From Planctomycetota bacterium (GTDB lineage Bacteria > Planctomycetota > Brocadiia > Brocadiales > Bathyanammoxibiaceae): DNA of 64,000 nucleotides. This document shows, one piece after another, positions 1 through 64,000 of this stretch. How positions within the stretch are numbered: position 1 is the stretch's first letter; each line of letters begins with the position of its first letter. Position numbers and translations under genes: made by a program. Below the pieces are notes generated by a model. It did no database searches. It saw only the letters and a list, made by a program, of their open reading frames with translations, and was not told where the DNA came from. The DNA is taken from assembly GCA_016209685.1 (NCBI GenBank), contig JACQVQ010000012.1, positions 111,584-175,583 on the forward strand. Direction: 5' to 3'.

Positions 1-1970
1 TTGCCGGCCCCTGTGGTAAGGGCATGGAGTTTGTCCCTGAGGGCGGCGGCCTTCTCAAAATCCAGCCTGGCGGCGGCCGCCCGCATCTCCTCCTTCAGGT
101 CATTAATGTACTCCATCGTAACGTACTCTTCCTCCGTCTCGGCCACTACCTCCCTGGCATACCTCTTGGCCGCCACCTCCTCCTCAATGCCCTTTCTAAT
201 CTCCTTTTTAATGGTACGGGGGGTAACGCCATGCCTCTTATTGTACTCCATCTGGAGCTTTCTCCTGCGTCGGGTCTCCTCCATGGCCCTCTGCATGGAG
301 GAGGTTACCTGGTCGGCATAAAGTATAACCTCTGCATTGACGTTTCTGGCAGTACGGCCAATGGTCTGGATTAAAGAGGTCTCAGAGCGTAGGAAGCCCT
401 CCTTATCGGCATCCATAATGGCTACCAGGGAGACCTCCGGGAGGTCCAGACCCTCTCTGAGGAGGTTGACGCCCACCACCACGTCAAACCTGCCAAGTCT
501 CAAATCGCGCAGGATTTCCACCCGCTCAAAGGCGTCCAGTTCCGAGTGGATATACATCCCCTTAAGCCCCTCTTCCTGTAAATACTCGCTCAGGTCTTCT
601 GCCAGGCGTTTGGTGAGGGTGGTAACCAGTACCCTCTCTCCCTTTCCGGCCCTCTGGCGGATTTGTTCCATGAGGTCTTTTACCTGGGTGCCGGCGGGCC
701 TTACATGGATGATTGGGTCTAGTAGACCCGTGGGTCTTATAATTTGTTCTACTACCTCTCCCTCACACCTTTCCAGCTCATAAGGGCCGGGGGTAGCTGA
801 GACGTATAGCAACTGACGGGTCTTACCCTCCCACTCCACAAACTTTAAGGGGCGGTTATCAAGGGCAGAGGGGAGGCGGAACCCATACTCAACCAGGGTC
901 TTCTTCCTGGCCTGGTCCCCGTTGTACATGCCCCCTATCTGGGGGACGGTAACGTGGGACTCGTCCACGATGCAGAAGAAGCCTTCAGGGAAGTAATCTA
1001 TAAGTGTATAAGGTGGTTCGCCTGGGGACCTACCGCTGATGTGGCGGGAGTAATTTTCAATGCCATGGCAGTAACCGGTCTCCACAAGCATCTCCATATC
1101 GTAACGTGTCCTGGCCTCAAGGCGTTGGGCCTCCAGGTGTTTCCCCCTGGAACGAAGGACCTCTAACCATGCCACCAGCTCCTTTTCAATGGAGGCCACT
1201 ACCCCTTCTATCTTGCCCTCGGGCATAACAAAGTGTTTGGCAGGGTAGATGTCCAGTACCCGTTCCTGGCTGAGCACCTCCCCAGTGGTCGGGTCTATCA
1301 CCGATAGTCTGTCCACCTCGTCCCCAAAGAACTCTATCCTGTAGCCCCATTCCTCATAGGCTGGATACACCTCCACCACGTCGCCCCTCACCCTGAAGGC
1401 GCCCCGCTCAAGGCCCAGGTCGTTCCTTTCATACTGGATGTTTACCAATTTTCTGAGGAATTTGTTCCTCTCTATCGCTTTACCCTTGCGGAGTGGGATG
1501 TACATCTCTTGATATTCCTCAGGGGAGCCTAAGCCGTAGATGCATGATACACTGGAGACTATTATGACGTCTTTTCGGCTCATCAGGGCACTGGTAGCGG
1601 CCAGGCGTAGGCGGTCAAGCTCCGGGTTTACGGTGGCCTCCTTTTCTATGTAGATGTCTCTCTGGGGTATGTAGGCCTCTGGCTGATAGTAGTCGTAATA
1701 GCTCACAAAGTATCGGACCGCATTGTGCGGGAAGAACTCCTTGAACTCACTATAAAGCTGGGCGGCCAGGGTCTTATTATGGGACATGACCAGGGTGGGT
1801 TTCCCGAGGGCCTGGATGACGTTGGCCATTGTAAAGGTCTTCCCCGAACCCGTTACCCCAAGTAGGGTCTGACATCGCCTCTCCGAAAGGAACCCCTCTA
1901 TAAGTTTCTTAATCGCCTTAGGCTGGTCGCCCCTGGGCCTAAAATTGGACACCAACTTGAACTCTGCCAC
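1..1970 (-). CDS. uvrB: UvrB, excinuclease ABC subunit B (3' end cut by window edge)
   Basis: UvrB is the helicase-like damage-verification subunit of the cytoplasmic UvrABC nucleotide-excision repair complex. Read from a GTG at 1970 the frame stays open for 656 codons and leaves the window; family members have about 660-680 residues, so little is missing. Visible motifs are Walker A GVTGSGKT (residues 38-45), the aromatic DNA-clamping beta-hairpin [15 protein letters not shown] (91-105), a VDESH helicase motif, and the C-terminal UVR coiled coil ([11 protein letters not shown]) that contacts UvrA/UvrC. GTG is chosen because the typical N-terminus ([13 protein letters not shown]) follows at once and a GGAG lies upstream. 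Identity is certain; only the far C-terminus is unseen. Confidence 0.97.
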
Positions 1971-2006
1971 GTCCCCGTCTCCAGTTCCCTGTCCCCTGTC
2001 TACTGT

Positions 2007-2381
2007 TTACTGTCTACTGTCTACTGTCAAGTATCCCCTTATCTCTTCCAGTACTTCAGGACTTATGCCTTTTACCTTGAGGAGGTCTTCCGGGCTACTA
2101 AAGGGTCCGTATTTCTGACGGTATTCTACAATGGCCCTGGCCTTCTTCTCTCCAATCTTGGGGAGTGCCACAAGCTCATACCACTCTGCAGAGTTAACGT
2201 CTAGCTGGAGTCTTATTTCCTGAAGGTCCTGGCGGAGTATTTTTATGTCTTCAGAACCTATATGGGAGTCCAGGAAATACTTTAACAAAATCCCCGCAAA
2301 GAGGGCAGAAAAGAGTATGCAGAGGACCAAGAATTCTTTTCTGGAGATATCAAGAGCTTCTAAGGCCCTAGGCAATTTCAT
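2007..2381 (-). CDS. ComEA-like membrane-anchored helix-hairpin-helix protein
   Basis: A 124-residue protein with one N-terminal membrane segment (about residues 16-36) followed by a soluble tail. The tail carries a tandem helix-hairpin-helix DNA-binding fold (LPKIGEKKARAIVEYR, then LLKVKGISPEVLEEIRGYL). This is the architecture of ComEA, which binds incoming DNA in the periplasm during competence, although many ComEA-like proteins have unknown roles. No other competence gene is visible nearby. The last residues (TVDSRQ) are encoded by an intergenic-type repeat (CTACTGT units), so the native C-terminus seems to have been altered by repeat sequence. It lies between uvrB and ftsH on the same strand. 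Confidence 0.8.
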   Translation of the reverse strand: MKLPRALEALDISRKEFLVLCILFSALFAGILLKYFLDSHIGSEDIKILRQDLQEIRLQLDVNSAEWYELVALPKIGEKKARAIVEYRQKYGPFSSPEDLLKVKGISPEVLEEIRGYLTVDSRQ

Positions 2382-2408
2382 CTTACGTGTAGCCTTGAGG
2401 GATACAAC

Positions 2409-2490
2409 ACAGTAGGCAGTAAGCAGTAAGGAGTAAGCAGAAAGCTACTACCTTCTTTTTTTGCCTACTGCCTACTGCTTACTGCCTACT
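2409..2490. repeat. Inverted repeat of AGTAGGCAGTAAGC units
   Basis: Left arm about 2409-2440 (AGTAGGCAGTAAGCAGTAAG), right arm 2461-2490 its near reverse complement, giving a long hairpin between ftsH and the ComEA-like gene. The right arm supplies the ftsH stop codon (TAG). Relatives of this repeat occur near 39070-39105 and in the tails of other genes here. Confidence 0.8.
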
Positions 2491-4381
2491 TATTTTCAGA
2501 TAGGGTGATGCCCACGGCCTCTTTCTCCCGGCCCTTTTTTTCCTTTTTTACCCCAAGGAGTTCCACCACCTCTTCCCCGTCCAGGAGTTCCCTCTCCTCC
2601 AGTTTGCGGGCGAGCAGTTCAAGCTTGTCCTTGTTATCGGAAAGGAGTTTGTAGGCCCTATCGTAGCCCTCCCTGACGATTCTGGATACTTCCTCATCAA
2701 TCAGGATAGCGGTCTTTTCGCTATATTCTTTCTCTTGTACCAGGTCGTGGCCCAGGAAGATGTTCCCCGACTGTCTCCCGAAGGTCTGAGGCCCTAGCTT
2801 GGTGCTCATGCCGAACCTGCAGACGTAATCCCTGGCCAATCGGGTGACTTTTTCCAAGTCGTTATGGGCCCCCGTGGATACCTCCCCGAAGACCATTGAT
2901 TCAGCCGCCCTGCCCCCCAGTAGTACGCACAGGGTGTCCATTATCTCAGATTCAGTGGTCAGATACCTGTCTTCTGTAGGGAGTTGGAGGGTATAACCCA
3001 GTGCGGCGGCACCCCTGGGGATGATAGAGACCTTGTGTACAGGGTCAGCATGGGGCAAGAAGGCCGCAATAAGGGCATGCCCTGACTCGTGATAGGCCAC
3101 GGTCCTCTTCTCATCCTCGCTCATGACCCGGCTCTTCCTCTCGGGACCGGCAATAACCCTATCAATGGCATCCTCAAACTCTGGCATCTCTACCGCCTCT
3201 TTATCCCGCCTGGCCGCCAGGAGGGCAGCCTCATTCACCACGTTAGCCAGGTCAGCACCAGAAAAACCAGGGGTGCGCTTGGCAACGACCTTTAGGTCAA
3301 TGTCTGGGGCAAGTTTGACGTTCCTTTTATGGACGTTCAGGATGGCCTCCCTGCCCAGGAGGTCTGGCCTGTCCACGGTAATTTGACGGTCAAAGCGCCC
3401 CGGCCTAAGGAGTGCCACATCCAGGACGTCCGGACGGTTAGTGGCCGCCATAATAATCACGCCCTTCTTGGAAGAGAAACCATCCATCTCAGCGAGGAGT
3501 TGGTTGAGGGTCTGTTCCCTCTCATCGTGGCCGCCACCCAGGCCCGTCCCCCTCTGTCTCCCCACACTATCTATCTCATCTATAAAGACTATACAAGGCG
3601 CCCTCTCCTTAGCCTGCTCAAACATATCACGCACCCTGGCGGCCCCCATCCCTACGAACATCTCCACAAAGTCTGAACCGCTGATGGAAAAGAAGGGCAC
3701 ATCTGCCTCTCCCGCCACCGCCTTGGCCAGCAGGGTCTTACCAGTCCCGGGGGGACCTATAAGGAGGACTCCTTTGGGGATCTTCCCCCCCAGTTTCTGA
3801 AAGCGTTCCGGGTTGCTAAGGAAGTCTATGACCTCTTTTAGCTCCTCCTTTGCCTCGTCACAACCAGCCACATCGGCAAAGGTAACCTTCTCGGAATCAC
3901 TCTCGGCGTAAAGTTTTATCTTGGCCTTTCCGAAGGACATAAAGGGGGCGCCCACCCCACCCATGCGCCTAAAGATGAAGAACCATCCGACGGCCATCAT
4001 GGCCAGGGGGAAAAACCACCACATGAGAAAGGTCTTTAAAAAAGTATTCTCTATTTCCCCCTTAAAGCTTATATGCCTCGCCTCAAGCTCTTCTACCAGC
4101 TTTGTATCCTGAACCGATACAGTGGCAAAGGCCACCTCCTCAAAACCTACCCCCTCAGCCGCTGGTTTACGGTAACGCCCTCTAATTAAATCAGGACTCA
4201 CCGTTACGTCCACTATGTCCCCATTCTTTAGATACTCCTTGAACTGGGTATAGGTGATCTCTTCTGCCCTTGGTGAGACCATCATCTGCAAGGCATACAT
4301 CACCAGGAGAAAGAGGAAGAGATAGCCGATGGAAAAGGTGGTCTTATTAGGTTTTAACTTTTTCTGTGGCTTTTTTGCCAT
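2486..4381 (-). CDS. ftsH: FtsH, membrane-bound ATP-dependent zinc metalloprotease
   Basis: FtsH forms a hexamer in the inner membrane that extracts and degrades damaged membrane proteins and unstable cytosolic regulators. All modules are present in 631 residues: two membrane segments (about 15-34 and 114-137) flanking a periplasmic domain, an AAA+ domain with Walker A GPPGTGKT (209-216), Walker B IVFIDEID (264-271) and the second region of homology (RPGRFDR, 326-332), and an M41 protease domain with the zinc motif HESGH (431-435). The length is typical. The stop codon falls inside the flanking inverted repeat. It is probably transcribed alone. Confidence 0.98.
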
Positions 4382-4530
4382 GATACTTCTAACTAGAGTC
4401 TATTGCTAGTCTTATAACAAGGGACGTCTCTCTTTATTACAAGTTATTATATGAAAAGGCAGGGAGGATGTCAAAGCAATAAGTATAGCAAACCCTTTTG
4501 TATTTTAGGCCTGGTCGCATAATTGCACCA

Positions 4531-5190
4531 CTATTTCTTTTTGAATACAAGAAAATAGTGGTAAGGCATAAATCTCTGCCTCTCTGAGATACCAAGGCCC
4601 GCCTGCCCTGCCTCTTTTATAACTGTATCCTCAGGTACCCTCTCTTGTCGTGGTGGGCCTATGGGAGATTCCTTCTCCGGGTCCCAATCAATGATGACTA
4701 ACCTCCCCCCAATCTTCAATTCCTTTCTGATATTTTCTAACAGCAACAGAGGCATTCCTACCTCATGGTAGGTGTTCGCCAGGAGTGCCAGGTTAAGAGA
4801 GTCTTCAGGGAGGGTGGGGTCATCTGGTCTTCCCATCACTACCCTGATGTTCCTCAGTTCAAGGGTTTCTATCTTTTTAGAGAGATAATCCGCCATCGCC
4901 TGCTGGACGTCTTCTGCATAGACCAGCCCCTCAGCCCCCACCCTCTGGGCCATTGGGAGGGTAAAATAGCCTGCCCCTGCCCCTATATCCGCCACAATAT
5001 CACCCTTTTTTATCCCCAACATATCCATTACCTTCTCTGCATCCTGCCACTCCCTGGGCCCCTCCAGCACTGATATCTTTGCAGGAGGAAACAGTCTCCC
5101 GGGTCGTCTCTCCTGGGCTAAAAGGGGTGAAAAGAGGGAGGGCAACAAAAGCATTAGAATAAGTAAACCTTTTTGTATCCCTGTCTTCAT
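4531..5190 (-). CDS. Secreted class I SAM-dependent methyltransferase-like protein
   Basis: A 219-residue protein with an N-terminal signal peptide (about residues 1-25, ending LLAQE), followed by a Rossmann-fold methyltransferase domain. The SAM-binding glycine motif I is VADIGAGAGYFTLPMAQR (about 65-82), and a later strand reads GGRLVIIDW. Export is unusual for a SAM-dependent enzyme because SAM is cytoplasmic, but signal-peptide-bearing relatives of this family are known in environmental bacteria and have no settled substrate. The start overlaps the end of the upstream gene by an ATGA, so the two genes are co-transcribed and may share a periplasmic task. No substrate is proposed. Confidence 0.75.
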   Translation of the reverse strand: MKTGIQKGLLILMLLLPSLFSPLLAQERRPGRLFPPAKISVLEGPREWQDAEKVMDMLGIKKGDIVADIGAGAGYFTLPMAQRVGAEGLVYAEDVQQAMADYLSKKIETLELRNIRVVMGRPDDPTLPEDSLNLALLANTYHEVGMPLLLLENIRKELKIGGRLVIIDWDPEKESPIGPPRQERVPEDTVIKEAGQAGLGISERQRFMPYHYFLVFKKK

Positions 5191-6110
5191 TCTCTTCCTT
5201 TCCTTGTCAGAAACTCCGTGGTGTTAAGGATGAGCCAATTATTCTGAGCGCCCTCTCTAAGCCAGCCATTGTAAAGCTCCTTGCCGGGGGTCAGCGTGGT
5301 GCCATCATCGGCAGGGGAGCTGTCAGAAAGGGCGGCTATCCTCCCCCGACCTAGCCTGGAGGTGGCAAAGACAATGTCTTGCCCCGTCTGAGTGGAACCA
5401 TTCATCCAGACATGCCCTTTCGCACTCGTGTTAAGGTGTTTCAAGGTGCTCATGGTCCCGAAGCCATGCAGGTACACCCTCTTCACCACCCCAAATGGGC
5501 CCTGGAAGATGGGATAGCCCTCCCCATCAGTTAATGAACAAAAGTTGGAGGTATAATATCCACCTTTTAGCCAGGCATTGGTCTCTCCCTCTCCCTGAAA
5601 ATGTATCCCCGTCACCTCCTCTAATTTATTAAAGATTCCTGTAGAGTCTATACCGTCGTTATCCCTGTCAGAGCCGAAGTGGTCTGCCACAAGAAAGAGA
5701 CCTCCCCCTCCCCTGACAAAAGCCACGACAGCCTGGAGTTCTGAGGGGGCAAGGGCCTTGTTAGGTTCACAAAGGACAAGGACGCCGTAGCCAGACAAAT
5801 CCTGTGGATTGTGGGTGTTACCAAAGGTCAAAGGCTTGTTGGTACTCTCCACCTCGTACCTCCCCGTCCTGTAAAGCTCATAGGCCCAGGAGGAGATGCC
5901 ACCAGACCATTCCTCCGGGACCTTAGGGTCTCTTGGCCTGGGTACAGGAATATCGTCATCTATTACCCAATCCGCATGTCTACCGGCACTCTCGCCATGA
6001 CCAGCGTCAAAGAGTACCCCATATCTCCCTTCCCCCGAACTCCCCCTGGCTATCAGGAGTAAGAGCAGTAAGGCAAGGGTAACATGGCCCAATCGTCCCA
6101 TGTGATTCAT
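5187..6110 (-). CDS. Secreted GATase-like (DUF4350/ThuA-type fold) protein of unknown function
   Basis: A 307-residue protein with a signal peptide (about 1-27). The body begins VLFDAGHGE and has YGVLVLCEPN followed by a glycine-rich turn (VRGGGGLFLVADHFG). This resembles the glutamine-amidotransferase-like fold seen in DUF4350 and Gld/ThuA-type proteins that lack the catalytic cysteine. A C-terminal segment (IAALSDSSPADDGTT) also fits such domains. It is translationally coupled to the downstream methyltransferase-like gene. I cannot assign a function; polysaccharide or surface binding is possible but unsupported. Confidence 0.6.
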   Translation of the reverse strand: MNHMGRLGHVTLALLLLLLIARGSSGEGRYGVLFDAGHGESAGRHADWVIDDDIPVPRPRDPKVPEEWSGGISSWAYELYRTGRYEVESTNKPLTFGNTHNPQDLSGYGVLVLCEPNKALAPSELQAVVAFVRGGGGLFLVADHFGSDRDNDGIDSTGIFNKLEEVTGIHFQGEGETNAWLKGGYYTSNFCSLTDGEGYPIFQGPFGVVKRVYLHGFGTMSTLKHLNTSAKGHVWMNGSTQTGQDIVFATSRLGRGRIAALSDSSPADDGTTLTPGKELYNGWLREGAQNNWLILNTTEFLTRKGRE

Positions 6111-6233
6111 ACTAGAAGCATGTTATTCCCTTTTACGCCGTTTTTCAACGCCCATGGTTGCAGGAGCTAGGGAGCAACAAGATTTTATCCTGCTACCCCC
6201 TATTCCCTGACCCCTAGTTCAGGGAAACTCCCC

Positions 6234-6262
6234 TTGACACATCGGTTTTGGGGGAGTAGGAT
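6234..6262 (+). promoter_or_regulatory. Sigma-70-type promoter for carA
   Basis: TTGACA at 6234-6239, a 17-bp spacer, and TAGGAT at 6257-6262. Transcription would start near 6269, giving a leader of only about 20 nt before carA and no clear Shine-Dalgarno sequence. Confidence 0.65.
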
Positions 6263-6290
6263 AACCTAAAAGATTCCTTTAAGATAAATC

Positions 6291-7394
6291 ATGAAAAAAA
6301 GGGCAGTGGTGGCGCTTAAGGACGGCGCCTTTTTTGAAGGATGGTCCTTTGGAGCGGAGGGTGAGGCCAAGGGGGAAGTAGTTTTTAATACAGGAATGAC
6401 CGGTTACCAGGAGGTCCTTACAGACCCCTCCTACCAGGGCCAGATGGTAACCATGACCTATCCCCTCATAGGCAATTATGGGGTAAACCTGGAAGACAAT
6501 GAATCCCACCGCCTGTACCCCCACGGTTTTATCGTAAAGGAATACTGCCCCTACCCCAGTAACTGGCGTTCCAGGGCAAGTCTAGATACCCTCCTCAAGG
6601 CCCACAGTATCATAGGTATCCAGGGGGTAGACACCCGCGCCCTTACCCGCCACCTCAGAGACCATGGCGCCCAGGAAGGGATAATCTCTACGGAGGACTT
6701 TGAGCGGGAGAGCCTGGCAAAAAAGATAAGGGCTATCCCGGGCCTGGTAGGGCAGGACATGGTGAGGGAAATCACCTGCCGCAACCCCTTCATGTGGGAC
6801 TCCACCAGAAAGAATGGTAACCTGCGTGTGGTGGTCTACGACTGTGGGGTTAAATACAACATCCTGAGGAGCCTGTCGGGTCTAGGTCTGGAGGTACTGG
6901 TAGTCCCTGCCCAGACCCCGGCAGACGAGGTACTGGCAAAAGACCCCCACGGGATACTGGTATCCAACGGCCCTGGCGACCCTGAAGGCGTCCCCTACAT
7001 GATAAAGAACATCAAGAAACTCCTGGGGAAGAGGCCCATCTTTGGAATCTGCCTCGGACACCAGCTCCTGGCCCTTGCCCTGGGACTGAAGACCTATAAA
7101 TTGAAGTTCGGCCACCACGGCAGTAACCATCCCGTGATGGACCTCTCCACCCGCAAGGTAGAGATTACCACCCAGAACCATTGCTTTGCCGTAGAGGGAT
7201 GGGAGGGGTGGAGGGATACGCACCACGGCCCGGTAGAGGTAACCCATGTAAACCTCAACGACCGCTCGGTGGAGGGGCTAAGACTCAAGGACCTCCCAGT
7301 CTTCAGTATCCAGTACCACCCCGAGGCCAGCCCCGGGCCGCATGATGCGGGGTATCTGTTTGAGAGGTTTTTGGGGATGATGAAGGGCCAATAA
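6291..7394 (+). CDS. carA: Carbamoyl-phosphate synthase small subunit (glutaminase)
   Basis: CarA hydrolyses glutamine and channels ammonia to CarB, which makes carbamoyl phosphate for pyrimidine and arginine synthesis. The 367 residues show the N-terminal CarA domain ([11 protein letters not shown], 31-41) and a class I glutamine amidotransferase with nucleophile Cys254 (FGICLGHQ) and the His343/Glu345 pair ([10 protein letters not shown]). Length is standard. In most genomes carB follows directly; here a repeat, a broken copy of the carB start and a two-gene cassette separate them, so carB is presumably read through or uses another promoter. Confidence 0.98.
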
Positions 7395-7402
7395 AGTTTA
7401 AT

Positions 7403-7454
7403 GTCACCCTGAGCGGAGCGAAGGGTCTAGATTCTTCGCTTCGCTCAGAATGAC
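7403..7454. repeat. Inverted repeat of the GTCACCCTGAGC...TCAGAATGAC family
   Basis: Imperfect dyad between carA and the cassette. A longer relative lies at about 12250-12369 between phoB and phoR. This kind of element (GTCATTCTGAGCGAAGCGAAG-like) recurs in many unrelated bacterial genomes. Confidence 0.75.
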
Positions 7455-7461
7455 AACTCAA

Positions 7462-7546
7462 ACCAATGCTCAAACGCACTGACATAAAGAAAATACTCAT
7501 CATAGGCTCGGGCCGATTGTAGTGGGTCAGGCTGTGATTTGATATG
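7462..7546 (+). pseudogene. Broken copy of the carB 5' end
   Basis: From ACCAATG (ATG at 7466) onward the sequence aligns base for base with the start of intact carB (8188-8275), with scattered substitutions and single-base deletions. It reads [16 protein letters not shown] before an early stop, against [16 protein letters not shown] in carB. Similarity ends near TTTGAT (about 7543), immediately before the ribosome-binding site of the DUF5678 gene. This is most simply the original or duplicated carB start left behind when the cassette entered. Confidence 0.85.
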
Positions 7547-7556
7547 GAGGAAAAAA

Positions 7557-7799
7557 ATGAAAACACATGAGGTAAAAAGACCCTCTCCAGAGGTCTTGAA
7601 AAACCTTGAGGCCCTTGAAGGACAATACAAAGGGATGATTGCCGCTATTTACCCTGATAGTGGCGAATACTTTCTGGGTAAAACTTTGGTTGGAGCCGCA
7701 GAGAAAGCCAGAAAAAAATACCCAGAGAAAACCTTTTACTTTATCCGTATAGGCTACCCCTACGCCCATGAGCATAGAGGTGGTATTAAAAAGGCATGA
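7557..7799 (+). CDS. DUF5678-type small protein, first gene of a two-gene cassette
   Basis: An 80-residue protein. The ATG at 7557 is chosen over an upstream TTG because GGAGG (7546-7550) lies six bases before it. The central part (LEGQYKGMIAAIYPDSGEYF, then GKTLVGAAEKARKKYP) follows the DUF5678 pattern of a short beta-hairpin followed by a helix. These proteins are often found next to small retropepsin-like proteases, as here, and their role is not established. Its stop overlaps the next ATG (ATGA at 7796-7799), so the two are translationally coupled. Its A/T-rich codon use differs from the flanking car genes, which suggests acquisition. Confidence 0.7.
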   Translation: MKTHEVKRPSPEVLKNLEALEGQYKGMIAAIYPDSGEYFLGKTLVGAAEKARKKYPEKTFYFIRIGYPYAHEHRGGIKKA

Positions 7800-8188
7800 C
7801 AAAAATTAAGGGTCTTATCAAGAACTTTGTACCTACTTTTGGTGTGCACGTAGACGAGGATGTAGGAATTTTAAAGATTGTAGATGACCATGATGCAACT
7901 AAATTTGTGGTAGATACCGGATTCACTGGAGGCGTGTCTATTTCAGATGACATACTTGATTTACTTAGTTTAGATTTTGTTGGATTTGAAATGTTTCGGT
8001 TAGCCAGTGGAGAAATTGTGGACCTGCCTGTTTATTTAGGTGGCGTTGAGGTCTTTGGTAGAAAAACGAAAACATGGTTTATCCCTGGCGAACCACTCCT
8101 GGGTATGGAGTTTCTTTCTGTGGTGGGAAATTCCCTAGTTTTAAATTTTAAGGCCTCCACAGTGGAGTTAATTGGTAAACAAGAATAA
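7796..8188 (+). CDS. Retropepsin-like (clan AA) aspartyl protease family protein
   Basis: A 130-residue protein with the single-domain aspartyl-protease signature FVVDTGFTGGVSIS (about 38-51, active-site Asp41-Thr-Gly) and the later LLGMEFL element typical of this family. Retropepsin-like proteins act as dimers, each supplying one Asp. It is coupled to the DUF5678 gene and ends 3 bp before the carB start codon. Low GC and codon use unlike carA/carB suggest transfer. Substrate is unknown; a toxin-antitoxin-like or post-translational control role with its partner is only an inference. Confidence 0.72.
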   Translation: MTKIKGLIKNFVPTFGVHVDEDVGILKIVDDHDATKFVVDTGFTGGVSISDDILDLLSLDFVGFEMFRLASGEIVDLPVYLGGVEVFGRKTKTWFIPGEPLLGMEFLSVVGNSLVLNFKASTVELIGKQE

Positions 8189-8191
8189 CCA

Positions 8192-11100
8192 ATGCCCAAA
8201 CGCACCGACATAAAAAAAATTCTAATCATAGGCTCAGGGCCGATTATCATCGGCCAGGCCTGTGAGTTTGATTACTCCGGCACTCAGGCCTGTAAGGCCC
8301 TCAGGGAGGAGGGCTACCAGATAGTCCTGGTAAACAGTAACCCCGCCACCATCATGACGGACCCTGAGATTGCTGACGCCACCTACGTAGAACCTCTCAC
8401 CCCTGAGGTACTGGAGAAGGTCATCGCCAGGGAGCGACCCCAGGCCCTACTGCCTACCCTGGGCGGGCAGACGGCCCTTAACCTGGCAGTGGCCCTGGTA
8501 GAGAGGGACGTCCTGAATAAATACGCCGTAGAACTCATCGGGGCCAAATACGAGGCCATCAAAAAGGCGGAGGATAGGCAATTATTCAAGGAGTCCATGA
8601 GGAAGATTGGCCTCGAGGTCCCTGAAAGCTATTATATCCGTTCAATGAGTGAGGCCATGGGGGCCTATGAAAAGATTGGCCTCCCTGCCATAATCCGCCC
8701 CTCGTTCACCCTCGGTGGTACGGGGAGCAATATCGCCAGGACCCCGGAAGAGTTCAAAGAATATGTAGAGCACGGCCTGGACATGAGCCCCGTCTGTGAG
8801 GTCCTCATAGAGCGTTCAATCATAGGCTGGAAGGAGTTTGAGTTGGAGGTGATGCGTGACCTCAGGGACAACGTGGTCATTATATGTACCATTGAGAACC
8901 TTGACCCCATGGGGGTACACACAGGGGACAGCATAACCGTGGCCCCGGCCCAGACCCTTACTGATAGAGAATATCAGGTCATGCGGGATGCGGCCATAAA
9001 GGTTATCCGCGAGATAGGGGTAGAGACTGGAGGCTCTAACATCCAGTTTGCCATACACCCGAAGACCGGGGAGATGCTGGCCATAGAGATGAACCCCAGG
9101 GTCTCCCGCAGTTCCGCCCTTGCCTCCAAGGCCACGGGCTTCCCCATTGCCAAGATTGCCGCCAAGCTAGCCGTAGGCTACACCCTGGACGAGATTCCTA
9201 ACGACATAACCCGCTACACCCCTGCCAGCTTTGAACCTGCCATAGATTACTGCGTGGTAAAGGTGCCGAGATTTGACTTTGAGAAATTCCCCGGTGCAGA
9301 CCAGCGGCTCACCACCCAGATGAAGTCCGTGGGGGAGGTCATGGCCATTGGACGGACCTTCAAAGAGGCCCTGGGGAAGGCCCTGCGGTCTATGGAAATT
9401 GACCGCCCAGGTCTGGTGGAAGTCTTACCCAGCGTCCCCAATGCAGAGGAGATAAGGGCCTTCTTACGCCAGAAGCTCCAGGTACCGTCCTGGGAGGGCA
9501 TATGGTACATTGCAGAGGGGTTAAGGTACGACCTTACCGTAGAAGAACTCTACAAGCTCACCCATGTAGACCCCTGGTTCCTAAACAATGTAAAAGAGAT
9601 AGTGGACATGGAGGACGGACTACGCCTAGAAGGCATAATGGTAGGGGCACGTTGCAACGTGCCCCTACTGAAGGAGGCCAAGGCTTATGGTCTCTCGGAC
9701 GCCCGCATAGCCCAATTGACCGGCACCACAGAGGAATCCGTACGTTCCCTCCGTCACAAAGATAACCTGCGGCCCGTATACAAGAGGGTAGACACCTGTG
9801 CCGCAGAGTTTGAGACCTACACCCCTTACCTGTATTCCACCTATGAGCAGGAGTGTGAGGCCAGACCCACAGACAGGCCCAAGGTGGTCATCCTGGGCAG
9901 TGGGCCCAACCGCATCGGCCAAGGGATAGAGTTTGACTACTGCTGTGTCCATGCCGTCATGGCCCTCAGGGAGATGGGTTACGAGACCATAATGGTCAAC
10001 TGTAACCCGGAGACGGTAAGCACCGACTACGATACCTCTGACAGGCTGTACTTTGAACCCCTTACGCTGGAAGACACCCTGGAGATTATCCACCTGGAAA
10101 AGCCGCAGGGGGTAATAGTCCAGCTTGGAGGCCAGACGCCCCTGAAGCTGGCGGTACCCCTGGAAAAGGAGGGCATAAAGGTACTGGGGACGTCCCCCGA
10201 TAGTATAGACCGCGCTGAGGACAGGGAGCGGTTTGCAGAACTCCTCAGGAAGGTAGGCCTGAAACAACCTGACAACGGCTGTGCACGCTCCATGAAAGAG
10301 GCCATAACAGTTGCGGAGAGGTTGGGGTATCCGGTACTCGTCAGGCCCTCCTACGTACTGGGGGGACGTGCCATGCGGGTGGCCTTTGATGAGAAATCGC
10401 TAAGAGACTACGTCCAGAAGGCCACAGAGGTCTCACCCAAACATCCCGTGCTTATAGACAAATTTCTGGAAGACGCCGTAGAGATAGACGTGGACGCCGT
10501 GGCGGATGGCCAGCATGAGGTCTTTGTTGGAGGGATTATGGAGCATATTGAGGCCGCCGGCATACACTCAGGGGACAGCTCCTGCGCCCTTCCACCCTAC
10601 TCCCTGCCACGGGAGACCGTGGAAGAGATAGAGCGTCAAACCCAGGTACTGGCACTGGAACTGCAAGTACTTGGCCTCATTAACATCCAGTACGCCATAA
10701 AAGACGGTGAGGTCTATGTGTTAGAAGTAAACCCCAGGGCCTCCAGGACCGTACCTTTTGTCTCCAAGGCCATAGGCATACCCTTGGCCAAGGTGGCTAC
10801 AAAAATTATTATGGGAAAGACCCTGAGGGAATTAGTAGGGGCGACCGGCCGGTCGCCTCTACCTTACACAGCCGTAAAAGAAGCTGTTCTACCATTCATA
10901 AAGTTCCCAGGGGTAGATACCATCCTGGGGCCTGAGATGAAGTCCACCGGGGAGGTCATGGGGCTGGACAAGGACTTTAGCAGGGCCTATGCCAAGAGCC
11001 AGATGGGTGCGGATGGCTTACTGCCGTTGTCGGGAACGGTATTCATAAGTGTAAGAGACAGAGATAAACCTGGGGCCGCCCTGTTGGCTAAGACCCTTCA

Positions 11101-11452
11101 TAAGATGGGCCTCATGCTAATGGCCACAAGAGGTACTGCCAGTCTCATATCCAAGGAGGGCATACCGGTGCAGGAGGTACGCAAGGTATTTGAGGGTAGT
11201 CCCAACGTAATGGATTATCTGAAGAAGGGCGAGATACATCTCGTAATAAATACCACCGAGGGGAATATCTCCGAAAAGGACTCCTTCCCCATAAGGCGCA
11301 CGGCACTGATACATCACATACCCTACTTTACCACCCTTTCAGGCGCAAGGGCCGCCGCCAGGGCCATAGAGTCCATGCTCAAGGGACAGGTAGAGGTCCG
11401 GCCCCTGCAGGAGTATTACCAAAGAAAGAATTCAGTAGTCAGTAGTCAGTAA
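8192..11452 (+). CDS. carB: Carbamoyl-phosphate synthase large subunit
   Basis: CarB carries two tandem ATP-grasp halves that make carbamoyl phosphate from bicarbonate, ATP and the ammonia delivered by CarA. At 1086 residues it is close to full family length (about 1070-1080). The duplicated halves start with [13 protein letters not shown] (about 10-22) and [14 protein letters not shown] (about 566-579), and a C-terminal MGS-like allosteric domain follows. Two palindromes of the intergenic GTAGGGGC family sit inside the frame and encode [10 protein letters not shown] (484-493) and [10 protein letters not shown] (882-891). The C-terminal SVVSSQ comes from a CAGTAGT repeat. No strong ribosome-binding site precedes ATG 8192. 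Confidence 0.98.
9641..9668. repeat. GTAGGGGC-family palindrome inside carB
   Basis: A perfect 28-bp palindrome identical to the intergenic one at 59061-59088. It is read in frame as VGARCNVPL between the two CarB halves. Confidence 0.9.
10835..10862. repeat. Second GTAGGGGC-family palindrome inside carB
   Basis: Nearly perfect 28-bp palindrome (GTAGGGGCGACC arm and GGTCGCCTCTAC arm), read in frame as VGATGRSPL. It has the same reading frame as the copy at 9641. Confidence 0.8.
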
Positions 11453-11453
11453 C

Positions 11454-11510
11454 GTAGGGTGCGTGAAACGCACCGAAACAATAAATGGTGCGTCTAAAGA
11501 CGCACCCTAC
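11454..11510. repeat. Palindromic GTAGGGTGCG repeat between carB and phoB
   Basis: Outer arms GTAGGGTGCG and CGCACCCTAC, with two inner GTGCG/CGCAC dyads. A partial relative occurs at about 50976-51025. Confidence 0.8.
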
Positions 11511-11545
11511 AAACTGAATCCTGTATTCTGTGTTCTGGATAAGAT

Positions 11546-12232
11546 ATGGCCAAAAAAGAAATCCTGGTCGTAGAGGACGAAAAAGACCTCACTGAGTTAA
11601 TAAAATACAACCTGGAGAAGGAGGGTTTCCAGGTCTTTTCTGCCTCTAACGGAGAAGAGGGGCTTAAGCTGGTGCAGAGGAAGCGGCCGGCCCTGGTACT
11701 CTTGGACCTCATGCTACCGGTGATAGACGGACTGGAGGTCTGTAGAAGGATAAAGAAAGACCCGCAGACTGCGGCCACCCCGGTGGTCATCCTTACAGTA
11801 AAAGATGCCGAGGCTGATATAGTCTCAGGACTGGAGGTCGGGGCTGATGACTATATAACCAAACCCTTTAGCCCCAGGGTACTCATTGCCAGGGTGAGGG
11901 CCATCCTGAGGAGGTACGAAGGGTCCGCCGAGACCAAGAGGGTAATTAAGCTGGAAGGCCTGACCATAGATCCCGTAAGGTACGAGGTCAAGGCAGATGG
12001 AGAGGACGTCCAGCTTACCAGGATGGAGTTTAACCTGCTGAAGTTCCTGGCGGAGAGGGCGGGGAGGGTACTTACCAGAAACCAGATTATGGACGGAGTC
12101 CTTGGGGAGGACGCCGTGATTATAGACAGGGCCATAGACGTTCACGTTGCCTCCCTGCGGAAGAAGCTGGGAGAATATGGCCCTCATATAGTTACTGTAA
12201 GGGGCGTAGGGTATAAATTCAAAGAACCGTGA
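11546..12232 (+). CDS. phoB: PhoB-type response regulator (OmpR family)
   Basis: A 228-residue two-domain regulator. The receiver domain has the acidic pair in VVEDEKD, phosphoacceptor Asp in LVLLDLMLP (about 54) and the conserved Lys in ITKPFSP (about 105). The C-terminal winged-helix domain (residues about 130-226) ends with the usual VRGVGYKF. A histidine kinase of PhoR type follows, and porin and pst genes with Pho boxes lie downstream. Established PhoB biology is activation of phosphate-starvation genes by binding 11-bp-periodic direct repeats, and such repeats are visible at 13867, 24247 and 24704. No Pho box is seen in front of phoB itself. Confidence 0.92.
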   Translation: MAKKEILVVEDEKDLTELIKYNLEKEGFQVFSASNGEEGLKLVQRKRPALVLLDLMLPVIDGLEVCRRIKKDPQTAATPVVILTVKDAEADIVSGLEVGADDYITKPFSPRVLIARVRAILRRYEGSAETKRVIKLEGLTIDPVRYEVKADGEDVQLTRMEFNLLKFLAERAGRVLTRNQIMDGVLGEDAVIIDRAIDVHVASLRKKLGEYGPHIVTVRGVGYKFKEP

Positions 12233-12249
12233 TAGAAATTCACTGCCTG

Positions 12250-12369
12250 TCATTCTGAGGGAGTGAAATCCGCCTGAGGCGGAAAGAATCTCTAATCCGA
12301 AATGTCACCCTGAGCGGAGCGAAGGGTCTAGATTCTTCCCCTTCACTTCGTTCAGGGTCAGAATGACAC
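12250..12369. repeat. Nested inverted repeats between phoB and phoR
   Basis: GTCATTCTGAGG...TCAGAATGACAC family dyad containing a CCGCCTGAGGCGG palindrome (12270-12282) and a GTCACCCTGAGCGG segment like that at 7403. Confidence 0.75.
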
Positions 12370-12376
12370 CCAGAAC

Positions 12377-13801
12377 ATGAAAAGTCTCCGATGGAAAACC
12401 TTTCTGAGTTATGTAGCCCTAGTGGGCATATACGTCCTTGTGGTGGGACTCTTCATTAATACCCCATTGAGGGAGGTTCTTGGGCCTGGTCTCAGTTTTA
12501 CACTGGGGAGTCTCCTGGCTACGGCCATTGCCCTGCCTGTGGGTTGGTTCATAAGCAGACGTCTCTTGAAACCCCTCAAGGAGATAACCCATGCCTCAGA
12601 AGGGTTCTCCAGGGGGGACTTTTCTGGAAGGATAAAGGTATATTCCCAAGACGAACTGGGACAACTCTCCCTGGGCCTCAACCAGATGGCCCAGGGGATG
12701 GAACAAACGACCGCCGCTACCACCAAGGATAAAAACCAACTGGAGGCACTCCTTTCCAGTATGACCGAGGGGGTAGTGGCAGTGGACGGCCAGGAGAGGA
12801 TATTCAAGATTAACGACGCCGCCGTCCAGATGCTCCGCCTTCCCAGGGAAAAGGCCCTTAACAGGTATCTATGGGAGGTCTTGAGAAACCCCAGGCTCAT
12901 TAGTCTGATACGAGAAGTACTGAAGGAGGGCAGGCGTGGGGGGATGGAGTTGACCGATTTCTTGCCCGGTAGTACTACCGCCCTCAGCCTCCAGGTCTCC
13001 CCCATAAGAGAGCCTGGCCAGACACTCGGCCCCCTTCAGACAGACACTGCCCAGGTCTCTGGGGCCGCAATAGTCCTCCACGACATCACAGACCTCAAGA
13101 AACTGGAGAAGATGCGGGTGGAGTTTGTGGCAAACGTCTCCCACGAACTCAAGACCCCCCTGGCCTCCATCAAGGGCTTTGTGGAGACCCTTAAAGACGG
13201 GGCACTGGAGGAGACTGATAACGCCAGGCGGTTCCTGGGTATCATAGAAAAACATGCCAATCGCCTGGATAACCTTATAAACGACCTCCTCAACCTATCC
13301 AAGATAGAGTCCAGAGAGACCCCACTGGAACTAAAGAAGATAGAACTAATGCCCTTGATGAAGAAGATAACCGCCAACCTGGAAGACCGCATAAGGGAGA
13401 AGAACCATCTCTTAGACCTGCGGGTGGAACCAGAGGGACTGGAGCTTGTGGCCGACGAACCCCTATTGGACCAGGCCGTAACTAACCTGCTTGACAACGC
13501 CATAAAGTACACCCCTGCCGGCGGCAAACTATCCATCTCCGCAAGAGAAGGCAATGGCCGGATAGAACTGGCCGTAACGGATACGGGCATAGGTATCCCC
13601 GAGTATGACCTGCCGCGCATCTTTGAGAGGTTTTATCGTGTGGACAAGGCACGCAGTAGGGAGATGGGAGGCACTGGCCTGGGCCTGGCAATAGTCAAGC
13701 ACATCATGCTGGTCCACGGTGGAGAGGCAAGGGTGGAAAGCCGGGCTGGCTTTGGAAGCACCTTTACCCTCTCTTTCCCATCCAGGGAAGTCAGTAGGTA
13801 G
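12377..13801 (+). CDS. phoR: PhoR-type sensor histidine kinase
   Basis: A 474-residue inner-membrane kinase. Two closely spaced membrane segments (about 10-28 and 38-58) leave almost no periplasmic domain, as in PhoR. HAMP (about 60-110) and PAS (about 115-225) domains follow, then the phosphoacceptor helix NVSHELKTPLASIKG (His at about 252) and an HATPase domain with DNAIKYTP, DTGIGIP and GTGLGLAIVKH boxes. It lies behind phoB and in front of a Pho-box porin, so it most likely reports phosphate supply through the Pst/PhoU complex encoded at 24.8-29.3 kb. A repeat cluster separates it from phoB, so it may also have its own promoter. Confidence 0.9.
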   Translation: MKSLRWKTFLSYVALVGIYVLVVGLFINTPLREVLGPGLSFTLGSLLATAIALPVGWFISRRLLKPLKEITHASEGFSRGDFSGRIKVYSQDELGQLSLGLNQMAQGMEQTTAATTKDKNQLEALLSSMTEGVVAVDGQERIFKINDAAVQMLRLPREKALNRYLWEVLRNPRLISLIREVLKEGRRGGMELTDFLPGSTTALSLQVSPIREPGQTLGPLQTDTAQVSGAAIVLHDITDLKKLEKMRVEFVANVSHELKTPLASIKGFVETLKDGALEETDNARRFLGIIEKHANRLDNLINDLLNLSKIESRETPLELKKIELMPLMKKITANLEDRIREKNHLLDLRVEPEGLELVADEPLLDQAVTNLLDNAIKYTPAGGKLSISAREGNGRIELAVTDTGIGIPEYDLPRIFERFYRVDKARSREMGGTGLGLAIVKHIMLVHGGEARVESRAGFGSTFTLSFPSREVSR

Positions 13802-13829
13802 GAACAATTGCGGGTCTCCTGACCTGCAA

Positions 13830-13856
13830 GTAGGGGCAGGGTAACCCTGCCCCTAC
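13830..13856. repeat. Intergenic GTAGGGGC-family palindrome
   Basis: Arms GTAGGGGCAGGG and CCCTGCCCCTAC just after phoR; it could also act as a transcript-end hairpin. Confidence 0.8.
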
Positions 13857-13866
13857 TTATAGAAAT

Positions 13867-13899
13867 CTTAATTCTTTCCTTATATTTCCTTAATCTTTC
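13867..13899 (+). promoter_or_regulatory. Pho box in front of the first porin
   Basis: CTTA-led units at 13867 (CTTAATTCTTT), 13878 (CCTTATATTTC) and 13889 (CTTAATCTTTC), about 11 bp apart. This matches the CTTAA-type direct repeats bound by PhoB-family regulators in cyanobacteria and Bacillus, and the two sites upstream of pstS. The middle unit is one base out of register. Confidence 0.7.
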
Positions 13900-13960
13900 C
13901 CCTGTACGCTAACGCCAGAGATGAATCAAGAAGACCACTGCTACAGAAAGGAGTAGGACG

Positions 13961-15322
13961 ATGAGGTTATTAGTAATTACTGTGTTGAGTATCTCTTTCG
14001 TTAGTTCTATGTCGGGAGCCGTCTTTGGGCAAGACATGGAGTCCATGTTCAAGGAGTTACAGACCCTCAAGGACAGGCTGGACGCCCAGGATGAAGAGAT
14101 TAAGTACCTGAGGCTAAAGGTGGCCAAGGAAGAACTTGAAAAAGTTTCTGCACCAGCGACAGGAGGAGATGTAGTAAAGAATTACGATAAAACCCCTGAA
14201 GCCAAGGCAGAGACAGGCGTAACGGGGAATAAGCCCCTCTCCACTGCCACGGCACAAATAGGAACTACTGCAAGCCGTGGATTCTTTGGAGACCTTAAGA
14301 CTACATTAACTGGCCTGGGAGAGTGGAGTGAGAAACCGGACCCGTTAATTAAGGTAGGACAGGGATGGCTCAAAATAGGTGGGCTCTTCCAAGAGTGGTT
14401 TGTCCACGACGAATTAGCTACGGCTAGAGATGAGTTCAGGACAAGACGTATGGAGATAAAGCTCTACGGGGAGATAATTCCTAAGCTCAAGTATCAGGTG
14501 ATGTTTGACCCTGCCAAACGCTTCCCACGTACCGCCAGCGATGGTAGCACCCTCAGGGACAATACTGATACCGCCGGCACACTGCAGGACGCCTTTGTTA
14601 CCTTTACCCACATTCCTCACCATGAACTCACCCTCGGCCAGTTCAAGATACCTGTGATAGAGGAGGGCTTTCGGTCTTCTGCAAAACTGGACTTTGTTGA
14701 ACGTTCCAGGATTGCCCGAACCTTCAGTGACAGAAGGGACATAGGGATCATGCTTAAAGGTGACTACAAGCTCCTGGAGTACTATCTAGCCCTGGTAAAT
14801 GGAGAGGAGACCAATTCCAAAGATTTGAATGACCGAAAGGATTATATGGCAAGGCTCGTCCTGAAACCCTTCAGGGGCTGGGGGGATAGTCCGCTAAAAG
14901 GATTTGAGTTCGGAGGTTCTTATTATAATGGCAGGAGGGGTGTCCACAGGACGGTGAAAGACTTCTGGGGTGCAGAGGCGAGATACCAGTGGGAGAAATT
15001 GGCTCTTAAGGCAGAGTATGTGGCGGCAAGAGACGACGACTCCACACTAAAGACACTTAGCCCAATACACAGGGACGGATGGTATGCCCAGGCAGGATAC
15101 AGATTATTCAAGCCCCTGGAAGGCATGGTGAGGTACGAAGAATTCCGCAATAATAAGGACCAACACGGCAACGAAAACAGGGACTGGACCTTCGGCCTCA
15201 ACTGGTTTCTTAATGAAAATTATGCAAAATTCCAGCTGAACTACGTCCTTAAAAGTGTAGATGGGGCAAGAGACAAGAAGCCCGACGACCAGGTAATCGC
15301 CGCCATGCAAATACACTTTTAG
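13961..15322 (+). CDS. OprP/OprO-type outer-membrane porin, Pho-box controlled
   Basis: A 453-residue protein with a signal peptide (about 1-23, ending AVFGQD). A short coiled-coil segment follows (about 27-60), then a linker and a C-terminal beta-barrel with alternating residues that ends in an aromatic (QIHF). Coiled coil plus barrel is the arrangement of phosphate-selective trimeric porins (OprP/OprO family). The Pho box 60-90 bp upstream and the neighbouring phoBR support uptake of phosphate or polyphosphate, although anion selectivity cannot be read from sequence alone. AAAGGAG precedes the ATG. A paralogue with different regulation lies immediately downstream. Confidence 0.82.
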   Translation: MRLLVITVLSISFVSSMSGAVFGQDMESMFKELQTLKDRLDAQDEEIKYLRLKVAKEELEKVSAPATGGDVVKNYDKTPEAKAETGVTGNKPLSTATAQIGTTASRGFFGDLKTTLTGLGEWSEKPDPLIKVGQGWLKIGGLFQEWFVHDELATARDEFRTRRMEIKLYGEIIPKLKYQVMFDPAKRFPRTASDGSTLRDNTDTAGTLQDAFVTFTHIPHHELTLGQFKIPVIEEGFRSSAKLDFVERSRIARTFSDRRDIGIMLKGDYKLLEYYLALVNGEETNSKDLNDRKDYMARLVLKPFRGWGDSPLKGFEFGGSYYNGRRGVHRTVKDFWGAEARYQWEKLALKAEYVAARDDDSTLKTLSPIHRDGWYAQAGYRLFKPLEGMVRYEEFRNNKDQHGNENRDWTFGLNWFLNENYAKFQLNYVLKSVDGARDKKPDDQVIAAMQIHF

Positions 15323-15342
15323 CCTTTCCTGCTCTTTATTCC

Positions 15343-15370
15343 TTGACATTTATTTCTTTGCTGATATATC
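15343..15370 (+). promoter_or_regulatory. Sigma-70-type promoter for the riboswitch leader
   Basis: TTGACA at 15343-15348, a 16-bp spacer, and an extended -10 (TGA then TATATC, 15365-15370). The start site near 15377 lies just before the aptamer. Confidence 0.6.
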
Positions 15371-15390
15371 TTTAGGAAAGAATATAGCGA

Positions 15391-15489
15391 ATCTCCGAGT
15401 CGATTGTCCTAAGACCTAGTGTTATGGGCAGTCGACCGATAGGGTACAGGTGGAAACGCCTGCGCCTCCTGTCTTGGAAAGGAGAGGAA
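15391..15489 (+). ncRNA. Moco/Tuco-type riboswitch aptamer (candidate)
   Basis: The 3' portion, GCCTCCTGTCTTGGAAAGGAG-like (15464-15484), closely matches the same part of the E. coli moaA Moco RNA as I recall it (GCCTCC...TGGAAAGG). The adjoining ACCGATAGGG also corresponds to ACCAGGG there. CTCC (15393-15396) pairs with GGAG (15481-15484) to close the aptamer. Inside are an 8-bp stem (15399-15406 with 15429-15436) and a GAAA-capped hairpin CAGGTG/CGCCTG (15447-15462). GGAGAG (15481-15486) can instead pair with CTCTCC (15510-15515), disrupting the terminator. The family call rests on recall and manual alignment. Confidence 0.68.
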
Positions 15490-15498
15490 GAAATACAA

Positions 15499-15540
15499 GG
15501 GTTGACTGTCTCTCCAAACAAGAGGCGTCAGCCCTTTTTT
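15499..15540 (+). terminator. Leader terminator (riboswitch expression platform)
   Basis: GGGTTGAC (15499-15506) pairs with GTCAGCCC (15527-15534), followed directly by six T's. It lies before the porin start codon, so it can only act as a conditional attenuator. The alternative pairing of CTCTCC with GGAGAG of the aptamer stem predicts that ligand binding switches the gene off. Confidence 0.85.
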
Positions 15541-15593
15541 ATTTGGTTTCCAAAGGTCTAGCCAACAATTCACGTCAAGTAACGGAGGAGAGC

Positions 15594-16931
15594 ATGAAAC
15601 AGCTTATCGGTAGTAGTGTGCTTTTTGTGTCGCTGTTCTCAAGTCCAATTCTTGCGGCTCAGGATACGGAGATACTATACCTAACCGAACATCTCCAAGC
15701 CCTGGAGAAAACTGTTATGAGCCAGAAGGGAGAGATTGAGTCCCAGAGGAGAGAGATTGAGGCGCTAAAGGCCCGCCCGGAATACGTGGTCTCAAAGGAA
15801 GAACTTCGTGGTGTAACAGAGGCGCAGGTTAAAGATTATCTGGGTACGGATGAGTTCGTACATGAAGCTGCCAAGGTATACCCTTCAAAAGCGAATATAG
15901 AATATAAAGTTGGCAAGGGGTTTACCTTTGAGACCCTGGATAAGAAATTTCTGCTTGAGATACTGGGCAGGCTACAGACTCGTTACGATTTCAGGGACAA
16001 AGAGGATGCTAGAGATACCAGTTCCTTCAGGATAAACCGTTTAAGGTGGAGATTTCGTGGGCATGCCTTTAGCCCCAATCTCCACTATCTCACAGAGTTT
16101 GACTTGAGTAGCCTTTCGGGTGGAGGGCAACTAAAGGACGCTTACGTAGATTATCACTTCTTCCCTGAACTACACCTGCGGGGTGGCCAATGGAAGGTAC
16201 CCTACAACCGGCAGAACCTTGCTTCGGATTATGCGAAACAATTTATAGATGAATCAATTACTAACGATGCCTTTAGCCTGGGCAGGGACATAGGTCTAAT
16301 GGTGTACGGCGCCCCCTTTGACGAACATCTTGAGTATTATGCAGGGATATTCACAGGCAGAGGGATAAACGCTACAGAAAACACCAATAACCAAAACATG
16401 CTAATTGCGAGGGTCGGTTACAGACCCTTTGGCAGGTTCAATGACTACTGGGAATCGGATGCAGAATATACTAAGCAATTCAAGGCCGCTTTTGGTACTT
16501 CCTTTGCCACTAACAATGGCACACAGATCTTTTTTAACAACAGCCTCCAAACCTTCCCCAAAGATGCCCAATTTAGGCAGTATGGTATAGATAGTATAAT
16601 GAAATACCGCGGATTCTCTCTGCAGGGTGAATTTCACTTGCGCAGTCTGGACAGAAGGGGCTTTAGCCAAAGTACTGCCAATGGCTTCTTTGTCCAGGGC
16701 GGTTACTTTCCCATACCAAAACGGCTTGAGCTAGCCGCCCGCTATGCCCAGGTAGACCCAAACGTAAACGTAAGCAATGACTTACAAAGGGAATTTGCAT
16801 TTGGCACAAACTGGTACTTTAGCAAACATCATCACAAGATACAGGCTAATATCTCACGCTTTGTTACAGACAGACCTACTGGTGATAAGGAAGACACGGT
16901 TCTATCTATCATGCATCAATTAGAGTGGTAG
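15594..16931 (+). CDS. Outer-membrane porin under riboswitch control
   Basis: A 445-residue paralogue of the preceding porin. The start at 15594 is chosen because GGAGGAG (15584-15590) precedes it and a signal peptide follows (MKQLIGSS to ILAAQ, 1-19). A frame extending further upstream would run through the terminator. A coiled-coil stretch (about 22-55, EKTVMSQKGEIESQRREIE) leads into a barrel with the phosphate-porin-like segment VDYHFFPELHLRGGQWKVPY, ending in an aromatic (HQLEW). It belongs to the OprP/OprO superfamily. If the upstream RNA senses molybdenum or tungsten cofactor, the natural cargo would be molybdate or tungstate; that is inference. Confidence 0.82.
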   Translation: MKQLIGSSVLFVSLFSSPILAAQDTEILYLTEHLQALEKTVMSQKGEIESQRREIEALKARPEYVVSKEELRGVTEAQVKDYLGTDEFVHEAAKVYPSKANIEYKVGKGFTFETLDKKFLLEILGRLQTRYDFRDKEDARDTSSFRINRLRWRFRGHAFSPNLHYLTEFDLSSLSGGGQLKDAYVDYHFFPELHLRGGQWKVPYNRQNLASDYAKQFIDESITNDAFSLGRDIGLMVYGAPFDEHLEYYAGIFTGRGINATENTNNQNMLIARVGYRPFGRFNDYWESDAEYTKQFKAAFGTSFATNNGTQIFFNNSLQTFPKDAQFRQYGIDSIMKYRGFSLQGEFHLRSLDRRGFSQSTANGFFVQGGYFPIPKRLELAARYAQVDPNVNVSNDLQREFAFGTNWYFSKHHHKIQANISRFVTDRPTGDKEDTVLSIMHQLEW

Positions 16932-16974
16932 TTCAAGCAGCTTAACTCTCTAGTGAAAGTTTGGGTCTTATGGT

Positions 16975-16998
16975 GTAAGGGGGAGACTTCCCCCTTAC
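16975..16998. terminator. Bidirectional terminator-like palindrome
   Basis: GTAAGGGGGA and TCCCCCTTAC arms with a 4-nt loop, placed between the convergent porin and ABC ATPase genes. There is no long T-run, so it may equally be a repeat element. Confidence 0.55.
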
Positions 16999-17028
16999 AG
17001 AGTGTTACCCATCTTTACAGCAAATACA

Positions 17029-17751
17029 TTATACCCCTATAAATTCAGCAACAAACTCACTGGCAGGATGCCTGCATATACCTTCAGGGGTAGCTATCTG
17101 CTCAATCTTTCCCCCATTCATCACAGCCACCCTTTGGGCCAGGAGGAAGGCCTCCCGATGGTCATGCGTGACGTAGAGTGTAGTTATACTTAACTCCTGG
17201 TGGAGACGGGTTATTTCTTTGTACATGGCCCTCTTTATAGTAACGTCCAGATTGGACAAGGGTTCGTCCATCAGCAAAATCCTTGGCTGAGAGGCCGTTG
17301 CCCGAGCAAGGGCCACTAACTGCTGTTGCCCGCCAGAAAGGGTGTGGGGATAACGGTGGCGATACCCTTCCAGTCTAAACTTGTTGAGTACCTCTTCTAC
17401 CCGCTTCCTCCTGGCTGGCCTGATAAGCTTCTTTGTAATAGGGAATTCTACGTGCCCCTGCACCGTGATGTGCGGCCATAGAGCCAGGTCCTGGAACACC
17501 ATACCAACAGGGCGGGCAGACGGAGGTATCAAGCTTCTACCACCAGCACTGACAAGTCTTCCATCCAACCAAATCTCCCCCTTCCAGGGGGTCTCAAGGC
17601 CCGCTATCATCCTGAGGGTAGTAGTCTTTCCACAACCAGAAGGACCCAAAAGGGCCAATACCTCCCCCTCTTCCACCTGGAAGGTAACGTCACTAACTAC
17701 CAGCTTGCCCTGAAAGCGTTTAGAGACCCCCTTAAGTGTCAGTACTGCCAT
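17029..17751 (-). CDS. ABC transporter ATPase, ferric/spermidine/sulfate importer type
   Basis: A 240-residue ATPase that would energise the adjacent permease. It shows Walker A GPSGCGKTTT (34-43), Q-loop VFQDLAL, signature LSGGQQQLVALARA, Walker B ILLMDEPLSNLD and the switch His in VTHDH. It is far shorter than FbpC/PotA/CysA proteins (about 350) because the C-terminal regulatory TOBE domain is absent. It overlaps the 3' end of the permease gene by 13 bp and is the last gene of a seven-gene operon. The partner binding protein suggests ferric iron, but substrate assignment in this ATPase class is unreliable. Confidence 0.88.
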   Translation of the reverse strand: MAVLTLKGVSKRFQGKLVVSDVTFQVEEGEVLALLGPSGCGKTTTLRMIAGLETPWKGEIWLDGRLVSAGGRSLIPPSARPVGMVFQDLALWPHITVQGHVEFPITKKLIRPARRKRVEEVLNKFRLEGYRHRYPHTLSGGQQQLVALARATASQPRILLMDEPLSNLDVTIKRAMYKEITRLHQELSITTLYVTHDHREAFLLAQRVAVMNGGKIEQIATPEGICRHPASEFVAEFIGV

Positions 17752-19349
17752 CTTCCCACCCGACTAGAGAGGACAAGGAGGACAATTAGAGGTAGTAGGA
17801 CAACAACCAGGAGTATTATAGCGGTGGCGGATACCACCTCTGCAGGACTGTTGGCCATCACTGTGAAAAGGGTTATCGGCAAGGTTTCATTGCCCGGTGG
17901 ACACACAAGTATAGTAGTCCCAAGCTCCCCGGCGCAAAAGATAAAAGACAGTACCCAGGTCATCACTACTCTAGGTATTAGAAGAGGCAAGAAGATTCTA
18001 ACCATAAGCCTCCACCACCCGGCCCCAGAGACCTCTGCCGCCTCAGAGATACTGCGCGGCACCTGCCTGTAAGCATCACCCATGAAACGGACGGCAAGGG
18101 GAGAGAACCTCACCACATAGCCAATGAGGATTATGGCAAAGGTACCATAAATCCATTGGGAAAGCCCCCCTGGCCTATTCCATAATTTTATAAGCCCCAC
18201 GCCAATAACCGTAGCAGGCACGGCAAAGAGGAGTAGCATAGAAAAACCTAACTCCCGGGTAGGAGGCAGTCTGTACTTTTCTAAAAAATAGCCCAGGATT
18301 AGTCCCAATAGAGTGAGGAGGCTCGCCCCTATCACACCAAAAACAAGGGTATTAACCATCCCGGTCCCTGCCAGGGAAAAGGCCCTTACGTAGGCCCCTA
18401 GAGACCAGGAATCCATTACCAGAGATACCAGTGGAAGGAATACAGAAAGGCACAGAATTACAACACAAGCCACAGTATAAGGTATCCTCCCCTTTCCTAA
18501 CAAATAATAGTACGTACGGCCTCCTGCCCCCCTGGCCAGGCCTTCTAACGGCCTCGCTCCAAGGAAAATCCTCTCCAGGGTCATAATCAATACAGTAAAG
18601 AGGACTAAAGGAAGGCAGAGGGCGGTGGCCGTCTTTTCATTATAAAAGACGCTGAATTCAGTGAATATCTTGGTAGTGAACACCTTTACCCCAAGTAGAA
18701 AGGGTACGCCAAACTCCGAAAAGGCCAGGACAAAGACCACAACCATGCCCGAAATTATCCCTCGTAGTGCCATGGGAAAGAGTACCTCTCTCATCACCCT
18801 CCCCCTGCCACCAAAAAGTAGCCCTGCCTCCTCTAAACTGGCATTCACCCCAATGAAACTGCCTTCTGCGACCACCATTACAATAGGGAAAAGGGCTAGC
18901 CCTAATACCATAGAGGCCCCAAAGGGACTGTATATAAAATTGGAAATCCCCTCTGCAGTAACAAAGGGTAGGTTAGAAAGCATATTATTAAGGAAACCGC
19001 TCTTCCCTAGCAAGTTGGCCCAGGCCAGTCCATAAATATAAGAAGGGATAATAAATGGTAAGAGGAGGAGGGGTCTCAAGGCCCACTTTAGTGGAATATC
19101 GGTCTTCCCCAGTAGAAAGCCCAAAAATATCCCTATCAGGGTGGCCAACAAGGTGCTGAGAGAGGCCAGGAGAAGACTATTTAAGAAGAAGGAGGCATTT
19201 CTCCGGGTGAAGACGTCCCTATAATTCTCAACGGAGGGACTCCCCCCCACGTTGAAAGAACCCCAAAGCATCCATAGTACTGGGAAAAATACAAAGAAAA
19301 ATACTAAGAATAGTATGAACACAAAAAGTATTTTTCTTCCAACAAACAA
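17739..19349 (-). CDS. ABC transporter permease, FbpB-type two-domain
   Basis: A 536-residue inner-membrane permease with about 12 predicted membrane segments in two homologous halves, the usual fused form of ferric iron (FbpB/SfuB) permeases. EAA-like loops are seen in the first half (ASLEEAGLLFGGRGRVMREV) and the second (SISEAAEVSGAGWWRLMVRI). The frame opens with TTG at 19349, 12 bp after the binding-protein gene, with AGAAGG upstream. It overlaps the ATPase gene, so translation is coupled. Confidence 0.9.
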   Translation of the reverse strand: MFVGRKILFVFILFLVFFFVFFPVLWMLWGSFNVGGSPSVENYRDVFTRRNASFFLNSLLLASLSTLLATLIGIFLGFLLGKTDIPLKWALRPLLLLPFIIPSYIYGLAWANLLGKSGFLNNMLSNLPFVTAEGISNFIYSPFGASMVLGLALFPIVMVVAEGSFIGVNASLEEAGLLFGGRGRVMREVLFPMALRGIISGMVVVFVLAFSEFGVPFLLGVKVFTTKIFTEFSVFYNEKTATALCLPLVLFTVLIMTLERIFLGARPLEGLARGAGGRTYYYLLGKGRIPYTVACVVILCLSVFLPLVSLVMDSWSLGAYVRAFSLAGTGMVNTLVFGVIGASLLTLLGLILGYFLEKYRLPPTRELGFSMLLLFAVPATVIGVGLIKLWNRPGGLSQWIYGTFAIILIGYVVRFSPLAVRFMGDAYRQVPRSISEAAEVSGAGWWRLMVRIFLPLLIPRVVMTWVLSFIFCAGELGTTILVCPPGNETLPITLFTVMANSPAEVVSATAIILLVVVLLPLIVLLVLSSRVGRWQY

Positions 19350-19361
19350 ACTGTTAGCCTT

Positions 19362-20366
19362 CTAAAACCCGGTCCATTCTTTAAGATAGGGGTATATTTC
19401 TTCCAACTTCTTGGCCACTTCTCTATAGTCCACGAGCATGGGCCTTAAACGGTCTAAACCAGGTACTCTCGTTACCTCTGTCCAAGGTCTCAAGGGCATC
19501 TGTGCACACTCAGCCCTGGCCAGTCTAGTCTCCACCTCCTCACTGAGAAGGAAATCAACTAACTGCCTGGCCTCCTCTGGATTAGGCCCACCTTTGATAA
19601 TGCAAACCATGTTAGGCATTACCAGTGTACCTATGCCCCCCTGGTCAGGATAGACGATACCCACTGGTCTCCCCTCAAGTAATGCCATCCTGGCATCGTC
19701 TGTATCCATTAATCCAACAGCCGCCTCACCCCTTGAGACAAGCCTCTTCACCTCCCCATTTGAAGAAACTACCCTCACACCATTGGCCTTGAGGCCCTTA
19801 AGGAATTCCCTGGCCCTTTCCTCCCCCAGGACGCAAAAAAGGCTTGCAACGTGAATAGAGGTGGTACCAAAGAGGGGATTGGCCATGGCCACCTGACCCT
19901 TCCACCTGGGATTGAGTAGGTCAAAGATAGATTGTGTAACCTCTCCTTCTTTAATCAAATTCTTATTATAAAGTAGAACCCTGGTCCTTGCTGAAAAGCC
20001 TGTCCAACCGCCCCCTTCGTCCTTGTAAATCTCAGGTATATCTATGGCGTGGGGAGATTTATACGGTTCCAGCATACCCCTCTTTTCTAGTAGTAAGGGC
20101 CTTACAGGGTCACCACTCCAGAAGACGTCCGCCCTGGGGTTATCTTTCTCTGCAATAAGGCGATTTACTATACCCGTACTCTTGGCCTCCTCAGTGTCAT
20201 AAATGGCCCTTACTTTTATCCCACCCCTCTTTTCAAATTCCTTCAATACAGGTTCAGAAAAGAGTCTGTCCTCCGAGGTATAGACTACCACTTCCTGCCC
20301 CTCTGCCTTTGTCCATCCCAGGAAAGACAGCAGAAGGATCACCTCAAGGAGGTACTTTCCCATCAC
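19362..20366 (-). CDS. Periplasmic binding protein, FbpA/AfuA-like (extracellular solute-binding family 1)
   Basis: A 334-residue secreted binding protein with a signal peptide (about 1-23, ending AEGQE). The mature start VVVYTSEDRLFSEPVLKEFE is typical of ferric-ion-binding FbpA/IdiA-type proteins, and FWSGDPVRPLLLEKRG follows the same family pattern. The gene begins GTGATG, overlapping the TGA of the preceding gene, so either GTG (20366) or ATG (20363) may start. With the FbpB-type permease and ATPase it forms a complete importer, most likely for Fe(III); related clades take phosphonate, thiamin or sugar phosphates. It is downstream of a multiheme cytochrome in the same operon. Confidence 0.85.
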   Translation of the reverse strand: MMGKYLLEVILLLSFLGWTKAEGQEVVVYTSEDRLFSEPVLKEFEKRGGIKVRAIYDTEEAKSTGIVNRLIAEKDNPRADVFWSGDPVRPLLLEKRGMLEPYKSPHAIDIPEIYKDEGGGWTGFSARTRVLLYNKNLIKEGEVTQSIFDLLNPRWKGQVAMANPLFGTTSIHVASLFCVLGEERAREFLKGLKANGVRVVSSNGEVKRLVSRGEAAVGLMDTDDARMALLEGRPVGIVYPDQGGIGTLVMPNMVCIIKGGPNPEEARQLVDFLLSEEVETRLARAECAQMPLRPWTEVTRVPGLDRLRPMLVDYREVAKKLEEIYPYLKEWTGF

Positions 20367-21010
20367 TCTAAAGACTCCACAATTATGTCATCAAAATAGG
20401 TAACGGAATCGGCCTTGGTCCACAGCCCCACATTTCCTGTCTTGTAAGCGTCATCCTTTACGTCTATAAGCAACTTATCATCGTAATAACCCCTGATACT
20501 GTTACCCTTATATTCCACCTTTAAAGTATGCCATTCCCTGGAGGATACCTTAACATCTGCCCAAGCTATCTTCTTCCTCTTACCATTATTAAATTTGTAG
20601 AGGTCAACGTTGTCCTCAAGGGCGTTAGCACGCAACACATAATAATTATCCTGGTCTCGGAACCTGAATATAACCCCAGCGGCCCTGTCCCTCCTGCCCG
20701 AAACAGCCTTAAAAGATACCTTTACCGCTCCGTCAGCAAGGTGACTGCCCTCGTAGATGAGGACAGGAAAATGATATTCCAGGTCCTCATCCGAGGTCTG
20801 GGCTAATACCTTTTTAGGGCTTGGAGCCGTCTCATCAATCATGACTACCCAATCGCCCTCCGTCCCCTTTCCGCTCTTTGAACTCTTAAAACCTTCTGGA
20901 ATTCTACCCTCTTTATATCCCTCAAAACTTATGGACACTAATACCTTTTCCCCACCAAAAAGGACTGTAGACAAACTCAGGACAAGAAGTATAGGCGTCA
21001 GTCTTTTCAT
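20363..21010 (-). CDS. Secreted LamG/DUF1080-like protein
   Basis: A 215-residue protein. The ATG at 21010 is chosen over one 33 bp upstream because GGAGGAGG precedes it, it overlaps the previous stop (TGATG), and it starts a clean signal peptide (to about residue 19). The body has the jelly-roll pattern of DUF1080/concanavalin-A-like domains (RAAGVIFRFRDQDNYYVLRA, WHTLKVEYKGNSIRGYYDD, VTYFDDIIVESLE). Such domains bind carbohydrate or other ligands, and enzymatic activity cannot be claimed. It lies between an outer-membrane protein and the ferric binding protein. Confidence 0.75.
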   Translation of the reverse strand: MKRLTPILLVLSLSTVLFGGEKVLVSISFEGYKEGRIPEGFKSSKSGKGTEGDWVVMIDETAPSPKKVLAQTSDEDLEYHFPVLIYEGSHLADGAVKVSFKAVSGRRDRAAGVIFRFRDQDNYYVLRANALEDNVDLYKFNNGKRKKIAWADVKVSSREWHTLKVEYKGNSIRGYYDDKLLIDVKDDAYKTGNVGLWTKADSVTYFDDIIVESLE

Positions 21011-21864
21011 CACGGAAACCTCCTCCCCCTCTTTATCTCCCAATCCCTTCTCCTTATAATCTTTGTAGAAATCGTGACCCCGGCCGTACCGCCCCAGTCA
21101 ACGCTCTCTGCACTCAGTCCACCAAAGCCTGCCGCATCAAAGTCCATACCCCATGGGCCATGCCAAACGACTCCCCCGAGGAGTTGATGCTGGACAGCCT
21201 CTTTCTCTACCTTTTCTCCTGAGTACTCCCCTACCATGTGGAAACGCTCCCTGCCAGGCACAGGTACGTCTAATATCGTACCAAATAGATACTGTGCCCT
21301 TGTCTCCCTTAATTCATCCTTAGTCGTGTGATGGGTGGCTCCCCCTATAGTCATGTGCCAGGTGAAACTGGGCAAGAACCACGACATGATTACAAGACCC
21401 TCAAAATCAGCACCCCTGGCCCTCTCTGCCCCCCTTTCGGTAGGATAGAGGAGACCTAACTCCGTAGCCACGCTGGGCACCCAGTTCTCACCCCTATACC
21501 AGACACTCTTTATAAAACCAGCCGTTGCCGTGAATTGGTCTATGTCTGAATCAAAGAGGCCTCTATCCTTCTTATCTATAAATTCATGTACCGACTCCAG
21601 TACCAATTCCCAATCACCAAGACCTATATTAGGAAAGCCCAGGTTAAAACGGAGGCTAGGGGACTGGATTCTTACATCATCTGGGCCAGGCTGTTTCTTT
21701 ACGGTAAGGCCGAAGAGCCCCCATTCCAATTCCATCTCGTATGGCTCCGCCACGTCTGCATCCGTGGTAACGAAGGGGCGCAGGGCCAGGGCCGATGGTA
21801 CTTTTAATGCCGAAATCCCTATAACCAGGAGCAGTAATGAAATTAATCTTAATGAAAGGAACAC
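21010..21864 (-). CDS. Outer-membrane beta-barrel-like protein of unknown function
   Basis: A 284-residue protein with a signal peptide (about 1-27, ending ALALRP). Many short alternating strands follow with aromatic girdle residues, resembling 'phenol degradation MetA-type' or transporter barrels of Gram-negative bacteria. The GTG start at 21864 overlaps the TAA of the cytochrome gene and has AGGAGA upstream. Its place between a multiheme cytochrome and a binding protein fits an outer-membrane conduit, but the sequence does not show what passes through it. Confidence 0.6.
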   Translation of the reverse strand: MFLSLRLISLLLLVIGISALKVPSALALRPFVTTDADVAEPYEMELEWGLFGLTVKKQPGPDDVRIQSPSLRFNLGFPNIGLGDWELVLESVHEFIDKKDRGLFDSDIDQFTATAGFIKSVWYRGENWVPSVATELGLLYPTERGAERARGADFEGLVIMSWFLPSFTWHMTIGGATHHTTKDELRETRAQYLFGTILDVPVPGRERFHMVGEYSGEKVEKEAVQHQLLGGVVWHGPWGMDFDAAGFGGLSAESVDWGGTAGVTISTKIIRRRDWEIKRGRRFP

Positions 21865-23214
21865 TTAATCTCCTGTCTCTTTCACAGGACGTTCCTTAAG
21901 TTCCTGTAGGGCCTTTAGCCACCTCCACCTCTGGCTCCCACTCCAATCAGCCAGGGCCCTGAGGGCCCACTCCAGGGTCTTATCCTGATGACATCTGTTG
22001 CAGGCATTGGGGTGGTCGTAAAGGACTGTACGTTCAGGACTCACAAATTCAAAATCAAAACAGTGACAGCGAGATTCCAGTGCAACGGCGTTCTTGCCTA
22101 TCCTGGGCATATGGCATTCTATGCAAAGGCTTCCAGGGCTATCAGGCTTGTGATGGGTATGCCCGCTAATACTATCCTCAAATGGGCCTGCTGGGGAGTT
22201 GCTCCTGTGGCAGGTAAGGCAGAGGCTGTTGCCCGGCTTATATACCATTGAGGTGTACCTGCCACTGTGTGGGTTATGGCAGTCAAAACACCTTACGCCT
22301 CGGCTATACATCCTGCTCTGTACGAAATCATTTCCCTGGTTCCTGTTCTTCCTTGAGACACCATCTTTAAAGAACTCGTGGGATTCATGTCCTTCTCTCC
22401 CTGAAGAAGGGGCAGGACTTCTATATCTGGACAGGTCATCCCCGGGCAGGTAGCCTACCGGATAATCCCTGTCAGGGAAATTACTGCCCTCCGGGGGTCT
22501 ACCTGACAGATGACACTGGAGGCAAACGTCAACCGCACGGTCAAACGGCAGTCTGGAAGGGTTTACTATATTAGCCCGTATCTTTGCGGGGTCCTGCTCC
22601 CCGGCAAGCACCTCCTCTATGTGCCTTGCCCCAGGCCCGTGACAGGCCTCGCAGGCTATGTTCCATTCAATAATGGTTGTCCCCGTGCCTATCAAGCCAG
22701 TGCTGTGACATCCATCACAGAGTTTTGAGGTGGGCCTCTTCTGCCAATTCTCCGGGTACTGGGACACCCACCATTCATCCTTTGGAAAATATTTTACCCA
22801 CTCCTTTGTCGCCACATTCCACTGCATGGGAAGGATGTAATAATCGTCGCCTATCTTCTTCATGAATCGTTGCTTGAATCGGTTTCCCAATAAAAGGTCT
22901 GCGTCTTTCAAGGTGAAGGAGAAGGGATTAGTACTGAAGTCTGCCACCAGTGCCCCTGGCTCAGCAGGATTCCGTATCATCTTGCTGTGGCGGGTAGTCG
23001 CCCAGCCAGCGTAGTTTTCTGGATGGCAAGTGGAACATACCTTTGAGCCTACGTAGATAATCCCTACCCGACCCTCTAAAGGGGTAGTCAAACCCCCGGC
23101 CAGCTTTACCTCGCTCCGGGACCCAGAGGTCCCGTCCCCAGCCCAAAAGAGTACGCAGAGGCAAAGGCTGACCAGGGGCATCTTTCCTAATATCCGCATG
23201 GAAATAGTTTTCAT
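21865..23214 (-). CDS. Octaheme c-type cytochrome, secreted
   Basis: A 449-residue periplasmic cytochrome. A signal peptide (about 1-30) is followed by eight CxxCH haem-binding motifs: CSTCH, CDGCH, CEACH, CLQCH, CFDCH, CLTCH, CIECH and CNRCH. Spacing and the WATTRHSKM segment after the first motif resemble cytochrome c554/multihaem families; no eighth-haem CxxCK or hydroxylamine-oxidoreductase tyrosine motif is seen. A perfect AGGAGGTCAT ribosome-binding site precedes ATG 23214. It lies 1 bp from the ChrB-like gene and abuts the barrel gene, so one transcript probably links electron transfer, an outer-membrane protein and iron import. Confidence 0.88.
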   Translation of the reverse strand: MKTISMRILGKMPLVSLCLCVLFWAGDGTSGSRSEVKLAGGLTTPLEGRVGIIYVGSKVCSTCHPENYAGWATTRHSKMIRNPAEPGALVADFSTNPFSFTLKDADLLLGNRFKQRFMKKIGDDYYILPMQWNVATKEWVKYFPKDEWWVSQYPENWQKRPTSKLCDGCHSTGLIGTGTTIIEWNIACEACHGPGARHIEEVLAGEQDPAKIRANIVNPSRLPFDRAVDVCLQCHLSGRPPEGSNFPDRDYPVGYLPGDDLSRYRSPAPSSGREGHESHEFFKDGVSRKNRNQGNDFVQSRMYSRGVRCFDCHNPHSGRYTSMVYKPGNSLCLTCHRSNSPAGPFEDSISGHTHHKPDSPGSLCIECHMPRIGKNAVALESRCHCFDFEFVSPERTVLYDHPNACNRCHQDKTLEWALRALADWSGSQRWRWLKALQELKERPVKETGD

Positions 23215-23215
23215 T

Positions 23216-24193
23216 TTATGACCTCCTCTTCAAGGCTAGATAAAGGGATTCAAAGAGGGTGAGACCCGCCTGTAATAGTTCCTGGTCATCAGCGTAAAGG
23301 GCCATCAAGCCCCTTAAGACGACCTCAAGGCCCTGGGCCTCCGCTCTACCGTATTTGTTGTCCCTGAGGTCTACGTCGTGTACTATCTCTGCCAGTTGCC
23401 AGGTAGCCCTATCTCGCACTCCGAAGGCCTTTAGTAGGGTTTCAAAGGTGCAGTCTTCGCCTCGGTGGCTTAGCTCCGCCCCCGTCATGTCAAAAGGTAC
23501 AGCACCCCTTACGGCCTCTCCCACGGAGTCAAATACAAATCTTGCCTCAGGGTCTATAAACCTCTTTATTAGCCATGCTGAAGCGAGTCTATCAACATGA
23601 GGTCTTTTTCGGGTCACCCACTGCCTTTTTAAAAAGTCTCGTTTGTTTAACTGAAAAAGTTTTTCTGTACGCCTGGGAACTCCTTTCAATCTCTTTTTAC
23701 AACCTTCCAGTAGTCTTTTGGCCTCGGCCTGAAGCGGGGCACCAAAGAAATCTATGTTCTCTACTGTCCAAAGGTCTTGTTCCACCCGATGCAACTCTCT
23801 TTTGATTTCCTCATACTTATGGGATTCGGTAGGGGCTGTTTTATCAATCTTTTTTAGTAAGACCCTGGCTTGATTAATTATGCGGTCGTAATCCTGATTC
23901 CTTGTCTGATTAAAAAGTTCAATAATCTCCTGGGTTTTTACGCCCTCTATGGTGTCTGTTTTTAGAAGCAGGGCCTCTCCCTTTATTTTTTGTATCTCTT
24001 GCTGGAGCCATTGGAAACTCTCGTAGAGTTCATCCCTGGCGGGCAAGATGTAAACGGTGTTCTTCAGGGCTACAGAACCCAGGTCCCTGAGTTTTCTCCA
24101 GAGCCTGATTCTCTCCCTGGAGGCCCTAACGGGAAGACTGTACATGAATAAAAACCATTTCATCTTGTAATAAGTATACATTTTGTAATACAT
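23216..24193 (-). CDS. ChrB-like chromate-resistance family protein
   Basis: A 325-residue protein with both halves of ChrB. The N-terminal part (MKWFLFMYSLPVRASRERIR, SVALKNTVYILP) and the C-terminal domain (RKRPHVDRLASAWLIKRFID, FDMTGAELSHRGEDCTFETL, EIVHDVDLRDNKYG) are both clear. Known ChrB is a chromate-responsive regulator or accessory of the ChrA efflux pump. No chrA is present here, and the gene instead heads an operon with a cytochrome and an iron importer. Several starts are possible (24193, 24181, 24163); ATG 24163 begins at the usual family N-terminus. It may act as a metal-responsive regulator, which is inference. Confidence 0.8.
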   Translation of the reverse strand: MYYKMYTYYKMKWFLFMYSLPVRASRERIRLWRKLRDLGSVALKNTVYILPARDELYESFQWLQQEIQKIKGEALLLKTDTIEGVKTQEIIELFNQTRNQDYDRIINQARVLLKKIDKTAPTESHKYEEIKRELHRVEQDLWTVENIDFFGAPLQAEAKRLLEGCKKRLKGVPRRTEKLFQLNKRDFLKRQWVTRKRPHVDRLASAWLIKRFIDPEARFVFDSVGEAVRGAVPFDMTGAELSHRGEDCTFETLLKAFGVRDRATWQLAEIVHDVDLRDNKYGRAEAQGLEVVLRGLMALYADDQELLQAGLTLFESLYLALKRRS

Positions 24194-24246
24194 ATTTCAA
24201 CAACTTTCTGGAAGTGAGACAGGGGCCTGAGGGGAACAGGGTTGGA

Positions 24247-24290
24247 TTTAGCAGAATCTTAACAATCTCTCAATACTTCCTTATTAAAGA
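24247..24290 (+). promoter_or_regulatory. Pho box with four 11-bp repeats, upstream of the PAS protein
   Basis: Units begin at 24247 (TTTAGCAGAAT), 24258 (CTTAACAATCT), 24269 (CTCAATACTTC) and 24280 (CTTATTAAAGA), exactly 11 bp apart. TAGTTT at 24291 could serve as the -10. Unit order and sequence match the pstS site at 24704. Confidence 0.85.
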
Positions 24291-24356
24291 TAGTTTAAAA
24301 AGGGTGGAGATAGAGAAGGTGTTGCTAAGTAGAACTGGGTTCCTTAGGAAAAAGCG

Positions 24357-24719
24357 ATGGAAGGAGAAGAAGAGATGAACGTATTGTTTTTAAGGTTTAT
24401 TGACAGAATTTTGAACATGATAGATGAGCCTGTGGTGCTCTTTGACAAGGAGCTTAATCCTGTCAGGGCCAATGCCTCGGGGTGGCGGTTTTTTGACACG
24501 TGCAAGAATAGGCCCTCTTTCCTGTGCGAGGGATGCCCGGTTCGTAGGGCAAAGGAGGCAGGCCTGCCCTGCACAAAGAGGTGCAACCAGGGGATAGTCC
24601 AATCAGAACCCCTGCGAAACGCCGATGGTGCGATGGAAGGGGTAGTCATTACCCTGCTAGGGCCTCACGACAGGGATTACAAACTGGAGGAAATAGACTG
24701 GGACTTAACAGAATCTTAA
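24357..24719 (+). CDS. Orphan cysteine-rich PAS-domain protein in the Pho regulon
   Basis: A 120-residue soluble protein with no membrane segment. Residues about 8-35 (FIDRILNMIDEPVVLFDKEL) look like the first strands and helix of a PAS domain. A cysteine cluster follows (CKNRPSFLCEGCPVRRAKEA, then CTKRC), a pattern found in PAS domains of many sensor kinases (C-x-GCP). No kinase, HTH or output domain is attached. An ATG at 24375 with a better ribosome-binding site is an alternative start. The four-unit Pho box upstream and the pstS Pho box overlapping its stop codon place it in the phosphate-starvation response; its function is unknown. Confidence 0.75.
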   Translation: MEGEEEMNVLFLRFIDRILNMIDEPVVLFDKELNPVRANASGWRFFDTCKNRPSFLCEGCPVRRAKEAGLPCTKRCNQGIVQSEPLRNADGAMEGVVITLLGPHDRDYKLEEIDWDLTES

Positions 24720-24747
24720 TAATTTCTGAATACTCTCTTAGCAAAAA
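24704..24747 (+). promoter_or_regulatory. Pho box with four 11-bp repeats, upstream of pstS
   Basis: Units begin at 24704 (CTTAACAGAAT), 24715 (CTTAATAATTT), 24726 (CTGAATACTCT) and 24737 (CTTAGCAAAAA), exactly 11 bp apart. The box overlaps the stop codon of the PAS gene and lies 26 bp before the pstS start. Confidence 0.87.
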
Positions 24748-24772
24748 TAACCTTTAATGTAGAGGTCTAAAA

Positions 24773-25822
24773 GTGAAACGATTACTGCCAATGTTTACGT
24801 CTTTTATTATCACGTATCTCTTTTTAGCAACGAGTCTTCCCCTTCCTGCACCCCTGGCCATAGATATTGGCTTACAGGCCAAGGAACGGCTGAAGGGCCT
24901 CGTAAAGGTGGACGGCTCCAGCACTGTCTACCCCATCACTGAGGCAGTGGGTGAGGAATTTCAGAAAAAATACTCAGGGGTAAAGGTGATGGTGGGAATC
25001 TCTGGAACGGGCGGTGGCTTTAAGAAGTTTGGGAATGGGGAGACGGACGTATCCGATGCCTCCAGGCCCATAAAACCCACAGAGGTGGAACTCTGCCAGA
25101 AGAATGGGGTTGAGTACATAGAACTCCCCGTGGCCTATGATGCCCTGACGGTGGTAATAAACCCTGCCAACAATTGGGCCAGCACCATGACGGTAAAGGA
25201 ATTGAAGATGCTCTGGGAGCCAGAGGCCCAGGGGAAGATTACCCGCTGGAGCCAGATAAGGCAGGGATGGCCGAATGAGGAGATACACCTCTTTGGGGCA
25301 GGTGTGGACTCAGGAACCTACGACTACTTCACAGAGGCCATCGTGGGTAAGGAGCACTCAAGCAGGGGGGACTTTACCGCCAGCGAGGACGATAACGTCC
25401 TTGTCCAGGGCGTTACAACAGACAGGCTGGCCCTGGGTTTCTTTGGCCTGGCCTACTATGAGGAGAATAAGGACAAGCTAAAGGCAGTAGCCATTGACGA
25501 TGAGAAGGCAGAAAATGGGAACGGTCCAATACCGCCCGGCAGGGAGACTGTAGATAATAATACCTATCAACCCCTGGCCCGTCCAATCTTCATCTATGTA
25601 AACAAGAAATCCGCCGAAAGGCTGGAGGTACAGAAGTTCGTAGAGTTCTACATGACCCAGGGTGCTACGCTGGCCTCAGAAGTAGGCTACATCCCCCTGC
25701 CAGCAAACGCCTACAAACTGGCCTGGGACCGCTTTAGCCGCAGGGTAACAGGTTCGGTCTTTGGCGGTAAGGGCTCTCAAGTAGGCGTATCCATTGAGAC
25801 ATTACTCAGTAAGGACAAATAG
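24773..25822 (+). CDS. pstS: Phosphate ABC transporter substrate-binding protein
   Basis: PstS captures phosphate in the periplasm for the PstCAB importer. The 349 residues begin with a signal peptide (about 1-28). Phosphate-binding segments follow: [13 protein letters not shown] (45-57), [11 protein letters not shown] (about 75-85), [11 protein letters not shown] and [19 protein letters not shown] 24773 is used, with GAGGT about seven bases upstream. Length and motifs match the longer PstS clade common in cyanobacteria and planctomycetes. A Pho box directly precedes it. Confidence 0.96.
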
Positions 25823-25823
25823 C

Positions 25824-26792
25824 GTGGAAGGCACAGGTACACTACCAGATAAGAGTCGCACTACAGGAGTAGAGCCTACCCCTGGCGTACATGCCATTGC
25901 CCGCCACAGAAAAGGCCCTCAGTTTGGTGAAAAACTCATACACCTTGCCCTCTTCCTATGCGGTGTCTTGTCTATATTCACGACGCTGGGGATAGTATTT
26001 ATTCTAATCTTTGAGACGGTCGGCTTCTTTCGCAAGATCTCTCCGATGGACTTCTTCTTTGACACCCAGTGGACGCCCCTCTTCGCTGAAAAACATTTTG
26101 GCATCTGGCCACTGGTCTGCGGGACGTTCCTTACGTCCATCATAGCCATGCTGGTAGCCATGCCTATCGGAATCTTCAGTGCGGTCTACCTGAGCGAGTA
26201 CTCCCCTGACAGGGTCAGACGTGTGCTAAAACCCGCCCTGGAGGTACTGGCCGGGATACCGACCGTAGTCTATGGTTATTTTGCACTACTCTTTATTACC
26301 CCCTTATTACAAAAACTCATACCTCCCATGTCCGGCTTCAATGCCTTAAGCCCGGGGATAGTCATGGGGGTTATGATACTCCCCATAGTCTCTTCATTGA
26401 GCGAGGACGCCATGTACGCCGTACCCCAGAGCCTGAGGGAAGGGGCCTATGCCCTGGGGGCAAGGAAGCTCCACGTATCCTTCCTTGTGGTAGTGCCAGC
26501 CGCCCTTTCAGGGATTACCGCCGCCTTTCTCTTAGGGGTTTCCAGGGCCATTGGTGAGACCATGATTGTGGCCATTGCCGCAGGGCAACAGCCACGCTTC
26601 ACCCTAAACCCACTCGTGCCCATAGAGACCATGACTGCCTACATCGTCCAGGTCAGTCTCGGCGATACCCCCCACGGGACGTTGGAATACAACACCATAT
26701 TTGTGGTGGGTATGATGCTCTTTGTCAGCACCTTTGCACTGAACATCATCAGCCACTGGTTACGCAGGCGTTACAGGGAGGCCTACGCATGA
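25824..26792 (+). CDS. pstC: Phosphate ABC transporter permease PstC
   Basis: PstC is one of the two inner-membrane subunits of the high-affinity phosphate importer. It has about six membrane segments after a hydrophilic N-terminus (about 35 residues) and the EAA loop [21 protein letters not shown] chose GTG 25824, one base after the pstS stop with AAGGA eight bases upstream, giving 322 residues. The frame also allows a start at 25794 inside pstS. It overlaps pstA by an ATGA. Confidence 0.95.
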
Positions 26793-27634
26793 AGAAAGCC
26801 CACTGGAGAGAATGGGCCTTCCAGGTAGTCGCCCTCATGGCCATGGTCTTTACCATAGGGGTGCTGATAACCCTGATTGTGGACGTCTGCATGGACGGAC
26901 TCTTGCGTCTGAACTGGCAGTTCCTGACCAGTTTCCCCTCCCGTAAACCTGCCGAGGCGGGTATCCTGGCGGCTCTGGTAGGGAGTGCCTGTATGATAGC
27001 CCTGACGGCCTTGTTTGCCCTCCCCCTGGGGGTAGGGGCGGCCATCTATCTGGAAGAGTATGCCACAAAGAACTGGCTGAGCCATATAATAGAGGTCAAC
27101 ATCGCCAATCTGGCCGGTGTGCCTAGTATCATCTACGGCCTCTTAGGGCTGGAGGTCTTTGTACGCCACATGCACATGGGACGCAGTCTGTTGGCTGGTG
27201 GTGCCACTATGGCACTCCTGGTCTTGCCAATGATTATCATATCCTCCAGAGAGGCCATAAGGGCCGTCCCCCCCTCCATCCGTGAGGCATCCTACGCCCT
27301 GGGGGCCACTCGATGGAAGACCATAAGGCATCAGGTCTTGCCCCTGGCCCTCCCGGGTATACTCACAGGGACCATCCTGGCCCTCTCCCGGGCCATCGGG
27401 GAGGCCGCACCACTTATTACCATCGGCGCCCTCACTTATGTGGCCTTCCTGCCAGATAGTCCCCTCTCCCCCTTCACTGCCTTGCCCATACAGATATTTA
27501 ACTGGACCTCTCGTCCTCAAAAGGGGTTCCTAACAGATGCCGCCGCTGGCAGCGTCGTCCTGTTGATAGTACTCTTATGCATGAACGCCATAGCAATATG
27601 GTTAAGAAACAGATACCAGAGGAAACTCTATTGA
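26789..27634 (+). CDS. pstA: Phosphate ABC transporter permease PstA
   Basis: A 281-residue second permease subunit with about six membrane segments and the EAA loop [20 protein letters not shown] followed by [11 protein letters not shown]. It is translationally coupled to pstC and followed by pstB. Length is normal for the family, and nothing is missing. Confidence 0.95.
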
Positions 27635-27635
27635 G

Positions 27636-27735
27636 GGAAATGCGGAATGTAGAGTGCCGAATGCGGAATGTTAAAAAAATACAAAGTCAGGTTTCCGAAA
27701 TTCCGCATTCCACATTCCGAATTCCGCACTCCGAA
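27636..27735. repeat. GGAATGCGGAATG / CATTCCGCATTCC inverted repeat at the pstB start
   Basis: Short GGAATG units in one direction, then their complements (TTCCGCATTCCACATTCCG), fill the junction between pstA and the conserved part of pstB, and may encode a spurious or real N-terminal extension of PstB. Confidence 0.75.
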
Positions 27736-28494
27736 GTGAATCTAAAGGAAATAGAGACTGTGGACCTGAGCGTCTATTATGGTGCCAACAAGGCACTAAA
27801 GGGGGTGAGCATGCCCTTTTATCAGAAGTACGTAACGGCTATTATAGGACCCTCGGGATGTGGTAAATCCACCCTTATCAAGGCCATCAACCGGGTCTGC
27901 GAAATCACGGCCAAGATAAAAGTAGAAGGACACGTCCTGTTTAAGGGTAAGGACGTCTATGATAAAGACGTAGACGTGGTAGAACTAAGACGGAAGGTGG
28001 GGATGGTCTTTCAGAAGCCCAACCCCTTCCCCAAATCTATTTATGACAATGTAGCCTTCGGACCGAGGCTCCACAATAGGTTGAACAAGAGTTCACTTAA
28101 TGATATAGTGGAAAAGAGTCTTAGAAAGGCCGCCCTGTGGGGAGAGGTGAAGGACAGACTCCACGTAAACGCCATGCAACTCTCTGGAGGCCAACAGCAG
28201 AGGCTGTGCATCGCAAGGGCCCTGGCCGTTGACCCGGAGGTCATCCTTATGGATGAGCCATGCTCGGCCCTGGACCCTATTGCCACCGCCAAGATTGAGG
28301 AATTAATAACGGAACTCAAAGAAGACTACACAGTGGTTATCGTAACGCACAACATGCAGCAGGCCGCAAGGGTCTCGGACTACACGGCCTTTCTACTACT
28401 TGGAGAACTCAAAGAGTTTGACAGTACCAGTACACTCTTTACCAACCCCAGGGATAAGGCCACGGAGGATTATATTACGGGGAGGTTTGGCTAA
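27736..28494 (+). CDS. pstB: Phosphate ABC transporter ATPase PstB
   Basis: PstB powers phosphate import and takes part in PhoR signalling through PhoU. Visible motifs are Walker [12 protein letters not shown]-loop FQKPNPFP, signature [16 protein letters not shown], Walker [13 protein letters not shown] and [13 protein letters not shown]. The frame is open further upstream through a GGAATG repeat (ATG at 27640, 285 residues). GTG 27736 gives 252 residues, the normal PstB size, and starts right before the conserved [15 protein letters not shown]. Neither start has a good ribosome-binding site, so the repeat probably destroyed or replaced the original one. Confidence 0.95.
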
Positions 28495-28504
28495 ACAACA
28501 GACC

Positions 28505-28542
28505 GTAGGGGCACGTTGTCCGCCTCAGGCGGATGCCCCTAC
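28505..28542. repeat. Composite GTAGGGGC palindrome with CCGCCTCAGGCGG core
   Basis: Outer arms GTAGGGGCA and TGCCCCTAC enclose CCGCCTCAGGCGG. It combines the two palindrome families that elsewhere sit inside genes. Confidence 0.85.
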
Positions 28543-28550
28543 GGTAGTCT

Positions 28551-29255
28551 ATGTCTATAGTCCAAAATCTAGTCATGGAACGGATTTTTGATAAAGAACT
28601 AAACGCCCTCAAGGAGAGACTGCTCTACATGGGCTCCATGGCCCAGGGCATGATACGTGTGGCCATAAAGGGCCTGGTGGAGAGAGACGAGTCCATCCTG
28701 GAAGAGGTGTTCAAGAACGAAGAGGAGGTCAACCACCTGCAGATAGAGATTGACGACATGGCCATGAAGCTCCTGGCCCTACGCCAGCCTATGGCCGTTG
28801 ACCTGAGATTTATTGCGGCCTCCATCAAGATAAACAGCGAGCTGGAGCGCATCGCTGACCAGGCAGTAAACGTCTGCCAGAATACCCAGGTCTTACTAAA
28901 GTACCCACTGCTTAAGCCCCTTATTGACATCCCAAGGATGGCGGAGATAGCCCAAAAGATGCTCAACGATAGCCTTGAGGCCTTCGTAAACCGAGACCCG
29001 GACCAGGCACAGGTAACCCTTGGTGAGGATGATAAACTGGATGGACTGAAGGACCAGATATTTAGAGAACTTCTCACCTACATGATTTCCGACCCCACCA
29101 CTGTCCAGAGGGCCCTCTGCCTCATCCTCATCTCCAGGAACCTGGAAAGGATGGGGGACCACGCCACTAACATCTGCGAGGATGTAATCTACATGGTCCA
29201 GGGACGGGACATCCGCCACCCCCAGAAACCCCCCACCCCGATGAAATTTCATTAA
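28551..29255 (+). CDS. phoU: Phosphate signalling protein PhoU
   Basis: PhoU links the Pst transporter to PhoR and represses the regulon when phosphate is ample. The 234 residues form the usual two three-helix-bundle repeats, with metal-binding-type segments ELERIADQAVNVCQN (first half) and NLERMGDHATNICEDVIYMV (second half). Start is uncertain: ATG 28551 or ATG 28575 (MERIFDKEL); neither has a clear Shine-Dalgarno sequence because a palindrome abuts the gene. Confidence 0.95.
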   Translation: MSIVQNLVMERIFDKELNALKERLLYMGSMAQGMIRVAIKGLVERDESILEEVFKNEEEVNHLQIEIDDMAMKLLALRQPMAVDLRFIAASIKINSELERIADQAVNVCQNTQVLLKYPLLKPLIDIPRMAEIAQKMLNDSLEAFVNRDPDQAQVTLGEDDKLDGLKDQIFRELLTYMISDPTTVQRALCLILISRNLERMGDHATNICEDVIYMVQGRDIRHPQKPPTPMKFH

Positions 29256-29256
29256 A

Positions 29257-29320
29257 TTGCAAATTGGAGATTGGAAATTGAAAATTTTAAAATTTAAAAT
29301 TTGAATTTTGAATTTTACAA
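29257..29320. repeat. A/T-rich AAATTGGAAATTG / AAAATTTTAAAATTT repeat
   Basis: Low-complexity inverted A/T repeat between phoU and the phosphorylase gene. Close relatives are at about 44695-44755 and 53435-53480. Confidence 0.75.
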
Positions 29321-29327
29321 TTATCTC

Positions 29328-30260
29328 ATGTCGGGTTTTGCCGTCATAGGTGGTAGCCAGGCCTACGACCTCCTCTCCAGGGGGGCCATACACGGGAAGC
29401 GGTTAGGCCCCAGAAAGACCCCTTTCGGTCCCTCCCAGCCCATATACGTAATCCAGGTAGATAGTCAAGCAACGGCACAGCCGATAGAGTTCCTCTTCCT
29501 CTCCCGCCACGGGGAGGGGGGTTACGAGACCTCGGCTCCTTTTGTTAACTACAGGGCCAATATATATGCCTTAAAGGACATGGGGGTAAACAGAATAATA
29601 GCCTGGTCCGGGCCAGGGGCCATAAATCCCAGCTATAAAGTGGGACAATTTGTAGTAGTGGATGACCTGATTGACGAGACCCAAAACAGGCAGTCCACCT
29701 TCTTTGAAAAGGGCGGGCTGGGCTTTATCCGTCAGAGTCCGGTCTTCTGCCCGGCACTAAGGGGCCTCCTGGTTGAGGTATTAAAGGGACAGGGACTAGA
29801 CCCCTCCGACAAGGGCGTATACGTATGCACCCAGGGCCCCAGGCTTGAGACCCCGGCCGAGATAAAAAAATTCGCCTCCTACGGGGGGGAGCTGGTGGGG
29901 ATGACCCTGGTGCCAGAGGTATTCCTTGCCAGGGAGCTAGAGATGTGCTATGCGGCCCTTTGTTACGTATCAAACTATGCAGAGGGGGTGGTAAAGAGGG
30001 AGTTCAAGGCAGGAGAACTCTTTGAGGGGCTTTCAAGCCAGGAGGACAAACTGGCAGTGGCCGGGGCGGTGGCCCAGTTCCCCAACATCATACTGGAGGC
30101 CGCCAGGCGTCTGCATATGGAGTCCAGTGACTACGTCGCTGGGACAAGTCCATTGACACAGTCAATGGACTCCATAGAATGCCCATGCCAGGCCTCTATG
30201 GAGAGATACAGACGTGAGGGGAGGATTGGGGGGGATTGGCGGAGGTGGATTAAAAAATAG
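29328..30260 (+). CDS. Methylthioadenosine/methylthioinosine phosphorylase family protein
   Basis: A 310-residue MTAP/PNP-family enzyme that splits a 5'-methylthio-nucleoside with phosphate. It begins VIGGSQAYDLL, with phosphate-site residues in SRHGEGG and the MTAP-type VGMTLVPEVFLARE. At the base-recognition position it reads SNYAEG. Human MTAP has Asp here for adenine, while 6-oxopurine enzymes including bacterial MTI phosphorylase carry Asn. With the amidohydrolase next door this points to MTA deamination followed by MTI phosphorolysis. ATG 29328 is chosen because the upstream part of the frame is A/T repeat. Confidence 0.82.
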   Translation: MSGFAVIGGSQAYDLLSRGAIHGKRLGPRKTPFGPSQPIYVIQVDSQATAQPIEFLFLSRHGEGGYETSAPFVNYRANIYALKDMGVNRIIAWSGPGAINPSYKVGQFVVVDDLIDETQNRQSTFFEKGGLGFIRQSPVFCPALRGLLVEVLKGQGLDPSDKGVYVCTQGPRLETPAEIKKFASYGGELVGMTLVPEVFLARELEMCYAALCYVSNYAEGVVKREFKAGELFEGLSSQEDKLAVAGAVAQFPNIILEAARRLHMESSDYVAGTSPLTQSMDSIECPCQASMERYRREGRIGGDWRRWIKK

Positions 30261-30263
30261 GCA

Positions 30264-30290
30264 GTAGGGGCGGGGAGACCCCGCCCCTAC
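30264..30290. repeat. Intergenic GTAGGGGC-family palindrome
   Basis: Arms GTAGGGGCGGGG and CCCCGCCCCTAC between the phosphorylase and deaminase genes. Confidence 0.85.
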
Positions 30291-30312
30291 GAGGCAGTGT
30301 CCACTGACCTTA

Positions 30313-31572
30313 ATGACGGATACGTTAACACTGAGGGCCGCTTACGTACTACCCCACAGGGACAAGGTAATAGACGGGGGCTGGATAGAGATAGGCGGTC
30401 CAAGGATAGTAGAGGTAGGAAATGGCCTCCCCAGGGCAGACCGGGGGAGGGTAATAGACCTCGGGAACGCCGCAGTAATCCCAGGACTTGTAAATGCCCA
30501 TACCCACCTGGAACTCTCAGACCTGCAAGGCAAAATCCCACCCCCAAAGAGTTTCACCCAGTGGTTAGGGCACATCCTTGCCTTTAGGAGGAGGGAGGCT
30601 GGCAAGCCACTAGACCGTGCCGTAGAAAAGGGGGTAAGCCTGAGCCTGGAATCAGGCACCACCACCGTAGCTGACATAAGCAGTACGGGGGATTCCCTCC
30701 GCATACTCCCCAACCTCCCCATAAGGAAGCGGGTATTCAAAGAGGTGATATGCCTTGAACCAGATAAGGTATCAGGGGTAATGGAAGGGACCATAAGAGA
30801 ACTCTCCAGTCTAAAAAATGCCGTAGGGGCGTATTGCGATGTGTCCCTACTTTCCGCAGGGCTTTCACCCCATGCCCCCTATACGGCGTGTCCCAAGCTC
30901 TACCTGGGTTGCGCCCTCTTTGCCCAGGGGTCCGACCTGCTCTTATGCACCCATATCTGTGAGACACTGGAGGAGGTAGAGTTCTTACGGGAGGGTACGG
31001 GTAGTTTTGCAATCATGCTGAAGGCCCTCAATATGTTGGAAGGATGGCGGCCCCCAGGGATGTACCCCCTGGAGTATCTGAAGTCAACGGGCGCCCTGAA
31101 AGGTCCGTGGCTGCTGGTGCACTGCAATTACCTCAGCGGAAAGGAGGTAAAAATCATAGAAGAAACCACTTCCAGTGTGGTATACTGCCCCAGAAGTCAC
31201 CGATACTTTGGCCACAGTGAGCATCCATTCCAAGATTTACTGAAGAGGGGTATAAACGTAGCCCTGGGTACAGATAGCCTGGCCAGCAACCAATCCCTGA
31301 GTATCCTGGATGAGGCTAGATTCTTGCATGAAAACTACCCCGGACTAGACCCTGTGGAGATATTCTCCATGGCAACGGAGGGGGGGGCGAAGGCCCTGAG
31401 ATTAGAGGAAAAGATCGGCAGGCTGATTCCTGGCATGGAGGCAGACCTTGCTGTGATAGAGCTGCCCAGTGGGGAGGGGACGGTTTATGAGAGGATGCTG
31501 GCTCCGGAGGCCAGGGTTATTCTTACGATGGTGGCAGGCAGGGTGTGTTACGACAGATACTCCCTTATGTAG
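30313..31572 (+). CDS. Amidohydrolase, MTA/SAH deaminase or aminofutalosine deaminase type
   Basis: A 419-residue metal-dependent deaminase of the TrzN/MtaD group. Metal and catalytic motifs are NAHTHLE (His63, His65), CTHICET (His214), VHCNYLSG (about 274) and [10 protein letters not shown] (about 315). The neighbouring phosphorylase favours methylthioadenosine deaminase; aminodeoxyfutalosine deaminase of menaquinone synthesis is the main alternative because the same subfamily covers both. Residues 171-180 ([10 protein letters not shown]) come from an inserted GTAGGGGC palindrome just before the conserved SPHAPYT. Confidence 0.8.
30823..30850. repeat. GTAGGGGC-family palindrome inside the amidohydrolase gene
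   Basis: GTAGGGGCGTATTGC arm with a diverged right arm GTGTCCCTAC, in the same reading frame as the carB copies. Confidence 0.75.
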
Positions 31573-31593
31573 CGTGCGAGCTTGCCTCGCACG
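31573..31593. repeat. CGTGCGAG...CTCGCACG palindrome
   Basis: Perfect 8-bp arms just after the deaminase stop. A related element lies at 40738-40791. Confidence 0.8.
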
Positions 31594-31610
31594 TCTTAGA
31601 GGAGAAGTGG

Positions 31611-32900
31611 ATGCTTGACCTGAATTTCATCAGAAAAAACCCCGAAGCGGTCAAGAGGGCCGTAAGGGAGAAACATGAGCGTGTAGACATAGACCACCTG
31701 CTAAAGCTGGATGCCGACAGGCGGGAGCTTATACACCAAATAGAGACCCTCAGAAAGCAACTAAACGAGGGGTCAAAGAGGGTAAGCCAGCTAAAGAAGT
31801 CTGCCTCAGGCGGACAAGAGACCGCTACCCTGGTAGAAGAGATGCGAGTACTATCCGATAAGATAAAAGACCACGAGAAGAGACTTGACCAGTCAACCCC
31901 TGAGATAGATGACCTCTTATTAAGGATTCCTAACATCCCTGCGGCAGACGTCCCCAAGGGGGAGGATGCCTCAGGCAACCAGGTGGTAAGGACGTGGGGC
32001 AAGAGGAGGGAGTTCAGTTTTAAGCCCAGACCTCATTGGGAGCTGGGGGCAAGCCTTGGGATACTGGATTTAGAACGTGGCGCCAAGATAAGCGGCTCTG
32101 GATTCCCCCTCTACAAGGGCATCGGGGCCAGGCTGGAGAGGGCACTATTTAACTTCATGCTTGACCTGCATACCCAGAAGCATGGCTACCAGGAGGTCTT
32201 CCCACCCTTCTTGGTTAACCGTGCCTCCATGACCGGCACAGGGCAACTCCCGAAGATGAAGGATGACATGTATAAGATAGATGGAGACGACCTCTTTCTT
32301 GTCCCAACGGCAGAGGTTCCCGTAACCAATCTGCACAGGGACGAGATTCTCAACTATAAGGAACTACCCATATATTACACCGCCTACACCGCCTGTTTCC
32401 GCCGGGAGGCAGGGGCCTATGGGAAAGACACCCGTGGCATCATACGGGTACATCAATTTGATAAAGTGGAGCTGGTAAAATTCGTAAGGCCCGAGACCTC
32501 TTACGAGGAATTAGAGAAACTGGTGAAGGACGCCGAGGAGGTGCTCCAGCTACTGGGGATAGAATACCGTGTGCTGAAACTCTGCACGGGGGACATGAGC
32601 TTCGCCTCCAGCAAGACCTATGATTTAGAGGCCTGGGCCCCTGGGGCAGAGAAATGGCTGGAGGTCTCCTCCTGCAGTAACTTTGAGGACTTCCAGGCCA
32701 GGAGGATAAACGTCCGCTTCAGAGAGGAATCCACCTCGGGCGGAAAGGTCAGGTACGTCCACACCCTCAACGGCTCAGGCGTTGCCCTGCCAAGGACATT
32801 GATAGCGATACTGGAAAACAATCAGCAAGAGAACGGCTCCGTGGTAATCCCGGAGGTCTTGAGGCCGTATATGGGCGGTGTGGAAGTGATTTCGCAGTAA
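31611..32900 (+). CDS. serS: Seryl-tRNA synthetase
   Basis: SerRS charges tRNA-Ser and also tRNA-Sec, whose gene lies at 58952 in this window. From ATG 31611 (GAGGAG upstream) it has 429 residues. An N-terminal antiparallel coiled-coil arm (about 28-105) binds the long variable arm of the tRNA. Class II motif 2 ([20 protein letters not shown]) and motif 3 ([16 protein letters not shown]) are intact. The helical-hairpin tip contains SASGGQ (64-69), encoded by the CCTCAGG-type palindrome, an in-frame insertion at a tolerant point. It does not obviously disturb the catalytic core. Confidence 0.97.
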
Positions 32901-32952
32901 AAGTAAAATACTTCTTTACATTTTACCACGAAAGTCTCTAAAGGAGGGTAAG

Positions 32953-33615
32953 ATGCACACCGGACCAGAGCAAAAGGGGGTACCTAAGGGAATGATTCTG
33001 GAGGCAAAGAAGTCCACTACAGACGTCTCTTCACCTGCCTCTGGTGGGACCGAAACACAACCAGGGGGTTGTACGTCCAGGGCAGACATCTTAAAATCCT
33101 GGATACCAAACCCCAAATGGTACGGGACGTTGGTCATACTAACGCTCGTGGCTTTTCACATGCTGTACCTTTTATTAGAGGTATGGAAAGAGGGCGTTCT
33201 AGTGCCCAGTCCCTTCATTCCAGCATTAGCAAAACCTTATTCCCTGGCAGGTAATGAGATACTCATTGGTGCGGTTATAGCCAGTATCATGGGAGGGCTA
33301 GGAAGTATCATCTTCTGTTTTAAATCCATCTTTGATGGGGTGGAGAGGGGTTCTGACACCAAAGCAGTATATCTGGCCCTCCTCTTCCGCCCAATATATG
33401 GGGCTTTGTTGGCCCTTATATTTTATTTTCTGGTAAGGGGCGGACTCATCGCCTTTTCGGGTGGTAGTATGAACATACCCGCAAAGTATCCAGACATAGA
33501 CCTCATGAGGGCCTCCACCGCAGGGGTTAGCGGGCTGGTGGGTATGTTCTCTGAACAGGCCATGACCAAGCTCAAGGAATTCTTTGACTCACTCTTTGCC
33601 GTAAAGACCAGTTAA
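32953..33615 (+). CDS. Membrane protein of unknown function
   Basis: A 220-residue protein with a hydrophilic N-terminus (about 1-52), then about three to four membrane segments (starting TLVILTLVAFHMLYLLLEV, ILIGAVIASIMGGLGSIIF and AVYLALLFRPIYGALLALI) and a short cytoplasmic tail ending LKEFFDSLFAVKTS. AGGAGG precedes ATG 32953. The N-terminal SPASGGTE segment (27-34) resembles the ASGG palindrome insertions, in degenerate form. I do not recognise the family. Confidence 0.75.
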   Translation: MHTGPEQKGVPKGMILEAKKSTTDVSSPASGGTETQPGGCTSRADILKSWIPNPKWYGTLVILTLVAFHMLYLLLEVWKEGVLVPSPFIPALAKPYSLAGNEILIGAVIASIMGGLGSIIFCFKSIFDGVERGSDTKAVYLALLFRPIYGALLALIFYFLVRGGLIAFSGGSMNIPAKYPDIDLMRASTAGVSGLVGMFSEQAMTKLKEFFDSLFAVKTS

Positions 33616-33659
33616 CGGAGACCTGCTTAAAGTTGCTCTCATTGTGCGTGTCTTTCTGC

Positions 33660-33747
33660 GTAGGGGCGAGCCGGCGGCTCGCCCCTACATTTTAAAATCT
33701 ATCCCGTCGGTTGCACCGCTATAGGGGTTGAAGATTCAACCCCTACA
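33660..33747. repeat. Two palindromes between convergent genes
   Basis: A GTAGGGGCGAGCC/GGCTCGCCCCTAC palindrome at 33660-33688 and a weaker ATAGGGGTTGAA/TTCAACCCCTAC at 33721-33747 that overlaps the last codons of glnB. Confidence 0.75.
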
Positions 33748-34081
33748 CTGCCTGTTTACCCTTCTCTCCTGTGCGGATGCGGACGACCTCATCCACGGTG
33801 CTCACAAATATCTTTCCATCCCCAATACTGCCAGTCCTGGCCTCATTGACGATAGTGTCAACTATCCTCTCTGCGTTCTCATCAGGGACTACTATCTCCA
33901 TCTTTACCTTGGGGAGGAGGTCCACCTTGAACGTCCTGCCACGCCATATCTCAGTTATGCCCTTCTGATTGCCGTGGCCCCTTACCTCCGTCACAGTAAC
34001 CCCTGGATACCCCAGTTCCTCCAGGGCGGCTTTAACAGGATGCAGTTTGTCAACCCTTATGATGGCTTCTACCTTTTTCAT
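33743..34081 (-). CDS. glnB: Nitrogen regulatory protein PII
   Basis: PII trimers sense 2-oxoglutarate and ATP/ADP and control nitrogen-assimilation proteins. The 112 residues follow GlnB closely (MKKVEAIIR, VTVTEVRGHGNQKG, DLLPKVKMEIVV, GSIGDGKIFV, VVRIRTGE). In the T-loop the uridylylation Tyr51 of enteric PII is Phe here (RGRTFKVD), and Tyr46 is Trp (TEIWRG). Regulation by uridylylation at residue 51 is therefore excluded, while ligand sensing can remain. A sigma-54 promoter and a dyad lie upstream, next to an NtrC/NtrB-like pair. Confidence 0.95.
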   Translation of the reverse strand: MKKVEAIIRVDKLHPVKAALEELGYPGVTVTEVRGHGNQKGITEIWRGRTFKVDLLPKVKMEIVVPDENAERIVDTIVNEARTGSIGDGKIFVSTVDEVVRIRTGEKGKQAV

Positions 34082-34130
34082 GGCTCTTCCCTCCCTCCGT
34101 AAAAGTTATTGGGTCTCAATCCTCTTCCAC

Positions 34131-34180
34131 ATTCCACAATCGCATTCCACAATCACATTCCACAATCATATTCCACAATT
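34131..34180. repeat. Tandem 13-bp repeat ATTCCACAAT(NNN)
   Basis: Four direct copies at 34131, 34144, 34157 and 34170 in the glnB leader, downstream of the sigma-54 promoter. Confidence 0.85.
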
Positions 34181-34187
34181 CTAATTC

Positions 34188-34202
34188 GCAAGCCTCATGC
34201 CA
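34188..34202 (-). promoter_or_regulatory. Sigma-54 promoter of glnB
   Basis: On the minus strand TGGCATG, four bases, then TTGC: a near-perfect -24/-12 element with correct GG-GC spacing. Transcription would begin near 34176, about 95 bp before glnB. Confidence 0.8.
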
Positions 34203-34226
34203 GTATCCCCTACAGGCATGGGTAAA

Positions 34227-34256
34227 TGGCTTGTTCTAAGTATATTAGACAAGCCA
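34227..34256. promoter_or_regulatory. Dyad upstream of the sigma-54 promoter (candidate enhancer)
   Basis: TGGCTTGT (34227-34234) and ACAAGCCA (34249-34256) with a CTAA/TTAG inner extension. No T-run follows on either strand, so an activator site fits better than a terminator for the upstream regulator gene. Confidence 0.5.
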
Positions 34257-34352
34257 AGATACAAAAACCCTTGAAATATACCTGCCGTTTGTAAATCAAG
34301 GGCACAAATTGGCGTCGCATTATAACACAAACCAGAGTGCAAGTGTATTAAA

Positions 34353-35708
34353 TTAAGGCACTATTTCATAGGCCTTCATCTTTCTATATAGTCTGTCTCT
34401 GGAGAGGCCCAGCAGGTGGGCGGCCTTGGCCTTATTATGATTACATGCCAGGAGTGCCTGCTCTATGGCCTGTTTCTCTAGTTCCTTGAGGCTCATTACT
34501 CCCATCTTTTCTTTGGTAGTGGACGTCTCCTTGTCTCTCTCCCCTCCAAGCCCCTTTAGGACGTCAGCCGCTTCTACCCTCTCACCTCCCTTTTTGAATA
34601 TGAGGACGTTTTCTATAAGCCTTTCCAGTTCCCTGACGTTACCAGGAAATGAATGATTGGACAAGAGGGTGAGCGCCTCCGTAGAGAATTCCTTCGTATC
34701 TCTGTTATATTTTTTAGAAAATTTCTGGAGGAAGTAGGCGGCCAGGGGAGGTACGTCCTCCTTTCTCTCCCTGAGCGGAGGGATCTCCAGGACAACGGTA
34801 GAGATGCGGTAGAAGAGGTCAGGGCGGAGGTATTGCGTCTTCAATTCTTCCAGTGGGCGATGGGTAGCCGTTATGACCCTGGCCTGGAAGTCCACTTCCT
34901 TATGGGTGCCCAGCGGTCTGACCCTGCCTTCCTCCAGTGTACGGAGGAGCTTGGGCTGGAGTTCCTTGGGCATATCCCCTATCTCGTCAAGGAAGAGCGT
35001 CCCATGAGAGGAGGCAAGGAACAGGCCCTGGGCATCCCTGATGGCCCCGGTAAAGGCCCCCTTCTTGTGTCCGAAGAGCTCGCTCTCCAGGAGTTCCCTG
35101 GGGATGGCCGCACAGTTAACTCCCACAAAGGGCCCCTGGGAATATGGGCTCCGGTAATGGATATACCTTGCCAGCACCTCCTTCCCGCTCCCGGTCTCCC
35201 CGAGGATAAGTATGGGCGCATCGCTTACGGCGGCGGTGCCAGCCCTTTCCAGCACCTTTCTCATCTTTTCAGAGGAAGCAACCATCTCCTGCCCCCCTGT
35301 AACCAGGGCCCTGAGCGTCTCTACTTCCCTCTTTAATTTTTGCACGTCTACTGCCTTACGTATCTTCTTCCTCAGGAGTTCTTCCTCAAAAGGTTTAAGG
35401 AAGTAGTCCTCCGCCCCCTTTTTTACCGCCTCTACGGCCGACTCTATGGTGCCGTAACCGGTCATAATGAAGACGGGTATCCCCCTGTTACGGTCTTTTA
35501 TCTTCTCCAGCAAGGCCATACCGTCCATACCCGGCATCACCAGGTCTGCCAGGATGGCCTGCACGCTTGGTTCTTGTTGGAGTTTTTCAAGGGCTTCTTC
35601 GCCAGAAGTAGTCCCTATGGCCATTAGACCCTCCTTCTCAAAGACCTCTGAGAGGGTCTTTACCATCTGGGGGTCGTCGTCCACTATGAGGATTCTATCC
35701 GATGGCAT
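34353..35708 (-). CDS. NtrC-family sigma-54-dependent response regulator
   Basis: A 451-residue three-domain activator. The receiver domain has DDDPQ and phosphoacceptor Asp in AILADLVMP (about 55). A AAA+ domain carries Walker A GETGSGKE, the sigma-54-contacting GAFTGA loop and Walker B LFLDEIGD. A Fis-type HTH at the C-terminus ends KAAHLLGLSRDRLYRKMKAY. Its gene follows the sensor-kinase gene by one base and lies next to glnB with its sigma-54 promoter, so an NtrC-like nitrogen role is plausible. Other inputs are possible because this family is large. Confidence 0.9.
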   Translation of the reverse strand: MPSDRILIVDDDPQMVKTLSEVFEKEGLMAIGTTSGEEALEKLQQEPSVQAILADLVMPGMDGMALLEKIKDRNRGIPVFIMTGYGTIESAVEAVKKGAEDYFLKPFEEELLRKKIRKAVDVQKLKREVETLRALVTGGQEMVASSEKMRKVLERAGTAAVSDAPILILGETGSGKEVLARYIHYRSPYSQGPFVGVNCAAIPRELLESELFGHKKGAFTGAIRDAQGLFLASSHGTLFLDEIGDMPKELQPKLLRTLEEGRVRPLGTHKEVDFQARVITATHRPLEELKTQYLRPDLFYRISTVVLEIPPLRERKEDVPPLAAYFLQKFSKKYNRDTKEFSTEALTLLSNHSFPGNVRELERLIENVLIFKKGGERVEAADVLKGLGGERDKETSTTKEKMGVMSLKELEKQAIEQALLACNHNKAKAAHLLGLSRDRLYRKMKAYEIVP

Positions 35709-35709
35709 T

Positions 35710-36756
35710 CTAGCTCCTGATGTATGGCAGTCTCATTGCCACTGTGGTACCTCTACCGTCCTGGCTCTCTGCCAGGACGTAACCCCCGTGTTCCTCCACT
35801 ACCCTTTTTACTATGGGCAGTCCCAGCCCCGTACCCAGTTTCTTTGTCGTATAAAAGGGCTCAAAGATGTGGGGGAACACGTCCATAGGTATCCCTGGGC
35901 CATTATCCTCCACCACCACTTCCACCTCTCTGAGGTTAAGGATACGGGAATGGAGCCTTATCTCCCCGCCTTGTGGGAGGGCCTCAAGGCTGTTCATGAG
36001 GAGGGAGGAGAGGGCCGTCTCAATCTCAGTAGGGTTGGCATGGAGTTTTATCCCTTCCGTAGCTGATATATTAAGGGTGCATCTAACCTGTTTATGCCTG
36101 AAAGCCGTCTCATAAAACTGGCACACCGCCTTTAAGAGGCCGTTCAGGTCCACGGGCCATCTCTGCTGGACGGGCTTCCTGGCAAAACCCAGGGTATTCT
36201 GGACTGAGAGTTTGAGGGTCTGTAGACTCTCCCTGAGGGTCTCCACCTCTGAGGAGAGGGCGTCGTTCCCACGGATATTCTCTCTTATCTTTTCTACCTT
36301 TAAGAGAGCTACTGCAAGGGGGGTGTTAAGCTGATGTGCCAGACTGGCGGAGAGTTTGCCAAGGGCCGCCAACCTTTCCACCTCCAACATCTTCTCCCGC
36401 CAGGAAATCCTGCCAGAGACGTCCCGGGCGCTCTCCACAAAGAACCCACCGGAGCCGTCTCCCACAAAGGAGAGACTGACGCTCACCTCCAGCACCTTTT
36501 TGCCCCTATTTAGCCTCCTGGTCTCCCAATCCACCACCTCTTCCCCCACCCTCACCTTTTCCAGGAGGCGGAAGAATTCCCCCTTGAGGTCTTCTGGAAT
36601 GGTAGGCAGGGGTCTGTGCAGGAGTTCTTCTCTTTTAAAGCCGTAGAGCCTCTGGGCAAGGCAATTAGCCTCCGTTACCAGGCCCTTCGGACTGAGGAGG
36701 AGGTTGGCGTCCGGGCCTTTCTCAAAGACTGACTTGTATAGGTCTTGGGCTGTCAT
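35710..36756 (-). CDS. Soluble PAS sensor histidine kinase, NtrB-like
   Basis: A 348-residue kinase without membrane segments. An N-terminal PAS domain (about 5-120) is followed by the HisKA helix with LSASLAHQLNTPLAVAL (phosphoacceptor His) and an HATPase domain (VEDNGPGIP, GTGLGLPIVKRVVEEHGG). ATG 36756 is chosen because upstream codons in the same frame fall in a TACCCCC-type repeat. It forms a two-component pair with the next gene. Cytoplasmic PAS plus pairing with a sigma-54 activator recalls NtrB/NtrC, and glnB is close by, but the signal is not visible in the sequence. Confidence 0.87.
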   Translation of the reverse strand: MTAQDLYKSVFEKGPDANLLLSPKGLVTEANCLAQRLYGFKREELLHRPLPTIPEDLKGEFFRLLEKVRVGEEVVDWETRRLNRGKKVLEVSVSLSFVGDGSGGFFVESARDVSGRISWREKMLEVERLAALGKLSASLAHQLNTPLAVALLKVEKIRENIRGNDALSSEVETLRESLQTLKLSVQNTLGFARKPVQQRWPVDLNGLLKAVCQFYETAFRHKQVRCTLNISATEGIKLHANPTEIETALSSLLMNSLEALPQGGEIRLHSRILNLREVEVVVEDNGPGIPMDVFPHIFEPFYTTKKLGTGLGLPIVKRVVEEHGGYVLAESQDGRGTTVAMRLPYIRS

Positions 36757-36861
36757 GGTTAGGGGGTAGGGTGTGGGGGATAGGGGGTAGGGTGTAGGGA
36801 ATAGCAATATAAAATCTTGCTACTCCCTACTCCCTAATCCCTACTCCCTACTCCCTATTCT
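36757..36861. repeat. CCCTACTCCCTA / TAGGGAGTAGGG low-complexity repeat
   Basis: Inverted CCCTA-type repeats occupy the whole gap between the EF-G paralogue and the sensor kinase. The same family lies at about 6195-6225, 44640-44790 and 53490-53530. Confidence 0.8.
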
Positions 36862-38904
36862 TTACTCCTCTTCCTCTTTTTTCTTGCCCTGGGCAATGAT
36901 ATTCTGGGCGGCGTGGGAAGGTACGACGTCATAGTGGGAAAGCTCCATACTGTAAGAACCCTGACCGCCTGTCATGGACTTTAACTCTGTCTCATATCTG
37001 GTAACCTCAGCCATGGGGACGGAGGCCTTGATGACTTGCATCTTCCCTATGGTATCCATTCCGATGATTCGCCCCCTGCGGCCCGTAAGGTTCCCCGATA
37101 TCTCCCCCATGAACTCCGAAGGAAAGGTGATGTCAATATTTACTATGGGTTCCAGTAAGACCGGTTTGGCCTCCATGAATGCCTTTTGGAAGGCCTTAGA
37201 GGCGGCCAGTTTAAAGGCCGCTTCCGAGGAGTCCACCGTATGGAAACTGCCATCGTAAAGGGCCACTTTGACGTCTACCACTGGGTAACCCGCCAGTACA
37301 CCCCTGGCCAGGGTCTCCCTTATCCCTTTCTCCACTGCCGGGACGTACTGCCCCGGAATCTTTCCTCCCACAATCTGGTTGACAAACTCAAACCCCTGTC
37401 CCCTGTGTAACGGCTCCAGTTTGATGTACACCTCTCCGTACTGCCCCCGGCCCCCAGACTGCTTCTTATGCTTATACTGGGCATTGGCCTTGATGGTAAC
37501 AGTCTCCTTGTAAGGTATTTTAGGCTCATGGGCATTAACCTCTACGTCAAAACGGCGTTTTAACCTGTGAAGCATTATGTCCAGGTGGAGGTTACTGATA
37601 CCCGTCACGACCAACTCTCCGGTCTGGCTGTCTCTGGAGACCTTAAAAGTGGGGTCTTCCTCGGCTAACTTGGCCAGGGAGACGCTGATTTTCTGTTCCG
37701 CCCCCTGGTTCTTGGGCACTACGGCCAGGGATACCATGGGGGTAGGGAAAGTAATGGGTTGGAATTTTATATGCTTCTTGGGACTGCACAGGGTGTCTGA
37801 GATGCCAATGGTCTCTATCTTGGCTATGGCCACTATATCCCCTGCAATGGCCCTGGGTATTACATGTTGTTCTTTGCCAAAGACCTTGAGTAGCTGGCCT
37901 GCCTTCTCGTTCTTTTTAGTGTGGGTGTTATAGAAAGATAAATCCCCGTCCAGCACCCCTGAGAAGACCCTGAAGAAGACCAATTTCCCCACAAAGGGGT
38001 CTGTTATACATTTAAATACCTGGGCACTAAAAGGTGACTCCTCCTGCCATTTTACGGTTACTTCCTCGTTCTTCTCTAAGTCCACCCCCCTCCTTGTAAC
38101 ACCCAGGGGGTTGGGGATAAAGTCCACTACTATCTTCAGGAGTTCCTCTATCCCCACTAGCTTCTTGCTGGAGACAAAGAGGACAGGGACTACTTTACCC
38201 TGGTCAATGGCCTTTGTGAGACAGTCCTGTACCTCCTGGGCATTTACTTCTTTCCCCTCCAGATACCTCTGCATGAGCTCATCGTCCACCTCCACCACCG
38301 CCTCTATAAGGGCATCCCGGAGGGTCTTCAGGTCCCCCAACACCCCTTTAGGTATCTCCTTTGGGGGGTCAAGCAGGCTTACCACCCCCTTGAGGTCATG
38401 TCCAGAGCCTACGGGGAGATTCAGGGGTAGACACTCCGTACCCAGTTCCCCCTTTATGGACTCCAGGATTCTATTGAACTCTATGTTCTCCCCGTCCATC
38501 TTGGTTACTGCTATCAGGCGGGCAAGCCCCCTGTCTTTTGATAGAGACCAGAGTTTTCTGGTATTGACCTGGATGCCTGCCGTAGCTGAAATGGTGAGGA
38601 TAGCTGTCTCCACCACATTAAGGGCACCTATGGCGTGGGAGATAAAGTCGGGGTAACCTGGCGTGTCTACTGCATTTATAGCCCTCCCTTGCCACTGGCA
38701 TGGGAGGAGTTTGGCACTTATGGTAAACTTTTTTTCGTGCTCTTCCGGCTCGTAGTCTGCGACAGAGGTGCCCTCATCCACGCTACCCATCCTGGCAGTG
38801 GCCCCTGCCTTGAAGAGCATAGCCTCCAGTAAGGAGGTCTTTCCAGAGGCCCCGTGCCCCACTACGGCGACGTTACGGATATCCTTTGCCTGCGTGACGG
38901 ACAT
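36862..38904 (-). CDS. EF-G paralogue (FusA2/EF-G-like translational GTPase)
   Basis: A 680-residue five-domain GTPase. The P-loop is GHGASGKTS (16-24) rather than the canonical GHIDAGKTT, followed by DTPGYPDF and TKMDGEN. The switch I RGITI motif of canonical EF-G is absent. This matches the EF-G-like group that accompanies a true FusA in many bacteria, and it ends with domains III-V including GGRGQYGEV. Such paralogues may act in ribosome recycling or stress and are not required for ordinary elongation. No tufA, rpsL or rpsG is nearby, which supports the non-canonical reading. Confidence 0.88.
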   Translation of the reverse strand: MSVTQAKDIRNVAVVGHGASGKTSLLEAMLFKAGATARMGSVDEGTSVADYEPEEHEKKFTISAKLLPCQWQGRAINAVDTPGYPDFISHAIGALNVVETAILTISATAGIQVNTRKLWSLSKDRGLARLIAVTKMDGENIEFNRILESIKGELGTECLPLNLPVGSGHDLKGVVSLLDPPKEIPKGVLGDLKTLRDALIEAVVEVDDELMQRYLEGKEVNAQEVQDCLTKAIDQGKVVPVLFVSSKKLVGIEELLKIVVDFIPNPLGVTRRGVDLEKNEEVTVKWQEESPFSAQVFKCITDPFVGKLVFFRVFSGVLDGDLSFYNTHTKKNEKAGQLLKVFGKEQHVIPRAIAGDIVAIAKIETIGISDTLCSPKKHIKFQPITFPTPMVSLAVVPKNQGAEQKISVSLAKLAEEDPTFKVSRDSQTGELVVTGISNLHLDIMLHRLKRRFDVEVNAHEPKIPYKETVTIKANAQYKHKKQSGGRGQYGEVYIKLEPLHRGQGFEFVNQIVGGKIPGQYVPAVEKGIRETLARGVLAGYPVVDVKVALYDGSFHTVDSSEAAFKLAASKAFQKAFMEAKPVLLEPIVNIDITFPSEFMGEISGNLTGRRGRIIGMDTIGKMQVIKASVPMAEVTRYETELKSMTGGQGSYSMELSHYDVVPSHAAQNIIAQGKKKEEEE

Positions 38905-39105
38905 TCCTCACCTCCCCGATATTATTAAGAGGTCTGGGATCTTGGACTTGCTATATTTTACAGGGTAAGGAGGAAATATCAAGGGTGGTGTTACTAGGGA
39001 ACAGGGGTTAGGGGGTAGGGCGTAGACACTAAGTACTATGCACTAGGCACTAAACAGTAGGCACTAGACATTAATAAGGTTTTTGCTTACTGCTTACTGT
39101 CCTAA

Positions 39106-39152
39106 TCGCCTCCTGTAGTCTAACAGCCCCCGTGTACAGGGCCTTACCTTGC
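39106..39152 (-). pseudogene. Partial second copy of the hisA 3' end
   Basis: Directly after the HEPN stop codon the minus strand reads GKALYTGAVRLQEAIR, against GKALYTGTIKLTEAIK at the end of intact hisA. Eighteen bases (CCCCGTGTACAGGGCCTT on the plus strand) are identical, and the rest has diverged. The fragment lacks the remainder of hisA and runs into an AGTAAGC repeat. It marks the far edge of the MNT/HEPN cassette. Confidence 0.8.
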
Positions 39153-39554
39153 TTAGCTTTTTAAATCTTCCCCTGGAAACATTGCAAGGACAAAACTTTT
39201 AGCCTCTTCTAGAGCCTCTTTAATGTCTTCACAAGTAAGCCCTGAAATGCCAAGCGGAGGGTATCTATTCGCAAAATAATAGCCTGAAACACGCTCACAT
39301 AAATCACGAAAATCTTCTAAGTCAGGATTGTGCTTAGCGGCGTTGTCTAATAATGCATCAAGTTCGTGTATTTTCCGAAGTTTCCATCCGTGCTGTAAAA
39401 GAAAGGCCTTTAAGTACTTTTCTAAAGACTGTTGAAAGAAGAAGCCTGCCGCCTCGGCGTCTTCCTTGTCTAGCATATGCAAGGTCCGAGTCCAGTCTTT
39501 TCTTGCAATCTCCAGCCAATCGGACGGGAATGTCGGGCCTTCCCGTTCATTCAT
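39153..39554 (-). CDS. HEPN-domain protein (toxin-type partner of MNT)
   Basis: A 133-residue all-helical protein of the PF05168-like HEPN group (EAAGFFFQQSLEKYLKAFLL, KIHELDALLDNAAK). HEPN/MNT pairs are established toxin-antitoxin modules in which the nucleotidyltransferase modifies and silences the HEPN RNase. The strict Rx4-6H RNase motif is not evident, so catalytic activity is uncertain. The start overlaps the MNT stop (ATGA), showing coupling. The stop is followed at once by the hisA fragment. Codon use and lower GC suggest acquisition. Confidence 0.85.
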   Translation of the reverse strand: MNEREGPTFPSDWLEIARKDWTRTLHMLDKEDAEAAGFFFQQSLEKYLKAFLLQHGWKLRKIHELDALLDNAAKHNPDLEDFRDLCERVSGYYFANRYPPLGISGLTCEDIKEALEEAKSFVLAMFPGEDLKS

Positions 39555-39868
39555 AAAGACAATCCTTTTTCTAATATCTCAATTATGAACTGGTCCCCTG
39601 CTTTCTTTCTCTTTTCAATCTCTTCGGGCGTAAGGGCTACGGGCGCGATTGGCAGGCCATTTCTCAAGTCCCTTATAAGACGTTTCACTGATGCCATCCT
39701 CTCAAAGAACCGCTCCTTTGTAGGCGCTATGACCAATATGTCTACATCACTATCCTGGGTGTATTTCCCTGTGACATAAGAACCAAAAAGAATAACTCTT
39801 TCGGCATGATACTCTTTTTTTAGTCGTTCACTTATTTTCCTTAGCAATTTGTGTATTTCTTTATTCAC
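39551..39868 (-). CDS. MNT-type nucleotidyltransferase (antitoxin-type partner of HEPN)
   Basis: A 105-residue minimal nucleotidyltransferase with the polymerase-beta-type signature GSYVTGKYTQDSDVDILV (about 28-45), which provides the catalytic Gly-Ser and Asp pair. It starts with GTG 39868 (GGAG upstream) and precedes the HEPN gene, the usual order. Known MNT antitoxins add AMP to the HEPN protein. It lies about 130 bp downstream of the hisA stop on the same strand. Confidence 0.88.
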   Translation of the reverse strand: MNKEIHKLLRKISERLKKEYHAERVILFGSYVTGKYTQDSDVDILVIAPTKERFFERMASVKRLIRDLRNGLPIAPVALTPEEIEKRKKAGDQFIIEILEKGLSL

Positions 39869-40000
39869 AATTGTGTCTCCGGTACCTATACATTTGTTTT
39901 CACGTTCTTTGACATCCCAACGATAGAACTATATACACTCTATTTTTCTTGTTACTATTTTAAGTTTGGTATGTTCCGCCCCGTTTGTCAAGGAGGATTT

Positions 40001-40723
40001 CTAGTCAAAACTCCCTAGACTTTTTATGGCCTCCGTCAGCTTAATGGTCCCCGTGTACAGGGCCTTGCCTACGATTGCCCCTTCCACACCTAAAAGGCTT
40101 AGGGACCTGAGGTTCTCCAGGGTGGCAATCCCCCCTGAGGCGATTACCGGTGTTTTTATAGTCTGCAGGAATTGCTTTAAGAGGATTGTATCCGGACCCT
40201 GGAGTGTGCCATCCCTGGATATATCCGTTACAATAAAGGCCCTGGGACCTGCCTTCTCAATCCGCTGGGCCAAGTCTATTAGAGAGAATTCGGAGACCTC
40301 TAACCAGCCCTTTACTGCTATCCGGCCGGCCTTGTGGTCCAGACTGATAGCAATACACCCAGGGTATTCCTTGCACAGTTCTTCAACAAGCTTAGGGGAA
40401 TCCACCACCTTTGTGCCAAGGATAACCCTGTCCAGGCCCATTGCCAGTATCTGGATGGCACTCTCTTTTGTCCTGATACCTCCCCCGAACTGCAAGGGTA
40501 TCTTCACTGCCTGGAGGATGCTCCTCAGGGAATCCAGGTTTTTGGGCGCCCCCTCACGGGCACCGTCCAGATCAACCACGTGTAAATATTGGGCCCCCTG
40601 GGTCTGCCACGTCAAGGCCGCCTGTACGGGGTCATCATAGTAAACAGTCTCTTCCTCAAAGCGCCCCTGGGTGAGCCTGACGCATCTTCCACCGCTCAGG
40701 TCTATGGCAGGGATTATCAGCAT
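40001..40723 (-). CDS. hisA: HisA, phosphoribosylformimino-AICAR isomerase
   Basis: HisA catalyses the fourth step of histidine synthesis, an Amadori rearrangement in a TIM barrel. ATG 40723 gives 240 residues, the family norm; a longer frame to 40759 runs into a palindrome. Catalytic Asp8 (IPAIDLSGG) and the Asp in VTDISRDGT are present, with phosphate-binding glycines QFGGGIR and ASGGIA. A second, diverged copy of its last 20 or so codons lies at 39106-39152 beyond the MNT/HEPN cassette. hisH is two genes upstream. Confidence 0.96.
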   Translation of the reverse strand: MLIIPAIDLSGGRCVRLTQGRFEEETVYYDDPVQAALTWQTQGAQYLHVVDLDGAREGAPKNLDSLRSILQAVKIPLQFGGGIRTKESAIQILAMGLDRVILGTKVVDSPKLVEELCKEYPGCIAISLDHKAGRIAVKGWLEVSEFSLIDLAQRIEKAGPRAFIVTDISRDGTLQGPDTILLKQFLQTIKTPVIASGGIATLENLRSLSLLGVEGAIVGKALYTGTIKLTEAIKSLGSFD

Positions 40724-40737
40724 TGGGCTAAATTTGT

Positions 40738-40791
40738 AGCGTGCCAGCTTGTCTGGCACGTCAAACGTGCGAGGTAAACTCGCACGCTACA
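40738..40791. repeat. Double palindrome GCGTGCCAG / CTGGCACG and GTGCGAG / CTCGCAC
   Basis: Fills the gap upstream of hisA; the second half is related to the element at 31573. Confidence 0.8.
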
Positions 40792-40803
40792 AGGGTCTTT
40801 TCC

Positions 40804-41280
40804 CTATCTTTCCTGTCTCTTTAACATACTCACCTGATAGTATTTGATGCGAGGGAAGACCTCTCCACTGCCTGGGAACTCCAGGGTGGCATACTCTTCA
40901 TCCGCGGGTCTGAGGAAATGGGGGGCAAAGAGGCATACCGTGAGGAGGTTTTTGTCAGCATCAAAGAGGGCTACGGACAGGGCAAAGCTGGCCTCCTCCT
41001 TCCCAACGTTTTTTACCTTGATTTTTGCCATCACGTCCGCGGGGTGGATAAACTCCAGCCTCCCCAGGACAAAGAGGTCATTAGAAAGACCTTCCTGGGG
41101 CGAGATACCGAAGGCCCTAAAGCCCGAAGAGGCATCGGAAAAGACCTCGGTCATAACTGAGAGGGGAAAGGCCAGCAAGATTATTAGAAGCCACAGTTTA
41201 CAAGACATGCCTGCGGTAGACCCATCTTGACGGGGGTTTCTAACCATTCTTCCTCCTATCTCTCTCCTAAAGAACCGCAA
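40804..41280 (-). CDS. Small secreted protein of unknown function
   Basis: An open frame of up to 158 residues between hisH and hisA. ATG 41208 (134 residues) is a likelier start because a signal peptide follows (SCKLWLLIILLAFPLSVMTE). The mature part is a beta-rich domain (FILPA-like strands, VKNVGKEEASFALSVALFDA) of the kind found in DUF3426/FxLYD-type proteins, although I cannot name the family. The long frame overlaps the hisH 3' end by 14 bp, so it belongs to the same transcript. Confidence 0.65.
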   Translation of the reverse strand: MRFFRREIGGRMVRNPRQDGSTAGMSCKLWLLIILLAFPLSVMTEVFSDASSGFRAFGISPQEGLSNDLFVLGRLEFIHPADVMAKIKVKNVGKEEASFALSVALFDADKNLLTVCLFAPHFLRPADEEYATLEFPGSGEVFPRIKYYQVSMLKRQER

Positions 41281-41869
41281 AATTCCTCAAGATAGACAGA
41301 CCTACGCTCTGGCTCTTTTCCGGGTGGAACTGGGTGGCAAAGAGGTTGTCTTTCCAGATGAAGGAGGTAAAGGTGGTACCGTAGTCCGTAGTGGCGGCTA
41401 CCACCCCTGGGTCTTCCGGGCAGACGTAGTAGGAGTGGACAAAATACATGTACGACCCCTGAGGGACGCCCCTGGCCAGGGGAACATCCCTCAGGAAGGA
41501 TACCTGGTTCCACCCCATGTGAGGCACCTTCAGCCCGTCTTGCGGAAACCTCACTACCCTGCCGGGGATAACGTTGAGGCCGGCGTGCAAGCCATCCTCT
41601 GTGCCTTCGGAGAAGAGTATCTGCAGTCCCATACATATCCCCAAAAAGGGACGGCCCTGTTTTATGTACTGGATAATAGGCCCTACCAGACCCCTCTCTT
41701 CAAGTCCCTTCATGGTATCGGCAAAGGCCCCTACACCAGGGAGTATCAGTTTCTCTGCCCTCTCCAACTCCTCGGGGCTGTGGATAAGGGTCGCCCCGAA
41801 GCCTACCCTTTCCACAGCCTTCTGTACGCTCCTCAGATTGCCCATCCCGTAGTCAACAATTGCAATCAT
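41267..41869 (-). CDS. hisH: HisH, imidazole glycerol phosphate synthase glutaminase subunit
   Basis: HisH releases ammonia from glutamine for HisF in histidine synthesis. The 200 residues show the class I amidotransferase triad: nucleophile Cys in GICMGLQILF (about 79) and the His-Glu pair in QFHPEKSQ, plus an oxyanion PGVGAF strand. Its start overlaps the stop of the OmpA-like gene (ATGA). hisF is not in this window, although HisH and HisF form an obligate complex. Confidence 0.96.
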   Translation of the reverse strand: MIAIVDYGMGNLRSVQKAVERVGFGATLIHSPEELERAEKLILPGVGAFADTMKGLEERGLVGPIIQYIKQGRPFLGICMGLQILFSEGTEDGLHAGLNVIPGRVVRFPQDGLKVPHMGWNQVSFLRDVPLARGVPQGSYMYFVHSYYVCPEDPGVVAATTDYGTTFTSFIWKDNLFATQFHPEKSQSVGLSILRNFAVL

Positions 41870-42534
41870 GTCTTATCTTGGGGGACGATGACTATGTCTA
41901 CCCTACGGTTCTTCTGTCTGCCAGCAGGGGTAGAGTTATTGGCTATTGGGTGCTGATCTCCAAAGCCAGCCATATAGACCTTCTTGGAGTCCAGGTGGCC
42001 TTTATCTACCATGTAGTGTAGTACAGAACTAGCCCTGGCGGAGGACAGCTCCCAGTTGGATTTGAAGCGGTCCTTCTGCTTTTTTATGGGCAGGTTGTCA
42101 GTATGACCCTCTACCCGTACCATGGCCGTAGACAACTGGGGTTTAAGGGCCTTGGAGACCTTGTTGAGCAGGGGCTTGGCCTCGGGTCTCAGGGTATGCT
42201 GTCCAGGGGCAAAGAGCTTTGCTGAGGGCAGGGAGAGGACTATCTCATCACCCCTGACCCCAACGGTCACTCCTGTCCCACCTAACTGGGCCTCCAGGGT
42301 CTTCTTGAAATTCTCCAGGTTCTGCGCGGGCCTCTGTGCCGCCTGTTGTATCTCCGCATCCTTCTCCGCCAGCTTGGTCTGGAGTTCCGTGTTCGTCTTC
42401 TGCATCTCCGCAATGGTGTCGTTCTGATAAGCTACCTGCTTCTCCAGTGCCTTCCGGTTCCCGGCACAGCCGTAAAGAAACACGATGGCCACCAAAAAGA
42501 CCACACACCTAAACACAGTTCCTCTTTCAATCAT
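41866..42534 (-). CDS. OmpA-family peptidoglycan-binding lipoprotein
   Basis: A 222-residue lipoprotein with a lipobox (VFLYGCAGN, Cys about 22). A coiled coil follows (30-85, EKQVAYQNDTIAEMQKTNTE), then an OmpA C-terminal domain (VRVEGHTDN, ELSSARASSVLHYMV, GFGDQHPIANNSTPAGRQKN) that binds peptidoglycan. This resembles Pal/MotB-like anchors. It is coupled to hisH and lies 27 bp after the prepilin peptidase gene. Confidence 0.88.
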   Translation of the reverse strand: MIERGTVFRCVVFLVAIVFLYGCAGNRKALEKQVAYQNDTIAEMQKTNTELQTKLAEKDAEIQQAAQRPAQNLENFKKTLEAQLGGTGVTVGVRGDEIVLSLPSAKLFAPGQHTLRPEAKPLLNKVSKALKPQLSTAMVRVEGHTDNLPIKKQKDRFKSNWELSSARASSVLHYMVDKGHLDSKKVYMAGFGDQHPIANNSTPAGRQKNRRVDIVIVPQDKT

Positions 42535-42561
42535 TTCGTTCCTCCTTTTTAAAATTTTACC

Positions 42562-43482
42562 CTAAAAGTTCCCCTTTACAACCTCCGAGAGGATAAATAA
42601 CCTAGAGTCAAAGAACCTGATGAAAGGCCCTTGCAGTGTCAAGGCTACCAGCGTCGCCATAGACAGGAAAGGCCCATAAGGCAGCTTACGCTCTCTTCCT
42701 GACCTCAGTAGCGGTAGAGACCCCACCAGGGCAAAAAATGGCGCCAGGAAATAAACCATCACCGACAATTTCCAGCCCACCACACCCCCGACCATGGCCA
42801 TGAGCTTTACGTCCCCCATCCCCATGGCCTCCTTGCGAAGGGCAAGACTGCCGAGCAAGGCGGTAAGGAGGACAAGCCCTCCTCCTACCAGGACGCCGAG
42901 GAGGGAGGCCATTACTGCATTCAGCCTCTCATTGCACACAAGCGTAAGGCCCCTCAAAGGGTCGGCGGAGGGATGCAGGGAAGGAAACAACAGACTGTAG
43001 AGAGGTACCAGGGCAGTACCCCAGACGGTGATTTCATTGGGGATAACATAAAATTCAAGGTCTATAAAACTAGAGACTATTAACGCACTAGAAAGGGCTA
43101 CATAGGCCAGGTAGACGCTGACGGGTTGACCCCCTCTAAGTACAAATTCACAGAAGAAGAAACCGAATAGGAACCCAGTAAAGGCCTCTACGAGGGGGTA
43201 TCTTATACTTATGGGAGACTTACAGACCCTACACTTTCCACCCAGTATCAGATAACTGAGGAGCGGGATATTGTCATGCCACCTTATGAATCCCCCACAG
43301 TGGGGGCAGGAAGAAGGTGGAGTAACTACGGATTTGTTTAAGGGTAGGCGATAGATGCAGACGTTCAGAAAACTGCCGACGACGAGTCCAAAGAGGAAGA
43401 GGAGGCTAAACCAGAAGATTTCCTCGGTAGAAGACCCTACAATTAGAGCAGTGGCAGGGCCACTCCAGACAAAGAAGGACAA
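42562..43482 (-). CDS. Prepilin peptidase (type IV leader peptidase)
   Basis: A 306-residue inner-membrane aspartyl protease that cleaves and N-methylates type IV pilins and pseudopilins. It has the cytoplasmic zinc-type cysteine pairs (CPHCGG, CRVCK) and about eight membrane segments. The two catalytic Asp motifs are FIDLEFYVIPNEIT and GMGDVKLMAMVGG. Length is slightly above the usual 250-290. No pilin genes are adjacent. Confidence 0.93.
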   Translation of the reverse strand: MSFFVWSGPATALIVGSSTEEIFWFSLLFLFGLVVGSFLNVCIYRLPLNKSVVTPPSSCPHCGGFIRWHDNIPLLSYLILGGKCRVCKSPISIRYPLVEAFTGFLFGFFFCEFVLRGGQPVSVYLAYVALSSALIVSSFIDLEFYVIPNEITVWGTALVPLYSLLFPSLHPSADPLRGLTLVCNERLNAVMASLLGVLVGGGLVLLTALLGSLALRKEAMGMGDVKLMAMVGGVVGWKLSVMVYFLAPFFALVGSLPLLRSGRERKLPYGPFLSMATLVALTLQGPFIRFFDSRLFILSEVVKGNF

Positions 43483-43579
43483 ACTATTTAAGGGCTACAC
43501 TCTAAGCCTGGCCACCCATGCCAGTTAAGAAACTTTAGCAAAAACTCTTTCAGAATGCAAGAACTTCTTTTAAGAAAAA

Positions 43580-43666
43580 AAGAATTCAGAATTCGGTAGT
43601 CAGAATAGAGAATAGGCCTTTCCGTATTCTTGATTCTGTATTCTGTATCCTGTATCCTGTATCCTG
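43580..43666. repeat. GAATTCAGAATTCGG / GTATTCTGTATCCTG repeat cluster
   Basis: Short direct and inverted ATTC/CTGTATC units run right up to the fumarase start codon. A shorter relative precedes phoB (about 11513-11540). Confidence 0.7.
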
Positions 43667-43669
43667 CGT

Positions 43670-44512
43670 ATGCGGCAGATAGAGGCGAGAACCATTACAG
43701 AGGTAGTAGAGAGACTCTGTGTAGAGGCCAATTACGTCCTCGGGGACGACCTGGTGGAGGCCCTGAAAGGGGCACTGGAAAGAGAGGAATCCCCTTCGGG
43801 CAGGGACGTCTTATCACAGCTAATAGATAATGCAAGGGTCTCTAGGGGGGGACAATACCCGGCCTGTCAGGATACAGGCTTTACCATAGTCTTTTTAGAG
43901 ATGGGACAAGGTGTGCAGGTTATTGGGGGAGACCTTTATCAGGCCATAAATAGTGGCGTGGCCAGTGGCTACGAGAAGGGCTACCTCAGGGCCTCTATTG
44001 TAAAAGACCCCCTGAAGAGGGTAAATACTTGGAACAATACCCCTGCGGTTATCCACACAGAATTGGGAACGGGGGATAGGCTTAAGATTACCGTCATGGC
44101 GAAAGGGGGTGGGTGTGAGAATATGAGCCGCTCCGCAATGCTCACCCCTGCCATGGGCAAGCAAGGGGTGGTGAATTTTGTGGTAGACACGGTCAGGCGG
44201 GGCGCAGTGAATGCCTGTCCGCCTATCTTAGTGGGCGTGGGGGTAGGCGGCACCTTTGATGAGTGTGCCCTTATTTCCAAGAAGGCATTGCTAAGGCCGG
44301 TAGGGAGTCCTCACCCTGACCCTGCCACGGCAGGGCTTGAAAAGGAACTCCTTGAAAAGATTAATAATCTAGGGATAGGACCCCAGGGTTTAGGGGGAAG
44401 GATAACGGCCCTGGCAGTACACGTAGAAAAGTATCCATGCCATATAGCCAGCCTCCCCGTGGCAGTAAATATGGAGTGCCACTCCCACAGAGTAAAGACG
44501 GCCACGTTGTAA
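43670..44512 (+). CDS. Fumarate hydratase class I, alpha subunit
   Basis: The 280-residue N-terminal half of the two-subunit iron-sulfur fumarase or L-tartrate dehydratase. Cluster-binding cysteines are in ACQDTG, GGGCENMS and ACPP, with the terminal HSHRV. It would interconvert fumarate and malate with a beta subunit that is not in this window. ATG 43670 directly follows a CTGTATC repeat, and no Shine-Dalgarno sequence is seen. Confidence 0.93.
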   Translation: MRQIEARTITEVVERLCVEANYVLGDDLVEALKGALEREESPSGRDVLSQLIDNARVSRGGQYPACQDTGFTIVFLEMGQGVQVIGGDLYQAINSGVASGYEKGYLRASIVKDPLKRVNTWNNTPAVIHTELGTGDRLKITVMAKGGGCENMSRSAMLTPAMGKQGVVNFVVDTVRRGAVNACPPILVGVGVGGTFDECALISKKALLRPVGSPHPDPATAGLEKELLEKINNLGIGPQGLGGRITALAVHVEKYPCHIASLPVAVNMECHSHRVKTATL

Positions 44513-44791
44513 AGGGATTAGGAAATAGGGACTAGGGATTAGCAATAAAAGTTCAAATGCCAAAATCCAAATGCTAAATGAATTCTAAAAACCAAATGTC
44601 AAACCTTTGCTTTTATTTGGCATTTGAGCTTTGACATTTGTGTTTTATCTCCTTACTCCCTAACCACTAACCCCTACTCCCTAACCCTGAAAACATTGGA
44701 AATTGGAAATTGGAAATTTTAAAATTTCTAATTTACAACTTACAATTTCCAATTCTTTTCCCTCCCTACTCCCTAACCCCTACCCCCTAAT
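44513..44791. repeat. Repeat-filled intergenic region
   Basis: Contains a CAAATGCCAAA-type dyad (about 44555-44645), CCCTAACC/TACTCCC repeats and an AAATTGGAAATTGG/CCAATTTCC A/T repeat (44695-44755). I see no gene. Confidence 0.75.
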
Positions 44792-45133
44792 TTAATGGCC
44801 ATGCTCAGGGTGGTGGTCATGCCCTTCATGCCCCTTAGTATGTTTCTCTATATCACAGGGGCACCTGGCTGCCGTACCCTGACAATGGGCACAGTCCTTA
44901 CTCCCAGGGGGGCAGGAGCACGCAAATTTATCGGGGTCTTTCTCAAACCTGGCAAAGCAGTTCTCAGAACAGAAACAATAAACTTTTCCATCATACTCCG
45001 CCTGGACGGCCTTATTTCTGTCCACCTTTTTTTCGCATACGGGGTCAAAGACCTCCTCCCCTACCATAACTGCGGGGGACAATAGAAAAAACATGGCACA
45101 TATTACCATCAAGAGTATCTTCTGTACGTTCAT
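44792..45133 (-). CDS. Secreted YHS-domain metal-binding protein with Cys/His-rich tail
   Basis: A 113-residue protein with a signal peptide (about 1-25). The YHS domain (DPVCEKKVDRNKAVQAEYDG, KVYCFCSENCFARFEKDPDK) is followed by a tail crowded with cysteines (CSCPPGSKDCAHCQ, CPCDI) and histidines (GHEGHDHHPEHGH). YHS domains occur with heavy-metal ATPases and bind metal. The tail suggests periplasmic copper, zinc or nickel storage or delivery, which is inference. No transporter gene is adjacent. Confidence 0.85.
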   Translation of the reverse strand: MNVQKILLMVICAMFFLLSPAVMVGEEVFDPVCEKKVDRNKAVQAEYDGKVYCFCSENCFARFEKDPDKFACSCPPGSKDCAHCQGTAARCPCDIEKHTKGHEGHDHHPEHGH

Positions 45134-45219
45134 CTTATTTCTCCTGGTGTTTGAACCAACTTCTTATCGGGAGCAACCCTGCCACGCCTAAAAATAGGGC
45201 AAACCGCCGCCATTGTCAA

Positions 45220-45274
45220 GTAGGGGCACGGCACGTTGAAAACCCGCCAGATTTTGGGTGGGCCGTGCCCCTAC
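45220..45274. repeat. 55-bp GTAGGGGCACGG palindromic element
   Basis: Arms GTAGGGGCACGG and CCGTGCCCCTAC with a long stem-loop interior. It supplies the stop codon of truB (TAG in GTAGGGG on the minus strand). A second, inverted copy lies inside truB at 45726-45779. Confidence 0.9.
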
Positions 45275-46077
45275 ACGGGTAAATCAATCGCATCTGAGAG
45301 TCTATAAGGTCCTATCCCCATCCGTGTCAGCTGGGTGAGGACCGCCCCTGTGTCCAGTTCCTTCCCGATGTCCACCACCAGAGACCTTACATAGGTCCCA
45401 GAAGAGACGCGGGCCCTGAAGCCTACCCTGGGGGCTATGTTCAGGAATTCTTCTGGACCAAGTTCCTGTGGGGGCACGTTGTCCGCCGAGGCGGAGGCCC
45501 CTACATTGGCAACAGGACGAAAATCTAACAGTTCCAGGCGTTCAATATTTATCCTCCTCCTGGGCAACTCCGGGAGTGGACGTCCCCTCCTGGCCAGTCT
45601 ATGTAACCTCTCCCCCTTTACCTGGACGGCTGAGAAGGGGGGTACAGTCTGCTCTTGCTCCCCCTGAAATTTTTTAAAGACTGCTTCTAGCTCGGCTTTT
45701 TTAATGGAAGAAAGTCGCTCCAGGTGTAGGGGCACGGCCCACCCAAAATCTGGCGGGTTTTCAACGTGCCGTGCCCCTTGTTCGGCAAAAAACCTGAGCC
45801 GCCCATCGGCACTATAGGTGTCACTCTCCACCCCCAGGGCAAACTCCCCCTCGTATTCTTTAGGGAGTCGGGTGAAATCTCCCTGCCTCTTAGTGGCCTC
45901 CCCGACAAGGATTATAAGCAACCCCGAGGCCATACTATCCAGCGTGCCCGTATGCCCGACCTTTTGACCTGGGAAATATCTCCCCCTCACCCTGGCCACC
46001 ACCCCAAAAGAGGTAATGCCCACCGGCTTGTTAATCAGTATTACGCCCTTCTCAAATTCCTTTGGCTTGTGTGTCAT
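45271..46077 (-). CDS. truB: TruB, tRNA pseudouridine-55 synthase, with two palindrome-derived insertions
   Basis: TruB makes pseudouridine 55 in the T-loop of tRNAs. Catalytic Asp47 lies in GHTGTLDSMASG, preceded by the KPVGITS motif and followed by SSGTYVRSLVVDIG. The 268 residues include two segments that TruB normally lacks: 100-117 (QGARHVENPPDFGWAVPL), encoded by a 54-bp element almost identical to one beside the gene, and 191-205 (NVGASASADNVPPQE), encoded by a mixed palindrome. Both keep the frame and leave the catalytic motifs intact. The enzyme is probably functional. Confidence 0.95.
   Translation of the reverse strand: MTHKPKEFEKGVILINKPVGITSFGVVARVRGRYFPGQKVGHTGTLDSMASGLLIILVGEATKRQGDFTRLPKEYEGEFALGVESDTYSADGRLRFFAEQGARHVENPPDFGWAVPLHLERLSSIKKAELEAVFKKFQGEQEQTVPPFSAVQVKGERLHRLARRGRPLPELPRRRINIERLELLDFRPVANVGASASADNVPPQELGPEEFLNIAPRVGFRARVSSGTYVRSLVVDIGKELDTGAVLTQLTRMGIGPYRLSDAIDLPV
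45468..45504. repeat. Mixed palindrome inside truB
   Basis: GGGGGCACGTTGTCCGCC arm with GGCGGAGGCCCCTAC on the other side. It encodes VGASASADNVP in the same frame as other GTAGGGGC copies. Confidence 0.8.
45726..45779. repeat. 54-bp element inside truB, inverted copy of 45220-45274
   Basis: Aligns with the reverse complement of the intergenic copy over essentially its whole length; only the edge bases differ. It is exactly 18 codons long, so the reading frame is preserved. Confidence 0.9.
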
Positions 46078-46130
46078 TCCGAGTAATAGTTAAAGGTCTC
46101 ACAGCAAAGTACCTTTGTGTCATAACTATA

Positions 46131-46222
46131 TAATATCCTTAAAAATTGTATTTGCTATAGAGATAGGGAATCCGCATAATATCCCTAAAAATTGTATTTG
46201 CTATAGAGTTGGGGAATCCGCC
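46131..46222. repeat. Two tandem 46-bp direct repeats between divergent genes
   Basis: Copies start TAATATCC at 46131 and 46177 and differ at only a few positions. Each contains TTGTATTTGCTATAGAG, so a promoter-like segment is duplicated between truB (minus) and the small membrane protein gene (plus). Confidence 0.85.
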
Positions 46223-46241
46223 CAAATTAGAGAGGCGATAC

Positions 46242-46448
46242 ATGTTGGATTGCAATCTAGACACTGCCCAGCGATGGCGGAGGGTCATATTCGGGTTAGT
46301 ACTTTTGGTGCTGGCCTATGGTGCTCACACCTATTCTTATGGCAGGGTCTTCCAGTGGGGACTGGGACTCGGTGGGGTCTTTGTCCTCTTTGAGGGCCTG
46401 AAGGGATGGTGCGCATTAAAGGCCCTGGGTTTCAGGATACCTTTTTAG
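46242..46448 (+). CDS. Small DUF2892-like membrane protein
   Basis: A 68-residue protein. ATG 46242 is chosen because the sequence then begins MLDCNLDTAQRWRRV, the usual entry to the DUF2892 fold, whereas the longer frame starts in the tandem repeat. Two membrane helices follow (VIFGLVLLVLAYGAHTY and WGLGLGGVFVLFEGLKGW). A Cys near the C-terminus (GWCALKALGFRIPF) resembles the YgaP-type family, in which this domain often follows rhodanese. Function is unknown. Confidence 0.72.
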   Translation: MLDCNLDTAQRWRRVIFGLVLLVLAYGAHTYSYGRVFQWGLGLGGVFVLFEGLKGWCALKALGFRIPF

Positions 46449-46464
46449 GGAGGGTAATATTTTA

Positions 46465-46827
46465 ATGAACGGAGACATGCTGGACGCCAGGACGCCCAGT
46501 TCCTATGAAACTACACAACATACCCTGGGCCTTGTGCCTATGATAAAGACAGGGGGCATGGTAAGCGGCAAGATTGAATGCCTTACGGAGGCCGACTTTA
46601 CTGCCCTCTTAAAAATCGCCCAGGGACACGAGGAGCTTGGTAATAACATTATACTGGCATCCGCCTCAGGCGGACAGGGTGAGGTACGCCTGTTCTGGCA
46701 CAATGACATCGGAGACAGCGCCTGCTGGCGGTTTGTTGGGAAGAAGAGGGAGGCGGTGAAGAACGCCGTCCTGTCCGATATCCAGTCCTTTAAGAAGATG
46801 ACCTCTGGTAAGGGGGGGCTTTTCTAG
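46465..46827 (+). CDS. Small cytosolic protein of unknown function with an ASGG insertion
   Basis: A 120-residue soluble protein following the small membrane protein by 16 bp with a GGAGGG ribosome-binding site, so they are probably co-transcribed. I do not recognise the family. Residues 65-71 (ASASGGQ) come from a CCGCCTCAGGCGG palindrome that splits an apparent beta-strand pair (NNIILAS / GEVRLFWHN). Removal of the insertion would leave an ordinary short loop. Confidence 0.65.
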   Translation: MNGDMLDARTPSSYETTQHTLGLVPMIKTGGMVSGKIECLTEADFTALLKIAQGHEELGNNIILASASGGQGEVRLFWHNDIGDSACWRFVGKKREAVKNAVLSDIQSFKKMTSGKGGLF

Positions 46828-46928
46828 TCTTTAGGTTTTATCTGGTGCTGAGCTAAGGCAACAAATTAAATCAATACGCCTGTATCTCCAGAATTAACAC
46901 CTCAGCCCTCTGGGCCAGGTTTATTCTA

Positions 46929-48014
46929 TTAAGGTTTTTCTTCAACATGTACGATAACTTTCTCTTTTGCGCCCGATTTATTTGTGACCGTAATTTTTGC
47001 AGTCCCAACCGACTTGGCGGTAATCTCTATCGTATTATCATCCTTCTTTTCCGCTCCGGCAACCGCTGTATTTTCCGACTTAACGTCGTTAATGGGCTTA
47101 GCCTTATGCACCTCGATTTCTACTGTCGATGCAGGTTCAAGTGTTACTTCATATTCTTTGACTTCCACCTCTACTTTCCTCATCTCACCCCGGCCATTTG
47201 AAACAGTAATCTCCGTTTTCCCAGCCGTTTCCCCTGCCTTAATTGTTACTACATTACCATTTGCTTCTCCTGTTGCAACTTTAGGATCGTCTGAGACGGC
47301 ATCTGTTATCGGTCCGTTTTGGATTGCTATAACCTGTGTCACTAGCTTCGTACGTTGTTTAAGACTCACTGCATATGTATTAAGTCTTAGCTCATCAGGC
47401 CTAGCGCGTTCTCTTACTTCCCCAGTGGCCGCCTCAATATCTTCTTTGGTTGGGATTCTTGCGGCAAGGGCTTTTTCTACTAGCTTAAGGGATCCCACAA
47501 CACTAACGTACAATTCGGCACCGGGGCTAGTGAGCTCGCTATTTGAAACCTTGCCATGATAGTCTTTTGCAATTTTGTTGAAGTACTTTGCCTCTGCCTC
47601 CTCAATTAACTCAAGCCCGTCCACATAGGCATTTATACGCTCTTTGAGTTTAAAAAGGCCAAGGCCATCACCAGTGAAGAGGCTTGCAGCAGCAAGGCCT
47701 GCGGTGCCAATTGTTGACCCGCCTGTCGCCGCCAGGGTTGCCGCCGCAGTCGCCGTAGCAAGGGCAGTCACGCTTGAGGCATATGCGGCTATGGTGGAAA
47801 ACTGCATCTTTGCACGAAACATGTGCCGTAAATTGTTGCTGAATTCCAGGATGTCCTGGTCGGTAATTGAGTACTCCACACCGGGCTCTTTTATATTTTT
47901 AAGATACAGGTCATCTCCACGTATTTTTTGCTTGAAGTTGCCGCATCCTAAACTCCCGGTCAGGAGCACCAGTAGGATGGAGATATATCCGGTTGTAGCT
48001 CTCAATTTAAACAT
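46929..48014 (-). CDS. Lipoprotein with Ig-like (BIG-type) C-terminal domains
   Basis: A 361-residue lipoprotein with lipobox LTGSLGC (Cys about 24). An alanine/glycine-rich hydrophobic helix (about 76-113) may enter a membrane, and a helical middle follows. Two bacterial Ig-like repeats end the protein: one with GPITDAVSDDPKVATGEANG to TEITVSNGRGEMRKVEVEVK, and a final one ending TAKITVTNKSGAKEKVIVHV. The first repeat is closely related to the domain in the next gene (48110-48490), so the two are paralogous partners. Surface attachment is likely and ligand unknown. Confidence 0.75.
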   Translation of the reverse strand: MFKLRATTGYISILLVLLTGSLGCGNFKQKIRGDDLYLKNIKEPGVEYSITDQDILEFSNNLRHMFRAKMQFSTIAAYASSVTALATATAAATLAATGGSTIGTAGLAAASLFTGDGLGLFKLKERINAYVDGLELIEEAEAKYFNKIAKDYHGKVSNSELTSPGAELYVSVVGSLKLVEKALAARIPTKEDIEAATGEVRERARPDELRLNTYAVSLKQRTKLVTQVIAIQNGPITDAVSDDPKVATGEANGNVVTIKAGETAGKTEITVSNGRGEMRKVEVEVKEYEVTLEPASTVEIEVHKAKPINDVKSENTAVAGAEKKDDNTIEITAKSVGTAKITVTNKSGAKEKVIVHVEEKP

Positions 48015-48109
48015 GGCTGTTACCCATCTTAACGGTCAGGTAAGGTCTGTCGCCGGCCAAGATTCCACTTCTAACTTCCAGAACTTTAGCCCTTACCGGC
48101 AGGGCTAGA

Positions 48110-48490
48110 TTATTTAACTTCCACATTAATTTTCTTCTTCGTACCTTTCTGATTTGAAACAGTAATGCAGGTTTTACCAGGCGATATACCTGTAACACTT
48201 ATTAGCTCATACTTTGTACTTTCTTTTTTCTCTCCAGTGGCAATCTCTGGGTTTTCTGAAGCAATACCAGTTACTGGCCCGTTTTTGACTACCAAGATTT
48301 CTGCTACCTTACCTTTTCCTAGAGTCACTTCGTCTTTGGAAAGTACTATCTCATTTTCCGCACGGGCCTGGGCCCTTTCCACTACGCTAGGTCTATACAT
48401 GTACTGGTGTTTGAAGTCGCAACCTATCTGTGGCAGTGATAGGACAATTAGCCCAACCCAAAGTTTGGCCATACTTCTTAGGCTGTACAT
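48110..48490 (-). CDS. Short lipoprotein with one Ig-like domain
   Basis: A 126-residue lipoprotein. ATG 48490 is chosen (AGGAAA upstream), and the lipobox is LSLPQIGC (Cys about 24). A single Ig-like domain fills the C-terminal half (VLVVKNGPVTGIASENPEIA, CITVSNQKGTKKKINVEV) and matches the first repeat of the larger neighbour. It is transcribed ahead of that gene with a 95-bp gap. Function is unknown. Confidence 0.72.
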   Translation of the reverse strand: MYSLRSMAKLWVGLIVLSLPQIGCDFKHQYMYRPSVVERAQARAENEIVLSKDEVTLGKGKVAEILVVKNGPVTGIASENPEIATGEKKESTKYELISVTGISPGKTCITVSNQKGTKKKINVEVK

Positions 48491-48979
48491 GTAAATTTCC
48501 TGGTTATGGATGGTGAGAAGCCGTGTTCTGATGGTCGCAAGGTACAGACTTTTTGAAAGGTGCCTGAGTGGCATAGGAGGACTGTTTTGATGTCGTGTTG
48601 CAACAAGGCACCAACAGGTTACTGAGTTACTTTGTTGCTCCGAAAGTTAGTCCCTAAAGCAGTGCCGGCATGGAGGAATTATTAAACTTGCAGACCCCCT
48701 CTTCCCCTTTGGAACACCTGTCCACGAACCCCCGCTAGGGTCCACCGGACTTATCCCCATGCCGTTCTTAGCAGGCGTTATTTATCACGAGTTGGGGGTG
48801 ATGTCAATAAAATTTTTTAATAATTGAAGGGTTTTTTTGCTGAGAAAGAAGGCGGTTGGGATGGGGCACGTCCACCTTTTTACATCGCTTTCTTGTGCCT
48901 GTCGGAGGGTAAATCTTCGTGGTTGTTTTCTCGCCATAGGCAAATCCGCCTATGGCGTGAGAGGAACGTACTTTCTATT
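48491..48979. other. 490-bp gene-free region
   Basis: No convincing gene on either strand. It holds the likely promoter of the short lipoprotein gene, a candidate structured RNA (48666-48764), an A/T-rich T-run stretch (48808-48838) and a perfect GCCATAGGC / GCCTATGGC hairpin at 48933-48956 just past the miaB stop, which may serve as its terminator. Confidence 0.6.
48666..48764. ncRNA. Candidate structured RNA closed by an 8-bp stem
   Basis: CGGCATGG (48666-48673) is complementary to CCATGCCG (48757-48764). The enclosed 80 or so bases hold further short hairpins such as GTCC/GGAC and ACCC/GGGT. No known RNA family is recognised and the strand is undecided. Confidence 0.25.
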
Positions 48980-50293
48980 TTAAGCAACAAGACGTCCAAA
49001 GAGGGTAAGCGAGGTGACCTCTTCTATCTTTACCTTTACCAACTCCCCCTTAATGGTACTGGGTCCCTCAAAGACTACTATCTGATTCTGTGGGGTGCGG
49101 CCAGTGAGCCTCTTTTTATTTGATTTACTGGGTCCTTCTACCAATACCTCCACTATCTGCCCGACCCTCTTCTTGTTTTCCTCAAGGCTTATATGGGATT
49201 GTACGTCCAGTAACCTCTGGTTCCTCTCTTTTTTTAACTCCAGGGGGACGTTGTCCAGGAGTTCTGACGCCTTTGTGCCCGGCCTTGGGGAGTATTTGAA
49301 GACATAGGAGTTCTGGAAGCGGGCGGCCTCCATCAACCTGACCGTAGCCTCAAAGTCCTCCTCCGTCTCCCCCGGAAAGCCAACGATGAAGTCGCTTGCT
49401 ATAGCAATGTCTGGCACCAGTTTCCTGGCAAGTCTTATCAGTTCCAGATAATGCTGGGCCGTATGACCCCTTTCCATCCCCTCCAGGATGCGGTCCGAGC
49501 CGGATTGGGCTGGCATGTGGAGGTGCTTACAGACCCTGGGCAATTCTGCCATGGCCTCCAGTACCTCTATTGTCATGTCCTTGGGGTGGGAGGTAACAAA
49601 GCGTATGCGTTCAAGCCCCTCTACCTTGCTAACGGCCCTCAGCAGGGTGGCGAGGTTAGTGCCCTTCTCCAGGGTTTTACCATAAGTATTTATGTTTTGT
49701 CCCAGGAGGGTAATCTCTTTACAGCCCTCATTGACAAGAGATTGGGCCTCCTCTACTATCTCCTCTACTGTCCTGCTTATCTCAGGGCCTCTTACGTGGG
49801 GGACTATGCAGTAACTGCAGTAATTGTCACACCCCCGCATGACTGTTATATATGCCTGGTGGGGATTCTCCCTGGGGGGACGCCGTCTGGGGTAGCTCAC
49901 CACCTTCTCGTCTGATACGGCCAGGAGGTGTCCACCGTTACTACCCAGCCTCTCCAGGAGTTCGGGGAGCTTATCAAACATCCTTGTCCCGCAGACCATA
50001 TCCACGTGGGGGTATCTGCGGAAGATTTCTTCCCCCTCCTTCTGGGCCACACAGCCCAGGACGCCTATCACAAGGTCTGGCCTCCGGGTCTTGCGGGCCT
50101 TCAGTTGAGACAGGCGGGAATAGACCCTGTCCTCTGCACGTTGGCGGACACTGCAGGTGTTGAAGAGGACGACGTCGGCGGCGGACTCATCCCCGGCAAG
50201 CCGATAGCCCCTCTCCAGTAGCAGTCCCAGGGACAGCTCCGAATCCGCCTTATTCATCTGACAACCAAAGGTGGTAAGGAAGACGGATTTCAT
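48980..50293 (-). CDS. miaB: MiaB, tRNA-2-methylthio-N6-dimethylallyladenosine synthase
   Basis: MiaB is a radical-SAM methylthiotransferase acting on A37 of tRNAs. The 437 residues contain the N-terminal UPF0004 domain with three conserved cysteines (FGCQMN, NTCSVRQ, GCVAQ), the radical SAM motif CDNYCSYC and a C-terminal TRAM domain. ATG 50293 directly follows the stop of the DUF2283 gene with no intervening base. A partial copy of its first 16 codons lies at about 50808-50854 on the other side of the cassette, encoding MKSIFLTTFGCQMNKA. Confidence 0.96.
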   Translation of the reverse strand: MKSVFLTTFGCQMNKADSELSLGLLLERGYRLAGDESAADVVLFNTCSVRQRAEDRVYSRLSQLKARKTRRPDLVIGVLGCVAQKEGEEIFRRYPHVDMVCGTRMFDKLPELLERLGSNGGHLLAVSDEKVVSYPRRRPPRENPHQAYITVMRGCDNYCSYCIVPHVRGPEISRTVEEIVEEAQSLVNEGCKEITLLGQNINTYGKTLEKGTNLATLLRAVSKVEGLERIRFVTSHPKDMTIEVLEAMAELPRVCKHLHMPAQSGSDRILEGMERGHTAQHYLELIRLARKLVPDIAIASDFIVGFPGETEEDFEATVRLMEAARFQNSYVFKYSPRPGTKASELLDNVPLELKKERNQRLLDVQSHISLEENKKRVGQIVEVLVEGPSKSNKKRLTGRTPQNQIVVFEGPSTIKGELVKVKIEEVTSLTLFGRLVA

Positions 50294-50566
50294 CTACGTC
50301 TTACCTGTTGCAAAGATTTTTGTAATCTCTTCACATACAATTTCCCTTAAGGCTGGCAGATTAAATTTGTCTGCCAACGAGGAGAGTAATCCAGGGGCCT
50401 CATCAAAGTTGAGTATTTCTATACCCAAAAGACACCCGTCTTTGTCCAGGTCAATGAAATTCTCTTCCCCTATTTCCTCGGTACTGGCCACCTCTCCTTC
50501 TTTTATCCGGATGTAGGCGGCAATTACTTCTTTCTTTTCATCATCAGTCTGGATTTCTACTCTCAT
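50294..50566 (-). CDS. DUF2283 small protein (predicted antitoxin)
   Basis: A 90-residue protein with the DUF2283 pattern AAYIRIKEGEV, then IDLDKDGCLLGIEILNFDEA. DUF2283 genes commonly sit beside DUF4258 genes in predicted toxin-antitoxin pairs, as here. The last 85 bp are exactly repeated at 50855-50939. ATG 50566 has GAGGG upstream, and the gene abuts miaB without a gap, so it may drive miaB translation by coupling. Confidence 0.8.
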   Translation of the reverse strand: MRVEIQTDDEKKEVIAAYIRIKEGEVASTEEIGEENFIDLDKDGCLLGIEILNFDEAPGLLSSLADKFNLPALREIVCEEITKIFATGKT

Positions 50567-50575
50567 ATTGACCCT

Positions 50576-50797
50576 CTATTTAGGATAAACCGTTACGACC
50601 AAGAGGTGGTCTACGTATTCTTCATATATAACATGAATAACTCTACCTTCAAGAAGTTTTATTGCCCTCTTACGCCCTAGACGGGCTGGCAAGACCTGGT
50701 CAGGATTAGCTAATATCTCACTCATTTGTGCTTTGGTTACTTTTCTTTCCTTCAGTTTCTGTACAGCATGGCCCAGGTACCTTACCTCTTTTGCCAC
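50576..50797 (-). CDS. DUF4258 small protein (predicted RelE-like toxin)
   Basis: A 73-residue protein with the DUF4258 layout: YLGHAVQKLKERKVTKAQMS at the N-terminus and RVIHVIYEEYVDHLLVVTVY at the C-terminus, a compact RelE/BrnT-like fold predicted to act on RNA. GTG 50797 immediately follows the stop of the truncated miaB copy (TAAGTG). It precedes DUF2283 by 9 bp. Toxicity is inferred from family context only. Confidence 0.78.
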   Translation of the reverse strand: MAKEVRYLGHAVQKLKERKVTKAQMSEILANPDQVLPARLGRKRAIKLLEGRVIHVIYEEYVDHLLVVTVYPK

Positions 50798-50800
50798 TTA

Positions 50801-50939
50801 TGTCCTTGCCTTATTCATCTGACAGCCAAAGGTGGTGAGGAAGATGGATTTCATCTACGTCTTACCTGTTGCAAAGATTTTTGTAATCTCTTCACATACA
50901 ATTTCCCTTAAGGCTGGCAGATTAAATTTGTCTGCCAAC
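50801..50939 (-). pseudogene. Duplicated DUF2283 3' end plus miaB 5' end
   Basis: 50808-50939 repeats 50247-50378 (132 bp, 561 bp apart) with three mismatches, all in the miaB part. On the minus strand it reads the last 27 DUF2283 codons, the stop, then MKSIFLTTFGCQMNKART and a stop at 50799-50801. Upstream of 50940 the similarity ceases. Confidence 0.93.
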
Positions 50940-51048
50940 ATGGATTTTTTCATATTTCTTGTGCTACAACCAAATGGGTGCGTCAAGATGCACACTACAC
51001 TACTCCTATGGTGTGTAGCGGGGTTGTATTCCATACTGTCTTGCCTTC

Positions 51049-53463
51049 TTACCTAATCCCACTCCCCTTCCTCAGCCACCACTCGGTAGAGAGTGCACCC
51101 AGGATGATACAGAAGAACAGCCAGTTGTCCCAGAGGGGGAGGGTCTTCTTGCCTACGGGTTTCATTACTACCGGGTTCCTCAGGGAAAGGGTCTTTTCTA
51201 GCTCAGCGACCGGGAGTCTGAGGTGTCTCCCTCCAGAGGCCGTGGCGATCCTTTCCAGGAAGGACTCCTCAATCCATGGTTCTCGGAACTCTTCCAGTGC
51301 GGGTTTGACCCCGAAAAGGGTACTGGCTTCGCTCAGTTCCTCTACCGACTCTTCCCCACCACCATAGTTAACCTTTGCCTTTATGTAATAATAGCCCTCC
51401 TGGGGCTTGAAGTCCAGGTAGGCATGTCCCGCCTCGTTAGACTCAAGGGTCTTTTCCAGCACCTTCTCTCCGTTCTCTGAGCTGACCATGGTCAAGTCCA
51501 CCCTGGCCCCCGGAAGGGGTTTATAGTCCTTCCCCAGGACTTCTACTTTAATATAAACCTCTTCCTCGGGGAGGTATTCCTTCTTATCCGTAGTAATCCG
51601 CACCAGGTTCAACTCCGGGTCTTTTATGAGCCACCTGACGGCATTTCTCCAGAACTTGATATAGTTCCTGTTGCTCCCCCCACCGGCAATGGAGAGGAAG
51701 TTCCATCGCCAGGAATCGTCGGTGAGGAGGGCCATGACCCGCCCCTTTTGACGGGAGTCCGCCTTAGACGACGGAGAAGGGGTGGAGGCCACTACCTCCC
51801 GTACGGCCAGGAGGGGGGCCGAAAGTTCACCCCCTGGATGGACACTCAGGGCCACGGCACCCCTCTTGAGGGCCTTCACCTGGTTGTATCCCTTTATCTC
51901 AGGCATATCCTCCCATAGTTTACGGTTCCTTTCAGGGTCGTAATCAAGGGAGGTAATGGGATGGGTGAGGCCCTGAGGGGTGAGTTGGGGTCTGAAGTTG
52001 CTGACGTCAATAGCGTCCAGCCCTTCGTTTAACTCCACGGGCAGGATATCCTCCACCGGGGTGCCATCGTAACCCCCATGGGAAAAGGACAGGTCCCCAC
52101 CAATCATCAGAAATCCGCCTCCATCCTGCCTGACGTACCGCTCTACGTTGGCCAGATAATAGTTAAAGCGAGACATGGTGGCATCATAAGGTCTGTAATC
52201 AAAATTCTGAAATATCACAAGGTCAAAGCCCTCCAGGGCCCTGGTAAAGAGCTCTTCTACCGGGAAGGGTATAAGGCTCAGTTCACGTCCGGAGGCCTCC
52301 ACCATATCACCTGGCGTCCTCAGGATGAAGAAAGAGATGAGGTCAACGCTGGGGTCTCTCTTCAGGATACGTCTGAGAAAGATTTCATCCCACGAGGGCC
52401 TTCCGCAGAGGTGGAGCACCCTTATCTTGTCCCTGATGACCTGCACCATGAGCCTTACAGTGTTGTTCTCCCTGACCAGTTCATCGCTCAGGGGAGGAAT
52501 AGTAACTGTATAGAGGTAGTCCCCGATGGCGTGGGGCGTGGCCTCCATAGACACGGTATATTCCTCCACCCCTTTCTGGAGCTTCAAGGCCCTGGAGAGG
52601 AGGATATTCTCCCCCTCTTTTAAGAGTACAGGGAGGGTAAGCTCCTCGTAACCTCTTACCTTGACCTTAACCTCCAGCCTCCACGGGTTGCGTACAAAGG
52701 CAAAATTGTCATAGCTAATCCCCGTAATGGCTATGTCCTTGTATTGCCCCGGAGCAGGGCAAAAGGTATAGAGCGGGGCAGGGAGGTTACGCGCCATCAC
52801 CTCCAGCTCCTCCAATTTATCTGCCTTAGGTAGCGAGGAGGTGTCGGCACCGTCAGAGAATAGGAGAAAGGCGCTGGTGGGTCTCCCGCCTGAGGCAGGG
52901 TAGCGTCTCTTCAACTCCCTCAAGACTGCGGTGAAGTCCGTGGCAGCACCGCCTGGCGACACTGTCCCCCTTATGACCTCTTTTCCTGCCTCTTCCAGCC
53001 TGTCTGAAAAGGCGAAGTAATTGACCTCAAAATCCTCCCCCAGTGACCTTAGAAAATCTGCATTCCCCGACAGGAATTTCCTTATGGTCTCCAACCTGGA
53101 CTCCCCCTTATCCTTGAGGGACATGCTCCGGGAGTGGTCTATGAGGATGGCTACTGTGTTCTTTATCCTGGCCATCTCTTCCATCTCCAGTTGAGGCTCA
53201 AGTATCATGAGCACAATGGCCGTGACAGCCACAAGGCGCAGGAAGAAGATTTGAAGCCTATGTCTCAAAGAGGGTACTCCCCTGAGGCTGTTCCAGGAGA
53301 AGAAGAGGGCAAGGAGTGCCAGTACCATCACCAAGACCTTAAGCCACGGTTCCTGTGCCCCGGTCAGGCTGAAATGCCACTGCTCAGGGGCCGCCTGGGG
53401 CGTCTGCCAGAGATTGAGTAACTCAGACACAAAGTCTTTAAATTTTAAATTTAAAATTTCCAA
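51049..53463 (-). CDS. Large VWA- and GATase-like-domain membrane protein
   Basis: An 804-residue protein common in planctomycete-type genomes beside DUF4159 genes. Two N-terminal membrane helices (VMVLALLALFF and AVTAIVLMILEP) precede a von Willebrand A domain with MIDAS-like DHSRSMS. A linker, a glutamine-amidotransferase-like segment (GGGFLMIGGDLSFSHGGYDG) and an Ig-like region follow, then a C-terminal helix (WLFFCIILGALSTEWW). The first codons (TTG 53463) fall in an A/T repeat; GTG near 53430 is an alternative start. An ASGG segment (YPASGGRP, about 188-195) matches the palindrome family. Role is unknown. Confidence 0.78.
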   Translation of the reverse strand: MEILNLKFKDFVSELLNLWQTPQAAPEQWHFSLTGAQEPWLKVLVMVLALLALFFSWNSLRGVPSLRHRLQIFFLRLVAVTAIVLMILEPQLEMEEMARIKNTVAILIDHSRSMSLKDKGESRLETIRKFLSGNADFLRSLGEDFEVNYFAFSDRLEEAGKEVIRGTVSPGGAATDFTAVLRELKRRYPASGGRPTSAFLLFSDGADTSSLPKADKLEELEVMARNLPAPLYTFCPAPGQYKDIAITGISYDNFAFVRNPWRLEVKVKVRGYEELTLPVLLKEGENILLSRALKLQKGVEEYTVSMEATPHAIGDYLYTVTIPPLSDELVRENNTVRLMVQVIRDKIRVLHLCGRPSWDEIFLRRILKRDPSVDLISFFILRTPGDMVEASGRELSLIPFPVEELFTRALEGFDLVIFQNFDYRPYDATMSRFNYYLANVERYVRQDGGGFLMIGGDLSFSHGGYDGTPVEDILPVELNEGLDAIDVSNFRPQLTPQGLTHPITSLDYDPERNRKLWEDMPEIKGYNQVKALKRGAVALSVHPGGELSAPLLAVREVVASTPSPSSKADSRQKGRVMALLTDDSWRWNFLSIAGGGSNRNYIKFWRNAVRWLIKDPELNLVRITTDKKEYLPEEEVYIKVEVLGKDYKPLPGARVDLTMVSSENGEKVLEKTLESNEAGHAYLDFKPQEGYYYIKAKVNYGGGEESVEELSEASTLFGVKPALEEFREPWIEESFLERIATASGGRHLRLPVAELEKTLSLRNPVVMKPVGKKTLPLWDNWLFFCIILGALSTEWWLRKGSGIR

Positions 53464-53529
53464 TTTCCATTTTACAATTTAATGTGTTTCTGCTCCCTAC
53501 CCCCTACTCCCTGCTCCCTAACCCCTAAC

Positions 53530-54294
53530 TTACATCTGCCTCCGCAGTATAAAGGGGAGGTGTACCTGGTCCTGTTTATAATCACCGGTAAGGGCATAGA
53601 GGATGATGTTTATCCCCAGTCGGAAGGCCATGGTCCGTTGGGTCTCTCCGCCCGGGTAGACCTCATACTCCCAGTTCCCCATGGCGTCCCTGGCCCAGGC
53701 GCCACCCAGGTCATTCTGGGAATATATGACCACCGTCCTGCCATCTACGTCTAACCCCTCCAGATACGGATGGGTAATTATCCTGCCTCCCTGGGTATTT
53801 ATAAGATAAAAAGAGCGATAGACGCTGTGGTCATCGGGGAGACGTGTCAGTTTGTGGCCTGGGAATAAGGACTCTACCTCTTTCCTGAAGGTCTCATCAA
53901 ACCCAAAGCCTGGCCTGCCCACGCTGTCATCCGCCAGGAGCGTCCCGCCAAATTGCAGGAAATTTCTAAGGTTTTCCTTTTCTGCGTCATTAAAAGGCTC
54001 AAACCCGTCATCCCCGGCCATATAGAGAAATGGGTATCCAAATATCTCCGGGGCCGAGGGCTGGAGGCTTACGGTATCCAGTCGGGCCTCTACGCTGGTC
54101 CTCTTGACCAGCTCCCACACGAGCCTGGAACCTGCCCTGGGCCTGGGGTTCCAATTGCCACCGCGGTATTCCATCTGGGTAAAGACAAACTTAGAGGACT
54201 CTCCCATTCCCAGGCAACGCCCACCTGAGGCGGACAACCCTAAGGCCCAGCAACCGGCCCCTACCATTAAACCTAGGAATTCCCTCCGTCTCAC
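53530..54294 (-). CDS. Tat-exported DUF4159 protein
   Basis: A 254-residue protein with a twin-arginine signal (MRRREFLGLMVGAGC). The DUF4159 domain (FVFTQMEYRGGNWNPRP, FLYMAGDDGFEPF, LRNFLQFGGTLLADDSVG, HSVYRSFY) has a GATase-like fold without an evident catalytic Cys. SASGGR (21-26) within the signal region is encoded by a CCTCAGG-type palindrome. It overlaps the PLD gene upstream and precedes the VWA gene, forming an operon. Function is unknown. Confidence 0.8.
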   Translation of the reverse strand: MRRREFLGLMVGAGCWALGLSASGGRCLGMGESSKFVFTQMEYRGGNWNPRPRAGSRLVWELVKRTSVEARLDTVSLQPSAPEIFGYPFLYMAGDDGFEPFNDAEKENLRNFLQFGGTLLADDSVGRPGFGFDETFRKEVESLFPGHKLTRLPDDHSVYRSFYLINTQGGRIITHPYLEGLDVDGRTVVIYSQNDLGGAWARDAMGNWEYEVYPGGETQRTMAFRLGINIILYALTGDYKQDQVHLPFILRRQM

Positions 54295-54932
54295 TTCTTT
54301 ACCTCTGGTGACTGTCCGCCTGAGGTGGATGTCATTATCTTGTCAAAGGCCTCTCTAAATGCCCTGGCAACCTCCCTGGAGCGGATGAGGACTGAGGCCT
54401 CGTGGTTGAGCCTGAGGCCGCTGTAAGTCCAGTTGGTACTGCCTATGATAGTTACCTCCTCATCTATCACGATACATTTGCAATGGGTGCTCCTGTCGGG
54501 CGTATCGTAAAATACGGGCACCCCTGCCCCTTTAAGAAAATCATAGGCATACTTGTTCTCTACCTCAGGGCTATCCTCCAGGATTACCTTCACTTCCAGC
54601 CCCCGCTTGCTTGCACTAATAAGGTCTCTAAGGAGCATGCTTTCCCAACCCATTGGGTGTCTCGGACTTAGTTGTGCATGATACATCACACAGAATACGC
54701 CCTTTTTTGCCCCAAGGAGTGCCTCATGGACTGCGGGAAAATAATCAGCGTCTACGAGAGGGACCACCTCCTGGGCAGGGAGGGCCAGGGAAGGGACGGG
54801 AAGGAGGGCCATTAATGAGAGGAGGAAAAAGGGAAACAGGGAACAGGCAACAGGCAACAGGAAAGAAATCTTTTTGCCCGTCTCCTGTCTCCTGTCTACT
54901 GTCTCCTGTCTACTGTCTATTGGCCCCGACAT
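54291..54932 (-). CDS. Secreted phospholipase D-like (PLDc) protein
   Basis: A 213-residue protein with an N-terminal signal or anchor segment and a single PLD HKD motif (HCKCIVIDEEVTIIGSTNWT), as in Nuc-type endonucleases that dimerise. The N-terminus is encoded partly by a GACAGGAG repeat, but ATG 54932 has GGAGGAGG upstream. The C-terminus contains TSTSGGQ from the palindrome family. It is the first gene of the operon with DUF4159 and VWA genes; substrate (DNA or lipid) is open. Confidence 0.8.
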   Translation of the reverse strand: MSGPIDSRQETVDRRQETGKKISFLLPVACSLFPFFLLSLMALLPVPSLALPAQEVVPLVDADYFPAVHEALLGAKKGVFCVMYHAQLSPRHPMGWESMLLRDLISASKRGLEVKVILEDSPEVENKYAYDFLKGAGVPVFYDTPDRSTHCKCIVIDEEVTIIGSTNWTYSGLRLNHEASVLIRSREVARAFREAFDKIMTSTSGGQSPEVKK

Positions 54933-55122
54933 ATTCAGGAAAGACCTCCTCCACCCTTAAACCCCAATCTAGCAGAAATCTACACGGGGGTCAAGTTTGG
55001 GGGCATAGGCGATCCGCCTGAGGCGGACCGCCTATTGAAATTTTTTGACAAGGGGGTACCAATCTGATAGAATGCCCGGCGAGCAGGGGGGGGTGTTACT
55101 AAGTCTCAGGAGGACAAGGGGT

Positions 55123-56904
55123 TTGAAGGTAAAGGTAGCCAAGACGGCAGGTTTTTGTATGGGAGTAAAAAGGGCAATGGATATTGTCCTGGATGCCGCC
55201 TATACCGAAAAACATAAAGGAGCGACGGTATACACCGACGGCCCTCTCATCCACAATCCACAGGTGCTGGACCTGCTGCAGGAAAAGGGTATCAGAACCA
55301 TTAAGGAGGGGGCTGAGTTAGATAAAAACCGGGTAGTAATCAGGGCCCATGGCATCACCCCCAGCCGCAAGAAAGAGATAGAATCTATGGGGGCCAAGAT
55401 ATCAGATGCCACCTGCCCCCATGTCATGCGGGTGCAAAACATTATAAAAAGATATTCAGTCCAGGGGTATTCTACTATCATTATAGGAGACAGTGGCCAT
55501 GCGGAGGTAGTGGGTCTCCTGGGATACGCAGAAGGAAGGGGTTATGTGGTGGGTTCCATGGAGGATATAGATAAGTTACCCCCCCTGGAGAAGGTCTGCG
55601 TAGTGGCCCAAACCACGCAGGATAAGAGGCTTTTCCAGGCAGTAACCTCCAGACTCAAGGAAAGATATAAAGACTGCGAAGTTTTTGAGACTATTTGTGG
55701 TTCTACGCACGACAGGCAGGATGAGGTCATAAACCTTTGTAAATCAGTGGATGCCATGGTCGTCGTAGGGGGCAGGGGGAGTGCAAACACCAACCGGCTG
55801 GTAAAGATATGTGAGTCAGAAGGTGTCCCTACCTTCCATATTGAAACGGAGGCGGAGTTAAACCTGGAGAAACTGGAGGATTTTGAGGTGGTAGGCGTAA
55901 CGGCAGGGGCCTCTACCCCTCAATGGTTGCTAAAGAGGATAGTAGACCTGCTGGCCTCTCACGAGAAGCAAAAGGCCGGAAGGCTAAAAGGCTGGTTCAG
56001 GATGGCCTTTCATACCTCCGTAGGTAGCTGTATGTATTTGGGGATTGGTGCCGTAGCCATGAGTTATGCCAGCGCCGTACTGTTAGGGGTGGAGCCTCAG
56101 TTTAGTTACTGCGCTATTGCTGCCCTATTTTTGTTCTCCATGCACGTATTAAACAACGTGACAAACAGAGAGGCGGTGGCACTGAACGACCCATTTATGG
56201 CTAGGTTATACGATAGACATCACGGCATGTTCCTCGGCCTTGGGCTTGTGGGACTGGTGGCCTCCTACGGACTAGCTCTCGTGGAGGATTTCTATGTCTT
56301 TCTAATGGTCTTCCTATCCAGTGTCTTTTTTGCCCTGGCCTTCCGGATCCACGTCCTCCCCGACAGGGTCTCCCAACTCCTCAAGCACAAGAGCCTTGAG
56401 CGATTTGCCGGCACAAAGGAGATATTCCTCGGTATTGCCTGGGCCCTTACCACTGCCCTATTACCCTTTATTTTGAATGAACCCCAACCCCTGGCGCCCA
56501 TGGCCGTAGCCCTGGCTTTTGCCTTTAGCATTGCCTTTTTCAGGGCAGTGTTAATGGACATCAGGGACATACAAGGGGATAGGTTTGTGGGAAAAGAGAC
56601 CATACCCATAGCCATAGGTAGAGAGTGGACAAAGAATATGCTGATTGGGGTAGCGGTAATTATGGCATGTCTCCTGGTAACTAGCGCCCGGTTAGACTGG
56701 ACCTCTAATTTCAGCCTCTGGCTTATCCCTTGTGTCCTGTATGCCTGTCTGTATCTCTTTCTTTACCATAAGAAGGTCATCGGGGAAGGGTTGGTCTGCG
56801 AGGCAGTGGCAGATTTTAACTTCATTCTGGCAGGTCTACTGGCCTTCCTGTGGGAGAACGAACTGTTTAGCCCTCTTCTGAGGCTTGTCTCAAAGTATGT
56901 CTAA
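55123..56904 (+). CDS. IspH-UbiA fusion: HMBPP reductase joined to a UbiA-type prenyltransferase
   Basis: A 593-residue fusion from TTG 55123 (AGGAGGA upstream; the frame also extends back to 55045). Residues 1 to about 285 are IspH, the 4Fe-4S enzyme making IPP and DMAPP, with its three cysteines (GFCMGV, DATCPH, TICGST) and RAHGI. From about 300 on is a UbiA-type membrane protein with about eight helices. The second acidic motif MDIRDIQGDRFVGK is clear, but the first motif is unusual (NVTNREAVALND). One uninterrupted frame crosses the junction. It may couple prenyl-diphosphate supply to prenylation, which is inference. Confidence 0.87.
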   Translation: MKVKVAKTAGFCMGVKRAMDIVLDAAYTEKHKGATVYTDGPLIHNPQVLDLLQEKGIRTIKEGAELDKNRVVIRAHGITPSRKKEIESMGAKISDATCPHVMRVQNIIKRYSVQGYSTIIIGDSGHAEVVGLLGYAEGRGYVVGSMEDIDKLPPLEKVCVVAQTTQDKRLFQAVTSRLKERYKDCEVFETICGSTHDRQDEVINLCKSVDAMVVVGGRGSANTNRLVKICESEGVPTFHIETEAELNLEKLEDFEVVGVTAGASTPQWLLKRIVDLLASHEKQKAGRLKGWFRMAFHTSVGSCMYLGIGAVAMSYASAVLLGVEPQFSYCAIAALFLFSMHVLNNVTNREAVALNDPFMARLYDRHHGMFLGLGLVGLVASYGLALVEDFYVFLMVFLSSVFFALAFRIHVLPDRVSQLLKHKSLERFAGTKEIFLGIAWALTTALLPFILNEPQPLAPMAVALAFAFSIAFFRAVLMDIRDIQGDRFVGKETIPIAIGREWTKNMLIGVAVIMACLLVTSARLDWTSNFSLWLIPCVLYACLYLFLYHKKVIGEGLVCEAVADFNFILAGLLAFLWENELFSPLLRLVSKYV

Positions 56905-56910
56905 TCTGTC

Positions 56911-56938
56911 GTAGGGGCGTATCGCGATACGCCCCTAC
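56911..56938. repeat. Intergenic GTAGGGGC-family palindrome
   Basis: GTAGGGGCGTATCG and CGATACGCCCCTAC, a perfect 28-bp palindrome after the IspH-UbiA gene. Confidence 0.9.
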
Positions 56939-56952
56939 GGCTAAAGGTACCA

Positions 56953-57648
56953 ATGGAAGCTGCGGAAAAAGAATCTGGTCTCCTGGGGCCTTTTAAAAAG
57001 GATATAAGAAAGCGGCTTTTTGCCGGGGCACTGGTATTATTCCCCGTTTACATCACCTTCATAGCCCTAAAATACATCTTCATCTTTGCGGGTGGCACCA
57101 TGGTACCTGTGGTAAAGCGGACAATCTTACAATCTGAATGGGTACAATTAAAGGTGCCGGATGCAGTCTTGACCCCTTTGATGTTCCTCCTGGGGCTGGT
57201 GATGTTTTTCCTGGCCCTTTATTTTGCCGGGACCTTTGCCACCCATTTTATCGGTAGACAGATAATCAGATACGCTGAGGCCGTCGTGGCAAGGATGCCC
57301 CTGGTGAAGACCATTTATGGCACCTCCAAGCAAATCGTGCAGACTGCAACCATCCCGGGTAAGGGCGCCTTCAAGCGGGTGGTCCTGGTAGACTTCCCAA
57401 AGGGTGGCACCAAAGCACTGGCTTTTGTAACTGGTTCAATGGAGTGCAAAGAAGGCCCCCCCCTGACCACCGTCTTCGTCCCTACTGCCCCTAACCCATG
57501 GTCTGGTTTTGTGCTCTTCTGTCCCGAAAAAGAGATAGAAAACACCACCCTTACAGTGGAAGAAGGAATCAGGCTAATAGTCTCAGGTGGTATCCTTGCA
57601 CCCGGTAGATTTCGACCAGAAGAATTAGAAAAGTTATTTCCAGCGTAG
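56953..57648 (+). CDS. DUF502 family membrane protein
   Basis: A 231-residue inner-membrane protein with two helices near the N-terminus (LFAGALVLFPVYITFIALKY and LTPLMFLLGLVMFFLALYFA). The conserved DUF502 stretch (RMPLVKTIYGTSKQIVQT, VVLVDFPKGGTKALAFVTG, VFVPTAPNPWSGFVLFCP) follows. The family is widespread and of unknown function. It lies between the IspH-UbiA gene and a LarA-like gene on the same strand. Confidence 0.85.
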   Translation: MEAAEKESGLLGPFKKDIRKRLFAGALVLFPVYITFIALKYIFIFAGGTMVPVVKRTILQSEWVQLKVPDAVLTPLMFLLGLVMFFLALYFAGTFATHFIGRQIIRYAEAVVARMPLVKTIYGTSKQIVQTATIPGKGAFKRVVLVDFPKGGTKALAFVTGSMECKEGPPLTTVFVPTAPNPWSGFVLFCPEKEIENTTLTVEEGIRLIVSGGILAPGRFRPEELEKLFPA

Positions 57649-57692
57649 GGACAAGAATACGCCCCTGTCGGCCGCAGACGAACCTGTTCACC

Positions 57693-58949
57693 GTGCCCCC
57701 CCCAAAGATGATAAAGGTCAAAATGATAAAGATAAGACAGAGATTCTCTGCCACGAAGGTAGTAGATGTCGCTGAGACGGTAACGCAAGAACTCCAACGC
57801 CTCTCCCTGGGGGACACACTGAAACCCGGACACAGCGTGGCCGTCACTGCAGGGAGCAGGGGAATCTCAAATATAGGACTCATCCTCCGCAAGGTCGTAG
57901 ACCACCTGAAGACCCTTGGGGCACAGCCTTTTATCGTGCCAGCTATGGGCAGTCATGGCGGCGCCACCGCCCAGGGACAATTAAAACTCCTTGCCCATTA
58001 TGGCATAACAGAGGCATCTATGGGGGTGCCCATCAAGTCCTCCATGGATGTAGTAAAGATTGCTACCAGTCCCCTCGGTCTCCACATCTATATAGATAAA
58101 TACGCCTCCGAGGCCAACCACATCGTCCTGGTCAACAGAGTAAAACCCCATACCCGCTTTAGCGGTAAGATTGAGAGTGGAATCGCAAAGATGCTCCTTG
58201 TAGGGTTGGGAAAGCACCAGGGCGCCTCCCTCTACCACAAGGCCGTCCTGGAATACCCCTTTGATGAGATAGCCTTTAACGTCGTACCAACCGCTCTTAA
58301 AAAACTTTCGGTACTCTGTGGCCTTGCCATAGTAGAAAATGCCCATGGAGAGATAGCCTGGCTAAAGGCCCTCTGTCCAGAGGAATTCCTGGAAGAGGAA
58401 CCTAAGCTACTCCGGAGGGCCTACGAGCTTATGGCGAAACTCCCACTGGAAACCATAGACCTGCTGGTAATAGACGAGATGGGGAAGGATATAAGTGGTA
58501 CAGGCATGGACACCACCGTCATTGGCCGTAAAGACAGTAGCCCAATTAAGATAAAGAGGATTTTTGTGGGGGACCTCACAGAGGCGTCTAACGGAAATGC
58601 CTGTGCCATAGGTCTTGCCGACTTTACTACTAGACGCCTGGTGGATAAGATTAACCTTAAGGATACTTATATAAACTGTATCACGGGGCTTCGCCCCGAA
58701 GGGGCAAAGATACCAATAGCCTACGATACAGACAGGGAGGCTATTGAGCAGGCATTAAATACCCTCGGCCTCGTGGACCCCCAGGAGGCCAAAATAGTGC
58801 GGATAAAGAACACCAATGAACTAGAGACCCTCCAGGTCTCTGAATCCTGCATGCCCCAACTGGAAGACAGGAAAGATATAGATATAATCTCTGGACCAGA
58901 GGATTGGGCCTTTGACAAGATGGGCAATTTCCTGCCTTTAGACACTTAG
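57693..58949 (+). CDS. LarA-like (DUF2088) protein, lactate racemase family
   Basis: A 418-residue protein of the LarA superfamily. The N-terminal domain carries VTAGSRGISN and MGSHGGATAQGQ, and NRVKPHTRF follows. True LarA uses a nickel-pincer nucleotide to racemise lactate, and many DUF2088 proteins have other or unknown substrates. No larBCE genes are nearby. Starts at 57708 or 57729 (MIKIRQRF) are alternatives. The stop is 2 bp before the tRNA-Sec gene, which is probably processed from the same transcript. Confidence 0.78.
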   Translation: MPPPKMIKVKMIKIRQRFSATKVVDVAETVTQELQRLSLGDTLKPGHSVAVTAGSRGISNIGLILRKVVDHLKTLGAQPFIVPAMGSHGGATAQGQLKLLAHYGITEASMGVPIKSSMDVVKIATSPLGLHIYIDKYASEANHIVLVNRVKPHTRFSGKIESGIAKMLLVGLGKHQGASLYHKAVLEYPFDEIAFNVVPTALKKLSVLCGLAIVENAHGEIAWLKALCPEEFLEEEPKLLRRAYELMAKLPLETIDLLVIDEMGKDISGTGMDTTVIGRKDSSPIKIKRIFVGDLTEASNGNACAIGLADFTTRRLVDKINLKDTYINCITGLRPEGAKIPIAYDTDREAIEQALNTLGLVDPQEAKIVRIKNTNELETLQVSESCMPQLEDRKDIDIISGPEDWAFDKMGNFLPLDT

Positions 58950-58951
58950 AA

Positions 58952-59047
58952 GGGAATGGATGGGGCCCGGTGGCCCTGACGGTCTTCAAAACCGCTTAGA
59001 CCCCCAAAAAGGGGTTTGGTGGGTTCGACTCCCACACGTTCCCGCCA
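58952..59047 (+). tRNA. selC: Selenocysteine tRNA (anticodon TCA)
   Basis: A 96-nt tRNA with acceptor GGGAATG / CGTTCCC, discriminator G and encoded CCA (59045-59047). It has a long D stem (GGGCC/GGCCC), an anticodon stem-loop with TCA at 58986-58988 in loop CTTCAAA, a long variable arm (CCCC/GGGG) and T arm GTGGGTTCGACTCCCAC. The extended size and UCA anticodon identify tRNA-Sec. The organism therefore decodes UGA as selenocysteine; selA, selB and selD are not in this window. Confidence 0.96.
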
Positions 59048-59060
59048 CCAATCACATTAG

Positions 59061-59088
59061 GTAGGGGCACGTTGCAACGTGCCCCTAC
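59061..59088. repeat. Intergenic GTAGGGGC-family palindrome
   Basis: Identical to the copy inside carB at 9641-9668. Confidence 0.92.
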
Positions 59089-59111
59089 TAGCTTCCGGCC
59101 TCTGGCAAAAC

Positions 59112-60803
59112 TTATCGCCTGCTTTTCGCCGCCTTCCGCTTACTGCTTGCCGCCTTCCGCTTGCTGATTACGGCCTTCGGCTTGACGCCTTTACTAATTG
59201 CCCCTTTACCCCTTACCTCGGCGCTGAGTATCTTGTCTGCTATCTCCGCGTCGTAATCCATTACGTAAGGTATTCCACTTACCTCGGAGGCCTCCCTGGT
59301 AAGGGCAAAGATATCGTCTCTGGTAATCTCCGACATGGAGCACCGTCTTGCCCCTGCCATGAGCTGTCTCAGGCCAGTGGCCAGCCTCTGGTAATAGGAA
59401 TAGACCCCCAGGCCTGATGTAGGCACCATCTTGCCGTTCTTGCTGAATTGGGTCCTTGCAGTCTGTGAGTAATAGAATATCTCCTCCACCGTCTTACCGT
59501 ACTCCTCGGCATTCTTGGGGACCTGTCCCTTGGCAACGGATTCGGAGATAGTCTTCCCTACCATGGCGGCGCAGATTGTCGCCCTGGACATGCCGACTGC
59601 CTTAACGTATGGTGAGCCGAGGGCAAAGGCCTTGAAGATGTGGTCTTCCATGGTAAGACCTCCCGCCAGGATGATGTCCGGGACGTACCTACCACTCTTC
59701 CTGAGCTTCTCACAGTACTGACGGGCCATGGAGGCCAGATACACCGTAGGTACTCCCCACTCGTTCATCATCCTCCAGGGGCTCATACCTGTACCTCCAC
59801 CTGAGCCATCAATAGTTACCACGTCTATGCCTGACTCAGAGGAGAACCTCAAGGCCCTTGCAAGGTCGGCTGGACGATAGGAACCAGTCTTGAGAAATAC
59901 ATACCTGGCCCCGGCCTTCCTCAATCTATCTACCTGGGCCTTAAAGTCGCTTATGGCCTGGGACAAGTCATCAGAAATAGTCCCTATCCTGGTATGCCTT
60001 TCAAAGCCTCTGATGGACCCTTTCGCATATGATTCAACAGTAACAGGGTCATCGGGGTCGGGTATTACGATATAACCCCTCCGTTTGAGGAGTCTGGCCT
60101 TTTCTATATCAGTAATCTTAACCTCTCCACCTATAGACTTAGCCCCCTGACCCCACTTAATCTCTACGGCGTCCGCCTTGAGCGTGTTCATTGCATACTC
60201 CAGGACTCCAAGCCTGAAGTCTTCCGTATTGGCCTGCACACAGAAGAAGCCATAGCCGTCTTGTTGCCATTCCTTAAAGATGTTGACCCTGCGCTGGAGT
60301 TCGGGACAGTGCGTCACTTTGTCATCCTTAAACGTAGAGTTGACGTCCATCCCGGCAACGTTCTCTCCAATAACCACCCCGACACCGGAAATGGCAGCAC
60401 CTGAGCCTACACCCTCAAAGTGGTTAACTGCTATATTGGTAGAACCCAATCCAGTACAGACGATGGGTACCCTTAGTTTGAGGCCCTTATCCCTACCCAG
60501 TCTCACCTCCAGGTTTACGTTGGTGAATCTCTCAAACCTGGGGTCGGCCGGACCGGTGATGGTACCGGTGAGGTTGAAGTGATGGAAGTCTACGGGATAT
60601 TCCTTCTGGGCGGCGGTGGTCATCCTGCCGAAGGGAGTGGGGTATATGACCTCTGGCCCCCTGAAGGCCGACTTCCCTATTTCACAGAAGCCCGGACAGC
60701 CGTCCAGGCAGATAGTACACATACCACTAGTAGGTGTAACGTCATCGGGCGTGCGGTTCCTGGTACCGGTAGCCAGGGCCCGGTTAGGTCGAGAGATTGC
60801 CAT
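59112..60803 (-). CDS. FMN-binding glutamate synthase-like protein
   Basis: A 563-residue protein matching the FMN/glutamate-synthase barrel of GltB (VEIKWGQGAKSIGGE, VVTIDGSGGGTGMSP, DIILAGGLTMEDHI). The amidotransferase domain of true GltB is missing. The N-terminus has a cysteine cluster (CTICLDGCPGFCEIG) that may bind an iron-sulfur centre. A basic tail rich in KRKAA units comes from a repeat (59115-59190). Such stand-alone enzymes occur in archaea and anaerobes; the ammonia source and physiological reaction are open. Confidence 0.82.
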   Translation of the reverse strand: MAISRPNRALATGTRNRTPDDVTPTSGMCTICLDGCPGFCEIGKSAFRGPEVIYPTPFGRMTTAAQKEYPVDFHHFNLTGTITGPADPRFERFTNVNLEVRLGRDKGLKLRVPIVCTGLGSTNIAVNHFEGVGSGAAISGVGVVIGENVAGMDVNSTFKDDKVTHCPELQRRVNIFKEWQQDGYGFFCVQANTEDFRLGVLEYAMNTLKADAVEIKWGQGAKSIGGEVKITDIEKARLLKRRGYIVIPDPDDPVTVESYAKGSIRGFERHTRIGTISDDLSQAISDFKAQVDRLRKAGARYVFLKTGSYRPADLARALRFSSESGIDVVTIDGSGGGTGMSPWRMMNEWGVPTVYLASMARQYCEKLRKSGRYVPDIILAGGLTMEDHIFKAFALGSPYVKAVGMSRATICAAMVGKTISESVAKGQVPKNAEEYGKTVEEIFYYSQTARTQFSKNGKMVPTSGLGVYSYYQRLATGLRQLMAGARRCSMSEITRDDIFALTREASEVSGIPYVMDYDAEIADKILSAEVRGKGAISKGVKPKAVISKRKAASSKRKAAKSRR

Positions 60804-61021
60804 ATACTTAGCCTCCTTCTAGACGCCGTTCATTTAATTAGTGTGAAGTTTGTAGTCTACTTCTCCGCAAGTTTAACTACAAAGATACTTGGAGTCAACT
60901 CCAAATTATAAAAAGGATACAGGGAACAGGTAACAGATGACAGGTAAAAACCTTCTCCCCTGTCTTTCTGTATCCCGTCCCCTGCATCACGTCCCCAGCA
61001 TCACGTCCCCAGCCTCCAGTT

Positions 61022-61729
61022 CTATAGACAGCATGCCCTCTCAAGGCCGTCCCAGAGGACTTTTCTGGCATCCAGCATGTACATCGCACCCCTCCTGATA
61101 CGCTCCTGATTCTCAGAGCTCCTGGTATAGGGTTCAATGGAGTGCCAGATATTCTCCCCATGCTCCACGTCAAGGGTAATATGGGCAGAGAAGAAGAGGA
61201 GGTCAGCCTCTTTGTAGCCTTTTTTCTTCAGACCGTCATAAATGGGCTTGTAGATGAAAGGGACGGTGTATTCTATCCCTGGGCCAAGGGCGCCAAGGGC
61301 CTCCACGAAGTGCAGTTCGTGGAGGTGGAAACACCTTTCCACAAAGAGAGAGGTCTCAGGGAGGGGCTTGGTCGTCTCCAGGTTGGCCCCGGCGGCCTTA
61401 CAGAACTTCCTGAAGATATTGGCATGTACCAGCTCCAGGTCCATCTCTTTCTGTTCCTCCGCCCTTCCACCATATTCCTCGTAGAGGTTCTTTATGAGCG
61501 GCTCCCTCGCAGGTTCATCAGGGATTATGGATATAACCGCCGCCAGATACCTGGAGAAGTGCTTGGAGTATTGATAGTACTGCTCGGCAAAAATCTTGGG
61601 ACCTTCCGGTCTAATCTTCCCCTCGCCAAACTTCTTCAGAAAAGAATGGGTCATGGCGGGGTGGGCATGAACCTCTTTCTTCAGTGATTCAACAAACGGA
61701 CTTCTGACTTTTTCTCCGACAAGTGTCAT
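61022..61729 (-). CDS. PqqC/CADD-like haem-oxygenase-fold protein, copy 1
   Basis: A 235-residue all-helical protein of the TenA/PqqC/CADD superfamily. The metal-ligand pattern HxxxDxxH is present (HITLDVEH), with upstream NLYEEYGG and a Glu/His helix (FHLHELHFVEALG). In CADD-type proteins such residues bind a di-iron centre used in p-aminobenzoate formation. No pqq genes are nearby. It ends RACCL, two adjacent cysteines also present in the neighbouring paralogue. AGGAGGTCA precedes the start. Function is not settled. Confidence 0.8.
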   Translation of the reverse strand: MTLVGEKVRSPFVESLKKEVHAHPAMTHSFLKKFGEGKIRPEGPKIFAEQYYQYSKHFSRYLAAVISIIPDEPAREPLIKNLYEEYGGRAEEQKEMDLELVHANIFRKFCKAAGANLETTKPLPETSLFVERCFHLHELHFVEALGALGPGIEYTVPFIYKPIYDGLKKKGYKEADLLFFSAHITLDVEHGENIWHSIEPYTRSSENQERIRRGAMYMLDARKVLWDGLERACCL

Positions 61730-61787
61730 TAACGTGACCTCCTTTTGTCTTAAACGGTTAACAAAATTAACTTATCCAACATCTATG

Positions 61788-62492
61788 TTAACCACAGCAT
61801 ACCCGTTCCAGGCCATTCCACAGGACTGTCCTGGCGCCCAGAATCTCCATAGCACCCTGCCTTATGAGGGCCTGATTTTCCTCTGTAACCGCATACTCCA
61901 GCAGGGCCTCTTTTATGTTAGCGCTGTGTTCTACATCCATCTGCATGTGGAGGGTGAAAAACTCTATGTCTTTTTCACTGAGACTGGGCTCTTTCCTGAG
62001 TCCCTCGTAGATGGGGTGATAGATATAAGGTACGATGGCCTCAGTCCCAGGCCCTAAGGCACCCAGGGCCTCCAGGAAATGACCATCCCTGCACACAAAG
62101 AGATACTCATGGATAAACAGCCTAGTCTCAGGGAGGGGCTCCGTCCTCTCCACCTCGGCGGCATCCAGGCGGAGGGCCTTCAGGAAACGGCGGAATATGG
62201 CGGGATGGGCACACTCAGGCTTGCCTTCCCCATACTCCTCATACAGGTTCTTGATAAGGTGTGCCCTTGGCCTCTCGTCCGGCATGTTGGCAATTACCGC
62301 GGAGACATACATGGCAAACCACCTGGAATACAGGTAGTATTGCCTTGCAAATATCCTTATCCTGTCCAGCGTCAGCTTGCCGCTACTAAATTTATTGAGG
62401 AAGGGGTGGTTCATGGCAGGATGCGACCTTATTTCTTCCTCCAGTGATTCCAGGTATTCCCTCGGGCCTGGTACTAAGGTAGTAGTAATCAT
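61788..62492 (-). CDS. PqqC/CADD-like haem-oxygenase-fold protein, copy 2
   Basis: A 234-residue paralogue of the downstream gene, aligned along its whole length (SHPAMNHPFLNKFSSGKL against AHPAMTHSFLKKFGEGKI). It keeps HMQMDVEH and ends RVCCG. The tandem arrangement with a 58-bp gap implies duplication followed by divergence, and possibly a heterodimer. Upstream is a 210-bp gap that holds no gene but probably the promoter. Confidence 0.8.
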   Translation of the reverse strand: MITTTLVPGPREYLESLEEEIRSHPAMNHPFLNKFSSGKLTLDRIRIFARQYYLYSRWFAMYVSAVIANMPDERPRAHLIKNLYEEYGEGKPECAHPAIFRRFLKALRLDAAEVERTEPLPETRLFIHEYLFVCRDGHFLEALGALGPGTEAIVPYIYHPIYEGLRKEPSLSEKDIEFFTLHMQMDVEHSANIKEALLEYAVTEENQALIRQGAMEILGARTVLWNGLERVCCG

Positions 62493-62702
62493 TGTGTATA
62501 TCCTCTCTCCTAGCTATTAGTGTGCCAAATCTTTCTGTGTTTTCTAAGTATCCAATAGATATAGAATTACATCTATAGCTGACCAAAAGACCGTTCTGAA
62601 AGGGGAGTGGAAAACGAAAATTTTTCTAGGATTCCAAGTTTTTGCAGGATTTTGCAGGAAAATCTTTCTGGTCAGGCAGAGGCTGGGGGCAGAGCCCCAG
62701 CC

Positions 62703-64000
62703 CTATACGTCTTGTGGGGTGATGGGGCCGTGGGGGGCCCATTCCTTTAGCTTGTTATCTATGGTACGGGAAGACAGACCGAGTATCCTGGCCGCCTCTG
62801 TCTTATTGCCGTGAGTGAGTTCCAGGGTCTTGAGGATAATATCCCTTTCCACGTCCTTCATGGGCATCCCCAGGCGGATTTGAATAAATTCTAGCGTTTT
62901 CCCCTTTTCTACCAGGTTGGGGGATAGATATTCAGGCTCAACCACGTTCTTTTTACAAAGGACTACGGCCCTCTCTACCATATTCTCCAGCTCTCTGACG
63001 TTGCCTGGCCAGTGATACCTCTGGAGTAGTTGCATGGCCTCTGGAGAGAAGCCTCGGAGTTTCTTATGGTTCTTACCGGCATATTTTAAGAGGAAGTAGT
63101 TGGCCAGCACTGGTATGTCTGCCTTCCTTTCCCTTAGAGGCGGGATGTCCAGTTTGATGACGTTAAGTCTATAATAAAGGTCTTCCCTGAATTTGCCTGA
63201 TGAGACCTGACTCTCCAGGTCTTTGTTAGTGGCCGCAACGAGACGGACGTCCACCTGACGGGTCTCCTCTCCCCCTACCCTCTCAAAAGTACCTGTCTCC
63301 GTTACCCTGAGGAGCTTGACCTGGACGTTGGTCCCCATCTCGGAGACCTCATCCAGGAACAGCGTGCCTCCGTGGGCCAGCTCAAACCTCCCCCTCCTCG
63401 TATAAAGTGCACCGGTAAAAGAACCCTTTTCGTGGCCAAACAACTCGCTCTCCAGCACCCCATCGGCCAGGGCCGCACAGTGTAAGACCACGAAGGGCTT
63501 ATTTTTCCTCGGGCTATAGGAATGGATGGCACGGGCCACCAGTTCCTTGCCCACCCCCGTCTCCCCGTGTATAAGCACCGTAGCCGTACTGGAGGCAACG
63601 TCCCGTATGGTGTTAAGGACCCTCTGCATCTCAGGGGTGCTCCCCACCAGTTCTGAAACCCCAGGTTCAGCCTCCAGCCTCCCTTTCAGCTCCTCTGCCT
63701 CTTGCAGGCGTTTCCTCTGGTGCCACACCTTATCTATGGCAACCTTAAGCTCCTCAATGTCCAGGGGCTTGGTGAGGTAGTGTTCTGCCCCCTTCTTCAC
63801 GGCGGACACGGCGTTTTCCACGGAACCGTAGGCAGTCATTACCAGGATGGGTAAGAGTTCGTCCCTCTTTTTAATCTCTTCCAGCAGGGATAATCCACCC
63901 ATGCCGGGGAGTTTTATATCTGTAAGGACTATATCAAAACGCTGATTGTCCAGGAGGGCCAGGGCCTCATAGGCAGAGATGGCCCCACTGGCCTCATAAC
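62703..64000 (-). CDS. NtrC-family sigma-54-dependent response regulator (5' end cut by window edge)
   Basis: The frame is open to the right edge, where it reads the receiver domain (FDIVLTDIKLPGMGGLSLLEE, with the phosphoacceptor Asp, then the conserved Lys in YLTKPLD). The AAA+ domain has Walker A GETGVGKE, the sigma-54 loop GSFTGA (Ser in place of the first Ala) and LFLDEVSEMG. The C-terminal Fis-type HTH reads NKTEAARILGLSSRTIDNKL. About 430 codons are present. A partner kinase, if any, lies outside the window. Confidence 0.92.
   Translation of the reverse strand, partial: YEASGAISAYEALALLDNQRFDIVLTDIKLPGMGGLSLLEEIKKRDELLPILVMTAYGSVENAVSAVKKGAEHYLTKPLDIEELKVAIDKVWHQRKRLQEAEELKGRLEAEPGVSELVGSTPEMQRVLNTIRDVASSTATVLIHGETGVGKELVARAIHSYSPRKNKPFVVLHCAALADGVLESELFGHEKGSFTGALYTRRGRFELAHGGTLFLDEVSEMGTNVQVKLLRVTETGTFERVGGEETRQVDVRLVAATNKDLESQVSSGKFREDLYYRLNVIKLDIPPLRERKADIPVLANYFLLKYAGKNHKKLRGFSPEAMQLLQRYHWPGNVRELENMVERAVVLCKKNVVEPEYLSPNLVEKGKTLEFIQIRLGMPMKDVERDIILKTLELTHGNKTEAARILGLSSRTIDNKLKEWAPHGPITPQDV

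Follow-up and report, generated by a model that had tools for sequence, protein, structure and literature searches.

How chromosomal toxin-antitoxin (TA) modules move between genomes without a carrier mobile element is an old question. It is raised by the window considered here, a stretch of 64,000 nucleotides from the genome of a Planctomycetota bacterium (contig JACQVQ010000012.1 of assembly GCA_016209685.1, referred to below as G000), in which small genes lie between a core gene and a partial copy of the end of that gene. A sequence-only reading had reported such copies at carB, hisA and miaB, and comparison within the window finds all three of them to be real (Table 1). The copy does lie on the far side of the cassette, as had been stated, but the end concerned differs, being the 5' end at carB and miaB and the 3' end at hisA. 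The carB fragment repeats positions 8187-8272 with a score of 88, where 60 shuffled versions of the flank reach no more than 24, and the hisA repeat scores 41, its shuffles reaching 29 at most. The two copies enclose two genes at carB, the second of which ends 3 nt upstream of carB, the MNT and HEPN genes at hisA, and the DUF4258 and DUF2283 genes at miaB. They are not exact target duplications, having diverged for example to 84-85% with indels at carB and to 80% at hisA. The miaB repeat pair (50247-50378 and 50808-50939) comprises 47 bp of the miaB head and the tail of the preceding DUF2283 gene; since the repeat takes in the end of that gene, some kind of duplication has happened there.

Table 1. 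Features of the three cassette sites in the window
Feature	Position	Strand	Remarks
carB 5'-end fragment, probably the displaced end, decayed by indels	7461..7543	+	84-85% to carB head
carB cassette gene 1	7557..7799	+	80 aa from ATG; without Pfam/NCBIfam match
carB cassette gene 2, clan AA aspartic protease-like candidate	7796..8188	+	TIGR03698, E 1.5e-8, below its cut-off
intact carB	8192..11452	+	head unlike native type, letters in common with G001 and G002
hisA 3'-end fragment	39105..39149	-	45 bp, 80%
hisA cassette gene, HEPN domain	39153..39554	-	PF05168
hisA cassette gene, nucleotidyltransferase (MNT type)	39551..39868	-	PF01909
hisA	40001..40723	-	G001-like up to and through block GGCAAGGCCCTGTACACGGGG; tail beyond unlike G001 (sister)
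intact miaB	48980..50293	-	start directly adjoins cassette
miaB cassette gene, DUF2283	50294..50566	-	
miaB cassette gene, DUF4258	50576..50797	-	
miaB 5' fragment	50798..50854	-	18-codon frame, stop abuts DUF4258 GTG start codon; layout identical in G006
second copy of DUF2283-tail/miaB-head block	50808..50939	-	132 bp, 98%

The same reading had proposed a general mechanism with further examples to be expected in the genome, and a search for them has borne this out. Gene-end copies were scanned for in 639 genes within 808 kb, or 40% of this genome, at a score cut of 42. Seven further sites have been identified in this sample, namely proA 5', proA 3', lpxD, pheT, leuS, an hgdC-like gene and tRNA-Pro, and two others among targeted TA loci, giving 12 sites in the genome, 10 of them in the 40% sample. 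The hisA score falls just below the cut and this site is outside the matches of the scan, while the tRNA-Pro site, at the 3' end of a tRNA gene and not at a protein gene, comes from a separate search. The scan revealed 20 matches on the gene's own side (11 of a 5' copy upstream, nine of a 3' copy downstream), of which eight are judged to be cassette sites and one (C3:207155) has copies without TA genes. Seven others are tandem paralogs or internal repeats, one is a spurious ORF antisense over the proA fragment, one (C13:108730) was dropped as a repeated stretch, and the remaining two (C3:100017 and C3:170240) are kept outside the cassette count. The 16 control matches, on the wrong side or in mid-gene, are by position tandem paralogs or repeats except C11:78492 and a spurious ORF that runs antisense to the pheT cassette, and the antisense controls gave no match among the 639 genes of this genome.

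The copies are 25-160 bp long over all the sites, and TA-type genes co-oriented with the target are found at nearly all of them, in units of about 0.3-1.3 kb. The units are compact: among the nine sites in G000 whose cargo can be measured, the gap from gene to TA is 0-16 nt at six, and that from TA to fragment is at most 16 nt, or an overlap, also at six of nine. The hgdC-like gene has two successive end copies. Besides C3:207155, copies without TA genes occur at the carB 3' end in G001 and at miaB in G022.

The units examined contain TA frames together with gene-end copies. Pfam matches over the cut-off in the cargo are to MNT, HEPN, HepT, HicA, HicB-like and ParE families, and judged from domain composition and the pairing of neighbouring genes the cargo is predicted to be of TA type and not of the restriction-modification type. 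The genes at the carB site, DUF4258/DUF2283 and an MqsA-like gene are candidate TA members only. At some sites one TA partner is missing or decayed.

The same gene ends are occupied in relatives by other TA genes at carB, pheT and leuS. G006 has a stack at leuS in which the gene is followed by a ParE-type unit, a copy, a second two-gene unit and another copy. At pheT, G000 and G002 have unlike TA genes and unlike intact tails, yet one common type of fragment tail. Families elsewhere in the order have similar sites, and in other phyla gene-end copies are found at three of 13 loci of hisA-cassette relatives. Most of the TA loci tested are without gene-end copies. HepT/HEPN loci have them at 4 of 17 in G000 and, elsewhere in the order, at 4 of 26 in other genera (5 raw matches in each case), HepT loci of G001, G002 and G006 at none of 14, and HEPN loci across the phylum at none of 27, control comparisons giving 4 of 252. 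The raw matches at C11:67k (G000) and L243 were dropped as internal control segments matched too, L215 was dropped as a weak match at the protein level, and the hsdM copy at L210, of 28 bp, scores weakly (31 against 23). No cassette site occurs in 134-kb samples of G003 and G017; the matches in the former resemble tandem paralogs (one examined) and the single match in the latter is antisense. Pattern scans of viral contigs revealed no relatives of the MNT protein of the hisA cassette or the DUF4258 protein of the pheT cassette.

Which of the two copies is native has been addressed by comparing the fragment and the intact copy each with the ends in relatives, at outer and inner sites. The outer ratio gives the letters that the fragment shares with the comparator against those that the intact copy shares, and the inner ratio gives intact copy against fragment. 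At lpxD the outer ratio is 50:4 against the empty site of G002 and the inner 8:0, and the fragment matches the native end in G002, as the DNA beyond it matches the intergenic DNA there. At pheT the ratio is 16:2 against the G002 fragment, counted over the whole fragment. At carB the outer ratios against the empty site of G003 are 4:0 for G000 and 3:0 for G001, the outer part of the G000 fragment having letters in common with empty relatives. The corresponding inner ratios are 9:0, counted partly in an indel-bearing stretch of G000, and 3:0, and the pattern is unchanged with the comparators G004-G007, which show one or two contrary sites each. Against the empty sites of G001, proA 5' has 4:0 outer and 2:0 inner, and leuS 4:3 and 10:0. 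The hisA site has an inner ratio of 8:1 and an outer ratio of 9:9. No switch is seen at proA 3', where the intact copy is favoured throughout against G001 (9:2), and the few sites at miaB, lying partly beyond the homology, favour the intact copy against G007 (5:0) and G037 (6:1). The hgdC-like site has too few informative sites for this test.

From these comparisons the far-side fragment appears often to be the displaced native end, with the intact gene bearing a divergent end brought in by the cassette. The pattern is clear at lpxD and pheT, and is suggested by fewer sites at carB and proA 5'. At sites informative on both sides, fragment and intact gene switch at the same point, which argues for one crossover with a circular or tandem molecule of TA genes plus gene end, and not for target or tandem duplication. 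Fragment and intact copy are identical without interruption over at most 11 bp at carB and lpxD, 18 bp at hisA and pheT, 30 bp at proA 5' and 48 bp at leuS. Present-day identical runs of 11-48 bp are low for RecA.

Insertion of small TA-type cassettes with restoration of the gene end is thus well supported as a general process, and these observations suggest a way in which TA pairs could move without transposase or integrase, each apparently supplying a replacement gene end. We consider it probable that they are minimal mobile TA units whose sole recombination site is the copy of a conserved gene's end, inserted by a single crossover from a circular or tandem donor. Of the two routes proposed earlier, homologous recombination with the ends of donor genes is favoured in this refined form. 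The donor, a circle or a tandem repeat, would contain the TA genes and a foreign variant of the gene end, about 25-160 bp in length, and would recombine once with the matching chromosomal end. In the product the native gene would run as far as the crossover and be completed by the foreign end, with the TA pair, the foreign stub and the native end following in turn; for 5'-end targets the order would be mirrored. The host gene would be intact after insertion and further units could stack on it; as the gene is kept whole, core genes would be usable as docking sites. A circle is suggested by the junction of TA genes and foreign stub and by the coincident switches. Catalysis would be by general homologous recombination of the RecA type, and the units may be excised between the two copies, arrive by DNA uptake and be retained through addiction and co-expression with the core gene.

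It is unlikely that the sites arose instead by homologous replacement from a linear donor, received by transformation or transduction and already carrying gene, TA genes and stub, with crossovers in gene and stub. Such a route requires no circle, a ComEC homologue is present in the genome, and close relatives have filled sites in common (lpxD in G000 and G001; leuS and the hgdC-like gene in G000 and G002), but it would spread existing sites and not create new ones. Moreover, the crossover in the gene would be expected anywhere along 1-3 kb, whereas the intact gene is native-like already within the copied stretch at lpxD, leuS and hisA, and likewise, on few sites, at carB and proA 5'.

Strict long target duplication, in which some enzyme would make a long-stagger cut followed by gap filling, is highly improbable. 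The nearest described pattern, variable and of the order of 100 bp, is that of restriction-modification genes, so far as the available portion of the source describes it (PMC3874152), and proA 3' and perhaps miaB would fit. Both copies would initially have the same native sequence and the intact gene should be at least as native as the fragment; the opposite is seen at the outer sites of lpxD and pheT, with small contrary counts at carB and proA 5' too, and the intact pheT tails are unlike in G000 and G002.

Islands of tyrosine integrases at tRNA and conserved genes show a Campbell-type topology in which the element restores the end of its target gene. The present units share this topology and restoration, and one site is a tRNA 3' end, so that a tyrosine or serine integrase acting in trans on the gene end as attachment site, the other route proposed earlier, has to be considered; it is rated as still less probable. 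The units, of about 0.3-1.3 kb, contain no integrase, have scant room for attP arms and show a variable crossover position, the carB copy being 25, 77 and about 81 bp long in three genomes. The 94.6%-complete genome encodes a single tyrosine recombinase (330 aa, putative Xer-like) and has no match to the serine recombinase family PF00239; these counts and the many unrelated targets disfavour an integrase in trans. Unrelated tandem duplications with TA genes inside by coincidence, named earlier as what would overturn the proposal, are scarcely credible despite the DUF2283 gene end within the miaB repeat, given the copies on the expected gene side with no antisense control match in this genome, the other cargo at the same ends, the foreign intact ends and the switches at lpxD and pheT.

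Integron gene cassettes are likewise small, have a circular form, stack at one site and commonly carry TA genes. In the present units the circle is inferred and the docking site is a gene end, and IntI is not seen in this genome, the sole tyrosine recombinase being the Xer-like one. The earlier statement that no such system has been described needs correction, since insertion with long target duplication (ILTD) is known from Helicobacter pylori, where it concerns restriction-modification genes (Nobusato et al. 2000, as cited in the available portions of PMC3874152 and PMC1643837). ILTD, as set out there, shares with the present sites addiction-type genes, the lack of a known mobile element and long variable flanking target repeats of the order of 100 bp, to which the direct repeats of 25-160 bp are similar. 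The present sites differ in that the genes are of TA type, lie at the ends of core genes, have entered the same ends repeatedly and can stack there, and at several of them the repeat appears to be a displaced native end plus a foreign end and not a duplication. In the meningococcal TpsA/TpsC cassettes, according to the accessible part of PMC3848433, a new 3' end and a downstream gene enter by homologous recombination over identities of 5-23 bp, further ends persist downstream, and a circular intermediate is among the models discussed. The exchanged end there is the variable C-terminal domain itself, whereas here the end is from an unrelated core gene and the TA genes are separate cargo. A literature search conducted mostly outside subscription journals, with sources seen in part, revealed no earlier account of TA cassettes accompanied by gene-end copies.

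If the single-crossover model is true, insertion requires no site other than the end of the target gene itself, core genes would become hot spots of insertion through being repaired by the unit, and every insertion would leave a readable record in the form of a displaced native end and a foreign end. Housekeeping genes can then have foreign ends, with consequences for gene trees and annotation. The model predicts TA minicircles with gene ends. A wider proposal is put forward only tentatively: TA modules may travel as recombinase-free minicircles in which the TA genes are joined to the captured end of a gene, would then be the smallest integrative elements as a class, and would dock and stack at conserved gene ends by host recombination, and the displaced 5' starts may serve as translated leaders that couple TA expression to the start signals of the host. 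Candidate leaders from a displaced native start are found at miaB in two genera and at carB in G001, and the leader is fused in frame in G006.

The sequence-only reading had claimed partial copies of the ends of carB, hisA and miaB, and sequence comparison in the window has revealed all three to be real. The carB copies enclose a gene of 80 aa that matches no family and a clan-AA-protease-like gene, whose match to TIGR03698 falls below the cut-off. At hisA the gene is followed by MNT and HEPN genes and then by 45 bp of the hisA 3' end. Genes with DUF4258 and DUF2283 are situated upstream of miaB, and a 132-bp copy of the junction between the DUF2283 tail and the miaB head lies upstream of these cassette genes. 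A very short stretch adjoining the miaB repeat on its upstream side could be a third miaB start and perhaps represents an older unit, mostly deleted. The window also holds an intergenic repeat, a selenocysteine tRNA gene and a riboswitch (see table); stretches resembling the repeat are also found within decayed cassettes (leuS in the source genome, carB 3' of the relative G001).

The source genome (G000) comprises 2.02 Mb in 14 contigs and is 94.6% complete; the window occupies positions 111584-175583 of its contig C11. The order of this bacterium resembles the anammox group. Scans and inspection of sites in a sample of 808 kb (40% of the genome) have identified seven added sites, and toxin-antitoxin (TA) loci outside this sample yielded two more, each with a MNT gene. 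A 370-aa gene without Pfam match has its 5' end three times in a row (the intact end and two copies), separated by repeat DNA alone with no TA genes between. The TA genes are co-oriented with the target at the copy-bearing sites, as far as these were listed or read; the sole frame between the two copies at a 655-aa gene, which we take to be hgdC-like, is on the opposite strand. A scan of 639 genes gave 20 own-side matches, comprising eight cassette sites, one site without TA genes, one spurious ORF lying antisense across the fragment of proA, seven tandem paralogs or repeats, one dropped repeated stretch and two others. The control matches, on the wrong side or mid-gene, number 16, all but two on tandem paralogs or repeats, these being called from position and shared mid-gene matches and not individually. 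Antisense controls in the same scan gave no match.

Gene-end copies and other features of the window, the source genome (G000), its relatives and other phyla
Feature	Location	Copy	Cargo or remark
carB 5' end	window 7461-7543		start copy
miaB start, possible third (ATGAAAAAATCCATG)	window 50938-50955
Intergenic repeat	window 7400-7437 and 12301-12338	38 bp, identical
Selenocysteine tRNA gene	window 58952-59047
Molybdenum/tungsten cofactor riboswitch	window 15381-15500
proA 3'	G000	84 bp, 89%	gene with MNT domain, HepT
proA 5'	G000	64 bp, 95%	HicB-like UPF0150 remnant
lpxD 3'	G000		DUF4258, DUF2283
pheT 3'	G000	94 bp, 83%	DUF4258, weak MqsA-like gene
leuS 3'	G000	107 bp, 86%	MNT
hgdC-like 655-aa gene 3'	G000	two successive	MNT
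tRNA-Pro 3' (identity confirmed)	G000	34 bp, 97%	HicA, HicB-like
AMP-binding enzyme gene	G000	74 bp, 89%	MNT
ParA-like gene	G000	98 bp, 92%	MNT
370-aa gene 5'	G000 C3:207155-208267 (L122)	two
carB 3'	G001 C102 (L200:4962-5433)	115 bp, 97%	243 bp away
miaB head	G022 C14 (L025:2638-3196)	111 bp, 90%
NOV_C-domain gene 3'	deltaproteobacterium	121 bp, 87%
hsdM 5' (hsdM by likeness)	Nitrospiraceae	56 bp, 88%
hsdM 5'	Nitrospinae	28 bp, weak

Among 30 loci per gene, at a few of which (including carB of the relative G002) the flank is too short for testing, gene-end copies occur at carB in three genomes (G000, G001, G006), at miaB in three (G000, G006, G022) and at hisA in G000 only. Different cargo occupies one and the same gene end across genomes. 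At carB, G000 has the protease-like pair, G001 a HicA gene beside one that is weakly HicB-like, and G006 one lone gene that matches no family. At pheT, G000 combines DUF4258 with the MqsA-like gene, and the G002 genes resemble DUF4258 and DUF2283 by eye. The cargo at leuS is MNT in G000 and, with no copy detectable beside them, MNT and HepT in G002. In G006 a short partner accompanies a ParE-type toxin gene at leuS, and a second two-gene unit (DUF433/PIN-like by eye) and a second leuS copy of 29-33 bp follow. Further filled sites are a presumably yicC-type gene of G006 (HicB- and HicA-like genes by eye, 70-bp copy), the hgdC-like gene of G002 (HEPN and MNT genes, 36-bp copy) and proA 3' of G001 (DUF2283-like gene by eye, including a run of N, 64-bp copy). 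The carB 3' copy of G001 has no TA genes between, and in G022 the spacer at the miaB head appears to be non-coding and contains a motif of ~20 bp that recurs.

Empty sites are leuS in G001 and lpxD in G002. Both leuS (L189) and the hgdC-like gene (L190) are empty in G001, with units present there in G000 and G002. The carB identity to G000 is 99% for G001 against 97% for G002, making G001 the closer relative; its emptiness at these two genes despite the closer kinship hints at clean loss or transfer.

At each difference between fragment and intact copy we have recorded which of the two a comparator shares. For lpxD against the empty G002, the inner side, toward the gene body, is 8:0 for the intact copy and the outer side 50:4 for the fragment, and the G000 fragment with the DNA after it matches the lpxD end native to G002 and the intergenic DNA there. 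The pheT fragments of G000 and G002 agree 16:2 and the intact tails are unlike each other, two independent insertions displacing one native tail being the simplest reading. These comparisons show the intact end at lpxD and pheT to be the foreign one. Fewer sites support a foreign intact end at carB and proA 5'. The carB of G000 against the empty G003 gives outer 4:0 for the fragment and inner 9:0 for the intact gene, part of it in an indel-bearing stretch; that of G001 gives 3:0 on either side, and with G004-G007 the pattern is unchanged, with 1-2 contrary sites per comparator. The proA 5' end against G001 gives outer 4:0 and inner 2:0, seven more sites beyond homology being left uncounted. 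Against G001, leuS gives inner 10:0 and outer 4:3. The hisA gene (inner 8:1, outer 9:9) is G001-like up to a conserved block, over 18 bp of which its two copies are identical; past this block the intact tail no longer resembles that of G001. Few sites are available for miaB, leaning to the intact copy against G007 (5:0) and G037 (6:1); the hgdC-like gene has too few informative sites and its G002 comparator is itself filled. No switch is seen at proA 3' against G001 (9:2 for the intact copy), a pattern that decay of a plain duplicate would give.

At the sites informative on both sides (lpxD, carB, proA 5', leuS) the gene and the fragment switch in the same stretch, as explained by one reciprocal crossover. 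At leuS a foreign stub of the gene comes after the TA side; no linear gene-TA donor contains such a junction, which points to a circular or tandem donor. The longest identical runs between copies at present range from 11 bp (carB, lpxD) to 48 bp (leuS). The units are compact, with 0-16 nt from gene to TA genes at six of nine sites (22, 132 and 140 at the others) and 16 nt or less, or overlap, from TA genes to fragment at six of nine (28, 72 and 196 at the others). One tyrosine recombinase (330 aa, Xer-like by inspection) and a ComEC homologue are encoded in G000, and no serine recombinase match was found in this 94.6% complete genome. The coincident switches, the leuS junction, the compact units and the recombinase inventory together favour host homologous recombination, which would act on circles of TA genes plus gene end; the circle itself, the enzyme at work and the mode of arrival are ones that we infer.

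Insertion with long target duplication, described for restriction-modification genes, shares the long variable repeats and addiction-type cargo; in the parts of those reports consulted it is framed as duplication of the target, unlike the reading here (PMC3874152, PMC1643837). Experimental exchange of gene 3' ends with a downstream gene, via recombination at 5-23-bp identities, is described in the consulted part of a report on meningococcal TpsA cassettes (PMC3848433). A search of an open-licence library brought up no account of gene-end copies accompanying TA cassettes.

At miaB of G000 and G006 the fragment forms a frame of 18-19 codons with its stop abutting the TA start codon. Its core is identical at 38/39 positions between the two genera, compared with 1044/1310 for whole miaB and 399/507 for the TA genes; the contrast is modest because the miaB heads are already 46/50 identical. 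The carB of G001 has a 33-codon leader overlapping the next start, and in G006 the leader is fused in frame; no such layout is seen at carB or proA 5' of G000 or in G022. These 5' leaders hint at a translational coupling to the start region of the host gene.

HEPN loci across the phylum have no gene-end copies (0/27). HepT loci in other genera of the order have them at 5 of 26, or four after one was dropped as a repeat; the targets are an argininosuccinate-lyase gene, a weakly SMC-like gene, a gene without assignment and an aminotransferase class IV gene, and MNT partners were found. The MNT gene of the hisA cassette has 13 relatives in named genomes, the best at 83% identity in a Nitrospirae MAG, and gene-end copies are present at three of these 13 loci, in a deltaproteobacterium, Nitrospiraceae and Nitrospinae.

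Follow-up and report, generated by a model that had tools for sequence, protein, structure and literature searches.

A P3-lacking Moco RNA, a candidate OFF switch, precedes an outer-membrane porin gene in an uncultured relative of anammox bacteria

Molybdate and tungstate are usually held to cross the outer membrane passively via general porins. A stretch of DNA from an uncultured relative of anammox bacteria raises the question of whether this entry can instead be placed under the control of a cofactor riboswitch, as it carries an RNA of the Moco family directly 5' of an outer-membrane channel gene. The whole stretch analysed, 64,000 nucleotides in length, is referred to here as the window, and its features are collected in Table 1. 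On balance, it is probable that this P3-lacking RNA is an attenuation OFF switch acting on an anion channel of the phosphate-porin type, which would be opened when the cofactor is short. The aptamer class is already known; the kind of target is new.

Table 1. Features of the Moco RNA locus and its neighbourhood (window coordinates)
Feature	Position	Strand	Basis
Response regulator and histidine kinase, PhoBR-like	11546-13801	+	Response_reg and Trans_reg_C for 11546-12232; kinase by eye
Porin 1 of the tandem, PF07396, 453 aa, directly after the PhoR-like kinase	13961-15322	+	Pfam, 79.8 bits
Promoter-like site: TTGACA 15343-15348; TATATC 15365-15370 (16-nt spacer) or TATCTT 15367-15372 (18-nt spacer)	15343-15372	+	Sequence, just 5' of the aptamer
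Moco/Tuco riboswitch aptamer, P3-lacking form (RF01055)	15381-15500	+	cmscan, 73.4 bits, E 8.1e-16
Aptamer P1, 5' strand (UCUCC)	15392-15396	+	Rfam consensus structure
Switching strand GGAGAGG: P1 3' strand (15481-15485) or antiterminator 5' strand (15481-15487)	15481-15487	+	Rfam structure, folding
Intrinsic terminator, 14-bp stem with one bulge, then U6	15499-15540	+	Sequence; pairing probability 0.99 in the full leader
Antiterminator 3' strand (UCUCUCC), overlapping the terminator 5' arm 15499-15513	15509-15515	+	Pairs with 15481-15487
Ribosome-binding site GGAGGAG	15584-15590	+	By eye
Porin 2, outer-membrane porin, PF07396 Porin_O_P, 445 aa, gene under control	15594-16931	+	Pfam, 68.8 bits, cut-off 20.9
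Three-gene ABC transporter, convergent with porin 2	17029-20366	-	NCBIfam best models

Judged by its sequence, the leader is almost certainly a Moco RNA riboswitch. A preliminary description of this DNA had proposed as much from the shared blocks GCCTCC and TGGAAAGG, both of which are present in the leader, and the covariance search that it called for assigns the leader to RF01055 at 73.4 bits, against an Rfam gathering score of 36 bits. The cmscan alignment covers the full model (positions 1-135 of 135), and gaps stand in place of the P3 stem. This is the sole RF01055 match in its own 2.02-Mb genome (94.6% complete) and the top score among that genome and those of the relatives searched. The fold of 15381-15545 reaches -70.1 kcal/mol, versus -43.5 in shuffles (z -6.4).

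The aptamer family and the leader position are those of the E. coli moaA leader as presented in the main text of Regulski 2008 (PMC2408646), although the window RNA, in contrast to the moaA leader, lacks P3 and is directed at an outer-membrane porin. In the same text, a P3 stem marks the Moco subtype, and the P3-less form is tied to the tungsten cofactor (Tuco). The P3-less shape of the window RNA fits Tuco by this published correlation, but gene content lends no support to tungsten use: aldehyde:ferredoxin oxidoreductase (AOR) was found in none of 12 genomes, that of the window included, nor was a TupB permease found in the window genome. The ligand of the window aptamer would be either Moco or Tuco.

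The proposed competition between 15481-15486 and 15510-15515 is exact (GGAGAG with CTCTCC), and a G-U pair adds 15487 and 15509. One strand is therefore common to P1 and the antiterminator, and the antiterminator overlaps the terminator, as in an attenuator. The terminator is real but not perfect, as it had been called, since its arms (15499-15506/15527-15534 and 15508-15513/15521-15526) form a stem of 14 pairs, two of them G-U and with a single U bulged out, ahead of U6 at 15535-15540; the terminator scan missed this bulged form. When transcripts of increasing length are folded by partition function, the antiterminator has a mean pairing probability of 0.80-0.88 for 3' ends at 15518-15524. 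From 15530 it gives way to the terminator, for which mean pairing is 0.96-0.99 from 15532 on, and ligand-free P1 is poorly formed (0.43 at 3' end 15487, at most 0.07 later). At equilibrium the terminator always wins, which was counted against an OFF switch and requires that control be kinetic. The succession of antiterminator and terminator, together with the weak ligand-free P1, agrees with an OFF switch under kinetic control, P1 being held by the ligand.

In such a switch, ample Mo or W cofactor would lead the aptamer to close P1 (15392-15396 with 15481-15485), leaving 15509-15515 free, so that the terminator (15499-15534) would form and transcription would end before the porin. When cofactor is scarce, 15481-15487 would pair with 15509-15515, the terminator would be delayed and the porin would be made, allowing more molybdate or tungstate to reach the periplasm. 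The direction of the switch is quite likely OFF. The opposite arrangement, in which cofactor favours read-through and the porin feeds substrate to molybdo- or tungstoenzymes when cofactor is present, has a parallel in the cofactor-using enzymes that stand behind some Moco RNAs; it is nevertheless very unlikely here, given that the P1 3' strand doubles as an antiterminator strand and closure of P1 should free the terminator. The promoter suggested for this transcript is well placed, but its consensus match is at chance level, with three sites in 15200-17100 versus 2.6 expected. At the other end of the leader, the porin start is the ATG at 15594, preceded by GGAGGAGAG.

The target was correctly described as an outer-membrane porin: residues 125-444 of porin 2 match PF07396 over the cut-off. 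The family includes the phosphate-selective porins OprP and OprO. Porin 2 is the second of a tandem whose members are 26% identical, and porin 1 is probably the phosphate-linked one; the Pho naming of the two-component pair at 11546-13801 rests on similar gene order in two relatives (G003 and G022). No solved relative of porin 2 was detected by phmmer with the single sequence against the PDB, where the seven matches returned, betaine aldehyde dehydrogenase among them, are attributed to chance (best E 0.046). A protein search of a genome contig collection with porin 2 likewise returned no match.

It may be that the riboswitch works but that the channel behind it has remained one for phosphate or for anions in general, or is one that imports substrates of Mo/W enzymes (nitrate, nitrite, formate), the RNA having been placed there by rearrangement of the tandem locus. 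Several observations lend themselves to this reading, which is unlikely but deserves some weight. Homologous porins adjoin Pst genes in G003, G007, G008 and G022, with PhoBR in G003 and G022 (names by eye), and porin 1 in the window comes after a PhoR-like kinase. The G022 porin, 62% identical to porin 2, follows PhoBR-PstSCAB-PhoU, a phosphate operon, so the substrate of porin 2 may itself be phosphate. Tandem porins also recombine, as is apparent from a hybrid gene in G006. Yet the aptamer, switching strands and terminator of the window are all intact, the phoR-linked place is already taken by porin 1, and P3-less Moco RNAs precede other outer-membrane genes elsewhere. No Pho-box-like site before porin 2 beats shuffles (best 6 mismatches versus 5.1), although this null says little, as the scan is empty before porin 1 too.

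The nearest relatives of the porin bear on its substrate. In a tree of 31 porins, the sister of porin 2 is the G006 porin (100/98), the G022 porin comes next (100/100), and these three join the porins of G003, G004, G007, G008 and three genomes of family f5 (92/97). The G006 porin lies directly behind genes for a permease and an ATPase. The best NCBIfam models of the permease are Mo_ABC_porter at 191.5 bits (cut-off 210.3) and molybdate ModB at 163 (cut-off 182.6), and that of the ATPase is tungstate WtpC, at 281.1 bits, below the cut-off of 440. A sister porin behind ModB-/WtpC-like genes was counted in favour of a Mo/W porin. The G006 gene (L050 2113-3652) is, however, the hybrid mentioned above, with a 5' end like porin 1 (69.7% DNA identity over 274 positions) and a barrel like porin 2 (75.2% over 1082 positions), and it carries its own promoter-like site (by eye), which weakens the argument from neighbourhood. 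The hybrid is a sign of recombination between two tandem porins such as those at 13961-16931 in the window, an event that would delete the stretch where the window has its Moco RNA. No RF01055 match was obtained in G006 at E up to 10, and no Moco RNA precedes the homologous porins at the 15 loci searched, out of 30 porin loci returned.

Molybdate or tungstate is, on present evidence, probably the relevant substrate of porin 2. The dedicated outer-membrane route for these metals envisaged in the preliminary description gains indirectly from the sister porin beside ModB/WtpC-like genes and from the other outer-membrane genes under P3-less RNAs, whereas the 62%-identical porin in a phosphate operon speaks against reading it as settled. 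Taken together, the phosphate-operon homologues and the G006 context suggest that a porin once tied to phosphate may have been recruited to Mo/W in the branch that unites the window and G006.

The pairing of RNA and porin is rare. RF01055 matches at E of 0.001 or less occur in 10 of 98 genomes (the window's own and its relatives), nine of them over the cut-off; in the window's own order, those over the cut-off are in the window genome and six genomes of family f3. Only the window genome among 62 of the order has the RNA together with the porin, a result counted against the preferred reading and obtained with stricter filters that lose weak matches. Neither of the other same-genus genomes (77% and 93% complete) has the porin or an RF01055 match over the cut-off. 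In the phylum as a whole (392 genomes), RF01055 is matched in 19, with 17 over the cut-off, and among the loci listed for the phylum a porin stands behind the RNA only in the window (by eye). One further candidate, in G035, was rejected, as it scores 28.1 bits, below the cut-off, and has the look of a repeat element by eye.

In the RNAs of family f3 (Scalindua-type), P3 is absent in all six, and the next gene encodes a transporter in five, the sixth contig ending; this gene is MFS_MOT1 by Pfam in the two genomes tested and near-identical by eye in the other three. P3-less Moco RNAs before MOT1 molybdate transporters in these relatives argue for the Mo/W reading. Competition between the P1 3' strand and a terminator arm, partly with other bases, recurs in five of the six leaders (L002, L003, L004, L007 and L008), with shuffle p values of 0.02-0.06 each, in close kin that are not independent; in L005, the script found no terminator. 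The duplex control read 87 leaders and found a terminator in 30, missing those of the window and L005, and p was below 0.05 in 11 of the 30, one of which (L189) is the same record as L002, and not in the other 19. In L002, L003 and L005, the Moco RNA and MOT1 stand behind a formate-dehydrogenase-like gene (by eye).

The window genome itself has 11 stretches with the PF00384 molybdopterin oxidoreductase domain, in eight frames, and therefore needs the cofactor. Two of the molybdopterin oxidoreductase frames hold one in-frame TGA each and are likely selenoproteins such as formate dehydrogenase. A tRNA-Sec (71.8 bits) is located at 58952-59043 (+) of the window.

How the metal would pass the inner membrane is less obvious. 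Neither MOT1 nor a strong ModB/WtpB-type permease was found in the window genome, in which the best Mo_ABC_porter stretch scores 68.9 bits; permeases in six of 11 relatives searched reach 176-192 bits. The 68.9-bit stretch comes from a two-domain permease at 17739-19349, part of the convergent ABC transporter, and the whole protein has Mo_ABC_porter as its best model at 122.6 bits (cut-off 210.3). The best models of the accompanying binding protein are phosphonate-type (119.7 bits, cut-off 310). G006 has a similar two-domain permease in addition to its ModB/WtpB-type permease. The transporter could be the missing Mo/W importer of the inner membrane. Convergent with porin 2, the region 17029-24193 (-) encodes this ABC transporter, a PF06439-domain protein, an unknown protein and a multiheme cytochrome. 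The last two also occur behind the homologous porin in G022, and in G006 they share a contig with a porin fragment at its end (both by eye).

The shortage of importers bears on a further alternative, in which the RNA arrived with a Mo/W transporter gene that has since been lost and now controls nothing useful. Such a relic would account for a single case in the order, with both same-genus genomes lacking it, and for a genome in which searches for MOT1, TupB and ModB/WtpB-type permeases gave no clear Mo/W importer. It is hard to square, however, with a full-length 73.4-bit match accompanied by intact switching strands, terminator, ribosome-binding site and porin frame, and is most improbable.

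An attenuating Moco RNA on a porin would have partial precedents. P3-lacking ('Tuco') RNAs that precede genes for MOT1, tungstate-type binding proteins and MoaA share the aptamer form of the window, but the products of these genes work in the cytoplasm, the inner membrane or the periplasm rather than in the outer membrane. In Caldithrix abyssi, according to PMC5317091, a MOT1 gene is preceded by a Moco RNA, and the same paper describes cofactor riboswitches before outer-membrane receptors, B12 before btuB and TPP before a TonB receptor. In those cases, too, a cofactor RNA precedes an outer-membrane uptake gene, although the ligands differ and the products are TonB-dependent receptors instead of a porin. 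The words 'porin' and 'outer membrane' have no occurrences in the main text of PMC2408646, and the literature searched, which lay outside supplements and most subscription papers, yielded no description of an outer-membrane gene behind a Moco RNA.

Among porins, the phosphate-selective ones of PF07396 belong to the same Pfam family as porin 2, and some homologues adjoin Pst genes, but porin 2 has a leader riboswitch and its sole phosphate link is its neighbour, porin 1. According to PMC545781, psp of Geobacter and Desulfuromonas encodes a porin weakly similar to PF07396 and has predicted Fur boxes; it resembles the window in placing a PF07396-type porin in a metal regulon, but the metal there is iron and the regulator a protein repressor rather than a cofactor RNA. 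Porin 2 also has a weak match to the ExtI model NF040900 (E 1e-8, 34.4 bits, cut-off 150). ExtI of Geobacter sulfurreducens is porin-like, and its loss lowers selenite and tellurite reduction according to the abstract of PMC5877670. It is thus an oxyanion-linked porin-like protein, for which, unlike porin 2 with its leader RNA, that abstract includes no riboswitch.

The window locus suggests that some bacteria control the entry of Mo/W trace metals at the outer membrane. If a cofactor RNA gates a porin, the assumption of passive entry becomes testable. A substrate other than phosphate would then be indicated for a PF07396 porin, and the Moco/Tuco regulon would reach the cell surface. An upstream Moco RNA would also serve as a sequence rule by which candidate outer-membrane transporters of Mo/W can be picked out in uncultured bacteria.

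Other outer-membrane genes are found behind P3-less Moco RNAs. A scan of the genome contig collection for the P3-less core gave at least 118 stretches, 80 of them listed as loci, and at least 83 matches. Among the matches listed, 76 of 83 contain CTCCGAG and GGAAAGGAG as required by a motif check. This check is too strict, as at least one of the seven dropped (L199) is over the Rfam cut-off. RF01055 is matched over the cut-off in 10 of the 11 loci given to cmscan, L165 being the exception. By record titles, the set of matches holds many Firmicutes and other monoderms, and most of its records are metagenome bins, in which contigs may be wrongly assigned.

Outer-membrane genes stand behind seven of the 76 RNAs, among the matches listed. 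A TonB receptor comes first in L173 and L206 and second in L144 and L181, the first gene of L180 encodes an OMP_b-brl_4 barrel, and in L207 a TonB receptor lies 2.9 kb downstream with other genes between. Two further P3-less RNAs in the same genomes precede TonB receptors, L247 (88.7 bits) and L257 (46.0 bits); in L257, the 3' strand of P1 extends into the ribosome-binding site (by eye), so control is more likely translational. The genomes with TonB receptors under P3-less RNAs are from Acidobacteria, Aminicenantes, Cloacimonetes, Zixibacteria and Desulfurellales. Pfam families of 60 first genes, among the matches listed, are headed by SBP_bac_11 (16), PBP_like_2 (13) and Oxidored_molyb (PF00174; 9), in a census that left out 15 RNAs without a first gene by rule and L153 (unread bases). 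Outer-membrane genes are therefore a minority among the matches listed.

The remaining case is from a member of the Desulfurellaceae. In L139 (RNA 569-690, -), the first gene is a porin-like fragment with no Pfam match that runs off the contig. Contig C50 of the same genome (L263) overlaps the L139 contig by exactly 54 nt and carries the C-terminal part of the barrel, which is 24% identical (E 4e-15) to a protein that itself matches Porin_4 only weakly (17.1 bits, cut-off 27). Across the overlap, the order is Moco RNA, porin-like barrel, and BtuF-, BtuC- and BtuD-like genes. MolABC is a molybdate importer of the BtuFCD ABC type, and the Desulfurellaceae transporter is a candidate for such a system; the best models of its genes are B12, heme and iron carriers.

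The TonB receptors behind P3-less RNAs possibly import a Mo/W chelate or the cofactor itself. Whether dedicated outer-membrane routes, comprising oxyanion porins (the window and the porin-like gene of the Desulfurellaceae) and TonB receptors, are a general and so far unnamed part of the Moco/Tuco regulon could go either way. If they are, cofactor status would set the permeability of the outer membrane to Mo/W, or the uptake of metal chelates or the pterin cofactor. In some of these loci, a secreted protein is encoded beside the TonB receptor, with no Pfam or NCBIfam match in L144, L173 and L181 and no NCBIfam match in L266, and in L181 an ABC_cobalt-like permease lies near the TonB receptor and the P3-less RNA.

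Follow-up and report, generated by a model that had tools for sequence, protein, structure and literature searches.

The window, i.e., the whole stretch of 64,000 nucleotides that was analyzed, contains a 132-bp direct repeat at the start of miaB. Its two copies (50247-50378 and 50808-50939) are spaced 561 bp apart and are 97.7% identical (129/132, 3 mismatches). A repeat search of the window recovered the same pair within slightly wider limits (50247-50383 and 50808-50944, 96% over 137 nt, spacing 561). On the minus strand, each copy comprises the last 27 codons and the stop codon of a DUF2283 gene, followed by codons 1-16 of miaB. The DUF2283 tail is the same in both copies, and all three mismatches fall within the miaB part, where the upstream stub and the gene start agree at 45 of 48 positions. 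The minus-strand order is DUF2283 tail, miaB-start stub, DUF4258, DUF2283, and intact miaB, with the following features:

50855..50939, minus strand: duplicate of the DUF2283 tail (its final 27 codons and stop), same as the gene's own tail and not present in the relative G006
50798..50854, minus strand: miaB-start stub, an 18-codon ORF reading MKSIFLTTFGCQMNKART and then stop, of which about the first 16 codons are from miaB
50576..50797, minus strand: DUF4258 (PF14076), predicted toxin of the RelE/ParE fold, 73 aa (Pfam 36.6 bits, AlphaFold2, Foldseek)
50294..50566, minus strand: DUF2283 (PF10049), predicted antitoxin partner, 90 aa (Pfam 41.1 bits)
50247..50293, minus strand: miaB start copy belonging to the intact gene (repeat search)
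48980..50293, minus strand: intact miaB (tRNA methylthiotransferase), 437 aa (Pfam UPF0004/Radical_SAM/TRAM)

The Pfam cut-offs are 25 bits for DUF4258 and 23 bits for DUF2283. The preliminary description of the locus was accurate in these respects: the 132-bp repeat of DUF2283 tail and miaB start that it reported is exact to the base, its minus-strand layout and 561-bp unit are borne out by the ORFs, the repeat search, and Pfam, and the alignment confirms an identical DUF2283 part beside a miaB part with three changes. The flanking-repeat score at the locus is 123; since random intervals reach a best score of at least 20 in 0.8% of trials, a chance origin of the repeat is excluded. The stop codon of the stub abuts the GTG start codon of DUF4258 in the same frame, and DUF4258 is probably translated by coupling from the stub. 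Elsewhere in the window (46929-48574), two neighboring minus-strand genes each show weak Big_2/pilus N-terminal domain matches.

The pair as a predicted toxin-antitoxin module

The AlphaFold2 model of the DUF4258 protein (pLDDT 91.8) consists of two helices followed by a β sheet. Its best Foldseek matches in the PDB are the toxins RelE, ParE, and YafQ, with probabilities of 0.94-1.00, E values of 0.03-0.1, and TM-scores by query of approximately 0.5-0.66. The protein thus combines the Pfam match and the predicted RelE/ParE fold that characterize a DUF4258 type II toxin. In a published survey (PMC11980606), DUF4258 appears among the type II toxin families, with its activity given as unknown, and fusions of DUF4258 to MqsA are reported. 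The present pair resembles the RelE/ParE (BECR-fold) toxins of this family in its PF14076 match, its predicted fold, and its small two-gene module, whereas the order in the survey is antitoxin/toxin and here the toxin comes first with DUF2283 as its partner. At pheT in this genome, the partner of DUF4258 in the cassette reads as a YgiT/MqsA-like zinc-finger protein. For the miaB pair, the position of DUF2283 and its co-occurrence with DUF4258 suggest that it is the antitoxin, and DUF4258 may well be toxic and the pair mobile. PADLOC and NCBIfam returned no match for either protein, and a sequence search of solved structures gave nothing credible for them. No DNA match was found in plasmids, no protein match to DUF4258 in plasmids or phages, and no matches in viral contigs.

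Age of the two repeat parts at miaB

A search of the genome collection yielded one match, G006 (JAHFOV010000004.1, Planctomycetota bacterium isolate nzgw511), which belongs to another genus than this genome. It carries DUF4258-DUF2283-miaB with an in-frame miaB-start stub (MTRSVFLTTFGCQMNKTKT and then stop) before DUF4258, and here the stop codon of the stub abuts a TTG start codon. The homology extends from the stub through the end of miaB (79.4% over 1862 bp), while the neighboring genes differ, and G006 has no DUF2283 tail upstream of the stub. Therefore, the stub is the older element and the tail the more recent one. A single tandem duplication of an ancestral DUF4258-DUF2283-miaB arrangement was dropped as an explanation, since G006 has the stub without the tail.

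Substitution counts point in the same direction. Between this genome and G006, the DUF2283 tail differs at 23 of 83 positions and the miaB start at 3 of 47; within this genome, the tail copies show 0 differences and the miaB-start copies show 3. Because these two sets of differences clash, the 132 bp are unlikely to share one age (p approximately 0.002, or 0.05 if rates were equal, by our own estimate from the rates). With G006 as the outgroup, two of the changes are assigned to miaB of this genome and one to the stub. The preliminary description had proposed repeated entry or tandem duplication at the miaB start, which is essentially right, but the two parts of the repeat differ in age. The stub shared with G006 is well supported, by sequence comparison, as the mark of an older insertion at the miaB start that is common to both genera, and the second DUF2283-tail copy (50855..50939) appears to be a young partial tandem copy from an event in this genome only.

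The preliminary description had also named relatives with miaB and DUF2283 separated as evidence against it; G006 keeps the two together. The 561-bp unit, which it proposed to seek in relatives, occurs once in this genome, and G006 has the DUF4258-DUF2283-miaB block with no tail. MiaB shares 84% protein identity with that of G006 and 68% with that of G007. The latter genome has miaB without the pair, as expected before insertion, and does not refute the earlier reading; its miaB neighborhood is unlike that of this genome. No empty miaB site with matching flanks was found in these genomes; the gene order differs in both, and G006 is also occupied. A close miaB was not found in two genomes of the same genus, G001 and G002 (one of them only 77% complete), owing to loss or to incomplete assembly.

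Copied gene ends around other DUF4258 loci

To place the miaB locus in context, 141 DUF4258 loci were surveyed in genomes of the order, most of which are draft assemblies. Flanking direct repeats were present at 44 of them, compared with 10 of 182 control intervals (Fisher p = 8e-10), and repeats containing the end of a long ORF at 17/141 versus 3/182 (p = 1e-4). A translated repeat search gave 40/141 versus 9/262. The control rate is, if anything, overstated, because two of the ten control matches represent additional DUF4258 insertions within the same locus (L195). The loci are not all independent: pheT and lpxD each contribute loci from two genomes. L055 and L214 designate a single locus. 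No repeat was detectable at 69% of the DUF4258 loci; of the repeats that were detected, roughly half fall where no clear long ORF is present. L078, a tandem array, was discounted, as were L075 and several stop-rich repeats, which look like dispersed intergenic sequence and not like gene ends. Among other toxin loci of the order (L279-L308 and L249-L278), those of ParE behaved alike (8/29) and those of PIN more weakly (5/28); the pattern may not be specific to DUF4258. Planctomycete loci outside the order had such repeats in 3 of 21 cases. At L312 and L315, also from outside the order, DUF4258 adjoins copied 3' ends whose sequences resemble methionine aminopeptidase and a carboxyltransferase.

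In this genome (G000) and its relatives, DUF4258 pairs have a conserved gene on one side and a duplicate of its end on the other. The target genes, named from our reading of the sequences, include the following:

lpxD, 3' end copied, in G000 and G001: DUF4258 pair between the copies
pheT, 3' end copied, in G000 and G002: DUF4258 pair between the copies
fur, 3' end copied, in G000 (L077, G000:C14; repeats 1029-1074 and 1811-1856): around DUF2283
JAMM-like gene, 5' end copied, in G004: DUF4258 pair between the copies
ileS, 5' end copied, in G009 (L043, G009:C215): on both sides of DUF4258-DUF2283, the pair running opposite to ileS

At the fur site, the DUF4258 partner of DUF2283 looks decayed. 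Long gene-end copies of approximately 320, 430, and 256 bp also surround DUF4258 at L184, L122, and L141, in genes that read like enoyl-CoA hydratase, glycosyltransferase, and methylisocitrate lyase, respectively. The duplicated segment measures approximately 45 bp at miaB, 73-76 bp at JAMM, 94 bp at pheT, 41 bp at lpxD, and up to 436 bp elsewhere. At the 3' sites L171, L223, L195 (second site), L214, L141, and L158, with identity between the gene-end copies reaching 99%, the repeat extends 1-4 nt past the stop codon; in some other 3' cases, it continues for a further 20-60 nt. In the 5' cases (miaB, ileS, and L234), it begins at or beside the start codon. Junctions read by eye showed no common motif.

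Three of these sites have an empty counterpart. In G006, pheT runs into its downstream neighbor, so that the insert can be placed at L062 1400-2034 with a 68-bp flank overlap. The empty lpxD site lies in G002, of the same genus, with a 39-bp flank overlap. At the third site, cysK is followed directly by JAMM in G008 (72-bp flank overlap) and in G003, whereas G004 has the pair and a JAMM stub in between. At the empty lpxD site (L099, G002:C5), the native 3' end is read in another frame, with the C-terminus ...EEATPGPAKEATPDARDPEEDNPGLKGKRAY. The cassettes at lpxD in G000 and at JAMM in G004 are 84% identical over 439 bp, which is just the two ORFs, and their flanks are unrelated. Because the similarity stops at the two ORFs, the ORF pair appears to be the unit that moved.

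Origin of the cassettes and relation to known systems

Quite probably, the DUF4258-DUF2283 pair is a small mobile cassette that inserted ancestrally at the miaB start and underwent a later tandem event in this genome. The cassette would have entered the 5' end of miaB in the common ancestor of this genome and G006, duplicating approximately 45 bp of the miaB start; the upstream copy would have become the stub, and the other would have preserved the intact gene. Subsequently, and only in the present genome, unequal recombination between the direct repeats may have added a second 561-bp unit upstream, most of which would then have been deleted, leaving the DUF2283 tail before the old stub. Crossing over with later deletion would be the simplest path for this second event, but the tail copy could instead have come from gene conversion.

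The 3' ends of pheT and lpxD bear on how such cassettes might travel. At pheT (L062 1332-2128, G000:C3, and L085, G002:C336), different DUF4258 pairs occupy the same site, each with its own last pheT codons, and another copy of the end is displaced downstream. The two pheT genes are 94.3% identical over 300 nt upstream, but identity falls to 64.5% across the final 21 codons of the intact gene. The displaced end of G000 is 76% like both the displaced end of G002 and the native end of G006, and the rest of the gene is 79.6% identical to that of G006. The same contrast exists at lpxD in G000 (L070 1148-1923, G000:C11:14.2 kb) and G001 (L035), where the 3' end has been replaced and the native end lies downstream of the pair: the displaced end of G000 is 75-82% like native relatives and the intact end 61-63%. 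The displaced native lpxD end is an ORF starting MEEKRLQALLKKLPEM, 89% identical between G000 and G001 over 57 nt, and possibly a retained small ORF. Judging from these comparisons, the incoming cassette at both sites seems to have brought its own gene end along.

These observations have suggested a more specific mechanism, an address-label model, which we hold only tentatively. The cassette would be a toxin pair with a gene-end copy, excised between direct repeats; homologous recombination would insert it into the genome of another cell at the end of the same gene, where the incoming end replaces the native end and displaces it. The native-like displaced ends, the exchanged pairs at pheT, and the halt of the repeats so close to the stop codon at the 3' sites listed above are consistent with it. 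However, only two sites test the model, with approximately 60 nt each; at miaB, the two copies resemble each other too closely for native and incoming ends to be distinguished. No circular form was seen, and the model offers no account of how a cassette would first acquire a new gene end. With the same reserve, toxin-antitoxin pairs of Planctomycetota might be recombinase-free address-label cassettes, exchangeable at each site and multiplied in tandem through their repeats as at miaB.

The remaining explanations fare less well. That the pair was an ancestral neighbor of miaB and was simply duplicated in tandem with the miaB start, the upstream copy then decaying, would fit the window layout alone. 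This is unlikely, since the stub is common to G006 and the tail is young; moreover, relatives have empty sites elsewhere without the pair, and duplication of an existing neighbor gives none. The targeting of gene ends, with the end of the gene regenerated, recalls integrase attachment sites, and the resemblance would suit the remnant of an integrase-type island that has lost everything except its toxin pair. Such an origin is very improbable: the inserts that were read measure approximately 0.6-0.8 kb and hold the pair only, no recombinase gene lies between the repeats, the target genes are many and different, and the duplicated segment varies in length. An assembly artifact, which the identity of the 84-bp tail in both copies might suggest, can practically be discarded given the three stub differences, the unique junctions on both sides, the 362-kb contig, and the independent occurrence of the stub in G006. 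An insertion sequence or transposon was also rejected, as there is no ORF between the repeats other than the pair and no inverted repeats flank the cassette.

The recurrence of a DUF4258 pair with a copied end of the neighboring gene at many genes in the group points to a general route by which such pairs settle without breaking their hosts. It bears on the question of how toxin-antitoxin pairs reach the chromosome when no transposase or integrase is involved. Sequence comparison can test this question, because the genomes contain dozens of candidate insertions that vary in age, along with vacant sites, exchanged cassettes, and repeat limits at start or stop codons. If the address-label model were true, the spread of selfish pairs would leave housekeeping genes (pheT, ileS, lpxD, and miaB) unbroken and rewrite their ends. 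Our literature search, with most subscription journals outside its reach, found no report of such insertion for toxin-antitoxin pairs.

Integrative elements such as SXT, which inserts at prfC, enter gene ends and restore them. The cassettes are similar in that the host gene is kept whole and the copied end lies on the other side, but they have no integrase, are approximately 0.6 kb in size, and use many targets with repeats of variable length. A closer parallel is insertion with long target duplication, which was described in Helicobacter pylori, where the inserted genes are those of restriction-modification systems (Nobusato et al. 2000, Gene 259:99, as summarized in PMC3874152, PMC3031569, and PMC1643837). 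As far as these summaries describe it, both involve a compact set of genes between long direct copies of the target that vary in length (on the order of 100 bp), with no mobile element attached and a single target copy in relatives. Indeed, long target repeats of variable length surround the inserts studied here, and one-copy relatives with the same flanks exist at pheT, lpxD, and JAMM. Such direct repeats also permit tandem amplification by apparent unequal crossing over (PMC3031569), which corresponds to the second event proposed at miaB. Relative to the summarized cases, the cargo here is toxin-antitoxin pairs of Planctomycetota instead of restriction-modification genes, the copied stretch frequently corresponds to the extreme end of a conserved gene, and the intact end looks foreign at two sites. 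Collectively, the cassettes work like insertion with long target duplication but are not a member of that class, because their cargo is DUF4258 with DUF2283 or another partner.

Follow-up and report, generated by a model that had tools for sequence, protein, structure and literature searches.

Hybrid proteins joining IspH to a UbiA-type domain were described by Rao et al. in 2015 as 'Rosetta stone' proteins, from 47 sequences that all came from sulfate reducers, mostly Desulfobacterales (PMC4746011). The authors noted separate UbiA/MenA proteins in hybrid-bearing genomes and proposed that the UbiA domain brings IspH to the membrane for a local supply of IPP/DMAPP; expression of the full hybrid failed (PMC4746011). 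Among the other papers that we searched, a single one names the hybrid, and only within its reference list. The fusion and the idea of IPP/DMAPP delivery at the membrane, which the sequence-only reading of this DNA also raised, are therefore not new, having been published in 2015. What we add is a lineage-specific erosion of the UbiA active site, a wider distribution, and the coexistence of the fusion with stand-alone IspH in some Nitrospirota.

Three other systems offer points of comparison. The IspH-RPS1 fusions of Firmicutes also carry a partner C-terminal to IspH and also occur in anaerobes, although there the partner is made of repeats of ribosomal protein S1 and is no membrane domain (PMC4746011). 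In the UBIAD1-HMG-CoA reductase complex, a UbiA-fold membrane protein is likewise held to an enzyme of isoprenoid-precursor synthesis; the two are, however, separate proteins, and the pair belongs to the mevalonate pathway and to eukaryotic protein degradation (PMC9314443). Among UbiA enzymes of solved structure, AfUbiA binds two Mg2+ through N68, D72, D198 and D202, with D76 not binding directly; EcMenA loses all or nearly all function when any of the four ligands or Tyr139 is mutated, and in all there are five positions at which mutation kills EcMenA or EcUbiA (PMC4106721).

The protein studied here comes from a member of the Brocadiales, the anammox order of Planctomycetota. It resembles the hybrids of 2015 in domain order, in its similar size and in coming from genomes with a separate UbiA/MenA. 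It differs from them in host and in active site: the hybrids of sulfate reducers have two DxxxD sites (a reported feature of the group, not a strict criterion), whereas our protein has NxxxN and DxxxD, with Phe in place of the catalytic Tyr.

RESULTS

One reading frame encodes IspH and a UbiA-type membrane half

Within the window (the whole stretch of DNA analysed, 64,000 nucleotides), an open frame at 55045-56904 (+) runs for 619 codons with no internal stop. Pfam assigns its residues 29-303 to LYTB/IspH (PF02401, E 1.4e-91) and residues 451-575 to UbiA (PF01040, E 1.8e-9), so that both lie in a single frame, as the sequence-only reading had it, with IspH N-terminal to UbiA. The mechanical start of the frame falls within a promoter-like site, and translation most likely begins further on, at the TTG at 55123, which is where the sequence-only reading placed it, a choice supported by the AGGAGG and the promoter-like site upstream of it (Table 1). 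The promoter is suggestive only, because such sites are no commoner in the region than in shuffled sequence. From this TTG to the stop at 56904 the product has 593 residues and begins MKVKVAKTAGFCMGV; all residue numbers below, such as N344 and D486, refer to this protein.

Table 1. Coordinates of the fusion gene and its signals, motifs and downstream neighbour in the window
Feature	Position	Strand	Basis or remark
Sigma-70-like promoter, TTGACA-17-TAGAAT	55045..55073	+	11/12 consensus positions, TG before -10; suggestive only
Ribosome-binding site, AGGAGG	55108..55113	+	9 nt before the TTG start; sequence
IspH (HMBPP reductase) half, residues 1-282	55123..55968	+	Pfam, structural model, catalytic residues
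UbiA-fold membrane half, residues 283-593	55969..56904 (incl. stop codon)	+	Nine transmembrane helices; Pfam, model
Degenerate first Asp-rich motif, N344-N-V-T-N348-R-E350-A-V352	56152..56178	+	Alignments, profile alignment to canonical UbiA
Phe407 at near-universal UbiA tyrosine position (AfUbiA Tyr139)	56341..56343	+	Alignments
Intact second Asp-rich motif, D479-I-R-D482-I-Q-G-D486	56557..56580	+	D482 = AfUbiA D198, D486 = D202
DUF502 membrane-protein gene	56953..57648	+	48 nt downstream of the fusion

The DUF502 gene, which adjoins the fusion in 48 loci, is probably co-transcribed with it. When fusion neighbourhoods were compared, DUF502 and a nickel-pincer isomerase were the neighbours in Brocadiales; aminotransferase, aldolase and ketoacyl synthase genes in Nitrospirota; and tRNA synthetase, PPDK and FtsJ genes in Deltaproteobacteria. 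No conserved neighbour suggesting an acceptor pathway was found among them.

Other features of the window were recorded in passing. The nickel-pincer cofactor isomerase gene ('group 22', NF052515, E 1.7e-153; 57693-58949, +) is often the second gene after the fusion in Brocadiales. It is followed by a tRNA-Sec gene with anticodon tca (58952-59047, +), which suggests selenocysteine use in this Brocadiales relative. On the opposite strand, tandem haem-oxygenase-like proteins related to CADD/BesC are encoded at 61022-61729 and 61788-62492; CADD-type enzymes take part in folate (pABA) synthesis in some bacteria. Short dispersed repeats occur at 68 places in the assembly, in both orientations. Those of the CTGTTGCCTGTTGCCTG type lie in the window at 54837-54867, inside a predicted PLD-like ORF (54291-54932), and at 60920-60936.

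The fusion is genuine and occurs in several phyla

A same-genus genome carries a fusion protein 98% identical to ours, and a same-family genome one that is 81% identical. With the UbiA half as query, a scan of one genome from each of 84,980 species gave 294 relatives; 77 of the best 80 are in-frame IspH-UbiA fusions, drawn from several phyla, so that this UbiA subfamily, as far as its best relatives show, occurs only fused to IspH. The other three comprise two genes cut by contig ends and one that is frameshifted, in Ca. Scalindua rubra, where the frameshift splits the fusion gene inside the UbiA half. A sequencing error between the halves is excluded because the related genomes agree on the in-frame join; the sequence-only reading had named a stop or frameshift there as what would refute it.

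Brocadiales supply the best matches (Ca. Brocadia, Kuenenia, Jettenia, Scalindua, Anammoxibacter and relatives), the nearest record being 'Candidatus Brocadiaceae bacterium Yes70-17' with a UbiA half 100% identical. Outside the order, the fusion was found in other Planctomycetota, Nitrospinota, Nitrospirota, Thermodesulfobacteriota and Zixiibacteriota, and in genomes labelled Myxococcota (Deltaproteobacteria) and Deferribacterota. Its range is therefore wider than the sulfate reducers alone of the 2015 statement. On a quick IspH tree with many weak forks, four label changes are required to account for the fused proteins, and a single origin of the fusion with some losses is possible. At one locus (L044:5070-8648, +, genome G290) the open frame runs some 620 residues upstream of the fusion, with no Pfam match there; as the sister genome G235 starts normally, this extension is probably just a frame without stops.

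Since the host order is that of anammox bacteria, a link with ladderane synthesis was considered. It was set aside: many lineages outside Brocadiales have the fusion too, and in a paper on proposed ladderane genes IspH figures only in the reference list.

The IspH half retains the features of an active enzyme

The three cluster cysteines (C12, C98, C192) and the catalytic E128, H126 and T165 of the LYTB domain are present in 142 of 142 aligned relatives, and H44 is also present in our protein. Modelled at full length (mean pLDDT 87), the protein shows the IspH trefoil fold, superposing on E. coli IspH (3szu) with Z 33.6 and rmsd 1.6 Å. Active-site conservation and modelled fold together point to an HMBPP reductase.

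A search of the assembly for a second ispH, as the sequence-only reading had advised, returned the fusion as its sole PF02401 match; IspG is also present. Most of 18 further fusion-bearing genomes likewise have one IspH. Three Nitrospirota genomes (L122, L127, L142) have a stand-alone IspH of 282-285 residues beside the fusion, and their fused IspH retains every catalytic residue despite this additional copy.

The UbiA half keeps the fold and loses part of the active site

Used alone in a sequence search against solved structures, the UbiA half gave no match. Its profile gave weak matches, the best (E 0.0044) to an archaeal DGGGP synthase, too weak a match to argue for an archaeal-type role in lipids. 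Modelled separately (pLDDT 87), the half adopts the nine-helix UbiA fold, with Z 20.0 against ApUbiA (4od4) and 19.6 against DMAPP-bound AfUbiA (4tq4), while soluble isoprenyl synthases score lower (Z 17 and below). Each of the 13 best Foldseek matches is a UbiA-type enzyme, with a best E of 3.8e-5. Our protein thus shares with AfUbiA and ApUbiA the nine-helix fold and the equivalents of N68 and D198/D202; it differs from them in sequence (11-13% identity), in the soluble IspH in front, and in the replacement of D72, D76 and Tyr139.

Profile alignment with the canonical UbiA of the order places N344-N348-V352 opposite N91-D95-D99, and D482-D486 opposite D215-D219. In place of the canonical first motif NDxxDxxxD the protein therefore has N344-xxx-N348-xxx-V352, bearing out the suspicion of an altered first motif; the second motif, DxxxD, is intact. 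In AfUbiA numbering, N68, D198 and D202 are kept, D72 is replaced by Asn, D76 by Val, and the near-universal catalytic Tyr139 by Phe (F407). Two of the five positions essential in EcMenA/EcUbiA are thus replaced here, and other lineages have replaced different ones.

The replacements follow lineage. Asn348 stands at the D72 position in 67 of 75 Brocadiales rows of the alignment. Every row from the window's family has Phe at the Tyr139 position, whereas other Brocadiales keep Tyr. Nitrospirota show the opposite pattern, retaining N-xxx-E-xxx-D in motif 1 and having Ser in place of D198. The full set (N, D/E, Tyr, D and D) is retained in 23 of the 142 rows, a number that includes near-duplicate genomes. 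Conservation elsewhere in the site is strong: D486 is present in 142 of 142 rows, and D486, K432 and R474 are invariant both in Brocadiales and in other phyla, apart from other Planctomycetota, where D486 is invariant and the other two positions are mostly K or R. The DRxxGxETxP stretch after motif 2 is kept as in active UbiAs.

Pairwise dN/dS was 0.07-0.12 for the UbiA half where estimable and 0.02-0.08 for the IspH half, values that are rough because synonymous sites are near saturation. Ratios this low in the UbiA half indicate that it is under purifying selection and not decaying freely.

A separate MqnP-like UbiA is present in the order

Brocadiales genomes, complete ones included, carry a separate UbiA, roughly 300 residues long. 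In the same genus this protein clears the TIGR01475 cut-off; its matches to the MqnP models are strong but stay under the cut-offs of those models. The fused UbiA is therefore a second protein in an order that has a canonical, MqnP-like one elsewhere; neither MqnP nor TIGR01475 is among the NCBIfam matches of the fusion up to E 1.

In the assembly studied here (G000), the fusion is the one PF01040 match, and MqnA/D-family genes are present. In one of these (G000:C2:45260-46096, -), some 84 extra bases interrupt the profile match within an open 336-residue frame; as a dispersed repeat of about 60 bp lies there (C2, 45535-45600), the repeat may have been inserted in frame. In a sister genome, the separate UbiA sits on a 9-kb contig that G000 matches only by short dispersed repeats. 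Because this contig is otherwise without a match in G000, the missing UbiA is attributed to an assembly gap. The other genes of that contig, named by eye, are presumably those for trigger factor, purC, nth and PEP carboxykinase. Three fusion-bearing MAGs (82-88% completeness) gave no other UbiA and no MqnA/D match, a hint of a role unconnected with quinones for the fused domain, although incompleteness may explain the absence.

DISCUSSION

The loss of metal ligands and of Tyr in combinations that differ by lineage makes standard prenyl transfer unlikely as the conserved function of the fused UbiA half in the window's lineage. We therefore place first, tentatively and at slightly short of even chances, a membrane-tethered IspH whose UbiA-fold partner binds an isoprenoid diphosphate without the standard chemistry. 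The UbiA domain would anchor the organism's only detected IspH in the membrane, and the IspH half, cytosolic at the inner face, would reduce HMBPP to IPP/DMAPP, releasing its product close to a UbiA cavity that retains part of the diphosphate-binding apparatus. The UbiA half keeps the scaffold of a prenyl-diphosphate cavity together with motif 2, Asn344, Lys432 and Arg474, while lacking an Mg2+-binding Asp and, in the window's family, the catalytic Tyr. Within the bilayer it would most likely serve IspH as a cis partner that binds an isoprenoid diphosphate, holding, receiving or sensing the product, and standard quinone prenylation would be left to the separate MqnP-like enzyme of the order.

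Several observations count against a non-catalytic partner: motif 2, DRxxGxETxP and Asn344 are kept, and most relatives keep Tyr. As most keep Tyr and 23 keep the whole set, the fusion family as a whole may be catalytic, and a change of D to N at one ligand does not prove that Mg2+ binding is lost. We rank second, as a serious possibility, a prenyltransferase that is still active, has an altered metal site and uses a dedicated acceptor; IspH would feed it C5 diphosphate or a downstream prenyl diphosphate at the membrane, along the lines put forward by Rao et al. (2015) and by the sequence-only reading. The strong conservation of motif 2, N344, K432, R474, E492 and T493 speaks for such an enzyme, as do the strong purifying selection on this half, the full canonical set in some relatives, and the persistence of a fusion with all IspH catalytic residues beside a stand-alone IspH; the last, seen in the three Nitrospirota genomes, is as compatible with a dedicated reaction as with sensing. 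Against it stand the three replacements in our protein (D72 to N, D76 to V, Tyr139 to Phe), the differences between phyla in which Mg2+ ligands are lost, the lack of a conserved neighbour pointing to an acceptor pathway, and the lack of a close solved homologue. The sequence-only reading took the altered motif as a sign of another substrate. The alteration is real; a plain change of substrate is only possible, and a partly dismantled or non-canonical site is, judging from the residues, at least as likely.

UBIAD1 senses GGPP and controls HMG-CoA reductase (PMC9314443), and a sensing role for a UbiA protein is thus possible. By analogy, and not by homology of function, the fusion might be a bacterial counterpart of that pair, in which a retired prenyltransferase senses a prenyl diphosphate or a lipid-linked isoprenoid and feeds back on the last MEP step; we consider this specific form unlikely.

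Less probable still is that the UbiA half merely anchors or stabilises IspH, for example by keeping this oxygen-sensitive Fe-S enzyme close to an electron donor in the membrane. Anammox bacteria are anaerobes. The erosion of catalytic residues would suit an anchor, and IspH-UbiA has been reported in anaerobes (PMC4746011), but the position-specific conservation of motif 2, K432, R474, W440 and T493 across phyla exceeds what an anchor needs. That the fused half is the organism's menaquinone prenyltransferase (MqnP), as the single PF01040 match beside MqnA/D-family genes in our assembly could imply, is very improbable and was rejected: same-genus and same-family relatives carry a separate MqnP-like UbiA, its absence here reflects an assembly gap, and the fused half matches no MqnP model. 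An assembly or sequencing artefact joining two genes has nothing in its favour and is refuted by the same fusion at 77 of 80 independent loci.

Returning to the binding partner that we place first, the question of what the UbiA domain does for IspH has become more tractable, since the fusion is now found across the anammox order, beside a normal quinone-type prenyltransferase, and with residue losses that differ between lineages while selection retains the domain. If the UbiA domain regulates or channels the IspH product, the MEP pathway of anaerobes, anammox bacteria included, would have a control point at the membrane.
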